Assembly: GCA_017649485.1 (NCBI GenBank) | Contig: JAGCGS010000050.1 | Coordinates: 1 to 39,695, forward strand | Origin: Bacteroidaceae bacterium | GTDB taxonomy: Bacteria > Bacteroidota > Bacteroidia > Bacteroidales > Bacteroidaceae | DNA length: 39,695 nt | Direction: 5' to 3' | Part shown: piece after piece, positions 1-39,695 of the stretch | Layout of the letters: the number at the start of each line of letters is the position of its first letter | Numbering within the stretch: the first letter of the stretch is position 1 | The notes under the pieces: generated by a model | Told to the model about the DNA's origin: nothing | What the model saw: the letters and a program-made list of their open reading frames with translations, nothing else | The model's database searches: none | Translations under genes and position numbers: made by a program

Positions 1-14
1 ACAAAAATAATGAG

Positions 15-105
15 ATTTGCGAACAAAATGAGTGAATCAATTATTGCAGAAAGATTATATTGGTGTTCGCGAAATGCAATTTTGTTCGCAAATTGTTCGC
101 AAAAC
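15..105. repeat. TTGTTCGCAAA repeat cluster
   Basis: The word TTGTTCGCAAA occurs twice in direct tandem at about 82-103 (11-bp period). A palindromic variant TGTTCGCGAA lies at 64-73. An inverted copy at 15-29 pairs exactly with 79-93 (15 bp). The stretch has no gene. It could be an operator cluster or a remnant repeat; nothing in the sequence decides between these. Confidence 0.55.
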
Positions 106-112
106 AAAGAAA

Positions 113-141
113 AAGGAGCTACATTTTTGGTGTAACTCCTT
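113..141 (-). terminator. Terminator downstream of tRNA-Met
   Basis: On the minus strand an 11-bp stem (AAGGAGTTACA with TGTAGCTCCTT, one G-U pair) is followed by a T-rich tract. It starts 12 nt after the tRNA 3' end, so it fits a rho-independent terminator for the tRNA transcript. Confidence 0.7.
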
Positions 142-152
142 GATTTTCAATG

Positions 153-226
153 TGGACCAGCTAGGGCTTGAACCTAGGACCTCCAGATTATGAGTCTGTT
201 GCTCTAACCGACTGAGCTACAAGTCC
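153..226 (-). tRNA. tRNA-Met (anticodon CAT)
   Basis: Read on the minus strand this folds as a complete cloverleaf. The acceptor starts GGACTTG and ends with GGTCC plus discriminator A. The D-arm is GTAGCTCAG...GGTTAGAGC, the anticodon stem is CAGA/TCTG around loop CTCATAA, and the T-arm is CTAGG-TTCAAGC-CCTAG. The anticodon CAT means elongator Met, or Ile2 if C34 is lysidinylated; the acceptor is not that of initiator tRNA by eye. CCA is not encoded. One acceptor pair appears mismatched (U-U). Confidence 0.92.
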
Positions 227-254
227 TACTTTTGCCTCTTTTGGAAAAGCGTTG

Positions 255-286
255 CAAAATTAGTCTTTTCCTTAGAAATATGCAAA
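255..286 (-). promoter_or_regulatory. Promoter of tRNA-Met (Bacteroidetes type)
   Basis: On the minus strand TTTG (283-286) is followed after exactly 20 nt by TAATTTTG (255-262). This matches the Bacteroidetes primary-sigma consensus TTTG / TAnnTTTG. The expected transcript start is about 20 nt before the tRNA. Confidence 0.8.
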
Positions 287-295
287 TGTTTTCTA

Positions 296-610
296 TCAAA
301 ACTTGTATGTCCGCTTGGGATTCTTGGGAAACCAACCCCTTCGAACACGCTGTTCCTGTTCGAAAACCTCATGGATGCTCCAAAAGCATGAGAATGCAAA
401 AACGCCAAATAAAGATGATAAAAATAGGTTATCTACATAAATGGCAGCTATTACTCCAGCAATGCCGAAAAATAGAAAACCCCACCAACATTTGGTGCCC
501 CAATAATACTCTGCCTTGATAACAAGCGGATGAAACACTCCGATTATCAAAAATGTGCATATACCTATAACCAAGCCAGCCAAATGATAATCTGCCAAGA
601 ATTGCATCAC
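296..610 (-). CDS. DUF4491 family small membrane protein
   Basis: A 104-aa protein with three hydrophobic segments (about residues 8-30, 42-60 and 62-82) and a basic C-terminal tail rich in Arg and Lys. The sequence resembles the DUF4491 family common in Bacteroidales, whose function is unknown; family recognition is from memory of its pattern (HLAGL..GI...I..FHP, aromatic-rich). It starts 17 nt after the stop of the Lrp/AsnC gene on the same strand, so the two are probably co-transcribed from the lrp promoter. The region downstream holds the tRNA promoter, and no terminator is visible between them. Confidence 0.8.
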   Translation of the reverse strand: MMQFLADYHLAGLVIGICTFLIIGVFHPLVIKAEYYWGTKCWWGFLFFGIAGVIAAIYVDNLFLSSLFGVFAFSCFWSIHEVFEQEQRVRRGWFPKNPKRTYKF

Positions 611-627
611 AACGCTATTTGCTTTTT

Positions 628-1085
628 TTAAAACTCAATAGGTACTTCTTTCTTGATGCTCTGATCCAATGAAATCAAGGTTTCAGTGGCATTTACACCA
701 GGAATCTGTTGCAGTTTGTTGTTCAATAAGTCCATGAGGTGTTCATTGTCACGTGCATACACCTTTGTAAGCATGGTGTAAGGGCCTGTTGTGAAGTGAC
801 ACTCCACAACTTCAGGAATCTTGTTTAGCTCAGTCACCACAGCCTTATACATAGAGCCTTTCTCCAAGCTGATTCCCACATAGGTGCAGGTCATAAAGCC
901 CAAGGACTTAGGGTTTACCTCATAGCCTGAGCCGACGATGATGCCTAAATCTATCATGTGTTGCACACGCTGGTGAATAGCAGCGCGAGATACTCCACAC
1001 TGAGCTGCCACATCTTTGAAAGGAATGCGTGCATTCTTTGAGATGATGGTCAATATCTGCTTGTCAAGTCTGTCAATCTTATCCA
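628..1085 (-). CDS. Lrp/AsnC family transcriptional regulator
   Basis: A 152-aa DNA-binding regulator of the feast/famine family. The N-terminal helix-turn-helix is at about residues 5-50 (LDKQILTIISKNARIPFKDV...GVSRAAIHQRV), followed by a ligand-binding RAM domain (about 65-140, with GPYTMLTKVYARD). The start is set at the ATG giving MDKIDRLDK. The reading frame is open 22 codons further upstream, but that extension overlaps the promoter at 1123-1152 and has no family similarity. It probably senses an amino acid and may act on its own promoter; the specific ligand cannot be read from sequence. DUF4491 follows after 17 nt. Confidence 0.92.
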
Positions 1086-1122
1086 TATTTGTAAAAGTTA
1101 GAATGGTATATCTATTTGTGAG

Positions 1123-1152
1123 CAAATATAGGACTTTTTTTGTTCTTGACAA
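1123..1152 (-). promoter_or_regulatory. Promoter of the lrp-DUF4491 operon
   Basis: On the minus strand TTG (1150-1152) is followed after 19 nt by TATATTTG (1123-1130), a good Bacteroidetes -7 box. A leader of roughly 30 nt precedes the ATG at 1085. This supports the downstream start for the regulator. Confidence 0.7.
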
Positions 1153-1184
1153 TCATTATGACAAAAAAAATGCAGAAAACACAT

Positions 1185-1215
1185 AAAAAAGCCACTCTTG
1201 AGAAGCAAGAGTGGC
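1185..1215 (-). terminator. Terminator of the FKBP operon
   Basis: A perfect 10-bp stem (GCCACTCTTG, 1191-1200, with 1206-1215) and a 5-nt loop are followed on the minus strand by TTTTTT (1185-1190). It lies 24 nt after the stop of the FKBP lipoprotein gene, so it is a textbook intrinsic terminator for that operon. Confidence 0.9.
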
Positions 1216-1238
1216 CACTTATTGGTATATTGGGTGTG

Positions 1239-2108
1239 TTATTTGACAATATCCAGCAATTCAACCTCGAAGATTAAGGCTGAGTATGGTTTGATGTCAT
1301 CACCAGCTCCACGAGAACCATAACCAAGCTCTTGTGGGATGTAAACAATCCATTTTGAACCTACAGGCATCAATTGCAGTGCCTCTGTCCAACCTGGGAT
1401 AACTTGGTTAACACGGAAGGTGGCAGGTTCGTTGCGGGCATAAGAGCTGTCGAACTCAGTAGTGCCATCAATCAGCGTACCACGATAGTGTACCTTTACC
1501 TGACTATTAGCAGTCGGTTTCTCACCCTTGCCTTCTTTAACGATTTTGTATTGCAGGCCGCTGGCAGTAGTCATCACGCCTTCCTTTGTTTTATTGTCGG
1601 CCAGGAACTGCTCACCGGCAATGCGGTTATCACCATAGTTCTTCTCAAGTACGCGCTCATGAAGTTCATTCATCTTCTGGTTAGAGTAAGCCTGAGCCTT
1701 CACCTGATCCATCAACTCGGTCTTCTTTGCAATAGCGGCAACAAAGCCCTGAACGAATAAACTGCGGTTCAACTCCATAGTTGAATCGTTTTCAAAGATA
1801 CTTTGGTTCAGGCCTGGCAGGAAGCTAATCAATCTTTGAGCGACTTCCATACCTACACGGCGGGCGTTGAATTTCTTGTTGTCCACATTATCCAAGCCCT
1901 CGTTGAAGCCCTTGAGGAAGTCCACCATCAAAGTACTGTCAACACCCTGTGCCAGCAGATAATCATTCAAACCATCTGTGCGAGAGAATCCAATAGCATA
2001 AGATAAAGTGTCGATGTCTGATTTGAAGTTTCCTGATTGTCCTTGTGCTGTGCATGATGACATGAATGTTGCTACTGCCATCACCACAATAATTGATAAT
2101 TTTTTCAT
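1239..2108 (-). CDS. FKBP-type peptidyl-prolyl isomerase lipoprotein
   Basis: A 289-aa prolyl cis-trans isomerase that helps fold envelope proteins. The N-terminus has a lipoprotein signal with lipobox FMSSC, so Cys19 is the likely lipidated residue. An alpha-helical FKBP_N-type dimerisation region covers about residues 30-170. The catalytic FKBP domain is C-terminal (about 195-288), with VHYRGTLIDGTTEFDSSY, the conserved PGWTEAL core and ELGYGSRG. It begins 21 nt after the stop of a second FKBP gene, forming a two-gene operon that ends at the terminator at 1185-1215. The partner lacks a signal peptide, so the pair may serve two compartments. Confidence 0.93.
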   Translation of the reverse strand: MKKLSIIVVMAVATFMSSCTAQGQSGNFKSDIDTLSYAIGFSRTDGLNDYLLAQGVDSTLMVDFLKGFNEGLDNVDNKKFNARRVGMEVAQRLISFLPGLNQSIFENDSTMELNRSLFVQGFVAAIAKKTELMDQVKAQAYSNQKMNELHERVLEKNYGDNRIAGEQFLADNKTKEGVMTTASGLQYKIVKEGKGEKPTANSQVKVHYRGTLIDGTTEFDSSYARNEPATFRVNQVIPGWTEALQLMPVGSKWIVYIPQELGYGSRGAGDDIKPYSALIFEVELLDIVK

Positions 2109-2129
2109 TTTGCTTTGTATTTAATTCAT

Positions 2130-2735
2130 TTATAATATTTTCAGTAATTCAACATCGAATATCAATGCGCTGTGAGGAGGAATAACCTGTCCAGCTCCTT
2201 GTGCACCATAAGCCATCTCTGATGGGATGAACAGTGTCCACTTAGCACCCTCTGGCATCAACTGCAGTGCCTCAGTCCATCCCTGAATCACCTGATTCAC
2301 GCCAAATGTAGCTGGTTCACCACGTTGATAAGAACTGTCGAATACATTGCCATCTAATAAACGGCCTTCGTAATGGCATTGAACGCGATCCGTCTCCTTG
2401 GCACGCTTACCTTCCACATTGCCTTGGTTTACCACATAATACTGCAAGCCGCTGGGCAGCTCCACTACACCTTGGCGTTTCTTATTTTCCTCAAGGAACT
2501 GTTTGTTTGCTTCCTGTCTCGCAGCAGTCATTTTCTTATCCAGTTCATCAATATACTGGCTGACGATAATCTGAGCAGTCTTGTGATCCAATTCCGGTTT
2601 CTTGTCTTCCAGCACATCTTTCACTCCATGAGCGAACTCGTCGATGTCGATATCCTTGGCACCCATGCCAAGCAGGTTCTGGCCAATACCCAGTCCCAAA
2701 GCATAACTTACTTGTTTCTGATCCATAATATTCAT
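2130..2735 (-). CDS. FKBP-type peptidyl-prolyl isomerase, cytoplasmic
   Basis: A 201-aa FKBP of the FklB/Mip architecture: a helical N-terminal region (about residues 1-100) and a catalytic C-terminal domain (YEGRLLDGNVFDSSY, IQGWTEALQLMPEG, EMAYGAQG). No signal peptide is present. The start chosen gives MNIMDQKQ; a start at MDQKQ (2725) is equally possible. A longer frame using TTG at 2750 can be excluded because that codon lies inside the -7 promoter box (2748-2755). It is the first gene of a two-gene operon with the FKBP lipoprotein, which it closely resembles across the catalytic domain, suggesting an old tandem duplication. Confidence 0.92.
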   Translation of the reverse strand: MNIMDQKQVSYALGLGIGQNLLGMGAKDIDIDEFAHGVKDVLEDKKPELDHKTAQIIVSQYIDELDKKMTAARQEANKQFLEENKKRQGVVELPSGLQYYVVNQGNVEGKRAKETDRVQCHYEGRLLDGNVFDSSYQRGEPATFGVNQVIQGWTEALQLMPEGAKWTLFIPSEMAYGAQGAGQVIPPHSALIFDVELLKIL

Positions 2736-2747
2736 TCTAAAAGCGTG

Positions 2748-2755
2748 CAAAGATA
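2748..2755 (-). promoter_or_regulatory. -7 box of the FKBP operon
   Basis: The minus strand reads TATCTTTG, an exact TAnnTTTG box, ending 12 nt before the ATG at 2735. No convincing TTG/TTTG -33 element sits 20 nt upstream. The implied leader is only a few nucleotides long. Confidence 0.6.
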
Positions 2756-2805
2756 CTCCTTTTTATTGAAACTTGACGATTTTCTGTAGTTAAATTCTCT
2801 AATCA

Positions 2806-2836
2806 TTGCTTTTGTTGAATGTTTTTTATACTTTTG
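2806..2836 (+). promoter_or_regulatory. Promoter of the sirtuin gene
   Basis: TTG (2806-2808), a 20-nt spacer and TACTTTTG (2829-2836) match the Bacteroidetes consensus. The ATG follows 21 nt later. Confidence 0.7.
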
Positions 2837-2857
2837 GATGATTAAATACGCACGGAC

Positions 2858-3559
2858 ATGAAGAATTTAGTGTTTCTTACAGGTGCTGGTATGAGCGCTG
2901 AGAGCGGCATCAGCACATTCAGGGATTCTGGTGGATTGTGGGAGCAGTTTAAGGTAGAAGACGTGGCTTCCATTGAAGGTTATTGGCGTAACCGCAAGCT
3001 GGTGTTGGATTTCTACAACCAGCGTCGCAATGAGTTGCAAGGTGTAAAGCCCAATGCAGGACACTATGGAGTAGCAGAGTTGGAAAAGAAATTCAACGTA
3101 ACTGTAGTGACACAGAATGTGGATAATTTGCATGAAAGGGCAGGTAGTACAAGGGTGGTTCATTTACATGGCGAATTAACTAAGGCTTGCTCTGAGCGTA
3201 ATCCCAATGATCCTCGCTACATTCGTGAGCTTAAAACTGGTGAGGAGATCCAGTTAGGAGACAAGGCTGGTGATGGCTCTCAGTTGCGTCCCTTCATCGT
3301 ATGGTTTGGTGAGTCAGTACCAGAGATTGAGACTGCTATCAATTATGTAGAGAAAGCAGACATTCTGGTGATTATCGGTACCAGTCTAAATGTATATCCT
3401 GCTGCAGGTTTGTTGCATTATGCACCAAGGGAAGCAGAGATTTACTTGATTGATCCAAAGCCGGTGGAAACTCATTCTTTTCGCAGCATCCATGTAATCC
3501 GTAAGGGTGCGTCAGAGGGAGTCAAGGAACTGACAACTATTTTAGAAGGCGAAGGATGA
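2858..3559 (+). CDS. cobB: Sir2-family NAD-dependent protein deacylase (CobB type)
   Basis: A 233-aa sirtuin that removes acyl groups from lysines using NAD. The Rossmann motif is GAGMSAESGISTFRD (residues 9-23), the NAD-binding motif is TQNVDN (85-90) and His104 in HLHGE is the catalytic base. The YxxR pair (Tyr53, Arg56 in FYNQRR) that marks class III desuccinylase/demalonylase sirtuins is present, as in E. coli CobB. The two CxxC pairs that bind structural zinc are absent: only one Cys (Cys111) occurs in that loop. The gene has its own promoter and overlaps the end of the convergent glycosyltransferase gene by 23 bp. Confidence 0.92.
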   Translation: MKNLVFLTGAGMSAESGISTFRDSGGLWEQFKVEDVASIEGYWRNRKLVLDFYNQRRNELQGVKPNAGHYGVAELEKKFNVTVVTQNVDNLHERAGSTRVVHLHGELTKACSERNPNDPRYIRELKTGEEIQLGDKAGDGSQLRPFIVWFGESVPEIETAINYVEKADILVIIGTSLNVYPAAGLLHYAPREAEIYLIDPKPVETHSFRSIHVIRKGASEGVKELTTILEGEG

Positions 3560-4283
3560 ACCAGAGGTGCATGACTAAGGTTGTAGGCCATCCATAGTGT
3601 TTCGCCATGATACGGAGTCGTTCTAACAGAGAGGCTTTATGGTGGCGGGTAGTCATGCCTTCCTCCAAGTAGTCAATGAGAATTAGGTGGGTGTTACTGA
3701 TGACATCCGCCTTTTTCATCATGCGAATGCACCAGTCAAAGTCTGATGAATACTTATATTGAAGCTCGTAAGGTTCTGTCAAATCACGTTTTACAAAGAA
3801 AGCTTGGTGACACACCAGCATGCCTTGTTTAAAACTTTTCCAGGTCAATACCTCTGGGGCTTTGTGCCTTCTCATGTGAAGGAATTGCCTGTCAGCATTG
3901 ACAATAGCGGTTTCGCCATATAGGATTGATGGGATTTCGGTATTGGATGTCAGAGGCAATGTGTTTGCCATTTTCTCCAAGGTATCTGCATCATGAAAAG
4001 TGTCGCCTGCATTGAGGAAGCAGAGATAGGTGCCAGTAGCAAAGCGGATGCCTTTATTCATAGCATCATACAAACCGTTGTCTGGCTCACTGATAACCTT
4101 CAAATAACTATCCTTGTATCTTTCTATAATTAATAAGGTGTTATCTTTAGATCCCCCATCGATGATGATATGCTCGATTTGCCGATAGGTTTGTTGTTGC
4201 ACACTACGAAGTGTCACCTCAATTGTTGCCTCTGCATTGTAAGTGACAGTGATGATACTAAACGTAGGAATCGCTTTATTCAT
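3537..4283 (-). CDS. Glycosyltransferase family 2
   Basis: A 248-aa GT-A fold sugar transferase. The N-terminal nucleotide-sugar motif is FSIITVTYNAEATIEVTLRS, followed by IEHIIIDGGSKDNT and a region with CFLNAGDTFHD that occupies the DXD position. It likely adds a sugar to a surface polysaccharide or glycan at the inner membrane; the acceptor is unknown. The start is the ATG that overlaps the stop of the upstream GT4 gene by 8 nt (ATGAATAA), indicating translational coupling. A longer TTG-initiated frame into the GT4 gene is not supported by family similarity. Its 3' end overlaps the sirtuin gene on the opposite strand. Confidence 0.9.
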   Translation of the reverse strand: MNKAIPTFSIITVTYNAEATIEVTLRSVQQQTYRQIEHIIIDGGSKDNTLLIIERYKDSYLKVISEPDNGLYDAMNKGIRFATGTYLCFLNAGDTFHDADTLEKMANTLPLTSNTEIPSILYGETAIVNADRQFLHMRRHKAPEVLTWKSFKQGMLVCHQAFFVKRDLTEPYELQYKYSSDFDWCIRMMKKADVISNTHLILIDYLEEGMTTRHHKASLLERLRIMAKHYGWPTTLVMHLWFILRLLK

Positions 4284-5538
4284 AAGTGCCCAACAGTTTG
4301 TTATAGACCTGAATATATCGTTTTGCAATCACGCGGCTGGAATAATGCGTTTGTACCTTTCTAACAGCTTCTGCAGACATACGTTCATAATCTGGTGCTT
4401 GTAATAACCAGTAGATACCATTGGTAAAATCTTCAGTAGATTTATACTCAGCCACATAGCCATTGTGCAGGTGGTCAATCATCTCAGGAATTCCACCTAC
4501 ATTGAATCCCACACAAGGTACTCCACAGGCCATCGCTTCCATGATGGTGTTGGGCAGGTTCTCTTCCAAAGAAGGAGTAGCATAGAGATCAACACTGTTA
4601 TATAGGTCAGCAATCTTGTGCTCGTCCATTAGAAACTCCTGGGGAAATACTTTGAAGGGCAACTGATTCTCCAAATAATCAGAACGGTTACCTAAAACCA
4701 CTACTCCTATCTGCTCCTTCAGTTCTGGATGTTGTTCAGCCAAGAGTTTGCATGAATCAATGAAATACAAAACGCCCTTGCGCTTGTCAGTAATCTTCAC
4801 AGAGCCAAAAAGAATCAGCTTCATGTTCTTTGGTAATCCGCATCGCTGACGAGAATCTAATTTATTCGTGGGTCGGAAAACAGACGTATTGATGGGGTTG
4901 GGAATACTCACAATTTGCTGTCCCTGCAGCAATGCACTCTTACGGGCCTGTCTTTCCATCCACTCACTACAAGTAACATAACTGATGAGCCTTTCACCCA
5001 AGTATTGCTTTTTCTTCTTGTAAACGTTGTATGACAAATCATGCTTAGATGGTTTCAGTAGGTATGGGCAATTGCCACACTCATGAAGATAACCCTCGCA
5101 ATCCCTGGCATGATGACAGATACCTGTGCATGGCCACATGTCATGCATCGTCCAGACAATAGGTTTGCCTGAATCCAGAATCTTCTTGATGCCTTTAAGT
5201 GAAAGCATACCTTGGTTTATCCAATGCAAATGGATGATGTCAGCCTGTTGAAATTCTGGTAAATTTGTAATGTCATATCCGGCATTGGCAATATCCACTT
5301 TAAAAAGATTCTTACGGTGAAACCCATTCGTCTGCCAAATGCGGATGCGTTCCCATAAAAAATACCATAACAATTTCCAACTATAAGGCAAAGGTACTAC
5401 TGTTATTTTTTCCGTCTGTTTGTCTCGTACCAGCATCTTAGCCTTAATGCCGTTATCCTTTAAAGCTTCCATCAGTCGTCCGCAAGAAACGGCTGCACCT
5501 CCTATCCTTTCTGATGTGTTGATTAAAAGTACACGCAT
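4276..5538 (-). CDS. Glycosyltransferase family 4 (WcaC-like)
   Basis: A 420-aa GT-B fold transferase. The N-terminal acceptor domain starts MRVLLINTSERIGGAAVS and includes a Cys/His-rich stretch (about residues 133-160, MHDMWPCTGICHHARDC...CGNCPYL) seen in WcaC-like enzymes. The C-terminal donor domain has EENLPNTIMEAMACGVPCVG with the Glu pair that contacts the nucleotide sugar, then NVGGIPEMI. With the downstream GT2 gene it forms a two-gene operon, probably for exopolysaccharide, O-antigen or protein glycan assembly. It has a candidate promoter of its own at 5559-5589, so it need not depend on the kinase gene upstream. Confidence 0.9.
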   Translation of the reverse strand: MRVLLINTSERIGGAAVSCGRLMEALKDNGIKAKMLVRDKQTEKITVVPLPYSWKLLWYFLWERIRIWQTNGFHRKNLFKVDIANAGYDITNLPEFQQADIIHLHWINQGMLSLKGIKKILDSGKPIVWTMHDMWPCTGICHHARDCEGYLHECGNCPYLLKPSKHDLSYNVYKKKKQYLGERLISYVTCSEWMERQARKSALLQGQQIVSIPNPINTSVFRPTNKLDSRQRCGLPKNMKLILFGSVKITDKRKGVLYFIDSCKLLAEQHPELKEQIGVVVLGNRSDYLENQLPFKVFPQEFLMDEHKIADLYNSVDLYATPSLEENLPNTIMEAMACGVPCVGFNVGGIPEMIDHLHNGYVAEYKSTEDFTNGIYWLLQAPDYERMSAEAVRKVQTHYSSRVIAKRYIQVYNKLLGTYE

Positions 5539-5558
5539 ATATGGTTTGTTTTCGGTTG

Positions 5559-5589
5559 TAAAGGTAGTTAATTATTCCCTATTCTTCAA
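5559..5589 (-). promoter_or_regulatory. Candidate promoter of the GT4-GT2 operon
   Basis: On the minus strand TTG (5587-5589), a 20-nt spacer and TACCTTTA (5559-5566). The last base of the -7 box is A rather than G, so this is a weaker match. Confidence 0.5.
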
Positions 5590-5596
5590 CTTTTTT

Positions 5597-6901
5597 TCAA
5601 TCAAACTCCAGTTGGAATGTCACAGGCCACCCATTACTGCCACTCTTAAGTAATGTAATGGTGCCTCCTGAGAGCTTCATGATTTGTCGAGACAACGAGA
5701 GTCCAATGCCGCTGCCCTCATGTTTTGTAGTGAAAAATGGCACAAAAATTTGTTCAGCCACATCAGATGGGATGGCAGGGCCGTCATTGCTAACTTGGAT
5801 AAAGACATGCTCTGTGTCATTGGTAAAAGCCGAGATGTGAATGCGTCCTTGAGCTTTATCGATGGCTTGTGTAGCGTTCTTGATAAGGTTAATCAACATT
5901 TGGCGCAACAAGTTAGGATCTGCAAACAACATCAGGTCATCTGGCAAAATCTGTGTGCTTAAGCTGATATTATCTGGAATAATGTTGAGGCTCTTAAGCT
6001 GCTGAAAAGCTTCACGGATGTAAAAAGCCTCTGGTTGAGGTTTCTGCAAAGCAGAGAACTTGCGATAACTGTCCACAAATCCTATCAAACCTGTTGAAGT
6101 TTCATGAATGGCACGAATTCCCTCGAAGAGAGGACCGTTCTTTATATCCTCACGATGCATGAAGGTGTCACTGATAGAAGAAATAGGAGCTATGCTATTC
6201 ATAATCTCATGTGTCAGCACTCGGGTTAGCTTAATCCAGGAATCCAGTTCCTTTTCATCCAATTCATTTCGAATATCATTCAATATCAGGATTCTTACAG
6301 GATTACTATTTAAGATTGTACGAACACAAGCAACCGAAAGGTTAATCTCTCCCTTATTCGTTTGCAAATGCAAATGGCTCCTATCCCCAGCCTGCATATT
6401 TCGCATTAAATCTGCTACATCTTTTCCATAACGTTCCAACTGATTAATAGTACTTACTACTGGTAAGCCCAAGAGTCGTGCAGCAGCAGGGTTGGCTTGT
6501 ACGATGAAATTATTCTCTGCTATCACCAGAATACCCGTGCTGACGCTTGAGATAATCTGTTCGAAGAACTTCTCACGTTGAATGGACTGTTGCTTCTGTT
6601 CATTCATAAGGGTTCCAAACTCATTGATGGTATCTTGCAGAACTCTCTCATTAGCTGATTTAGAAGCTGTGGGCAGACGAAAACTGTAATCATTGTTGCG
6701 AATGGCCTCCAGCATCAGGTTACACTTCTCCTTCAGCAACTTTACTCCTTGGCGGTAAATAATCCAGGTCAGTACAAAAATGACAAGACCTATTGCCACT
6801 AACACATACTGACTTTTGGCGATACCCCAGGTGCATGTAATGGAGCCTGCTATCAGCATCAAAGCACGACCAGCCGATGTGTTGAGTCTGTTAAATCCCA
6901 T
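5597..6901 (-). CDS. PAS sensor histidine kinase (NtrB/NtrY-like)
   Basis: A 434-aa membrane histidine kinase. Two adjacent transmembrane helices (about residues 13-29 and 32-49) are joined by only a few residues, so there is essentially no periplasmic sensor domain. A PAS-like domain spans about 105-215. His231 in LTHEIMNSIAPIS is the phosphorylation site. The ATPase domain has NLIKNATQAI (N box) and VPFFTTKHEGSGIGLSLS (F and G boxes). The start overlaps the end of the sigma-54 response regulator gene by 11 bp on the same strand, so the two form a coupled operon. I infer that it phosphorylates that regulator and senses the membrane or the cytoplasm. Confidence 0.93.
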   Translation of the reverse strand: MGFNRLNTSAGRALMLIAGSITCTWGIAKSQYVLVAIGLVIFVLTWIIYRQGVKLLKEKCNLMLEAIRNNDYSFRLPTASKSANERVLQDTINEFGTLMNEQKQQSIQREKFFEQIISSVSTGILVIAENNFIVQANPAAARLLGLPVVSTINQLERYGKDVADLMRNMQAGDRSHLHLQTNKGEINLSVACVRTILNSNPVRILILNDIRNELDEKELDSWIKLTRVLTHEIMNSIAPISSISDTFMHREDIKNGPLFEGIRAIHETSTGLIGFVDSYRKFSALQKPQPEAFYIREAFQQLKSLNIIPDNISLSTQILPDDLMLFADPNLLRQMLINLIKNATQAIDKAQGRIHISAFTNDTEHVFIQVSNDGPAIPSDVAEQIFVPFFTTKHEGSGIGLSLSRQIMKLSGGTITLLKSGSNGWPVTFQLEFD

Positions 6902-8261
6902 ATCGTTTAATCTTGCTATAAAGTGTCTGTCTGCTGATACCCAATGCCAAAGCCACCTGAGTCATATTCCCCTCAAATTGCACCATCGCCCTTTGGATGG
7001 CATCTTTTTCTGCAGCTTCCAATGTCTGCAGGGGAGTTTTTTTCTCCTCTTGTTCTAATGAGGCAGGCTTGGAAGTGTTGTTCAGTTCCAGGTGTCCAGG
7101 CTTTAACTCTGTTCCATCCGCCATGATAACAGCTTTTTCGATGGTATGCTGTAATTCACGGATATTACCATACCAAGGATGTCTTTGCAGCATATTGGAT
7201 GCCTCTGGCGAAATACTTTCCAAATGTCTCCCATATTGCTCATTATATTGCTGTAAAAAACGTTCTGCCAAAGGCAGTATATCCTCTTTGCGTTCTCTCA
7301 GTGCTGGAATATGCAGGTGGATGGTATTAATGCGATATAGCAAATCCTCTCGGAAGTTACCTTGCTTCACCATCTCATTGAGGTTGCGGTTGGTGGCACA
7401 TATCAAACGTATATTGGTGGGTTGTGGAGTATTGCTACCTACTTTCACGAAACTGCGTTTCTGGATGGCAGTCAGCAACTTGGGTTGCAGATGCAAGGGA
7501 AGGTTGGCAATTTCATCCAAGAATAAGGTACCTCCGTCTGCTGCCTCAAATCGTCCCATTCGGTCAGTATGTGCATCAGTGAAAGAACCCTTTACATGCC
7601 CAAACAATTCACTCTCAAACAGTGTTTCAGTAATGGCACCCATATCTACCGAAACAAAAGGTCCTCCGCTACGATTACTCAAACGATGGATTTCATGTGC
7701 CAACATATCCTTACCCGTACCATTTTCACCTGTAATCAAGATATTCGCATCGGTAGTACTCACACGTTTCACTGTCAGCTTCAGCGGGCGGATAGCTTCA
7801 GAGTTTCCCCAGTACATTTGGCTTTCTATATTATTAATAGGTGTAAAGTCGGCTTTCTGCTTGGGCTTTCCTTGCTGCGATTTCTCTAATGCCTCTAAGA
7901 GGGTCTGCACCAGTTTGGCATTGTCCCAAGGTTTCATGACAAAATCAGTAGCACCTTCCTTCAAACCTGTCACTGCCAGATTGATGTCGGCGTATGCTGT
8001 AAACAGTACTACCTGTGTCTGAGGTCTGAGGCGTTTAATCTCCCTGAGCCAATACAAGCCCTCGTTGCCGGTATTCAGCCCCGACTTAAAGTTCATGTCG
8101 AGCAAGATGACATCAGGCCTTTTCTGTTGCAGCACAGTAGGCAAGGTCATCGGGCTACTCAACACCAGCACCTGAGCGAAAAAATCACTCAGCAGATACT
8201 GCAGAGATGTAAGTATGTTCTTGTTGTCGTCAACGACTAATAATGTTCCTCGCTTGTTCAT
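6891..8261 (-). CDS. Sigma-54-dependent response regulator (NtrC family)
   Basis: A 456-aa activator with three domains. The receiver (1-125) carries Asp11/Asp12, phospho-acceptor Asp55 and Lys110. The AAA+ domain (about 150-390) has Walker A GENGTGKD (178-185) and Walker B GGTLFLDE (243-250). The sigma-54-contacting loop reads GSFTDA (225-230) instead of GAFTGA, keeping the key Phe and Thr. A Fis-type HTH is at the C-terminus (NMTQVALALGISRQTLYSKIKRYGI region). It is the first gene of the operon with the histidine kinase and is divergent from the TolC-ABC operon. The palindromes at 8336-8375 and the -24/-12 promoter at 8430-8445 are its likely targets. Confidence 0.95.
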   Translation of the reverse strand: MNKRGTLLVVDDNKNILTSLQYLLSDFFAQVLVLSSPMTLPTVLQQKRPDVILLDMNFKSGLNTGNEGLYWLREIKRLRPQTQVVLFTAYADINLAVTGLKEGATDFVMKPWDNAKLVQTLLEALEKSQQGKPKQKADFTPINNIESQMYWGNSEAIRPLKLTVKRVSTTDANILITGENGTGKDMLAHEIHRLSNRSGGPFVSVDMGAITETLFESELFGHVKGSFTDAHTDRMGRFEAADGGTLFLDEIANLPLHLQPKLLTAIQKRSFVKVGSNTPQPTNIRLICATNRNLNEMVKQGNFREDLLYRINTIHLHIPALRERKEDILPLAERFLQQYNEQYGRHLESISPEASNMLQRHPWYGNIRELQHTIEKAVIMADGTELKPGHLELNNTSKPASLEQEEKKTPLQTLEAAEKDAIQRAMVQFEGNMTQVALALGISRQTLYSKIKRYGI

Positions 8262-8280
8262 AAATCTTTAATTATGGGAG

Positions 8281-8311
8281 CAAAGTTAGTATTTCACCGC
8301 CACATTCGCAA
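8281..8311 (-). promoter_or_regulatory. Promoter of the regulator-kinase operon
   Basis: On the minus strand TTG (8309-8311), a 20-nt spacer and TAACTTTG (8281-8288) give a good primary-sigma promoter with a leader of about 14 nt before the ATG at 8261. The two-component genes therefore appear to be expressed without sigma-54. Confidence 0.75.
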
Positions 8312-8335
8312 GGCATAAAAAGGGAAAAAAAGCGA

Positions 8336-8354
8336 GTGTCTAATTATTAGACAC
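8336..8354. promoter_or_regulatory. Activator site UAS1 (palindrome)
   Basis: GTGTCTAATTATTAGACAC is a perfect 9-bp inverted repeat around one central base. Its centre lies about 111 bp upstream of the start predicted for the sigma-54 promoter. This is the expected place and form for the upstream activator sequence of an NtrC-type regulator. Confidence 0.75.
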
Positions 8355-8358
8355 CAAC

Positions 8359-8375
8359 TGTCCAATAATTAGACA
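8359..8375. promoter_or_regulatory. Activator site UAS2 (palindrome)
   Basis: TGTCCAATAATTAGACA repeats the UAS1 sequence with one mismatch between the arms. Its centre is 22 bp from that of UAS1, about two helical turns, so two activator dimers would sit on the same face of the DNA. It is centred near -89 of the sigma-54 promoter. Confidence 0.75.
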
Positions 8376-8429
8376 CTTTTGGGAAATAACAAAAAGGATA
8401 AAATGCTAATAATAAGCAAACTACAAATT

Positions 8430-8445
8430 TGGCATGGGTTTTGCA
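8430..8445 (+). promoter_or_regulatory. Sigma-54 promoter of the TolC-ABC operon
   Basis: TGGCATGGGTTTTGCA matches the sigma-54 consensus TGGCACG-N4-TTGCW at all but one position. The invariant GG (8431-8432) and GC (8443-8444) are separated by exactly 10 nt. Transcription should start near 8456, about 21 nt before the ATG of the TolC-like gene. Confidence 0.9.
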
Positions 8446-8477
8446 TTATAATCTGCGTAAGAAATATCTTTTGAACG

Positions 8478-9830
8478 ATGAAGAAAACAATAAAAACAGT
8501 AGCACTGGTAACATTGATAACGGTTAACGGTCAATGGCCAACGGTCAGCGGACAGGAAGTTTGGAATGTGGATCAATGCATGTCCTATGCCGTAGCCCAT
8601 AACCACCAGGTACACCAAAAAGAATTAGAGGTGAAAAACAACCAGATGGACAAACTCAGTGCCATTGGAAGTTTCATGCCTTCAGTTGATGGGGGTGTAA
8701 GTGCCCGCTACAGCTTTGGTCGAGGCATTGACCCCGAAACCAATGTTTACGACAACATCTCAACTTTCCATAATAACTATTTCATTGAAGCCTCAATGCC
8801 CATCTTCCAAGGCGGTAGTCTGGTAAACCAGGTGCGCAAGGCACAAGCCAACTTGAAGATGGGTAAGGCAGCCTTGCAGGAAGCGCAGGACAATACGGCA
8901 CTGGATGCCTTCCAGGCATATATCCAGGCGCTTTACTGTATGGGTACTGTCAGGATGGCTAAGCAGAAGTTGGCGGAGAGCGATTCCTTATTATATAAGG
9001 CTCGCCTGCAGGAGGAATTGGGCATGAAAGGTATGGCGGATGTGGCACAGATGGAAGCCCAACAGGCTACAGATGCCTACAACTATACCCATCAGCAACA
9101 CCTGTATGAAACAGCCATGCTGACCTTGAAGCAGAAAATGAACTATCCTATGGAAGAAGCGCTGTTGCTGGACTCAACCTTATTGGATAGCCCTGTGATG
9201 GAACAGGCTAATTTGGAGCTGATAGATAAGGAGCAGATCGTGAACCTGGCTTTGGCTGTCAACCCTACCTTACAGAAAAGTATGCTAAATGCTCAGGCTC
9301 AGAAGATGCAGAGCAAAGTGGCATGGAGCGAGGTTTTACCCTCTGTAAGTCTGTATGCAGGGCTCAGTACCTCTTACTACAAGCAGTTGCATGTCAGCTC
9401 CTACCCATCATTCAGAAACCAGTTCAAGGACAACTATGGATCTTATATCGGTGTGTCACTCAGCGTTCCTATTTTCAATCAGCTGAAGGGGGTAAGTGGT
9501 ATCCGCAAGGCTCGCAACAGTTATCGTATAGCCCAAGAGCAGTATGAAGAGCAGAAGTTGGAGCTGCGTAAGCTGGTGGAGCAGGCAGTGATGGATCGTG
9601 AAGGCTACTTGAAGGAAAGCATCCAAATGGAGAAAAAGGCAGCATCAGATAAGTTAGCCTATCAGGTGACAAAGCGGAAGTATGAGGAGGGTTTGATGAC
9701 TTCTCTTGATGTGCAGAACAATGCGGCAACTTGGTTGGAGAGCCAGGCAGGACTTTTGCAAAGCAAGCTTACCTATTACCTCAAATGCCGTTTGGTAGAA
9801 TACTACAAGGGAACTCCCCTAATCCCATAA
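8478..9830 (+). CDS. TolC-family outer-membrane efflux protein
   Basis: A 450-aa outer-membrane channel for tripartite export. The protein has an N-terminal signal peptide and two OEP-type coiled-coil repeats (about residues 35-215 and 235-440) rich in Gln, Ala, Glu and Lys. It is the first gene after the sigma-54 promoter and is followed after 34 nt by the adaptor gene. It should form the outer exit duct for the downstream ABC permeases. The signal-peptide region is odd: after the hydrophobic core the DNA is a 7-bp repeat (8516-8557), which adds polar residues (VNGQWPTVSGQE) before the mature start. The gene end and gap also hold a short TAATCCCAT repeat. Confidence 0.94.
   Translation: MKKTIKTVALVTLITVNGQWPTVSGQEVWNVDQCMSYAVAHNHQVHQKELEVKNNQMDKLSAIGSFMPSVDGGVSARYSFGRGIDPETNVYDNISTFHNNYFIEASMPIFQGGSLVNQVRKAQANLKMGKAALQEAQDNTALDAFQAYIQALYCMGTVRMAKQKLAESDSLLYKARLQEELGMKGMADVAQMEAQQATDAYNYTHQQHLYETAMLTLKQKMNYPMEEALLLDSTLLDSPVMEQANLELIDKEQIVNLALAVNPTLQKSMLNAQAQKMQSKVAWSEVLPSVSLYAGLSTSYYKQLHVSSYPSFRNQFKDNYGSYIGVSLSVPIFNQLKGVSGIRKARNSYRIAQEQYEEQKLELRKLVEQAVMDREGYLKESIQMEKKAASDKLAYQVTKRKYEEGLMTSLDVQNNAATWLESQAGLLQSKLTYYLKCRLVEYYKGTPLIP
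8516..8557 (+). repeat. 7-bp repeat inside the TolC signal-peptide region
   Basis: Six consecutive heptamers with the pattern G-Y/A-Y/C-A-R-Y/S-G can be read: GATAACG, GTTAACG, GTCAATG, GCCAACG, GTCAGCG and GACAGGA. Twenty-one base pairs (three units) encode seven residues, so the frame is kept. The word family is close to the intergenic heptamers at 28186-28275. Confidence 0.6.
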
Positions 9831-9864
9831 ACCCCATTAATCCCATTGAAAAAAACATAAAACT

Positions 9865-11115
9865 ATGGATATACAATTAGAAAAAAAGAAAGGCATTCAG
9901 AAGAAGCACCTGCCTTATATCGCAGGCGGCAGTGTGATACTGTTGTTGTTGGCATGGGTAATATTCGGCAACCATGCATCAACTATGCGAGTGGATAGCA
10001 AGTCAGTCAACATCGCAGATGTCACTTACGGAGAGTTTAACGACTATATCCGTCTCAACGGACGCGTTCAACCCATCAGCATCGTTCAGATCAGCCCTGA
10101 GGAAGGAGGCATAGTGATGGAGAAAGTGGTGGAAGAAGGTGCCCAGGTGAAGAAAGGCGATGTGATTTTGCGCCTTGCTAATTCCAACCTCGACTTGTCT
10201 ATTCTCAATGCAGAGAGTGAGTTGGCGGAAAAGCAGAACCTGCTCCGTAATACGCAGGTAGCTATGCAGCAAGATAAGTTGACCAACGAGACGGAGAAGG
10301 CTACCCTCGACATTGATACCCAGCGCAAGCAGCGCACCTATAAGCAGATGGAACGTCTGTATCAGGAGAAGTTGGTGAGCAAGGAGGAGTATATGCAGGC
10401 GAAAGAGGATTACGAGTTGGCACAGCGTAAACACAACTTGGTATCTCAGCGTTTGGAGCAAGACAGCATCTATCGCACGGTACAGATGGATCAGATGGAG
10501 GACAACTTGCAGAACATGCGCCAGAATGTGGCGATGATACGTGAGCGCAAAAACAAGTTGGAGGTACGTGCTACCATCAGTGGTGAGTTGGGTTTGCTGG
10601 ATGCTGAGTTAGGACAGAACATCAGTGCCGGCCAGATGGTGGGACAGATTAATGACTTGAGCGATTTCAAGGTGGAGGCGCAAGTGGATGAACACTACAT
10701 CGACCGAGTGACTAATGGCTTGCCTGCCACTTTCCAGCGTCAGAACGCGTCTTTCGGCTTGAAGGTGCGTAAGGTGTATCCGGAAGTCCGTGAGGGCAGG
10801 TTCCGCACAGACTTTGTGTTTACCGGCGAGCGTCCTGACAATATCCGCAGCGGTCAGACCTACTACATCGACCTGCAGTTGGGTGAGCCTACTGAGAGTG
10901 TGCTCATACCTAAGGGTACTTTCTTCCAAGTGACAGGGGGCAACTGGATCTTCGTAGTGAGCAAGGATGGCGACAAGGCTTACCGCCGCACCATTCGCAT
11001 CGGGCGCCAGAACCCGCAGTACTACGAGGTGCTGGAAGGCTTGGAGCAAGGCGAGCGTGTCATCGTGAGTGGCTATGAAGGCTTTAAGGATAATGAAGTG
11101 TTAGTGCTTAATTAA
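9865..11115 (+). CDS. HlyD/MacA-family periplasmic adaptor
   Basis: A 416-aa membrane-fusion protein. The single N-terminal membrane anchor is at about residues 18-35. A split lipoyl-like hairpin follows (about 70-100, with GGIVMEKVVEEGAQVKKGDVI), then a long Gln/Glu/Lys-rich coiled coil (about 105-235). The second lipoyl half (ATISGELGLLDAELGQNISAG) and beta-barrel/membrane-proximal domains continue to the end. It should bridge the inner-membrane permeases and the TolC-like channel. It lies 34 nt after the channel gene and 11 nt before the small 114-aa gene, inside the sigma-54 operon. The arrangement is like MacA, but the permease and ATPase are separate proteins here. Confidence 0.93.
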   Translation: MDIQLEKKKGIQKKHLPYIAGGSVILLLLAWVIFGNHASTMRVDSKSVNIADVTYGEFNDYIRLNGRVQPISIVQISPEEGGIVMEKVVEEGAQVKKGDVILRLANSNLDLSILNAESELAEKQNLLRNTQVAMQQDKLTNETEKATLDIDTQRKQRTYKQMERLYQEKLVSKEEYMQAKEDYELAQRKHNLVSQRLEQDSIYRTVQMDQMEDNLQNMRQNVAMIRERKNKLEVRATISGELGLLDAELGQNISAGQMVGQINDLSDFKVEAQVDEHYIDRVTNGLPATFQRQNASFGLKVRKVYPEVREGRFRTDFVFTGERPDNIRSGQTYYIDLQLGEPTESVLIPKGTFFQVTGGNWIFVVSKDGDKAYRRTIRIGRQNPQYYEVLEGLEQGERVIVSGYEGFKDNEVLVLN

Positions 11116-11126
11116 AAATATGCATT

Positions 11127-11471
11127 ATGGAAAAGAATAAGCTTATAAAGATTATTGGCATTATAGCAGTCGTGTTGGTGGTATTATACGCACAAAGCGG
11201 GCATATCAACCTGCCAGGACACGGCAACAGAGAGCAAAAGAACTTGCAGGAAGCAGTGGTGAACTATGCAGCCTCTCAGCTGACGAATGGCGAAACGGTA
11301 GAGTTTGGCACCAAATATAATAGCAATGACTACAAAGAAAATGGCGAAGTACGTTATTCAGCTACCGTTGAATACTATGTGGTGGCAAAGGATGGTACCA
11401 AGGTGAAGCACACTGCCCATGTAGTCACCAACGAGGACAAGGATAAGATTATCGAATGGAAAGACCAATAA
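11127..11471 (+). CDS. Small membrane-anchored protein of unknown function
   Basis: A 114-aa protein I do not recognise. One hydrophobic helix (about residues 7-23, IKIIGIIAVVLVVLYA) is followed by a soluble domain of about 85 residues that should face the periplasm. That domain has alternating beta-like strands (VEFGTKYNS, EVRYSATVEYYVVAKDG, KVKHTAHVVTNED). No lipobox is present. It is spaced 11 nt from the adaptor gene and 3 nt from the first permease, so it is translated as part of the export operon and probably has a role in that complex. A periplasmic chaperone, substrate-recognition or modulator role is possible but unproven. Confidence 0.85.
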   Translation: MEKNKLIKIIGIIAVVLVVLYAQSGHINLPGHGNREQKNLQEAVVNYAASQLTNGETVEFGTKYNSNDYKENGEVRYSATVEYYVVAKDGTKVKHTAHVVTNEDKDKIIEWKDQ

Positions 11472-11474
11472 ACG

Positions 11475-13838
11475 ATGAAGACATTAGTTAGAAACTTTAC
11501 ATCTATCTTCAAGAAGTTCGTTACGGCCAACCTGCTGAACCTGTTAGGACTGAGCTTGGCATTCGCTTCGTTCTTCGTCATCATGACGCAGGTAAACTAC
11601 GACCTAAGCTACAACAAAAGCTTTACGGAACATGAGAACCTGTTCAGGATGACAATGGATTTAGGACCCGGTGAAGGCCATCTCACCTCTCTGGCACGCC
11701 CTGCGATAGAACGCTTGGCGGTGACTTCGCCCCATATCATCAGTTATGGCAGCTATCAGGGATGGGTGAATTATGACCAATATTGCATAGGCGAGAAAGA
11801 ATTTAGTTTGAATGAACGATTTGGCAACAATGATTTCCTCAGTGTTTTCAAGCCTATTGTTATAGCTGGCAATCTGGAAGGACTGAAACAGCGTTATAAC
11901 ATCGTACTGCCCCGTTCCGAGGCGATGCGTCTGTTCGGCACGACAGATGTGGTGGGGCAGACCTTGAAATACAAGTGGGAAGATAATCTGTACTACAATG
12001 TGTGTGCCGTGATAGAAGATTATCCGGCAAATAACTTCTTGCATGGCAATTGCTTTATCGGTACCGATTATAACAAGGACAGCTACAATAACTGGAACTA
12101 CGATGCATATATTCGGGTGGATGATGCCAGCAATTTACCAGCTGTAGAGCAAACCCTGAGAAGGACTGCTATCGAGCTTTTTAAAGAGAAGTACAACATG
12201 ACCACTCAGGAGGAAGATGCTTTGCAGATCATCTTTACCAATGTGGCAGATGCCCATTTCTCTAAAGACTTGAACAAGGCAGCTCCTGGCAGAAGCTCCG
12301 TCTATTTGCTGATTTGTTTCTCTTTGCTGATAGTGGTGATTGCAGCGGTGAACTTTATGAACTTCACGCTGGCAGAAACCCCGATGCGGATCCGCAGCAT
12401 CAACACCCAGAAAGTGTTGGGCGCTACGGCAGCTAAACTGAGAGCCAGTTTGTTGGTAGAGGCAGTAATCATTAGCCTGATAGCTTTTGTGGTGTCATTA
12501 ACGATAGTATATTTGGCGCACGACTTCGGTTTGCAGGAGTTAGTGCAGGCAAGCATCCTGCTGCAAGACCATCCACAGCTGATAGCCCTTACGTTGGTAT
12601 TGAGCATTGGAGTGGGTCTGTTGGCTGGTGCCTATCCGTCCTATTACGTCACCTCCTTCCCTCCGGCACTGGTGCTGAAAGGCTCTTTCGGCCTGTCACC
12701 CAAGGGCAGGGTGTTGCGAACTGTGCTCATCTGCCTGCAGTTTGTCGTTTCTTTTATGCTGGTAATTGGAGTGGGCATTATGTATCTGCAGAGCTATTAC
12801 ATCTATCACACCGATTATGGTTTTGATAAAGACGAGGTGTTGGCACTCCCTGCCACCCCAGCTACACGCCAACAGCTTGATGCGGTAGATGCGGAACTGA
12901 GATCCATCTCTGGCATTGAGGGTGCCAGTATAACACAGGCTATTCTTGGCAGTAGTGACAGCTATCAACAATGGGGCAGGGGCAGTGGCGACAAACACCT
13001 GAACTTTACCTGCCTCTTTGTGGATTGGCGATTCTTGGATGTGATGGGCATTGACATCGTAGAAGGTCGTAACTTCAGAGAATCAGATGGCGATGTGTAT
13101 ATCCTCAATGAGTCAGCTAAGAAACAATACGACTGGCTTAGGGTGAACGAGCCCATTACTGATGGCGATTTCCCTGTGATAGGTTTCTTCAAGGATATCA
13201 AGTATTCCACTTTGCGAGTAGATGACTCTGAATTGCCTATTGCCTTCTTCGTACCTAAACCAGGAGGGGAATATGCTCAATGGACTTGGCAGAACAATGT
13301 ATTGGTGCGTGTTTCTAAAGGTGTGGACAAACGTCAAATCAAGCAGAAGGTATTAGATGTAGTGAACAATATTGAGAAGGAATATACCTTAGATCTTAGT
13401 GAGTTGAATTACATTGACGAGGTGTTAGAGAGATCCTATCAGCAAGAATCCCTCTTTACCAAGCAGATTCTGCTGTTCTCATTGTTGGCCATTCTGATTA
13501 GCATCATCGGTGTGTTTGGCTTGACCATGTTTGAGAGCGAGTACCGCCGTAAGGAGATTGGCATCCGCAAGGTATTCGGCAGCTCCACGACTGAAATCCT
13601 CCAGATGTTCAACAAGCGATATCTGTATATACTGATAGGTTGCTTTGTGGTGGCTGCCCCTGTGGGCTATTTCTTAGGGCAGCATTGGCTCGAAGGCTTT
13701 GCCGTTCGCACTGCCATCAATCCGCTGCTGTTCTTGGTATCTTTCTTGTTGGTTACCCTCATCACTATGCTGACGGTCACCTACCAGAGCTGGAAGAACG
13801 CCAGTGAGAACCCTGTTAACTCAATTAAAACTGAATAG
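11475..13838 (+). CDS. ABC transporter permease, MacB/FtsX type (1)
   Basis: A 787-aa inner-membrane protein with a duplicated FtsX architecture. TM1 (about residues 18-38) is followed by a MacB-like periplasmic domain, then three helices (about 275-295, 325-350, 365-390). A second unit has TM5 (about 415-440), another periplasmic domain and three C-terminal helices (about 670-780). The cytoplasmic coupling stretch ESEYRRKEIGIRKVFGSS is typical of FtsX/MacB. It is highly similar to the next permease, including the last residues SENPVNSIKTE. No ATPase domain is fused; the separate ATPase at 18609 should power it. Confidence 0.93.
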   Translation: MKTLVRNFTSIFKKFVTANLLNLLGLSLAFASFFVIMTQVNYDLSYNKSFTEHENLFRMTMDLGPGEGHLTSLARPAIERLAVTSPHIISYGSYQGWVNYDQYCIGEKEFSLNERFGNNDFLSVFKPIVIAGNLEGLKQRYNIVLPRSEAMRLFGTTDVVGQTLKYKWEDNLYYNVCAVIEDYPANNFLHGNCFIGTDYNKDSYNNWNYDAYIRVDDASNLPAVEQTLRRTAIELFKEKYNMTTQEEDALQIIFTNVADAHFSKDLNKAAPGRSSVYLLICFSLLIVVIAAVNFMNFTLAETPMRIRSINTQKVLGATAAKLRASLLVEAVIISLIAFVVSLTIVYLAHDFGLQELVQASILLQDHPQLIALTLVLSIGVGLLAGAYPSYYVTSFPPALVLKGSFGLSPKGRVLRTVLICLQFVVSFMLVIGVGIMYLQSYYIYHTDYGFDKDEVLALPATPATRQQLDAVDAELRSISGIEGASITQAILGSSDSYQQWGRGSGDKHLNFTCLFVDWRFLDVMGIDIVEGRNFRESDGDVYILNESAKKQYDWLRVNEPITDGDFPVIGFFKDIKYSTLRVDDSELPIAFFVPKPGGEYAQWTWQNNVLVRVSKGVDKRQIKQKVLDVVNNIEKEYTLDLSELNYIDEVLERSYQQESLFTKQILLFSLLAILISIIGVFGLTMFESEYRRKEIGIRKVFGSSTTEILQMFNKRYLYILIGCFVVAAPVGYFLGQHWLEGFAVRTAINPLLFLVSFLLVTLITMLTVTYQSWKNASENPVNSIKTE

Positions 13839-13840
13839 TT

Positions 13841-16210
13841 ATGAATACAATGTTGAGCAATTTCGTGGCAATGTTCCGTAAGTTCCCTTCTGCACACTTG
13901 CTGAATATCTTCGGACTGAGCGTAGCCTTCGCTGCATTCTACATCATCATGGCGCAGGTTAATTATGACTACAGCTATAACAAAGAGATAACTGACTATG
14001 ACCGCATTTATCGGTATGAACATGCGTGGGAAAGCGATGGCTCCGGTAGTTCGGCAGGGGACTATAAACTATATATGTCACGTCCGCTGGGTGAGATAAT
14101 AGCCGCTTGCTCGCCTCACATCGAGAGCTATGGGTTGATAGGTTATAATCTTACTGATGCTGAAATGTCTGTAGGTGAGAACAGCTTTGACGTAACCATG
14201 TTTATGGGCGTGAATGATTATATGCAGGTGTTTCAACCCAAGATGCTGGCAGGTTCCACCGATGCACTGGTAGGTGACCGCTATAACCTGTTGATTCCTG
14301 CCTCGTGGGCGATGAAATTCTTTGGCACGACAGATGCAGTAGGAAAGACGTTGCGGAGGACAAGCAATAATATGGATTACACCATTGGTGGGGTATTTGA
14401 AGATTATAGCGAAAACTCTTTCCTGCACAATTGTCTGTTTTTTGGCGGTGAGCGTAGTAAGGATGAATGGTATCAGCAAAACTATCAGCTTTACCTGCGT
14501 CTGGACGACAAGGCTTCGCTTGACGAAACCCTAGCAGCCATGAAAGCCGAGGTGAAACAAGTATATTATATCAACAGAGGTAATACTCTTGTTAATGATG
14601 AAATTTGCAATTTGGTGCCTTTGAATGAAACTCACTTTGAGAAAGTGGGCAATGCGGCAACAGCCAATAGGGGAACCACCTATCTGCTGTTTTGCTTCTC
14701 GCTACTGATTATCATTGTGGCTGGTGTCAATTTTATGAACTTCACCTTAGCCCAAACTCCGATGAGGCTGCGTAGTATCAATACACAGAAAGTCCTGGGT
14801 GCAAATACTCTAAGGCTTAGGGGTATATTGCTGGGTGAGTCTGTCGGCATCAGTTTGTTGGGATTCTTTGTGTCATTGGCATTGGTCTATCTTGCCACCC
14901 TGTTAGGCTTCCAACAAATGGTGGAGTCTGATTTGTCGTTCTCCAATCATCTTATTTTACTGCTTGTATTGCTGCTCATCAGCGTGGCGATAGGTGTGCT
15001 CTCCGGTCTCTATCCATCGTGGTATGTCACTAGTTTCCCTCCTGCGCTGGTGCTGAAGGGCAACTTTGGTCTTTCTCCCCAAGGTAAGCAGTTGCGAACG
15101 GCTTTGGTGGGCTTCCAGTTTGTGGTGGCATTTGTCTTGGTCATTGGCATTGTGGTGATTTATTTGCAAAGCTTGCTGATTAAGACTGCTGACTATGGAT
15201 ATGAAAAAGAAGAAGTTGTGGCAGGATATGTTTCGCCAGAGGTATATCAAAGTCCTGATGCAGCCATTGCAGAAGTGTTGCGTGTGCCTGGTGTGGTGGG
15301 TGCTGCCTATTCTGAATTCTTGCTGAATACTCGGGAACAATATAAGGGGCAGGGCAGGAATGATGAGGAACACCAAGTGAATTTCCAGTGCATCGGGGTG
15401 GATTGGAATTACTTGGATGTGATGGGCATCAAGATAAAGGAAGGTCGTTCGTTCAGGGAAACGGACAAAAATGTGTATGTCGTCAATGAAGTTGCCAAGC
15501 AGATGTATCCTTGGATAGAGGTGGACAAGCCTGTGGTACAAGGTCATGAAGTGGTGGTAGGTGTGTGCGAGAACGTAAGGTTTGGCTCATTCCGTTCTGA
15601 TGATATGGCTCGTCCATTGTTCTTTGCCTTTTACGATTATGACGATGGAAATGAATTCCAATCCAATAGCAGGAACTACATCAACGTACGCATAGCTTCC
15701 AATACCGACAAATATGAGGTGATAGAACAGCTGCAACAGACCTTGGAGAAGTTCAGTCCTGGCTATGACTTCGAGTTCAAACCCATGGACAAAGTCATAG
15801 AAAAACTTTATGTCAAGGAGAACAAACTGACCAATCAGGTGACCTTGCTCTCGTTGCTGGCACTGGTTATCAGCTTGATTGGTGTGTTTGGCCTGACGAT
15901 GTTTGAAAGCGAATACCGCCATAAGGAAATAGGCATCCGCAAGATATTTGGTAGCACTACGGCGCAGATACTGATGATGTTCAACAAACGGTACCTGATG
16001 ATCCTGGCTATCTGCTTTATCTTGGCTGCACCTATAGGCTATCTCACTGCCATGAACTGGCTACAGAGCTTTGCCACCAAAACGGTGATATCCCCCTTGG
16101 TGTATATCTGCTCTTTCCTGTCGGTGAGCTTGATGACGATGCTTACCGTTACTTGGCAGAGCTGGAAGAACGCCAGTGAGAACCCTGTAAACTCTATAAA
16201 GACTGAATAA
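13841..16210 (+). CDS. ABC transporter permease, MacB/FtsX type (2)
   Basis: A 789-aa permease with the same eight-helix, two-periplasmic-domain layout as its upstream neighbour and the same coupling motif (ESEYRHKEIGIRKIFGST). The C-terminal QSWKNASENPVNSIKTE is identical to that of permease 1, so these two are the closest paralogues and arose by tandem duplication. The gap to the upstream stop is 2 nt and to the downstream start 2 nt. The periplasmic domains have diverged more than the membrane parts, which fits pairing of unlike subunits or different substrates. Confidence 0.93.
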   Translation: MNTMLSNFVAMFRKFPSAHLLNIFGLSVAFAAFYIIMAQVNYDYSYNKEITDYDRIYRYEHAWESDGSGSSAGDYKLYMSRPLGEIIAACSPHIESYGLIGYNLTDAEMSVGENSFDVTMFMGVNDYMQVFQPKMLAGSTDALVGDRYNLLIPASWAMKFFGTTDAVGKTLRRTSNNMDYTIGGVFEDYSENSFLHNCLFFGGERSKDEWYQQNYQLYLRLDDKASLDETLAAMKAEVKQVYYINRGNTLVNDEICNLVPLNETHFEKVGNAATANRGTTYLLFCFSLLIIIVAGVNFMNFTLAQTPMRLRSINTQKVLGANTLRLRGILLGESVGISLLGFFVSLALVYLATLLGFQQMVESDLSFSNHLILLLVLLLISVAIGVLSGLYPSWYVTSFPPALVLKGNFGLSPQGKQLRTALVGFQFVVAFVLVIGIVVIYLQSLLIKTADYGYEKEEVVAGYVSPEVYQSPDAAIAEVLRVPGVVGAAYSEFLLNTREQYKGQGRNDEEHQVNFQCIGVDWNYLDVMGIKIKEGRSFRETDKNVYVVNEVAKQMYPWIEVDKPVVQGHEVVVGVCENVRFGSFRSDDMARPLFFAFYDYDDGNEFQSNSRNYINVRIASNTDKYEVIEQLQQTLEKFSPGYDFEFKPMDKVIEKLYVKENKLTNQVTLLSLLALVISLIGVFGLTMFESEYRHKEIGIRKIFGSTTAQILMMFNKRYLMILAICFILAAPIGYLTAMNWLQSFATKTVISPLVYICSFLSVSLMTMLTVTWQSWKNASENPVNSIKTE

Positions 16211-16212
16211 CC

Positions 16213-18588
16213 ATGAAGACATATTTGACTTTTTTAAATAGAAACAAACTCTTTACTTTGGTGAATGTGGCAGGACTGAGCATCAGTCTGATGTTCGTCC
16301 TGCTCATCAGCAACATGGTGACACGCCAGCTTACTGTTGATAGCAACGTGCCTGATGCAGACCGCATCAGTGTGTTTTCCAACGAGCACTGGGCTGGGGC
16401 GCACTACAACTTAGGTAACCACTTGCAGAGCCGCTATCCGGAGATAGAGGACTGGACTGCTGTTAGCTCGGTAGTTAAAGATATGTATTTTGCCCGCATA
16501 AACGAGCATAATATAAACGTTAAAATACTCATTGCCAAAAAGAACTTCCTTGATTTCTTCGGATATCAGGTGGCAGACGGGGCGCAGGATGCCATGAAGG
16601 CAGCAAACGATGTGGTGCTGACCAAATATGGTGCCAAGAAGCTGTTTGGAACAGAGCAGGCTGTAGGTAAGACTTTCCAGATACCGGCTTTTGACAGCCA
16701 GACCTATACCGTTACGGCTGTGATGGATGATTTCAACAATTCTATCTTTCCTCAAGAGACAGATATGATCATTCCATTCGAGAATATGAAGTATTATAAC
16801 GAGTCGTGTGCCGAAGAGGAGACCTATATGAACAATGCAGCAGGTACCGAACTGTTCCTCAAGACTCCACAAGGCGTTGACCTGAACGGCAAGGCTCAGG
16901 AAATCAAAGAGTACCTGAAGACTTTCTTCTGGATATACGAACAGAATGTGATGCAGGAAGTGAAGTTCATCCCGATGCGTGATTTCTATTTCAGCGAAAT
17001 TACCAACACCCAAGAATTGAACCAGTACAGCAAGACTCAGGTGATTGTCTATATTGTGGTGGGTATCCTTATCTTGCTCATGGCGGTATTCAACTATATC
17101 AGTATGGCGGTGGCACAGTCCTCATACCGTGCCAAAGAGATGGCGACACGTCGTCTGTTGGGCAGCAACAAACGGGATATCTTCTGGCGTATGATAGGCG
17201 AGTCGTTCTTTATGACGCTGATAGCCTTCCTGCTGGGATTTCTGCTGGCAAAGGCGGTGGAGCCATACGCTTCTGACTTATTCCAAACATCTTTCGACTT
17301 GATAGGCGACCTTAACATCTACACCATTCTTATATATTTGGCTGGTGTATGTGCCTTGGCATACGTGGCAGGCTTCTTCCCTGCCACCATCCTGAGCCAG
17401 TATAATCCGATGGATGTGGTGAAGGGTACTTTCCGCCGCAAGACCAAGGCTCTGTGGCTGAGGATGCTCAATATCTTCCAGAGTGGTATGACTATAGGTC
17501 TGCTTACCTGTGCACTGACTATGATGCTGCTGATGCACTATGCCGTCAACAAGCCGTTGGGGTATAATCAGCAAGATATTTTGGTGCTGGATGCCGTACT
17601 GGATGAGGGCGGATATAGTACGTTGCGTAACGAACTGAGGCAGCTGCCATACGTGATGGACGTGAGTTGCTCTTTGGGTACTCCTGGTAGTGGCGGCAAT
17701 AACAATACCATGAGTTTGCAGAACCTGAAGACGGGTGAAGAGGAGATTTTCAGCTTCCAGGTGTTTATGGTGGACAGCGCTTTCCTCAAGGTATATGACA
17801 TTGATATCCTGGAAGACCGCCATCTTTCAAAGTCGGAAGATCCTAACTTTTTGGTGAGCGACAGTACCATGCTGATGCTGCGCAATATAGGCTATGAGGA
17901 CAAAGTACTCAGCCCTAAGAGTTACAACTTCAATATTGCTGGGCAGTTCCGACATTTCCGCCCTTTCTCATTGATGAATGTAGGGGGAACTAGACCTATG
18001 TTGATGCAAATACTTCCAGTTGACAAGATGACGGGCAATTTTGAACCCTGGAATGTGAGTGTGCGCTTCTATCCCGGAGGCGATAAGGTTTCACAACGAG
18101 AAGAGGTGGAACGCGTTTACAGGAAACTGGCGGGTGAAACACCATTTGGTTCCGACTGGTATGAGGATCAGATGGAGCAGGAATACGAACCGATTTCGCA
18201 GACCCGCAATCTGATAGTTGTGTTCACGTTCGCTGCATTGGTGATTTCTATCCTGGGCCTGACTGCCATGAGCATCTATTTCATTGCTCAGCGAAAACGT
18301 GACATCGCCATCCGTAAAGTGTTCGGCTCTACCAGCCGTAACGAGATGCTGCGCCTGATACGGTTCTCTGGGCTGAGCTTGCTGGCAAGCTTGGTGATTG
18401 CCATTCCGCTGATATGGATTGGTGTGAAGAAGATACAGGATATCCTGCCAATCGAGGGCTTCTCCATGCCTTGGTGGGCTCCATTAGCAGGCTTTGCCGC
18501 CGTAGCACTGATTTCTCTGTTCTCTGTATTTGTAATCAGCAAGCAGGCTACAGAGGAGAACCCCGTGAATAACTTGAAAACAGAATAA
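16213..18588 (+). CDS. ABC transporter permease, MacB/FtsX type (3)
   Basis: A 791-aa permease of the same architecture but clearly more distant from permeases 1 and 2. The N-terminus MKTYLTFLNRNKLFTLVNVAG is the classic start of Bacteroidetes FtsX permeases. The coupling motif is AQRKRDIAIRKVFGSTSR and the tail is EENPVNNLKTE. It begins 2 nt after permease 2 and precedes the ATPase gene by 20 nt. As an FtsX-type subunit it would work as a dimer, either with itself or with another permease of the operon. Confidence 0.93.
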   Translation: MKTYLTFLNRNKLFTLVNVAGLSISLMFVLLISNMVTRQLTVDSNVPDADRISVFSNEHWAGAHYNLGNHLQSRYPEIEDWTAVSSVVKDMYFARINEHNINVKILIAKKNFLDFFGYQVADGAQDAMKAANDVVLTKYGAKKLFGTEQAVGKTFQIPAFDSQTYTVTAVMDDFNNSIFPQETDMIIPFENMKYYNESCAEEETYMNNAAGTELFLKTPQGVDLNGKAQEIKEYLKTFFWIYEQNVMQEVKFIPMRDFYFSEITNTQELNQYSKTQVIVYIVVGILILLMAVFNYISMAVAQSSYRAKEMATRRLLGSNKRDIFWRMIGESFFMTLIAFLLGFLLAKAVEPYASDLFQTSFDLIGDLNIYTILIYLAGVCALAYVAGFFPATILSQYNPMDVVKGTFRRKTKALWLRMLNIFQSGMTIGLLTCALTMMLLMHYAVNKPLGYNQQDILVLDAVLDEGGYSTLRNELRQLPYVMDVSCSLGTPGSGGNNNTMSLQNLKTGEEEIFSFQVFMVDSAFLKVYDIDILEDRHLSKSEDPNFLVSDSTMLMLRNIGYEDKVLSPKSYNFNIAGQFRHFRPFSLMNVGGTRPMLMQILPVDKMTGNFEPWNVSVRFYPGGDKVSQREEVERVYRKLAGETPFGSDWYEDQMEQEYEPISQTRNLIVVFTFAALVISILGLTAMSIYFIAQRKRDIAIRKVFGSTSRNEMLRLIRFSGLSLLASLVIAIPLIWIGVKKIQDILPIEGFSMPWWAPLAGFAAVALISLFSVFVISKQATEENPVNNLKTE

Positions 18589-18608
18589 TAACTAAAAACG
18601 ATACGATT

Positions 18609-19286
18609 ATGATTAAGATTGAAAACCTGGTGAAGAAGTTCACCACTACGGAAGTAGAGACGATTGCATTGAACAATGTAAGCTTGGAAGTGGCCGACAA
18701 GGAGTTCGTGGCCATCATGGGCCCGTCAGGATGCGGCAAGTCAACCCTGCTGAACATTATGGGCCTATTAGACAACCCTACATCAGGCGACTACTATTTA
18801 GGAGAACAGGAAGTGGGACACCTCAAGGAGAAAGACCGTACCAAAGTGCGCAAGGGCAATATCGGCTTCGTGTTCCAGAGCTTCAACCTGATTGACGAGC
18901 TGAACGTGTATGAGAACGTGGAACTGCCCTTGACTTACTTAGGTGTTCCTGCCGATGAACGCAAACGCAAGGTAAATGAGATATTGAAACGTATGGCGAT
19001 TAGTCATCGTGCCAAACACTATCCGCAGCAACTTAGTGGTGGACAGCAGCAGCGTGTCGCCATTGCCCGTGCGGTGGTGTGTGAACCCAAGATTATCCTG
19101 GCTGATGAGCCTACTGGAAACCTCGACTCAAAGAACGGCTTGGAGGTGATGCAACTGCTTACTGAGTTGAACAAGGAGGGTACTACCATCGTGATGGTGA
19201 CGCACAGCCAGCGTGACGCAGGCTTTGCCACCCGTGTTATTAACTTATTTGACGGACAGGTGGTGTCAACATCCGAAGGGCTTTGA
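18609..19286 (+). CDS. ABC transporter ATP-binding protein (LolD/MacB type)
   Basis: A 225-aa ATPase with every motif intact: Walker A GPSGCGKST (38-46), Q-loop Gln90, signature LSGGQ (142-146), Walker B ILADE (163-167) and an H-loop His in VMVTHSQR. It belongs to the MacB/LolD/FtsE branch that drives mechanotransmission rather than classical substrate transport. It is the only ATPase in the operon, so it should serve all four permeases. Its stop codon abuts the first unit of the 22-bp array at 19287. Confidence 0.95.
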   Translation: MIKIENLVKKFTTTEVETIALNNVSLEVADKEFVAIMGPSGCGKSTLLNIMGLLDNPTSGDYYLGEQEVGHLKEKDRTKVRKGNIGFVFQSFNLIDELNVYENVELPLTYLGVPADERKRKVNEILKRMAISHRAKHYPQQLSGGQQQRVAIARAVVCEPKIILADEPTGNLDSKNGLEVMQLLTELNKEGTTIVMVTHSQRDAGFATRVINLFDGQVVSTSEGL

Positions 19287-19418
19287 AGTCCCTGTGTTTT
19301 GTACTGATAGTCCCTGCGTTTTGTACCATTTGTCTGAGAGTTTTGAACTGCTGGTCCCTGGGCTTTGTACAGCCCGTTCCAAAGCCTCGGACCATCAGTC
19401 CCAATATTTAGTACATTG
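19287..19418 (+). repeat. 22-bp degenerate tandem array 1
   Basis: Six units start at 19287, 19309, 19331, 19353, 19375 and 19397, exactly 22 bp apart. The first two agree at 18 of 22 positions and later neighbours at 11-13 of 22 (about 5.5 expected by chance). The best core is AGTCCCTGYGTTTTGTAC. The unit at 19375 also reads as an inverted copy of the unit before it (CAAAGCCTCGGACC against GGTCCCTGGGCTTTG), giving a hairpin. The array begins directly after the ATPase stop codon and sits between it and permease 4. Function is unknown; it is not CRISPR (no constant repeat with unique spacers). Confidence 0.85.
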
Positions 19419-19482
19419 AGTAGGGATGGCTCGGATTAGAAACAGAGGGATTGAGCCCTAATGAAGGGGTTAATTTGAACAG

Positions 19483-19492
19483 AAAGAGGTGA
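19483..19492 (+). promoter_or_regulatory. Strong ribosome binding site of permease 4
   Basis: AAAGAGGTGA ends 6 nt before the ATG. It is a strong Shine-Dalgarno match, which is uncommon in Bacteroidetes. It confirms the start at 19499 and suggests that permease 4 is translated independently after the 212-nt gap. Confidence 0.65.
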
Positions 19493-19498
19493 TAGATT

Positions 19499-21886
19499 AT
19501 GAAACAAGCAATAAACTCTATATTTAGAAAAGGGCAGGCTAATGTGGTGAAGATTATCTGTCTGAGCATCGGTTTGGCTTTGGGTCTGCTGATGATAGCC
19601 GAGGTCATCTTTGAGCGAAGTTACGATAACTACATCCCTCGCCTGGATGATACCTATCGCGTGACGGCCACCTATCAGATGCAAGAAGGAGATCCCAAAG
19701 ATTACAACCAGACAGCAGGTGCCATTGCCCCGGGCATCAAGAATGTATGCCCCGAAGTCGAGGCTGCCACCCGTTTTACCTATCTCGATGGTGATGCCAC
19801 ATTCCTTACTGAGGAAATGCTGGCCATCAAGGGTGACTTATACCTGGCTGACTCGTCGTTTTTCGATGTGTTCCCTCGCAGAATTCTCTTTGGTGAAGAT
19901 CCGCACACGGGTCTCAACAAAGTGTATCAGGCTTATATCTCCGACAAACTATTGGAAACCGTGGGTACAGACATCATCGGCAAGACGGTGAAGTATAAGA
20001 ACAACCAAGCCCTCCAAATCCAGGTAGTGGGTGCTTTCGAGGCATTCCCCGAGAATACCCATTTACCGCAGATGGACATCCTGTTGTCACTGCCTACCTA
20101 CAAGCTGTTGCAGGGTGGTTTTGACAGTGCCAACAACTGGTTAGGCAACGACAGGTATAAAAGCTATGTCCGCCTGGCACCAGGAGTGCAGCCTGAGGCC
20201 TTGCAGACACGGATTGACCAGATGGTGGAAGACCACATGGGCGAGCAGCTGAAGCAGGCTGGCTTCAGATATGCGCTGGGCCTGAAGCCTGTAAGAAACC
20301 TCATCCTCACGGAATCCGACTACAACCGTGTGATGAACTATGTGTTCTTGGCATTTGGCATCATCATGCTGGCAGTGTCTATCTTGAACTATATCCTGTT
20401 GGTAGTGTCGTCAATGGTGAACCGAGCCAAGAGCATTGCCACCTATCGCTGCTACGGAGCTTCAGGCAAGGATATCTACAAGATGATTCTCAGCGAGTCA
20501 TTCCTTCATGTGGTATGCATCAGCCTGCCCATAGCCATACTGATTATGCTAGGCTTGCAAGACTTCATCCAAGAGAACATCGCCCACTCGTTGAAGAGCC
20601 TTTTCCCGACATCCACCATCATTATCTGTGCAGTGATCACCTTGGCGGTAACGCTGATTTGCGGCATGATGCCCGGCTATCTCTATACCAAGATACCTGT
20701 GACGTATGCCTATCGTCGCTATAGCGAGAACAAACGCCATTGGAAGTTGGGTTTGCTGTTTGCACAGTTCCTGTTGGCAGCATTCTTTGTGAATATGCTG
20801 GTAGTGTTAGGATTGCAATATAGCAAGATGACCAACTACAACTTGGGCTTTGACTACCAGAACACGCTTGCGATTTCTCTTCGCGGCATACCCGACAACG
20901 AGGCTGAGCGTGCCGTGCAGGAGTTGAAGCGAGACCCACGGGTGGCAGGCGTTTCCTGGGCTTATCAGTCGTTGGAAAGCAATCCCAGTGGTGACAATGT
21001 CATCAATATGGAAACGCATGAGCACTACATGAACATTGCCAATCTGTTTGAGGTAGGCGACAATTTTTTTGAGGTAATGGATATTCCTATTATCGAAGGC
21101 AAATCGTTTACCCCAGGCTTGAACGACAGCATACAGACCGAGATCATGGTGAGCCGTAGCTTTGTGGAACGAATGCGGGAGATAGCCGGCTGGGAAGGCT
21201 CAGGCATCGGTAAGCAGGTGTTCATCACTTCTCATGAGAAGGCACCCACCACCATTGTGGGAGTATATGAAGACCTGAAGTTAGGTTCGTTTGTGGATGG
21301 CACCGATCATCGCCCGTCGGTGATGTACTATGGTTCTGTGGGCCATCCTTTTATCCAGCGCCTCTATGTACGATTGCACGACTTCAATGAAGAGTCAGTG
21401 AATCAAATACAGCAGATAGTAAACCAGACGATGACTTCAGAGCAGGTGACAGTCATGCCGATGCGTATGCTGGTGGGCAACAACTACGAAGGTTTCAAGC
21501 ATGTGCGCAATGCTGTGCTGCTGGCAGGCCTGAGCATCTTCATTATTGCGATGATAGGTTTGATAGCCTACCTGATGGATGAGGTGAACCGTCGCAGAAG
21601 TGAGATAGCCATCCGTAAGATTGTGGGAGCCACCGTGATGGATGTGCAGCGCATCTTCCAACGTGACCTGATGCTGATAGCCCTGCCTGCCATGCTGATA
21701 GGCTTGCTCTTGGCTTGGTATGTCAGTCAGCAGGTCTTGCAGCTCTTCGAGGTGAAGATAGCTCTAACAGCATGGCTTTTCGGCGGATGCACCATTGCCG
21801 TTCTCTGCCTTGTCCTGGCTGTTGCTTCTATGCTGGTTCTGCAAACGGCTCGTACCAATCCTACCGAGAATCTCAGGACGGAATAA
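19499..21886 (+). CDS. ABC transporter permease, MacB/FtsX type (4)
   Basis: A 795-aa permease, the most divergent of the four. It keeps the N-terminal helix (about residues 17-36), periplasmic domain, three central helices (about 280-300, 335-355, 378-398), TM5 (about 418-440), second periplasmic domain and C-terminal helices. The coupling motif is NRRRSEIAIRKIVGAT and the tail TNPTENLRTE still echoes the NPVNxxKTE ending of the others. It is separated from the ATPase by array 1, with no clear internal promoter, and ends the operon at the terminator at 21895. Confidence 0.92.
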   Translation: MKQAINSIFRKGQANVVKIICLSIGLALGLLMIAEVIFERSYDNYIPRLDDTYRVTATYQMQEGDPKDYNQTAGAIAPGIKNVCPEVEAATRFTYLDGDATFLTEEMLAIKGDLYLADSSFFDVFPRRILFGEDPHTGLNKVYQAYISDKLLETVGTDIIGKTVKYKNNQALQIQVVGAFEAFPENTHLPQMDILLSLPTYKLLQGGFDSANNWLGNDRYKSYVRLAPGVQPEALQTRIDQMVEDHMGEQLKQAGFRYALGLKPVRNLILTESDYNRVMNYVFLAFGIIMLAVSILNYILLVVSSMVNRAKSIATYRCYGASGKDIYKMILSESFLHVVCISLPIAILIMLGLQDFIQENIAHSLKSLFPTSTIIICAVITLAVTLICGMMPGYLYTKIPVTYAYRRYSENKRHWKLGLLFAQFLLAAFFVNMLVVLGLQYSKMTNYNLGFDYQNTLAISLRGIPDNEAERAVQELKRDPRVAGVSWAYQSLESNPSGDNVINMETHEHYMNIANLFEVGDNFFEVMDIPIIEGKSFTPGLNDSIQTEIMVSRSFVERMREIAGWEGSGIGKQVFITSHEKAPTTIVGVYEDLKLGSFVDGTDHRPSVMYYGSVGHPFIQRLYVRLHDFNEESVNQIQQIVNQTMTSEQVTVMPMRMLVGNNYEGFKHVRNAVLLAGLSIFIIAMIGLIAYLMDEVNRRRSEIAIRKIVGATVMDVQRIFQRDLMLIALPAMLIGLLLAWYVSQQVLQLFEVKIALTAWLFGGCTIAVLCLVLAVASMLVLQTARTNPTENLRTE

Positions 21887-21894
21887 ATACAACA

Positions 21895-21918
21895 AGAGGC
21901 ACTCTTTTGGGTGCCTCT
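21895..21918. terminator. Bidirectional terminator (ABC operon / HU gene)
   Basis: An 8-bp stem AGAGGCAC/GTGCCTCT with an 8-nt loop lies 8 nt after permease 4 and 34 nt beyond the HU stop. A T-rich tract follows on both strands (CGCTTT on plus, TTGTTGTATTT on minus), so it can end both convergent transcripts. Confidence 0.7.
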
Positions 21919-21952
21919 CGCTTTAAATCTCTTACTCAATCCTGCTGGGGTA

Positions 21953-22216
21953 TTACAGCTCCAGTTCTGAGCCAGCCTTAAACTTGACATTCTTTTTTGC
22001 TGCAATATCAATAGCTTCGCCAGTAGCAGGGTTGACACCCTGGCGGGCTGCTCTCTCAACTACAGAGAATGAGCCAAAACCAACTAATGACACCTTGTCG
22101 CCATCCTTTAAAGCTTCGCTGACAGCTGCTATAGCAGCCTCTAATGCCTTTTTGCAGTCCACTTTTGTCAAGCCGGACTTTTCGGCCATTGCACTTACAA
22201 GTTCTGATTTGTTCAT
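21953..22216 (-). CDS. HU family DNA-binding protein
   Basis: An 87-aa histone-like protein that bends DNA as a dimer. It starts MNKSELVSAMAEKSGLTK, contains GFGSFSVVERAARQG and the beta-arm motif RQGVNPATGE with the intercalating Pro, and ends FKAGSELE. The start is set at MNKSELV because that is the family start; the frame continues 22 codons upstream without similarity. Own promoter at 22280-22310. HU-type proteins often help DNA looping at sigma-54 promoters, but its proximity to the exporter operon need not be meaningful. Confidence 0.95.
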   Translation of the reverse strand: MNKSELVSAMAEKSGLTKVDCKKALEAAIAAVSEALKDGDKVSLVGFGSFSVVERAARQGVNPATGEAIDIAAKKNVKFKAGSELEL

Positions 22217-22279
22217 AAATAAATATACTAAAAAATTACAATAAAAGTCAGTATGATATTCAAACCTTTTTTCAGACAG

Positions 22280-22310
22280 CAAATGTAGAGCATTATTTTA
22301 ACATAATCAA
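22280..22310 (-). promoter_or_regulatory. Promoter of the HU gene
   Basis: On the minus strand TTG (22308-22310), a 20-nt spacer and TACATTTG (22280-22287). The AT-rich leader is about 55-60 nt long. Confidence 0.75.
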
Positions 22311-22392
22311 GGAAACGTACAAAAAAACTTGCTTGAAAATGAAAAAAAACATAAACGGGCTTCAAATAATAGTAAAAGCAAGATATTATTGC

Positions 22393-22400
22393 TATTTTTG
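22393..22400 (+). promoter_or_regulatory. Candidate -7 box of the rhomboid operon
   Basis: TATTTTTG matches TAnnTTTG, 24 nt before the ATG. No good -33 element is visible 20 nt upstream. Confidence 0.4.
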
Positions 22401-22424
22401 CATTGTTTTTTAGTGGAATAATAC

Positions 22425-23105
22425 ATGAATAACTTACCGACAATTACCAAAAATCTACTTATCATCAACGTATTGATGTATCTGGCTACCGTGGTGCTGC
22501 AATCGCGCTTCGGTATTGACCTGGCTGATTACTTAGGCTTGCATTTTTTTATGGCAAGTGATTTCAAAATCTGGCAGTTGTTCACCTATATGTTCATGCA
22601 TGGCAGTTTCATGCATGTATTCTTCAATATGTTTGCTGTATGGATGTTTGGCCGAATCTTGGAGCAAGTATGGGGTAGCGACAGGTTTCTGTTTTTCTAC
22701 TTGGTGTGCGGCATTGGCGCGGGTTTGGTGCAAGAGGTGGTGCAATATGTGCAGTATGCTGTGGACCTCTCCCAATATACACAGGTGAACTTGGGTTATG
22801 CTGTTGTGCCGATGGAAGAATACCTGAACATGTTAACTACAGTGGGTGCCTCTGGTGCCGTCTATGGTATCCTGTTAGGATTTGGTATGACATTCCCTGA
22901 AGAAAAGATATTCATATTTCCGCTTCCCGTACCCATCAAAGCGAAGTATTTCGTAGCTTTCTATGCTGTAATTGAGCTTTTGGAAGGCTTGAGTCTGTCC
23001 GACAACGTGGCACATTTTGCTCACTTGGGTGGCATGATATTCGGATATATATTAATAAGGTATTGGCGAAACAAGTATAAGAGAAATGGCTACTATCGTT
23101 CGTGA
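22425..23105 (+). CDS. Rhomboid intramembrane serine protease (1)
   Basis: A 226-aa polytopic membrane protease that cuts transmembrane helices. The catalytic dyad is visible: Ser143 in GASGAVYG and His197 in AHFAHLGG. The early HGSFMHVFFNM motif (residues 59-69), typical of rhomboid helix 2, is present. It has about six hydrophobic segments and a short basic tail. The gene overlaps the next rhomboid gene by 20 nt, showing tight co-translation. The last gene of this cluster is an EEP-family protein. Confidence 0.93.
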   Translation: MNNLPTITKNLLIINVLMYLATVVLQSRFGIDLADYLGLHFFMASDFKIWQLFTYMFMHGSFMHVFFNMFAVWMFGRILEQVWGSDRFLFFYLVCGIGAGLVQEVVQYVQYAVDLSQYTQVNLGYAVVPMEEYLNMLTTVGASGAVYGILLGFGMTFPEEKIFIFPLPVPIKAKYFVAFYAVIELLEGLSLSDNVAHFAHLGGMIFGYILIRYWRNKYKRNGYYRS

Positions 23106-24012
23106 CTTACAAGATGTTTTCCGTAGGGGTGAGATATACGTCAGGCTGATATTTATCAATGTGGCGGTTTTTCTTGCCTTTACACTGTTGCAGGTAGTGC
23201 TGAGGCTTTTCAACGTGAGCATCAGTGATTGGCTGCAATGGCTGGAGATGCCTGCATCCGTGAGTCAGTGGTTGCTACAACCCTGGAGTATCATTACCTA
23301 TATGTTCCTGCATGCCGGTGTGATGCATTTGCTGTTCAATATGCTGTGGCTCTATTGGTTTGGCCAGCTATTCCTGTATTTTTTCTCTGCAAGACACCTT
23401 CGTGGGGTCTATATCTTGGGAGGTATCTGTGGTGCGTTGTTGTATCTGTTGGCATACAATGTATTTCCCTACTTGACTCCTTATACTGACTATACCTACA
23501 TGTTAGGGGCATCTGCTTCTGTGCTGGCTATTGTTTCTGCTGTGGCGTATAGGGAACCCGACTATAGGGTGAATCTCTTGTTGTTGGGTAGTTTGCCACT
23601 GAAATATTTCGCGTTGATAGTGATTGGCATGGATTTGCTCCTTATCACCTCAGACAATGCAGGAGGACATATAGCCCATTTAGGTGGTGCCTTGAGTGGT
23701 TTGCTCTTTGCCTGGCTCTTGGGAAAAGGCACCGACCTCACCCGATTGATTAATCAAGTTATTGACTTCTTCCACCATCCAATGGCGTTTCGTTTCAAGC
23801 CGAGAAAGCCTAAGATGAAAATCAATTATGGTGCAAAAGCAGAGGAATCTGCAGAATCTGCATCAAAGGAGCAAAAAGCTGAAGAACCCAAGCCACAAGA
23901 AACAAGTCATGAGAATCGCGTCAACGAGATTCGTGAGAAAATAAAGCAGTCGGGTTATCAGGGTTTGACTGAAGAAGAGAAACGTGAACTGTTTAACGCA
24001 AGTATTCGTTAA
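23086..24012 (+). CDS. Rhomboid family protease (2) with soluble tail
   Basis: A 308-aa paralogue of the preceding protein with Ser143 in GASASVLA and His195 in GGHIAHLGG, so the dyad is intact although the residues after Ser differ from GASGA. HAGVMHLLFNM (76-86) is the helix-2 motif. After the membrane core (to about residue 225) comes a charged cytoplasmic tail with a low-complexity Ala/Glu/Lys stretch (about 245-275) and a helical end, VNEIREKIKQSGYQGLTEEE, resembling the small C-terminal domain on other Bacteroidetes rhomboids. The ATG lies inside the end of rhomboid 1; the next gene starts 3 nt after its stop. Confidence 0.92.
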   Translation: MATIVRDLQDVFRRGEIYVRLIFINVAVFLAFTLLQVVLRLFNVSISDWLQWLEMPASVSQWLLQPWSIITYMFLHAGVMHLLFNMLWLYWFGQLFLYFFSARHLRGVYILGGICGALLYLLAYNVFPYLTPYTDYTYMLGASASVLAIVSAVAYREPDYRVNLLLLGSLPLKYFALIVIGMDLLLITSDNAGGHIAHLGGALSGLLFAWLLGKGTDLTRLINQVIDFFHHPMAFRFKPRKPKMKINYGAKAEESAESASKEQKAEEPKPQETSHENRVNEIREKIKQSGYQGLTEEEKRELFNASIR

Positions 24013-24015
24013 GAC

Positions 24016-25113
24016 ATGAGAAGCCTGGGCAAAATCCTGTCGTTAGTGGTGTGGGTCATTGTTATACTGGCATCTGCAGGCTTGCTTTTTGCAGCATATA
24101 GTCAGGTGCTGGTACAACCTGTCAGGTTTCCCATACTCTCTTTGGCAGGCTTTGTCTTTACCCCATTGGCGATGTTCAACATACTTCTTGTATTGCTTTT
24201 TTTAGTGCTGCGAAGTTTCAGGTTCATTTGGCTCCCCTTGCTCAGCTTGGTATTGTGCTATTCACAAATCCACGATTGTATTCCCTTCAATTCCCCAGTG
24301 GCAAGTAAACCTGAAGAAAGTCTGAAGATACTTTCTTTCAACACCATGAGTCTGGGCAGAATGGAGAAGAAAAACGGTACCAATGCCGTGTTGGAGTACC
24401 TCAAGGCAAGTGGTGCCGACATCATTTGCTTGCAGGAATATAATGTGAGTACCAACAAGAAATTTGTTACCCAGGCAGATGTAGATAAGGCTTTGGCCGA
24501 CTATCCCTATCGTGCCACCAAACTCGAACAGGGACAGAAAAACATGGCTCATATGGCAATCTTCTCTAAGTTGCCTGTACTCAAGACAGAGCGGGTCAAT
24601 ATGCAGAGAAGCAGCAATGGAGCCATGGCATATCAGCTGAAATGGGGCTTAGATACCCTGCTCTTGGTAAACTGCCATCTGGAGTCTAACAAACTCACCT
24701 CTCAAGACAAGGAACTCTATGAGCAAATGATTGAAAAGCATGAGAAAGAGCAGATGAAGGAGGGCATGAAGGTGTTAGTGAAGAAACTGGCGGAGGCAGC
24801 AGCCATCAGGGCACCTCAGGCAGACTCTATAAACAGTTACTTGGCTCGTCGCCCCTATATATATAAAGTGGTGTGTGGTGATTTCAACGACATACCCCTC
24901 TCTTATACCCATCATGTACTGACACGCCAGTTGCACGATGCCTTTACAGAGTCTGGTAGGGGCTTTGGCGTGTCTTATCACAAAAACAAATTTCTTTTCC
25001 GAATAGACCATTTGCTTGTCAGTGATGCCCTAAAAACGCAAAATTGTGCCGTAGATGCCTCAATTCAGGCCTCAGACCACTATCCAATATGGGCGTATGT
25101 AGAAAAAAATTAA
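24016..25113 (+). CDS. Membrane-anchored endonuclease/exonuclease/phosphatase family protein
   Basis: A 365-aa protein with three N-terminal membrane helices (about residues 7-28, 35-62 and 66-85) and an EEP hydrolase domain (about 100-363). Metal and phosphate motifs are SFNTMS, DIICLQE (catalytic Glu), CGDFND and a terminal SDHYP. The substrate could be nucleic acid, a phospholipid or an inositol phosphate; the sequence does not say. It is the third gene of the rhomboid operon, 3 nt downstream of rhomboid 2. The EEP domain should be cytoplasmic or periplasmic depending on helix count; three helices put it opposite the N-terminus. Confidence 0.9.
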   Translation: MRSLGKILSLVVWVIVILASAGLLFAAYSQVLVQPVRFPILSLAGFVFTPLAMFNILLVLLFLVLRSFRFIWLPLLSLVLCYSQIHDCIPFNSPVASKPEESLKILSFNTMSLGRMEKKNGTNAVLEYLKASGADIICLQEYNVSTNKKFVTQADVDKALADYPYRATKLEQGQKNMAHMAIFSKLPVLKTERVNMQRSSNGAMAYQLKWGLDTLLLVNCHLESNKLTSQDKELYEQMIEKHEKEQMKEGMKVLVKKLAEAAAIRAPQADSINSYLARRPYIYKVVCGDFNDIPLSYTHHVLTRQLHDAFTESGRGFGVSYHKNKFLFRIDHLLVSDALKTQNCAVDASIQASDHYPIWAYVEKN

Positions 25114-25127
25114 ATATTTGGCTTAGT

Positions 25128-25161
25128 TTTGTGGTTAAATGGAAAAAAACAACTAACTTTG
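25128..25161 (+). promoter_or_regulatory. Promoter of secDF
   Basis: TAACTTTG (25154-25161) is a full -7 box. TTTG at 25128-25131 lies 22 nt upstream, a slightly long spacer. The leader is about 50 nt. Confidence 0.6.
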
Positions 25162-25216
25162 CAGCTTCGTAAAGCGGAAAGTAATAAAAAGTATATAAAA
25201 TTAACTCAAAACTAAG

Positions 25217-28180
25217 ATGCAGAACAAAGGATTTGTAAAGATTATTTCTGTCTTGCTGATTTTGGTTTGTCTGTTCTATTTGTCATTCTCTGCCGTTGTG
25301 CGTTACTACGACAATAAGGCTAAGCAGATTGCGAATGGAGATGAGCGTGTAGAGCAGGAGTACCTTGACTCTCTTGCCAATGAGAAGGTTTACTTCGGTA
25401 ACTGGACATTGAAGGATTGTCGCGAGATGGGAATCAGCTTGGGTCTGGACTTGAAGGGTGGTATGAACGTCATCCTCGAAGTGTCTGTTCCCGATGTTAT
25501 CAAGGTCCTGTCTGACAACAAGACCGATGCTGCGTTCAACGAGGCGTTGAGCAATGCCGCTAAGGAGGCTGTCAATAGTCAGGACGATGTTATTACATTA
25601 TTTATTAGAGAGTACCACCGTCTGGCTCCAGGTCAGCCACTTGCCCAGATTTTCGCTACTCAGCAGTTAAAGGACAAGGTTACGCAGAAATCTACCGACC
25701 AAGAGGTAGAGCGTGTGCTGCGTGATGAAGTGAAGGCTGCAGTTGACAACTCATTCAACGTACTCCGTACCCGTATAGACCGCTTTGGTGTGGTTCAGCC
25801 TAACATCCAGACACTCACCGGTAGCTTGGGTCGTATTATGGTGGAGCTGCCAGGTATCAAGGAACCAGCACGTGTTAGAAAGTTGCTGCAGGGTTCTGCT
25901 AACCTGGAGTTCTGGGAGACCTATGAGGCACAGGACATAGCTCCTTACCTGCAGTCTGCCGACGTGAAACTGCACAATATTCTTACTACCGCTGATGCTA
26001 CTGATGACGTAGCCCCTGTTGAGGTTGCTCCTATCAGCGCATCCGACAGCTTGGCGGCTGCTATCCGTGGCGATGTCAATACTGCCGATATGGCTCAGCT
26101 GAAGCGTGAGCATCCGTTGTTGTCTATCCTCCAGGTGTTCTCTGGCCAGGGTAGCATTGTGGCTTATGCCAATGCAAGAGATACTGCTGAAGTGAACCGC
26201 TACTTGGCTATGCCAGAGGTACAGGCAGAGTTGCCAAAGGATCTGCGCCTGAAGTGGGGTGTGGCTCCTACCGATATGGATCCTAAGAAGCAGACATACG
26301 AACTGTATGCCATCAAGTCAACCCAGCGTAACGGCAAGGCTCCGTTGGAAGGTGATGTTGTGGTGGATGCCAGCGATAAGTTCGACCAATATGGCAAGCC
26401 AGCTGTAAACATGAGTATGAACTCTGACGGTTCTCGTCGTTGGGCTCAGCTGACCAAGCAGAACATTGGACGTAGCATCGCTATCGTATTGGATGACTAT
26501 GTGTATTCTGCTCCTCGTGTGAACAGTGAGATTACTGGTGGTAATTCTGAGATTACCGGTAACTTCACTCCAGAGCAGTCAAAGGACTTGGCAAACGTGC
26601 TGAAGTCTGGTAAGATGCCGGCTCCTGCACACATCGTTCAGGAAGATATCGTTGGTCCTTCATTGGGTCAGGCTTCCATCAATGCTGGTATCTTGTCATT
26701 CATCGTGGCACTGATTCTGTTGATGATTTACATGTGTAGCATGTATGGTATCGTTCCAGGTATGATTGCTAACTGTGCGTTGATCATGAACCTGTTCTTT
26801 ACCTTGGGTATTCTGTCATCATTCCAGGCTGCGCTGACTATGTCAGGTATTGCCGGTATGGTGCTGACCTTGGGTATGGCAGTGGATGCCAACGTCCTGA
26901 TTTATGAGCGTACTAAGGAAGAGCTGAGGGGTGGCAAAAGTACTAAGGATGCGCTGGCAGCTGGTTACAAGAATGCTTTCAGTGCGATCTTTGACTCTAA
27001 CGTTACCTCTTTGCTGACAGGTATTATCCTGTTCAACTTCGGTACAGGTCCTATCCGTGGTTTCGCTACCACCTTGATTATTGGTATCTGTATTTCCTTC
27101 TTCACTGCAGTATTCATGACCCGTCTGGTTTATGAGTATTTCATGGGTAAGGACAAGCTGTTGAACCTCACATTCACAACCAATATATCTAAGAACCTGA
27201 TGACCAACGTGCACTTCGACTTTATGGGTCCTCGTAAGCGTTGGCTCACCATTGGTGGTGTGTTATTCATCATCTGCGTTGGCTTTATGGCTATCCGTGG
27301 TTTGAGCCGTAGTATCGACTTCACAGGTGGTCGTAACTTCAATGTGCAGTTTGAAAACGCTGTTGAGCCAGAACAGGTTCGTTCACTCGTAGCAAACAGC
27401 TTTGAAGATGCTAACGTAAGTGTTATCGCTGTGGGTACAGATGGTCGTACCGTTCGTATCAGTACAAACTATCGTATCAATGAGGATGGACAGAATGTGG
27501 ATACTGAGATTGAGAACCGTTTGTACGAGGCAGTGAAGCCATTGCTTACACAGAACATCTCACTTGATACTTTCATCGACCGTGATAACTACACTGGTGG
27601 TAGTATCATCAGCTCTCAGAAGGTGGGTCCAAGTATCGCTGAAGATATCACTTATTCGGCTATCTGGTCAGTCATCCTGGCATTGATTGCCATTGGTATC
27701 TATATCCTCATCCGCTTCTACAACGTGGCATATTCTATTGGTGCTACTGGTGCACTGATTCTTGATACTTCAATTATCTTAGGTGCTTACGCCATGTTCT
27801 GGGGTATTCTGCCATTCTCACTGGAGATTGACCAGACCTTCATCGGTGCTGTGTTGACAGCTATCGGTTACTCTATCAACGATAAGGTGGTTATCTTCGA
27901 CCGTGTTCGTGAGTATACTCAGTTGTATCGTAAGCGTGAGTTGGGTCAGGTATTTAACGATTCTTTGAACTCAACATTGGCTCGTACCATCAACACCTCT
28001 ATCAGTACATTGATTGTGTTGCTGTGTATCTTCATCCTCGGTGGTGAGTCTATCCGCAGCTTCGCTTTTGCTATGATTCTGGGTGTTATCTTCGGTACCA
28101 TGTCTTCTCTCTTCATCGCATCTCCTATCGCTTATCAGATTATCAAGATGACGAAGAAGAACAAGAAAGCAGAAGAGTAA
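25217..28180 (+). CDS. secDF: Protein translocase subunit SecDF (fused)
   Basis: A 987-aa fusion of SecD and SecF that uses proton motive force to pull preproteins through SecYEG. The SecD half has an N-terminal helix, the LGLDLKGGMNVILEV motif (about residues 75-90), a large periplasmic P1 domain (about 130-470) and helices with TLGMAVDANVLIYER. The SecF half starts near residue 670 with SIDFTGGRNFNV and has SINDKVVIFDRVREY. Twelve transmembrane helices are expected. The fused form is usual in Bacteroidetes. It has its own promoter; a large hairpin and tRNA-Arg follow. Confidence 0.97.
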   Translation: MQNKGFVKIISVLLILVCLFYLSFSAVVRYYDNKAKQIANGDERVEQEYLDSLANEKVYFGNWTLKDCREMGISLGLDLKGGMNVILEVSVPDVIKVLSDNKTDAAFNEALSNAAKEAVNSQDDVITLFIREYHRLAPGQPLAQIFATQQLKDKVTQKSTDQEVERVLRDEVKAAVDNSFNVLRTRIDRFGVVQPNIQTLTGSLGRIMVELPGIKEPARVRKLLQGSANLEFWETYEAQDIAPYLQSADVKLHNILTTADATDDVAPVEVAPISASDSLAAAIRGDVNTADMAQLKREHPLLSILQVFSGQGSIVAYANARDTAEVNRYLAMPEVQAELPKDLRLKWGVAPTDMDPKKQTYELYAIKSTQRNGKAPLEGDVVVDASDKFDQYGKPAVNMSMNSDGSRRWAQLTKQNIGRSIAIVLDDYVYSAPRVNSEITGGNSEITGNFTPEQSKDLANVLKSGKMPAPAHIVQEDIVGPSLGQASINAGILSFIVALILLMIYMCSMYGIVPGMIANCALIMNLFFTLGILSSFQAALTMSGIAGMVLTLGMAVDANVLIYERTKEELRGGKSTKDALAAGYKNAFSAIFDSNVTSLLTGIILFNFGTGPIRGFATTLIIGICISFFTAVFMTRLVYEYFMGKDKLLNLTFTTNISKNLMTNVHFDFMGPRKRWLTIGGVLFIICVGFMAIRGLSRSIDFTGGRNFNVQFENAVEPEQVRSLVANSFEDANVSVIAVGTDGRTVRISTNYRINEDGQNVDTEIENRLYEAVKPLLTQNISLDTFIDRDNYTGGSIISSQKVGPSIAEDITYSAIWSVILALIAIGIYILIRFYNVAYSIGATGALILDTSIILGAYAMFWGILPFSLEIDQTFIGAVLTAIGYSINDKVVIFDRVREYTQLYRKRELGQVFNDSLNSTLARTINTSISTLIVLLCIFILGGESIRSFAFAMILGVIFGTMSSLFIASPIAYQIIKMTKKNKKAEE

Positions 28181-28185
28181 TAATT

Positions 28186-28275
28186 AAATTTGACCACTGA
28201 CCATTGCCTTTGACCATTATTTCATGCTTTAATTCGCATGATAATGTTCAATAGTCAATGGTAAATGGTCAATTT
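28186..28275. repeat. Large imperfect hairpin of TGACCATT-type heptamers
   Basis: The arms 28186-28227 and 28236-28275 are reverse complements over about 40 nt with a few mismatches and bulges; the loop is TTTAATTC. The right arm is a 7-bp repeat (AGTCAAT, GGTAAAT, GGTCAAT) and the left arm carries TGACCAC, TGACCAT and GACCATT. It fills the gap between secDF and tRNA-Arg and could act as a terminator or an RNA-processing structure, though no T-run follows. Confidence 0.75.
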
Positions 28276-28281
28276 AAAGTA

Positions 28282-28356
28282 GGTCCTGTAGTTCAATGGA
28301 TAGAATGGAGGTTTCCTAAACCTTAGATCCGAGTTCGATTCTCGGCGGGACTACCA
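28282..28356 (+). tRNA. tRNA-Arg (anticodon CCT)
   Basis: The cloverleaf has acceptor GGTCCTG paired with CGGGACT (two G-U pairs), D-stem GTTC/GAAT, anticodon stem GAGGT/ACCTT with loop TTCCTAA, and T-arm CCGAG-TTCGATT-CTCGG. Discriminator A is followed by an encoded CCA (28354-28356). The anticodon CCT reads AGG. No separate promoter with a TAnnTTTG box is visible, so it may be transcribed with secDF or from an unseen promoter within the hairpin region. Confidence 0.92.
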
Positions 28357-28393
28357 GTTTTCACTTATCAAATACATTTCTAATATTATTTTT

Positions 28394-30241
28394 ATGGCTA
28401 ATGAGATTGAAGTCAAGGAACTCGAACAGGTAGTTGTTCGTTTCTCAGGAGACTCTGGCGACGGTATGCAGCTCGCCGGCAATATCTTCTCAACAGTATC
28501 CGCTACTGTTGGCAATGACATCAGCACTTTCCCTGACTATCCAGCCGACATCCGTGCACCGCAAGGTTCACTGACGGGTGTGTCTGGCTTTCAGGTGCAT
28601 GTGGGTGCTGACAAAGTTTATACTCCGGGTGACCTTTGCGACGTGCTGGTGGCTATGAATGCTGCTGCATTGAAGACCCAGTATAAATTTGCTAAGCCTA
28701 CTGCCTGCATCATCATTGATACAGACGCTTTCAAGGCTACTGATTTGCAAAAAGCCGAATTTAAGACCAACAACCCTATCGAGGAGATGGGTATCAAGCA
28801 AGACGTGATTGCTGCTCCTATCTCTAAACTCGTACAAGAATGCTTGGCTGACAGTGGCATGGATGTGAAGTCTATGATGAAGTGTCGCAATATGTTTGCT
28901 GTTGGTTTGGTTTGCTGGCTGTTCAATCGCGATCTGAAGTTGGCAGAGAACTATATCCGTGAGAAGTTTGCCAAGAAACCTGCTATCGCTGAGGCTAACA
29001 TCAAGGTGATTCATGCGGGTTATGACTACGGTCACAACACCCATTCTTCAGTAGCTCATACCTATCGCATTGAGAGCAAGGTAACAGTTCCTGGCAAATA
29101 TATGGACATTACAGGTAACAAGGCTACTGCATATGGTTTGATGGCAGCAGCCGAGAAAGTGGGTAAAAAGCTTTTCCTTGGCTCTTATCCTATCACTCCT
29201 GCTACTGATATCCTGCATGAGTTGGCTAAACACAAGTCAATGGGAGTTATCACCATGCAGTGTGAAGACGAGATTTCTGGCTGTGCATCTGCAGTGGGTG
29301 CTGCTTTTGCTGGTGCTTTGGCAGTAACCTCTACCTCTGGCCCTGGTGTTTGTTTGAAGTCAGAGGCGATGAACTTGGCTGTTATCACCGAGTTGCCTTT
29401 GGTCTTGGTGGATGTGCAGCGTGGTGGCCCTTCGACTGGCCTGCCTACCAAGTCTGAACAAGCCGATTTGTTGTTGTCTCTGTTTGGTAGAAGCGGTGAG
29501 AGTCCATTGCCTGTCATAGCGGCAACCTCTCCAACCGACTGCTTCGATAAGGCTTATATGGCTTGTAAGATAGCCCTTGAGCACATGACGCCAGTCATTC
29601 TGCTCACTGACGGCTTCATAGCCAACGGTTCATCAGCTTGGAAGCTACCTAAACTGGCTGACTATCCAGCTATCAATCCTCCATACGTTACTCCAGAGAT
29701 GAAAGATAACTATGCGCCTTACTTCCGCAATCCTGAAACGGGTGTGCGCTATTGGGCAACTCCTGGTCAGGAAGGCTATACTCATATCGTGGGTGGTTTG
29801 GAGAAGGACAGTAAGACAGGTGCTATCTCTACCAATCCAGAGAATCACGACTTGATGGTTCGTCTGCGTGCTGAGAAGATTGCCAAGATTGAAGTACCTG
29901 ATGTGGCGGTTGAAGGTTGCGCTGATGATGCCGACTTGCTGATTGTAGGTTTTGGCAGTACATATGGTCACTTGTATTCAGCTATGAAGGAATTGAACCA
30001 AGCTGGCAATAAGGTAGCTCTGGCTCAGTTTAGCTATATCAACCCATTGCCAAAGAATACGGCAGAAGTGTTGAAGCGCTATAAGAAGGTGGTAGTAGCA
30101 GAGCAGAACCTCGGTCAGTTTGCTGGCTATCTTCGCATGAAGATTGACAATTTTGCAACTTATCAATATAATGAAGTGAAAGGTCAGCCTTTCACGGTAA
30201 GTGCATTGGTAGATGCTTTCCAGGAAATAATCAACAAGTAA
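28394..30241 (+). CDS. korA: 2-oxoacid:ferredoxin oxidoreductase, alpha subunit (gamma-alpha fusion)
   Basis: A 615-aa subunit of the ferredoxin-dependent enzyme that interconverts 2-oxoglutarate and succinyl-CoA (the KorA branch). The N-terminal gamma domain (about residues 5-190) has VVRFSGDSGDGMQLAGNIFS. The alpha domain (about 235-610) has SYPITPATDILHELAKH, EDEISGCASAVGAAFAGA and STSGPGVCLKSEAMNLA, then RGGPSTGLPT. It is followed after 20 nt by the beta subunit. In anaerobic Bacteroidales this enzyme usually makes 2-oxoglutarate for glutamate synthesis at the end of the reductive TCA branch. Exact substrate preference is inferred from the family. Confidence 0.94.
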   Translation: MANEIEVKELEQVVVRFSGDSGDGMQLAGNIFSTVSATVGNDISTFPDYPADIRAPQGSLTGVSGFQVHVGADKVYTPGDLCDVLVAMNAAALKTQYKFAKPTACIIIDTDAFKATDLQKAEFKTNNPIEEMGIKQDVIAAPISKLVQECLADSGMDVKSMMKCRNMFAVGLVCWLFNRDLKLAENYIREKFAKKPAIAEANIKVIHAGYDYGHNTHSSVAHTYRIESKVTVPGKYMDITGNKATAYGLMAAAEKVGKKLFLGSYPITPATDILHELAKHKSMGVITMQCEDEISGCASAVGAAFAGALAVTSTSGPGVCLKSEAMNLAVITELPLVLVDVQRGGPSTGLPTKSEQADLLLSLFGRSGESPLPVIAATSPTDCFDKAYMACKIALEHMTPVILLTDGFIANGSSAWKLPKLADYPAINPPYVTPEMKDNYAPYFRNPETGVRYWATPGQEGYTHIVGGLEKDSKTGAISTNPENHDLMVRLRAEKIAKIEVPDVAVEGCADDADLLIVGFGSTYGHLYSAMKELNQAGNKVALAQFSYINPLPKNTAEVLKRYKKVVVAEQNLGQFAGYLRMKIDNFATYQYNEVKGQPFTVSALVDAFQEIINK

Positions 30242-30261
30242 CCCATTAAAGAAGTAAAGAC

Positions 30262-31266
30262 ATGAGCGAACATACAGCAAAAGACTATAAAAAAGGACAA
30301 CCCCGCTGGTGTCCGGGTTGCGGTGACCATTTCTTCCTGGCTTCCTTGCATAAGGCAATGGCAGAACTGGGTGTTGACCCTTGGAATATTGCAGTTATCT
30401 CAGGCATCGGTTGCTCCAGCCGTTTGCCTTACTATATGAATACCTACGCTATGCAGACCATTCACGGCCGTGCGGCAGCTATTGCGTCTGGTGCTAAGGT
30501 GACTAATCCCGACCTTACCGTTTGGCAGGTGTCAGGCGATGGCGATGGCTTGGCTATTGGTGGTAACCACTTTATCCATGCTGTCCGTCGTAATGTTGAC
30601 CTCAATATGATTCTGTTGAACAACCGTATCTATGGTTTGACTAAAGGACAGTATTCACCTACCTCTCCACGTGGTTTCGTGAGCAAGTCATCTCCTTATG
30701 GTACCGTGGAAGATCCATTCCATCCTGCAGAGCTTTGCTTTGGAGCACGTGGCAGGTTCTTTGCACGTGCAGCTGCTGTTGATGCAGCAGGTACCGTGGA
30801 GATACTGAAGGCAGCTGCTAAGCACAAGGGTGCCGCTGTTTGTGAGATTCTGCAGAATTGCATGATTTTCAACAACGGTGTATATGATGCCTTGGCTAAG
30901 AAAGAAGACCGTGCAAAGAATGCTATTTATCTGCAGCATGGCAAGCCTATGCTCTTTGGTGAGAACAACGAGTATGGCTTGATGCAGGAAGGCTTTGGCT
31001 TGAAAGTAGTGAAGTTGGGTGAGAACGGCATCACCGAGAAAGATATTCTGGTGCACGATGCTCACTGCGAAGATAACACAGTGCAACTGAAACTGGCATT
31101 GATGGAGGGCCCTGACTTCCCGGTTGCTTTGGGCGTTATCCGCGATGTTGATGCACCTACCTACAACGATGCTGTGAATGCGCAGGTAGAAGAAATCAAG
31201 GCAAAGAAGAATTATCATAACTTCGAGGAACTGTTGTTGACCAACGACACTTGGGAAGTGAAGTAA
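30262..31266 (+). CDS. korB: 2-oxoacid:ferredoxin oxidoreductase, beta subunit
   Basis: A 334-aa thiamine-diphosphate-binding subunit. RWCPGCGDHFFL near the N-terminus and GIGCSSRLPYY supply cysteines for the Fe-S cluster. The ThDP motif is SGDGDGLAIGGNHFIHA...NLNMILLNN (about residues 92-118). The NRIYGLTKGQYSPTS stretch that lines the CoA side follows. It partners KorA encoded 20 nt upstream and ends at a strong intrinsic terminator. Confidence 0.95.
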   Translation: MSEHTAKDYKKGQPRWCPGCGDHFFLASLHKAMAELGVDPWNIAVISGIGCSSRLPYYMNTYAMQTIHGRAAAIASGAKVTNPDLTVWQVSGDGDGLAIGGNHFIHAVRRNVDLNMILLNNRIYGLTKGQYSPTSPRGFVSKSSPYGTVEDPFHPAELCFGARGRFFARAAAVDAAGTVEILKAAAKHKGAAVCEILQNCMIFNNGVYDALAKKEDRAKNAIYLQHGKPMLFGENNEYGLMQEGFGLKVVKLGENGITEKDILVHDAHCEDNTVQLKLALMEGPDFPVALGVIRDVDAPTYNDAVNAQVEEIKAKKNYHNFEELLLTNDTWEVK

Positions 31267-31288
31267 TTCTTGATTAGATAATAAAAAT

Positions 31289-31326
31289 AAACGGCAGACC
31301 TTTCCCAAAGACCTGCCGTTTTTTTG
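31289..31326 (+). terminator. Terminator of the korAB operon
   Basis: The 8-9 bp stem AACGGCAG/CTGCCGTT, with an inner CTTT/AAAG pairing in the loop, is followed by a run of eight T. It lies 23 nt after the korB stop. Confidence 0.92.
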
Positions 31327-31353
31327 TTCAACAAAATAACCTTAAAACCATTT

Positions 31354-33663
31354 TTATTGTATTCTGTTACGTTCTTCATTAGCAGCACCTGTTCCCTTAT
31401 ATTTACTCTTTGCTGCATTGAAGTTATAGCGGAAAGTTAGTTCTATGGCGCGTGTATCGTTTATCTTGTGCATGAATATCTTGCGAACATCACTATAGAG
31501 CCAAGCCTTGCTGCGACTCGTGTTGAATACATCTTCGCAAGAGAGTTTCAAGCTCCATTTATCGTGAGCAAATGCCTTATAGATACTCAAATCAAACTTC
31601 CACATCCCTTTCATGTAAAGGTTTTCCGTATTGCCATTTGTACGATAAGCAAAGTCAGCATTAATCCATGTGTCAGCTGGCAACTGAATAGCATTGTTGA
31701 AGCGGATTATACCTAATGGGTGGTTCATATTTTTCTTTTTGCCACAAAAAGTCAAGTTGAATTGTTGTGCCATCATGGCTGTCATCAATGTAGGATGCCA
31801 GATTCCGAAAGACGGGGAGATAGATACCATTGCCTGCAACTGGTTCAAACTTTTGGCATTCTGCTTTTGCAAGAGAGCAATGCTAGGATTGTCGCCATAT
31901 TGTGTATAAGCAGTGATGATGTAATCCGATGTGTGGCTGTACTCGAGCATCATATTCAGCCATTTGTAGCCTATTGCCAAAGAGATATTATCGCGATAGA
32001 ATGGACGCAGGAATGGATTTCCACTTTGGTAAGTATAGCGATTAATGTATTCCACGTTGCTGCTCAGCTGACTATAGGCAGGGCGTTCCACTTTTCGGTT
32101 ATAACTCAATCTTACTCTTGTGTTTTTGATTGGAAACATCAGCATAGCCGATGGAAACAGGTTGTCATATATACGGCTTTGTTCCTGCATCTTCACATCG
32201 TGATCATAATAACGACTATCGATGTGTTCGTAGCGTAATCCTGCACTTAGCATCACTTTGCCTATATTTTGCATTACTTCGACAAACAAAGCACCGTTTG
32301 ACTCTTCGATACGTGTTTTGCTGTCATTAATAAGATGTTCCAAGTTGCTGTAATTATCAGTGCGATGGGTATGACTGAACTCTCCGCCGAATGAGAAATT
32401 GCCCTTGCCAAGCTGCCTTGTTGCAACTGCTTTACCTGCATACATACGGCTCTTGGCATCACTCTCTGTTGTTACAATCCTATCATCTGCCTGGGTGGAT
32501 GTTTCTTTCAATAGCTGGTCGGTATTGGCCCTGTTCCACAAGGCATCTACGTTTATATCCATAGTCCATTTCCCGAAACTGCCATTGTAATATCCACTCA
32601 ACAAATGATTGGTATTGTTTATATCAGCATGACTGTTATTTGAGGTCTCATTGTCCAGCACTCCATCAATCGTCATTGTAGCAAACGATTCATTGTCCTG
32701 TTTCGTAGGACGGTATGCAGGTTGATAGATGGCACCAATGGAATGATGCTCATTAAAGACATAGTTAAATCCAATCTTGCCGGCAAATGTCTGGTTCTTA
32801 TTGTAACGTTTGGCAATACCATCTTGCAGCAAGCGAGGTAAGAGGAATGTTTCTTGTGAAGTAATATTTGTTACGCGGTCTTTTATATTGCTGTATTCCA
32901 ACATACCGAAGATGTCAAATCCTCCCTTTCGATAGTTGAAGTTGAATTCATCTAGTCCGTAGAAATAATGCCTGATGCCTGCTACCGCCCTATTGTCAAA
33001 ACTCCATCCTTCACCTATAGGCTTGATGGTGGTGATACGGATGACGGCATTGACGGTGGCATCATACCTTGCTCCAGGATTGGTTACTACTTCCACATTT
33101 TTCACTTGTGACGAATTCAACTGATCTAACTCAGAAGTATTACGCATTTGTCTGCCGTTGATGTAAATAAGTGGAGTGCCCTTACCAAACACCTCAATGC
33201 CACCATTACTGCTGATAACACCAGGTACTCTTGCCAATACATCGTTAGCAGTTCCTGCCCTCGATAAGGCACTACCTTGTATGGTAGTCACCAAAGCGTC
33301 TCGTTTCAGTTCTGTTTTTGGAAGATTAGCCTTTACTGTCACTTCACCAAGCAAGTTATCACTTTCCAACATTTGTATATCCCCTAATTCACCGTTGGCC
33401 TGATGTACAAACATGTCGTCATAGCCAATACATGATATACGAAGTAAGCTAGCTTTATCAGTTTCCAATCTGAATAGGCCTTCGCTATCTGTTACCACAC
33501 CATTTATATAGAGAGAATCTCTTTCTTGCAGCAACACCACATTTGCATAGCTGATAGGTTTTTCTCTCGTGTCAGTCACTCTGCCACTAATGACATTTTG
33601 GGCGTAGGTTGCCCCTGTGCTGATACTCATGAGCACCAGCACCAATAGTTTTAATGCTTTCAT
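31354..33663 (-). CDS. Outer-membrane beta-barrel protein (OMP_b-brl_3, TonB-receptor-like)
   Basis: A 769-aa exported protein. The signal peptide ends near residue 21 (GATYAQ). A carboxypeptidase-regulatory-like beta-sandwich follows (about 25-100, SGRVTDTREKPISYANVVLL...). A TonB-receptor plug-like domain is at about 115-215 (GTANDVLARVPGV, NGRQMRN, VKNVEVVTNPGARYDAT). The rest is beta-barrel and ends in the SKYKGTGA motif common to this family. There is no STN signalling domain and no SusD partner. It is the last gene of an operon with an ECF sigma factor and an anti-sigma-like protein (21-nt gap), so the barrel may be the output or the sensor of that system. Ligand unknown. Confidence 0.9.
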   Translation of the reverse strand: MKALKLLVLVLMSISTGATYAQNVISGRVTDTREKPISYANVVLLQERDSLYINGVVTDSEGLFRLETDKASLLRISCIGYDDMFVHQANGELGDIQMLESDNLLGEVTVKANLPKTELKRDALVTTIQGSALSRAGTANDVLARVPGVISSNGGIEVFGKGTPLIYINGRQMRNTSELDQLNSSQVKNVEVVTNPGARYDATVNAVIRITTIKPIGEGWSFDNRAVAGIRHYFYGLDEFNFNYRKGGFDIFGMLEYSNIKDRVTNITSQETFLLPRLLQDGIAKRYNKNQTFAGKIGFNYVFNEHHSIGAIYQPAYRPTKQDNESFATMTIDGVLDNETSNNSHADINNTNHLLSGYYNGSFGKWTMDINVDALWNRANTDQLLKETSTQADDRIVTTESDAKSRMYAGKAVATRQLGKGNFSFGGEFSHTHRTDNYSNLEHLINDSKTRIEESNGALFVEVMQNIGKVMLSAGLRYEHIDSRYYDHDVKMQEQSRIYDNLFPSAMLMFPIKNTRVRLSYNRKVERPAYSQLSSNVEYINRYTYQSGNPFLRPFYRDNISLAIGYKWLNMMLEYSHTSDYIITAYTQYGDNPSIALLQKQNAKSLNQLQAMVSISPSFGIWHPTLMTAMMAQQFNLTFCGKKKNMNHPLGIIRFNNAIQLPADTWINADFAYRTNGNTENLYMKGMWKFDLSIYKAFAHDKWSLKLSCEDVFNTSRSKAWLYSDVRKIFMHKINDTRAIELTFRYNFNAAKSKYKGTGAANEERNRIQ

Positions 33664-33684
33664 TGATGATTATTTAATAATTAA

Positions 33685-34860
33685 TTATAGACCTCCCATA
33701 AATATCCATTCACCTTTTTCATTCTTGCCTAATGACAGGTTGTTTTGAACAGTCGTACTGTCATCACGAAGTTTCAATACATATGGCACATACTCGCAAG
33801 GCATAGAGCCAGATTGGAAAGGCTCTCCAATACTGAGCAGTCTGCAACCTTTAAAGACTGGACCAAACATTTCTGCTATGTTTGCAGGCATCATTTCCTC
33901 TAACGTCTCAGTATCCCATGCGCCTAATGATTTGAGGAATTTCTCTGCGACTTCTTTGGCTGACATTTCAGCCAGAATAGATTTTCTATTGCTGGGTGAG
34001 GAATCGGCATTACTGAACTCAATTTCGGTGGGCTTAGCTAATACCTCTTTCATTCCCAACGCTACTGAATAGTCGATATGTCGAGTCCTCATCACTTCTA
34101 CTTCCTGGTCATCTACGATGATACTTACAGATAGCTGCTTCAATTGCTTGGTAGCTTTGTCAAATATGTAGCGCCTGATATGTTCTGCATCTTTCAGTGA
34201 TTTGTTGAGCATGAAGTCATTGATATAGTTATAATGGAGGTATGCATGCACAGTCAGATGTATTTCATCACCTACACGCTTTACCAAGTACTCATCGCCA
34301 TCGTTCTTTTGTGAAAGTTCTAATTCACGTTCCAATATCTTATTTGGTTCCAATAAGATACTGATGTAATCCAAAAATGTTTCTTTGCCTTTTCCTGTTT
34401 CCCAGCCCACTTGGTAAGCTGGTACCCAAGTAAAAGCACTGTCATTGATACCAGTGGCTACCCTGCCTTGTTTATCTACTCGCCAAGCCAACTCGTCACC
34501 ATATACCACCTCAATTTGATGGTTAACAAAAGCTTCTTCAGCATCTATCATCTTGAAGTTTTCTTGGGGTAAGGTGCGTATTTCTACTTCCATCACCATC
34601 GAGCGTATGTTGTTGAGGTAGCTGATAGCATTTTGCAAAAGCGAACTGGCGGTAAGGCGAGAAGGGCTTAGCATCAAGATAACAGGCAAACAAGCTGCAA
34701 TACCTGATACTGATAGCCAGTGCCACATCCTAATCACATTACGTGGTTTACGGCTTTCTTTTGCTTTAGCCAACACTCGCTGCTTAAAGTCTTTCGATAT
34801 GTGTACCTCACATTTTGGAATCAGCTCCGTCCTTATCATATCAATATCTCTTTGATTCAT
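33685..34860 (-). CDS. Anti-sigma-like transmembrane protein
   Basis: A 391-aa protein with one membrane helix (about residues 46-65, WHWLSVSGIAACLPVILML). About 45 N-terminal residues are cytoplasmic and basic; the remaining 325 residues should be periplasmic. Its start overlaps the sigma gene stop as ATGA, the usual arrangement of a sigma/anti-sigma pair. I see no FecR domain and no zinc-finger anti-sigma motif (HxxxCxxC), so its role is inferred from position and topology. The periplasmic part has a LolA-like or MucB-like feel (N-terminal IRSMVMEVEIRTLPQENF) but I cannot assign it. The C-terminal 100 residues look like a separate small alpha-beta domain. Confidence 0.75.
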   Translation of the reverse strand: MNQRDIDMIRTELIPKCEVHISKDFKQRVLAKAKESRKPRNVIRMWHWLSVSGIAACLPVILMLSPSRLTASSLLQNAISYLNNIRSMVMEVEIRTLPQENFKMIDAEEAFVNHQIEVVYGDELAWRVDKQGRVATGINDSAFTWVPAYQVGWETGKGKETFLDYISILLEPNKILERELELSQKNDGDEYLVKRVGDEIHLTVHAYLHYNYINDFMLNKSLKDAEHIRRYIFDKATKQLKQLSVSIIVDDQEVEVMRTRHIDYSVALGMKEVLAKPTEIEFSNADSSPSNRKSILAEMSAKEVAEKFLKSLGAWDTETLEEMMPANIAEMFGPVFKGCRLLSIGEPFQSGSMPCEYVPYVLKLRDDSTTVQNNLSLGKNEKGEWIFMGGL

Positions 34861-35354
34861 AATTTATCCTCCTGTTCCCATCTTTTCCTTAATTTGTCTA
34901 TTCCGCTTTTAAACCTCGACTTAATCGTGGTCTCTGGAGTTCCCGTTACTTTGGCGATCTCTACGAAGGTAAGGTCGTCAATTAGGTGCATGGTAATAAC
35001 ATCAGCTTGATCTGCTGGCAATACACTCAACATTTTCCAGATACGGTTATATTCCTCTTGTAATGCCTGTTCCTCATCATTAGCCATTTGCACTTGTTCT
35101 AAGGGAATGGACTCTTGCTGTTTATGCCGATGCCAATCATTGCAGGCATTATATACCATTCTGTAGAGATACATTCGCATACTTTCGTCATTTTCTATTA
35201 CGAACTCTTTTTCAAAGAGTCTCAAGAATACATCTTGTATAATGTCTTCTGCATCTTCTCTGTTGCCGATACGGAAGTAGGCAAAGCGGAACAAATAATC
35301 TTGATTCTGCTCTATCACTGCCTCAAGTCTCTTATATCTTTTGTTGCTATTCAT
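34857..35354 (-). CDS. ECF-type RNA polymerase sigma factor
   Basis: A 165-aa sigma-70 family member with regions 2 and 4 only. Region 2 is at about residues 15-80 (YLFRFAYFRIGNREDAEDIIQDVFLRLFE) and region 4 at about 105-160 (VITMHLIDDLTFVEIAKVTGTPETTIKSRFKSGIDKLRK). The start chosen gives MNSNKRYKRL; the frame is open 39 codons further upstream but that stretch is Lys/Cys-rich, unlike the family, and overlaps the promoter of the divergent MBL gene. It heads the operon sigma, anti-sigma-like, outer-membrane barrel. No TAnnTTTG box precedes it, so it may drive its own promoter. Confidence 0.93.
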   Translation of the reverse strand: MNSNKRYKRLEAVIEQNQDYLFRFAYFRIGNREDAEDIIQDVFLRLFEKEFVIENDESMRMYLYRMVYNACNDWHRHKQQESIPLEQVQMANDEEQALQEEYNRIWKMLSVLPADQADVITMHLIDDLTFVEIAKVTGTPETTIKSRFKSGIDKLRKRWEQEDKL

Positions 35355-35451
35355 TTCTTTCCGCCTTTCATTGTATAAGACGTAATAAGAGCCTAAAAAG
35401 ACGAATTTGCCAGTCACTTTTTTTCTTTTCTTTTTCTTACAGTTGCATCCC

Positions 35452-35483
35452 TTTGCTTTTATCACCTGCATTTGTTATCTTTG
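35452..35483 (+). promoter_or_regulatory. Promoter of the MBL-fold gene
   Basis: TTTG (35452-35455), exactly 20 nt, then TATCTTTG (35476-35483): a full consensus match. The leader is about 18 nt before the ATG at 35508. Confidence 0.85.
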
Positions 35484-35507
35484 TAGGGTAATATAATAAT
35501 ATAAGGT

Positions 35508-36308
35508 ATGGAGAACGAGATAATCATATTAGGTACGGGCAATGCAATGGTCACCCGATGTTACAACACTTGCTTCGTAGTGCGAAGCAAAAGTGGGGCT
35601 ACTATGATGGTGGATGCAGGTGGAGGTAATGGTATACTTAACCAGATGGCACAGTCTGGTTTGGCTTTCGAGGACATCAGTGACCTTTTTGTTACCCACA
35701 CCCATACTGACCATATCTTAGGAGTGATATGGATGATGCGTATGGCGCTCCAGTACCAGAAACCACAAGTGTTGTGCATCCATAGCCACAAGAAAGCGCT
35801 CGATTTGCTGGACCTTATGTGCCGTCAAATGTTGCCCAAGAAGCAAGTAGAGCGTATTGGCATCAATGTAGTGTATTGCGAATTACATGATGGTGATAGC
35901 TTCGATGTGGGTGATATGCATGTGCAATGCTTCGATATCCACTCCACTAAGGAGCTCCAGTACGGCTTTGCCCTCACTTTCGCCGATGGCAAACGACTGG
36001 CTTGCCTGGGTGATGAGCCTTATTGTGAACAGAATGAGGCTTATATAAAGGGTGCCGATTGGATGATGAGTGAGGCATTTTGTCTCTACGAAGACCGTGA
36101 ACGTTTTCAACCTTACAAGAAACATCATAGCACCGCTCTTGATGCTGCCCGTCTGGCTAAGTCATTGGAAGTCAAGAACCTTATCCTCTATCATACTGAG
36201 GATAAGACTTTGGATACTCGTAAGGAACGCTACACTGCTGAGGCGCAAAGCGAATTTGATGGCAAAGTGTTTGTCCCTGATGATTTGGAGAGAATAGTCA
36301 TTGACTAG
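35508..36308 (+). CDS. MBL-fold metallo-hydrolase (RNase Z-like)
   Basis: A 266-aa metallo-beta-lactamase-fold hydrolase. The metal motif HTHTDH is at residues 64-69. Further candidate ligands are a His in FDIHSTKE, the Asp in CLGDEP, and HHSTALDAA plus LYHTED near the C-terminus. The overall order resembles the RNase Z/arylsulfatase-type subgroup, but the exosite arm of tRNase Z is not evident, so the substrate is open. It is alone on its transcript; a 465-nt intergenic region with array 2 follows. Confidence 0.88.
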   Translation: MENEIIILGTGNAMVTRCYNTCFVVRSKSGATMMVDAGGGNGILNQMAQSGLAFEDISDLFVTHTHTDHILGVIWMMRMALQYQKPQVLCIHSHKKALDLLDLMCRQMLPKKQVERIGINVVYCELHDGDSFDVGDMHVQCFDIHSTKELQYGFALTFADGKRLACLGDEPYCEQNEAYIKGADWMMSEAFCLYEDRERFQPYKKHHSTALDAARLAKSLEVKNLILYHTEDKTLDTRKERYTAEAQSEFDGKVFVPDDLERIVID

Positions 36309-36366
36309 AGATTGATATGTTTCTGAATCACGTAATTGATGTTGATTTGATTGGCTGATGCCTCTT

Positions 36367-36554
36367 AAAGCTATCTGCAAAGCTTGGCATTTTTTTAGCT
36401 AAAGCTTGCTATTACAGAGGGGAAAGCTTGGCATTGTTCGTTCCAGTATCTGCTATCACCCGTCGCAGTATCTGCCATACCCCCATAGGAGATACTGCGA
36501 TGACTCATAGGAAGCCTTGCGACGACCCATAGCAAAGCCTCCGTCAACTCATGG
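36367..36554 (+). repeat. 22-bp degenerate tandem array 2
   Basis: After a 12-bp partial unit (36367), eight full units start every 22 bp from 36379 to 36533. The first 8-13 bases fall into families: AAAGCTTGGCATT (three units from 36379), AGTATCTGCYAT (36445, 36467) and GARRYMYTGCGA (36489, 36511). Units at 36467-36554 also share a CATAG/CATGG ending. Neighbours agree at up to 16 of 22 positions. TCGCAGTATCT (36463-36473) recurs as its exact reverse complement at 36490-36500, and GGAAGCCTTGC (36510-36520) recurs inverted near 36532-36542, so hairpins can form. The array is intergenic and has no reading frame of note. Confidence 0.88.
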
Positions 36555-36623
36555 AAGGCATTCGGATAGAATAGACTATTTTGTACTTTTAAAAGTCAGC
36601 TTTATGAGGTTGTTTTTTGACCT

Positions 36624-36652
36624 AATCCCTCTCTAATGGATAGAAGGGGATT
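36624..36652. repeat. Inverted repeat between array 2 and the next promoter
   Basis: AATCCCTCTCT pairs with AGAAGGGGATT across a 7-nt loop, with one or two imperfect pairs. No T-run follows on plus, so it is a weak terminator candidate or an operator. Confidence 0.45.
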
Positions 36653-36687
36653 TGACATTTCCAGGAAGGGATATGGCAGCCTGATTA

Positions 36688-36720
36688 TTTGGTACTTTCT
36701 GCCACTTGTATTTATCTTTG
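36688..36720 (+). promoter_or_regulatory. Promoter of the 105-aa membrane protein
   Basis: TTTG (36688-36691), 21 nt, then TATCTTTG (36713-36720). The leader is about 47 nt to the ATG at 36774. Confidence 0.8.
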
Positions 36721-36773
36721 CAGCATCGGTCGCGACCCGATACCAAATTGTCTAACTATTAAAATGTATTATT

Positions 36774-37091
36774 ATGAACGTATTTGAGTTATTTACTGAA
36801 GGTGGTTTATTGGGCATGGCTGTATTGACCATTCTATTCGTATTATTGCTTTTTGCAGCATGGAAGGCACCGGCTTGGGTGAAGGAAATTGGTCAAGCGG
36901 CATTGATATGGGGTTTCTTCTGGGAGTTTGCTGGCATCTATCAGATGTTAGATGTATTGCAGGAACTGAATGATGTGCCCATGTCAGTAATATATGGCGG
37001 TGCCAAGGTGACATTTGTACCAGCATTGTATGGTATGCTGATTTATCTTGTCTCTTTAGTCATCATCTTGGCGCAAAAACCAAGATTGTAG
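36774..37091 (+). CDS. Small membrane protein, possibly MotA/TolQ/ExbB-like
   Basis: A 105-aa protein with three hydrophobic segments (about residues 12-30, 40-56 and 80-101). The start FELFTEGGLLGMAVLTILFV recalls the first helix of MotA/TolQ/ExbB channels, which in Bacteroidetes include short members, but the match is weak and no ExbD or TolR partner is nearby. It has its own promoter and precedes the membrane LytTR gene by 44 nt, so the two may act together, for instance as a sensor and regulator pair. Confidence 0.7.
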   Translation: MNVFELFTEGGLLGMAVLTILFVLLLFAAWKAPAWVKEIGQAALIWGFFWEFAGIYQMLDVLQELNDVPMSVIYGGAKVTFVPALYGMLIYLVSLVIILAQKPRL

Positions 37092-37100
37092 TAGATGGAG

Positions 37101-37131
37101 TTGGAGATGACGAGTAGTTTTGTTAGTTTTG
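37101..37131 (+). promoter_or_regulatory. Candidate promoter of the LytTR gene
   Basis: TTG (37101-37103), 20 nt, then TAGTTTTG (37124-37131). The -7 box ends only 4 nt before the predicted ATG, so the transcript would be nearly leaderless or the true start lies downstream. Confidence 0.5.
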
Positions 37132-37135
37132 TGTT

Positions 37136-37837
37136 ATGAAGTACCTAATTACCATAGGATGCTGGATGGTGGAGGTGATCCTTATTGCTACCATTCTGAT
37201 CAGTATGGACTATACATGGTGGCAGGCTCTAATGCTTGCCACCATGTTCCTGCCTGTATTGTTGGCGATGAAGTATTTCTTGCCACAAGTGAAGTGGAAA
37301 CGGACACGTAAGTTGATTACAGGCATTGTGTGTCTGTTCCTCTCTTTCTTGCTATTAGAGTATCTGCTCCTGATATGCTGTCACACATGGATCAAAAGTT
37401 ACACAAACGAGATGCCTTCCGTCCTGCTCAACCCTGTATTCCTGACCTTGCTTCTGGCTATGCTCTTCGTAGCTGATACAGCTGTTGGCAAGCAACTTGA
37501 CAAGCGGTTTGGCAAAATGCCAAAGAGCATCACTTTTATTTCCGACCGCAAAAATGTTTCCTTGCCGACAGAGCAGATTCTCTATGTGGAGTCTAATGAT
37601 GCAGAAACGTGGGTGCATACCCTTGATGGAGAGCGTTATAGAAACAAGACGAATATCTCACAGTGGGAACAGATACTCGAAGATGGCTTTCTCAGAACTC
37701 ATCGTTCTTTCTTGGTTAACACCAAGCAAATCACACAAGTGAATTCTGACTCTGTGATGCTTGGAGAGGTCACTATCCCTGTGTCGAGGAAATACAAAGA
37801 AATGGTAGCCACATATTTTGCGACTACCACTCTTTAA
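37136..37837 (+). CDS. Membrane-bound LytTR-family transcriptional regulator
   Basis: A 233-aa protein with four hydrophobic segments in the first 120 residues and a C-terminal LytTR DNA-binding domain (about residues 135-230; SITFISDRKNVSLPTEQILYVES, FLRTHRSFLVNTKQI, IPVSRKYKEMV). It lacks a receiver domain, so it resembles the membrane-anchored LytTR regulators that work with a small membrane partner rather than a kinase; the 105-aa protein upstream is a candidate partner. The start may instead be Met11 (37166), given the promoter position. Array 3 begins around its stop codon. Confidence 0.9.
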   Translation: MKYLITIGCWMVEVILIATILISMDYTWWQALMLATMFLPVLLAMKYFLPQVKWKRTRKLITGIVCLFLSFLLLEYLLLICCHTWIKSYTNEMPSVLLNPVFLTLLLAMLFVADTAVGKQLDKRFGKMPKSITFISDRKNVSLPTEQILYVESNDAETWVHTLDGERYRNKTNISQWEQILEDGFLRTHRSFLVNTKQITQVNSDSVMLGEVTIPVSRKYKEMVATYFATTTL

Positions 37838-37913
37838 GCTCAATCTGTTTACTCCGAGCTGATGCCTTGATTACTCCGAGCAATAGGCTCATCCTCTCGG
37901 AGCAAAGATGTCA
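37826..37913 (+). repeat. 22-bp degenerate tandem array 3
   Basis: Units start at 37848, 37870 and 37892, with a weaker one at 37826 overlapping the end of the LytTR gene. The first two share TTACTCCGAGC (14 of 22 positions agree overall) and the next pair agrees at 12 of 22. The third unit contains CTCGGAG, the inverted form of CTCCGAG, so a hairpin of 7 bp can form with the second. The array occupies the gap between two convergent genes and may double as their boundary, but no T-run follows. Confidence 0.7.
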
Positions 37914-37938
37914 GGGTAACTTGGAGAGAAACCATTCA

Positions 37939-38721
37939 TCAGAACTGGTTGAGTTTAGACACATCAATCTTGGTAACTCCTGTGTTCTTTATAGAAGTAT
38001 CGTCTGCTGTGCCAGACAAAACAATCTTTCCAACGCCAGAGTTGGTGGCATCCAGTTTCTCACAATCCACCTGGAGGCTGATGGTGCCTACACCACTCTT
38101 TATGACAGACACCTCCTTGCCCTTATAATTCACCTCAATATTGTCAACGCCACTTGAATTTATTTCCAGTTTGTCGGCATTTACCACCAGTTCTCCATTG
38201 GTGGTACCACTGTCATTCATCTTTAGCTTTGTGCCTTCAATATGAGCGTCCAAGTTAGACACTCCCTTTAAATCGCAGGTAGCTTCAGCACATGAGATCT
38301 GTTGTGCCTCCAGGTTCAGTACGCCATTACTACTTAGGTGGAAATCACCTGTTTTAAGCTTGTTTGTATCGAAGTTCAATACCCCATTATTTTCCAGGCG
38401 GTTCATATCAGGTGAAGTGATATAGAGTGTCAGCATCTGCTTCTCGTTGCTGCTCTTCTTATCTTTCTGCGACACCACCAGCAATCCATCTTTCACTTCT
38501 AAGTTCAGACGCTCTAATTGTTCTGCAGAGCCTTCAGCCTTGATACTAAATGTGTTACCTTGAGTGTAGTAAATCTTTACGGCATGATTGTTTTTCAAAC
38601 CAGAGAAGCCACTAAGGTTGAATTCTTTGGAAACTATAGATTCATTGTTAATATGAGTCGAAGCCTCTGCGTTTGTCATTGTTATTAGGGTCAATGCTGC
38701 CCATAAAATCATCTTTTTCAT
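37939..38721 (-). CDS. GIN-domain (DUF2807) exported protein
   Basis: A 260-aa exported protein. The signal peptide (about 1-20, ending TNAEA) is followed by a head domain and then a beta-helix built from eight or so turns with the pattern xSGVxxIxV, for example NNGVLNFD, SSGVDNIEV, KSGVGTISL and NSGVGKIVL. This is the DUF2807 GIN fold; such proteins are thought to bind ligands or polymers, but function is unknown. It is the last of three co-directional genes; the upstream one is only 10 nt away. Confidence 0.92.
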   Translation of the reverse strand: MKKMILWAALTLITMTNAEASTHINNESIVSKEFNLSGFSGLKNNHAVKIYYTQGNTFSIKAEGSAEQLERLNLEVKDGLLVVSQKDKKSSNEKQMLTLYITSPDMNRLENNGVLNFDTNKLKTGDFHLSSNGVLNLEAQQISCAEATCDLKGVSNLDAHIEGTKLKMNDSGTTNGELVVNADKLEINSSGVDNIEVNYKGKEVSVIKSGVGTISLQVDCEKLDATNSGVGKIVLSGTADDTSIKNTGVTKIDVSKLNQF

Positions 38722-38731
38722 CTTTACTTTG

Positions 38732-39124
38732 TTATTTATACTTAATAATGATAGTTACTTTTCCGTTATTGAAAGTTGCCCCACGATGCCTGTATTGCAT
38801 CATATAGACGCGATTCTCTTTTAAGTTCTCAACGGTAAGAGTCATTGTTTCCTCTTCCTCATTGGTTACAATGCTGAACTGACCATTCCCTTGTTCGTCG
38901 AGGAAAGCCTTGCGCAACTTATTGATGGTGATGTCAGTAGGTTGTAAAACCTTTACCACCTTCAGCACCTTGCGAGTTTGGGGGTCACGCTCAACGGCAG
39001 AGGTAAAGGTGCTCTTGCCGATGGAAGAATACTCATCCACTACCTTGTCGATGGCATTCTGAGCCGAGAGTGCCAACGAGGTAAAGAGCAGTGCCAGTGT
39101 GCATAATAATGTTCTTAGTGTCAT
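38732..39124 (-). CDS. Small exported protein, DUF5024/DUF6108-like
   Basis: A 130-aa exported protein with a clear signal peptide (ends ALSAQ near residue 21). The mature part (about 110 residues) has alternating short strands and helices with KVVKVLQPTDITINKLRKAF and EETMTLTVENLKENRVYMMQY. It resembles a family of small Bacteroidetes secreted proteins found beside GIN-domain genes; I am not certain of the DUF number. It sits between the GIN gene (10 nt) and a truncated membrane protein (15 nt), so the three are one operon. Confidence 0.8.
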   Translation of the reverse strand: MTLRTLLCTLALLFTSLALSAQNAIDKVVDEYSSIGKSTFTSAVERDPQTRKVLKVVKVLQPTDITINKLRKAFLDEQGNGQFSIVTNEEEETMTLTVENLKENRVYMMQYRHRGATFNNGKVTIIIKYK

Positions 39125-39139
39125 ATACCTTCTTATATT

Positions 39140-39695
39140 TTAATTCAACAATTCGCGGATGCGTTCTCTTTCCTCTGCATCCTGTATATTATTCAGCAGG
39201 TCTTGCTCTGCCTGATCTATGAGTAGGGTGGGCGAGGTTGTCTCAAAGGCATCAGCTAAGCTCAGTGTACTCTTGATTTGCGGAAGTATCTCTCGCAGGT
39301 TGTCTATGCGTTTGCCATCCACAATCATATAGCTGCCACCATATATATTTTGTAGCTGGATGCGTTGGTATGTTTGGAATGTCCATACAGAGCCAACTAC
39401 AATAGCTATCATTGCGGCTATGCCTACCATCGTTTTCCACCATCCGCGATATTTGGGTGGTGTTGAGCTAACAGCCTGTTCTGAAATAGGTAGGCTCTCC
39501 TTGGGCTCAACCATTGTTATCTCTGCAGATGGAGCATCAGACAAGCAAATGGCATCGAAACCCAAGAATGTCTCTCGATATGCCTCCAGTTCTTCTGGCA
39601 GTTCCTTTGTCTGCTTGAAGTAGTCATAGAGCCATTGTTCTTCGGCTAAGGTGGTGTCACCCTCGAAGAATCGCTCTATCAATGTCTTTATTTCT
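39140..39695 (-). CDS. Membrane protein with short cytoplasmic N-domain, partial at window edge
   Basis: The reading frame continues off the right edge of the window without a stop, so the start is not shown; a TTG at 39682 is not a convincing start. The visible N-part (IKTLIERFFEGDTTLAEEQWLYDYFKQ) resembles the cytoplasmic segment of Bacteroidetes anti-sigma-like proteins. One helix follows (about 90-115 residues in, WWKTMVGIAAMIAIVVGSVWTF), then a small periplasmic tail. By position it may regulate an upstream ECF sigma gene outside this window. It precedes the two exported proteins in the same operon. Confidence 0.75.
   Translation of the reverse strand, partial: EIKTLIERFFEGDTTLAEEQWLYDYFKQTKELPEELEAYRETFLGFDAICLSDAPSAEITMVEPKESLPISEQAVSSTPPKYRGWWKTMVGIAAMIAIVVGSVWTFQTYQRIQLQNIYGGSYMIVDGKRIDNLREILPQIKSTLSLADAFETTSPTLLIDQAEQDLLNNIQDAEERERIRELLN

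Follow-up and report, generated by a model that had tools for sequence, protein, structure and literature searches.

Arrays of 22-bp units in a Bacteroidaceae genome: putative modular and dispersed non-coding elements

Three short arrays of 22-bp units lie behind genes in a contig of a Bacteroidaceae bacterium, and they raise the question whether one period is shared by unrelated words or passed on with related ones. The DNA analysed here is the whole stretch of 39,695 nt given by contig JAGCGS010000050.1 of assembly GCA_017649485.1 (hereafter the window). A sequence-only reading had proposed a possible new family of three arrays with unrelated sequences, held together by a common generating or reading mechanism and not by common ancestry of the words. 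The features concerned are the following.

18609..19286, plus strand: ABC transporter ATPase gene (PF00005), upstream of array 1
19287..19418, unstranded: array 1, six units of 22 bp (four direct, then an inverted one at 19375-19396 and a final direct one)
19287..19494, unstranded: stretch of ~208 bp with array 1, missing between the same two genes in the genomes G099 and G066
19499..21886, plus strand: MacB/FtsX-type permease gene (domain match), downstream of array 1
36357..36562, unstranded: array 2 as an element of family A, ~206 bp, from GATGCCT to GGCATT
36379..36482, minus strand: left arm of array 2, comprising five units with the cores AAAGCTT (three times) and AGTATCT (twice)
36484..36571, plus strand: right arm of array 2, comprising four oppositely oriented units with the cores AGATACT, AAGCCTT, AAAGCCT and AAGGCAT
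37136..37837, plus strand: LytTR-domain gene (PF04397), between arrays 2 and 3
37846..37911, minus strand: array 3, three units, the third with an inverted core

The ends of the array 2 element were set by resemblance to copies in the genome G063. Direct repeats starting 22 bp apart were confirmed for all three arrays (19287-19418, 36379-36567 and 37846-37911), and each of them holds inverted units, namely 19375-19396 in array 1, the units from ~36484 onwards in array 2 and the third unit of array 3, which reads CTCGGAG versus CTCCGAG. A plus-strand gene precedes each array as described, with array 1 starting at the stop, array 2 ~40-70 bp and array 3 ~1-9 bp downstream. For lags of 10-40, stretches of 44 bases with at least 28 matches were confined to three places in the window, two at lag 22 and one at lag 27.

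For a wider view, non-coding arrays of four units were sought in this genome (729 kb) and in five others of the same genus (0.8 Mb in total), a threshold below which array 3, taken alone, falls with its three units. The comparison of lag 22 with lags 18-26 had been set beforehand and came out in favour of 22 bp, with 29 arrays against 4, 0, 0, 4, 9, 2, 0 and 0 at 18, 19, 20, 21, 23, 24, 25 and 26 bp, respectively; periods of 27-29 bp were empty as well. Shuffled sequence gives an expectation of 0.2 arrays at period 22, and 250 kb of E. coli, serving as control, contained none at periods of 20-40 bp. The 22-bp arrays are real. In 20 stretches (343 kb) from other families of the order, no array of period 22 was detected; five arrays at 21 bp and three at 23 bp were found there, several of them A+T-rich, with L247 (21 bp) and L242 (23 bp) as clear cases. 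Conservation of half a unit, noticed before in the window, holds at the level of the class: the conserved columns are concentrated in about half of the unit, with a z-score of 5.4 at lag 1 and -3.4 at lag 11 among 29 arrays that include several of common descent. An inverted unit was detected within 200 bp in only 10/43 arrays. A palindromic unit or mini-hairpin is ruled out as a common trait by significant dyads (p<0.05) in a single array of the 43.

The words themselves fall into families. Array 2 is a copy of family A, a scattered element in which two oppositely oriented arms, both made of 22-bp units, flank a central CCCC; the right arm of array 2 scores 64.5 bits against the family A profile. 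This profile, like that of the sister family C, was built without any sequence of the window. Family A has 44 sites, 22 on each strand, with one in the reversed control, and arrays of the family are present at 18 of the 20 places examined in this genome. Another 20 copies were examined in G063, 17 of them alignable over ten units. The spacing is strict: 42 of 50 scored units lie at exact multiples of 22 and the other eight are one base short, while matches on opposite strands are 24 or 46 (24+22) bases apart at the eleven places noted in the pattern list. Among the 17 G063 copies, only four carry the exact terminal words on both sides (left AATGCCT in six, right GGCATT in eight), and no convincing or consistent target duplication was seen among these copies, whose flanks are partly non-independent (a left flank is common to L136 and L138 and to L139 and L146, and a right extension to four copies). 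Inspection for an empty site gave no clean one; L141 and L139 yielded none that was readable, and the L149 locus, examined as a candidate, is common to G063, G097 and G099. One family A copy used as query had no match in plasmids and phages.

The other two arrays of the window bear on the claim of unrelated words, which was not confirmed. On the minus strand, array 1 agrees with the family A unit profile at 14.7 bits (permutation p=0.001; p=0.071 for its first four units alone). More weakly, array 3 fits the profile of family C with 11.0 bits, the sixth-best score in 729 kb (permutation p=0.027, nominal and based on three units); the control for this family is weak, with five matches of at least 12 bits at spacing 22 versus one to three at each other spacing, the off-spacing matches being partly L004 itself out of register. 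Both matches lie in another register, and that of array 1 on the other strand, than the phasing by A1-G2-T3 and T7-G8 suggested earlier. Common ancestry thus accounts for much of the window, given the membership of array 2 in a dispersed family and the fit of array 1 to its unit and of array 3 to that of the sister family. This speaks against a common mechanism without shared ancestry of the words, an idea that is nevertheless partly supported: G117 and G157 of the same genus lack any family A match yet have 22-bp arrays, of which eight were tested, none fitting A and one fitting C (a ninth, L213, lay outside the test). In this genome, too, L014, L024 8616 and L027 fit neither A nor C at p<0.05, and a separate family, B, has a 23-bp unit. 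The same period with mostly different words in relatives hints that these bacteria contain something by which DNA is read or copied at intervals of two helix turns.

We tentatively favour, at slightly less than an even chance, the explanation that the arrays are modular, scattered non-coding elements which spread in blocks and in which each unit, set at a pitch of two helical turns, is a putative protein-binding site. One unit would most likely correspond to one site, because the conserved columns cluster in half of it, and the pitch would bring all predicted sites of an arm onto one face of the DNA, a facing for which it may be kept. The units may be read by a protein, and a recombinase or transposase acting in trans may have spread them. 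Copies of family A typically form two opposed arms around a fixed centre and sit as blocks at many intergenic places; array 1 would be a diverged copy, array 2 a fairly complete one and array 3 a short remnant of the sister family. This explanation is favoured by the period, the strict spacing, the dispersal of family A, the clustered columns and the slower cores of three orthologous pairs given below (array 2/RUG12062, L149/L264 and L142/L276); against it count the minority of copies with exact words at both ends, the lack of a convincing target duplication, the partly shared G063 flanks, the pairs without core protection, the few arrays with an inverted unit nearby and the transposase searches described below.

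Host sites offer another, rather unlikely explanation: the units could serve a nucleoid protein, a LytTR-type regulator of direct repeats two turns apart or the boundaries of gene ends, with spread being incidental as for BIMEs. The direct repeats of AgrA are spaced by two turns. Binding of AgrA to two direct repeats is described in the available part of the source (PMC4227749). The gene context of family A would fit this explanation, with 14 convergent, 13 tandem and 4 divergent gaps among 31 classified loci (another five are unclassified), although few divergent gaps are also expected of neutral insertion. Orthologous copies point both ways. Differences in the core versus the rest amount to 1/63 versus 34/135 between array 2 and RUG12062, 2/70 versus 31/150 between L149 and L264, and 12/56 versus 59/120 between L142 and L276; the first two pairs favour host sites, as a decaying transposon copy need not keep its cores. 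However, core protection was not seen in L084/L085 (p 0.40), L145/L283 (p 0.69), L126/L279 (p 0.33) and L285/L273 (p 0.53). The 7-bp core changes more slowly in some orthologous copies, but not generally. The unstable position of the arrays also speaks against host sites: array 1 is missing at the corresponding place in three relatives, G063 having ~50 bp without an array between the two flanking genes and G099 and G066 an overlap of the permease and ATPase genes at ATGA, and the place of array 2 holds other words or none in G099, G064 and G066.

Functionless minisatellites, which we consider improbable to the same degree as host sites, would grow as slippage or unequal recombination duplicated entire units, the 22-bp step being a by-product of that machinery. 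Family A copies do vary by whole units, and in L194 the likeness of units falls with their distance (0.82, 0.77, 0.68, 0.59 and 0.36 for distances 1-5), but no such decay occurs in L004 or L206. The element at L149, with an overall divergence of 14.4%, also changes like its right flank (16.3%), which favours this reading, though its left flank has 9.1%. Slippage alone does not explain the clustered columns, the opposed arms or the dispersal of family A.

The opposed arms could instead pair with each other in a structured RNA or single-stranded DNA, a reading that appears least probable of all. The 20 G063 copies fold with a mean z-score of -4.4 on one strand and -3.5 on the other versus -1.2 for 24 flank stretches, and at the centre the variable pair formed by words -1 and 0 is A-T, G-C or G-T in 50/58 copies. 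Yet the centre of 14 copies in G099 shows eight G-C, two G-T, four A-C and no A-T, and most other unit pairs lack excess pairing, with -1 and 2 as well as 2 and 3 as exceptions, so that arm-to-arm pairing as a selected trait is unsupported outside the centre. The rarity of unit dyads (1/43) and an Rfam search of 17 loci without any hit above gathering also weigh against folding.

Several known systems share traits with the arrays. BOX-type repeats of streptococci resemble them in being intergenic and modular, with a variable number of an inner unit; they differ in the length of that unit, ~45 bp, and come from unrelated bacteria. REP/BIME elements are, in the accessible portion of the source, extragenic and modular with palindromic REPs tied to a RAYT transposase gene (PMC2817692). 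With these, the arrays share an extragenic, modular, non-autonomous and species-specific nature and both unit orientations; in contrast, their units are mostly non-palindromic. The domain Y1_Tnp was matched in G000 and G064 but had no match in G063, G066, G097 and G099, four of the six incomplete genomes with family A, and its lack there together with dyads in only 1/43 arrays rules out membership in the REP/RAYT group. Multiple 22-bp TnsB sites occur in the ends of Tn7-like transposons (PMC9371665, partial text), and the Foldback-like Galileo has long, internally repetitive ends with multiple transposase sites (PMC3688188, partial text). Facing ends with several 22-bp sites (TnsB) or many-site tandem repeats (Galileo) are thus alike as far as these texts go; unlike them, the arrays have no clear target duplication and no transposase gene with such ends was found. 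Neither was a TnsB-type gene, as analogue of a fixed-footprint reader, found here. Searches with Mu-transpos_C gave 0/10 matches, with the control searches likewise silent. Genes with rve were detected in three and with DDE_Tnp_1 in one of four genomes searched, and none of their loci had a transposase gene between two arms. Arrays occur near four of the six transposase-gene loci inspected: at L187 an rve gene and a family A element are ~0.5 kb apart, at L188 rve genes are seemingly inserted into an element composed of both A and B units, and the DDE_Tnp_1 genes of L190 and L191 have 22-bp arrays at distances of ~0.9 and ~0.5 kb, respectively. This is suggestive of a partner. An autonomous partner at L187 or L188 was rejected, as both look like nested insertions.

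The closest relative is BrickBuilt of Porphyromonas gingivalis. In the literature searched, in which subscription journals are largely missing, it was the sole close one, and none of the known repeat families was matched. The available text describes a 23-nt minisatellite within a MITE, with a leader, a tail, IS5-like ends GAGACC..., a single 23-nt word family and terminal repeats GAGACCTTTGCA like those of ISPg1, and also mentions 22-nt tandem repeats (PMC4596501). Judged by this text, the likeness lies in the same bacterial order, spacerless tandem imperfect units of nearly equal length, a less conserved unit half and ~20 scattered intergenic copies with variable unit number, a scattering that the arrays display as well; the arrays differ by a period of 22 bp (families A and C), several word families, two opposed arms and other ends. 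The repeats GAGACCTTTGCA are not the ends of the 17 G063 copies, and a scan of the window and 17 loci with up to two mismatches gave 10 matches versus ~5 expected.

A wider reading, which we regard as doubtful, is a reading or copying system shared by the Bacteroidales, its pitch fixed at 21-23 bp, that would act on many unrelated words. Lineage-specific words would be amplified into intergenic arrays with a constant and a free half of the unit, on which a protein family that keeps its footprint while its specificity drifts would land at multiple sites, and BrickBuilt would be one case. A reader of this kind would account for one pitch and many words. The constant 22-bp period with changing words leads to a testable question, namely what measures two turns of DNA in these bacteria. 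A protein at the units, if found, would also explain minisatellites of the BrickBuilt type and might point to an undescribed mobilising enzyme or chromosome-organising factor in this order.

The three repeat arrays of the window and the genes beside them are located as follows.

18609..19286, plus strand: ABC ATPase gene
19287..19418: array 1, units spaced 22 bp
19499..21886, plus strand: MacB gene
36379..36567: array 2, units spaced 22 bp
37136..37837, plus strand: LytTR gene
37846..37911: array 3, units spaced 22 bp, short, with three units only

The 22-bp period, the inverted units in all three arrays and the position of each array behind a plus-strand gene, all claimed by the sequence-only reading, were borne out. 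Among lags 10-40 in the window, at least 28/44 matches were reached at two places for lag 22, at one for lag 27 and nowhere else.

The source genome comprises 2,615,097 bases in 69 contigs, the window being contig C58. The scanned sample consisted of the window and 40 stretches (728,939 bases), with coding sequence masked by a simple ORF rule. At 28/44, non-coding matches numbered 12 for lag 22, four for lag 23, one for lag 24 and three for lag 18, with none for lags 19, 20, 25, 26, 27 and 29, while lags 14, 21, 28 and 35 mostly reflect another class of repeats, whose unit is 7 bases long. Four-unit stacks were counted 12 times at period (P) 22, two of these being the two arms of array 2, and 5, 1, 3 and 4 times at P=23, 24, 30 and 18, respectively; P=19-21 and 25-29 gave none. 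Samples of five same-genus genomes yielded further P=22 stacks: three in G117 and six in G157 (200 kb each), one in G099 and three in G064 (140 kb each), and four in G066 (120 kb). In the pool of all six genomes, which counts each array singly and includes kin arrays of common descent, P=22 reached 29 stacks against 4, 0, 0 and 4 for P=18-21 and 9, 2, 0 and 0 for P=23-26, so that lag 22 prevailed in the very comparison proposed with the original claim. Elsewhere in this pool, P=13 to 17 gave 12, 4, 11, 5 and 3 stacks in turn and P=30 gave three, with none at P=27-29 and 31-40. Five shuffles of the non-coding sequence led to expectations of 0.2 at P=22, 1.2 at P=23 and 0.2 to 4.0 at nine other periods tried, the highest at 19. 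In 250 kb of E. coli K-12, one stack each was found for P=13, 14, 16 and 19 and none for P=20-40. Since 20 stretches (343 kb) from other families of the order contained five stacks at P=21 and three at P=23 and none at P=22, period 22 as such does not hold throughout the order.

On its sequence, array 2 can be assigned firmly to family A, a dispersed element with two arms of 22-bp units in opposite orientation around a CCCC centre. With up to three mismatches, the pattern CATAGGAGATATTNNGACGA identified 44 sites in 20 places of the source genome, 22 per strand (reversed control: one match). Arrays were present at 18 of the 20 fetched places, L098 and L100 being apparently lone matches; where both strands matched, the units point away from the centre TCTCCYATRCCCCYATAGGAGA, at distances of 24 or 46 bases. 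The centre pattern, again allowing three mismatches at most, was present in 6 of 148 genomes (G000, the source genome, and its relatives G063, G064, G066, G097 and G099) and in none of 59 genomes of other genera. Gene context at 36 family A loci was convergent in 14, tandem in 13, divergent in 4 and unclassified in 5.

A profile built from 200 units of G063, searched as three units spaced 22 bp, gave 18 matches of at least 12 bits in 729 kb, 17 of which are family A arms by eye; array 1 is the last (14.7 bits, on the minus strand). With the threshold raised to 18 bits, spacing 22 gives 17 matches and spacings 18-21 and 23-26 none. Array 1 exceeded its own column-permuted versions (p=0.001; first four units alone, p=0.071). 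Twelve units, taken from L004 and G063, served to build the profile of the sister family C. Array 3 ranked sixth (11.0 bits; permutation p=0.027), behind the seed L004, L021, L043, one coding match and L027, and ahead of three coding matches of 9.4-9.8 bits. Because of these profile matches and permutation values, membership of array 1 in family A has good support and that of array 3 in family C moderate support, although the arrays had been read as unrelated in sequence. Families A and C also meet in register in three G063 arrays (L134, L144, L152), although the junctions in L134 and L144 may go back to a single event. No fit to either family at p<0.05 was obtained for L014, L024 8616 and L027; among eight 22-bp arrays from G117 and G157, none fitted A and one fitted C.

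For G063, 20 of 21 sites were fetched. A ten-unit alignment holds for 17 copies, the other three (L151-L153) being a different subtype. Identity to the consensus averages 91-96% in the three central units and 64-83% in the outer ones, and in 170 units T3, A4, G5, A7 and T13 are best conserved. Left flanks are common to L136/L138 and to L139/L146, a right extension is common to four copies, L138 has one unit fewer on the right, and the other flanks are mostly distinct. Exact terminal words occur in the 17 copies on the left in six, on the right in eight and on both sides in four; no consistent target duplication was found among them. At 18 family A places, the scored neighbouring units lie at an exact multiple of 22 in 42/50 cases and one base short in 8/50. 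Family A copies fold better than their flanks; the centre pair is matched in 50 of 58 copies, and excess pairing is mostly absent for other unit pairs. Across 29 22-bp arrays, conserved columns cluster at lags 1, 2 and 3 (z 5.4, 3.2 and 3.1) and anti-cluster at lags 10 and 11 (z -3.5 and -3.4). Dyad symmetry of units was not general across the tested arrays, and an inverted unit was detected within 200 bp of 10 of 43 arrays.

Comparison with relatives revealed turnover. The array 1 stretch occupies about 208 bp between the ABC ATPase and MacB genes. In G099 and G066 the stretch is absent and these genes overlap at ATGA, and in G063 about 50 bp without array 1 separate them. On our reading, the window's ATPase gene still ends in Glu-Gly-Leu-stop, and MacB retains an intact start. 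In G064 (L181; C71:11300-12000), array 1's place holds a different insert, similar in length, whose period of 11 bp (GAACGGAGGAT) is half of 22. RUG12062 (L051) has, ahead of its LytTR operon, the same family A element as array 2, joined to a shortened LytTR gene. The small gene preceding LytTR was not found beside this element (L051 3690-4010), and together these two features suggest a deletion with one end at the element. At this position, the 22-bp arrays of G099 (L045) and G064 (L047) consist of different words, and G066 (L048) and RUG12482 (L044) have no array. Among these relatives, the gene upstream of the array 2 locus is shared only by G099 and RUG12062; array 3 was not seen behind the LytTR gene of the relatives compared. 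Between L153 (G063) and L278 (G099), element and gap are nearly identical, against some 78% identity across 245 bp of the adjoining gene, pointing to either recent exchange or unusual conservation.

Divergence was compared between the core (unit positions 7-13) and the rest. In nine units of array 2 and its RUG12062 counterpart, 1/63 core and 34/135 other positions differ (p 7e-6); for L149/L264 the values are 2/70 and 31/150 (p 2e-4). The paralogues L084/L085 of one genome show no effect (5/70 and 14/150). Twelve further comparisons were chosen by shared flanks, some being redundant. L142/L276 shows core protection (p 3e-4), as does L106/L136 nominally (p 0.016; flank only 116 bp); L145/L283, L126/L279 (left arm out of register) and L285/L273 show none, and L149/L263, L153/L278 and L286/L282 hold too few changes for the comparison. 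Because the pairs split in this way, some copies can be said to have strongly protected cores, but protection is not a general feature. Divergence at L149 is 14.4% for the whole element, 16.3% for the right flank and 9.1% for the left flank.

Other repeat classes were observed as well. Intergenic arrays of 7-base units (e.g. ATTGACA; lags 14, 21, 28, 35) occur in the source genome at L014 7194-7305 and at L006, L011, L015, L017, L018, L033 and L043; TAACTGA intergenic direct repeats have reportedly been the subject of one study (PMC4679880). Units of 18 bp form intergenic arrays at L017 2914-3023 (reading like TCCGAACTAAGGGGACTG) and L024 8472-8564. Family B (23 bp, core ATTAGTAAT) is present at L024 4577-4737, L043 18714-18830, L030 8754-8868 and L011 10999-11070, and at L083, L086, L091 and L092 family A arrays continue into a linker and then family B-like units. 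Two similar 22-bp arrays of G064 (AAGTATCAAACCTATAGTTAGC; L190 305-480 and L191 485-620), each near a different DDE_Tnp_1 gene, are perhaps a family amplified in that genome.

Regarding candidate partners, Y1_Tnp was found in 4 of 14 genomes, rve in three of four and DDE_Tnp_1 in one of four; Mu-transpos_C matched none of ten genomes, its controls being likewise silent. Absence of transposase domains is weak evidence, since insertion elements are often missing from draft genomes. The favoured reading of the arrays is a modular element with a two-turn pitch that is read by a protein, the binder and its role being inferred; it is put at slightly under even odds, down from even because of the recount of terminal words. 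Block dispersal of the elements leans towards mobility and the protected cores towards use by the host, and both may hold together.
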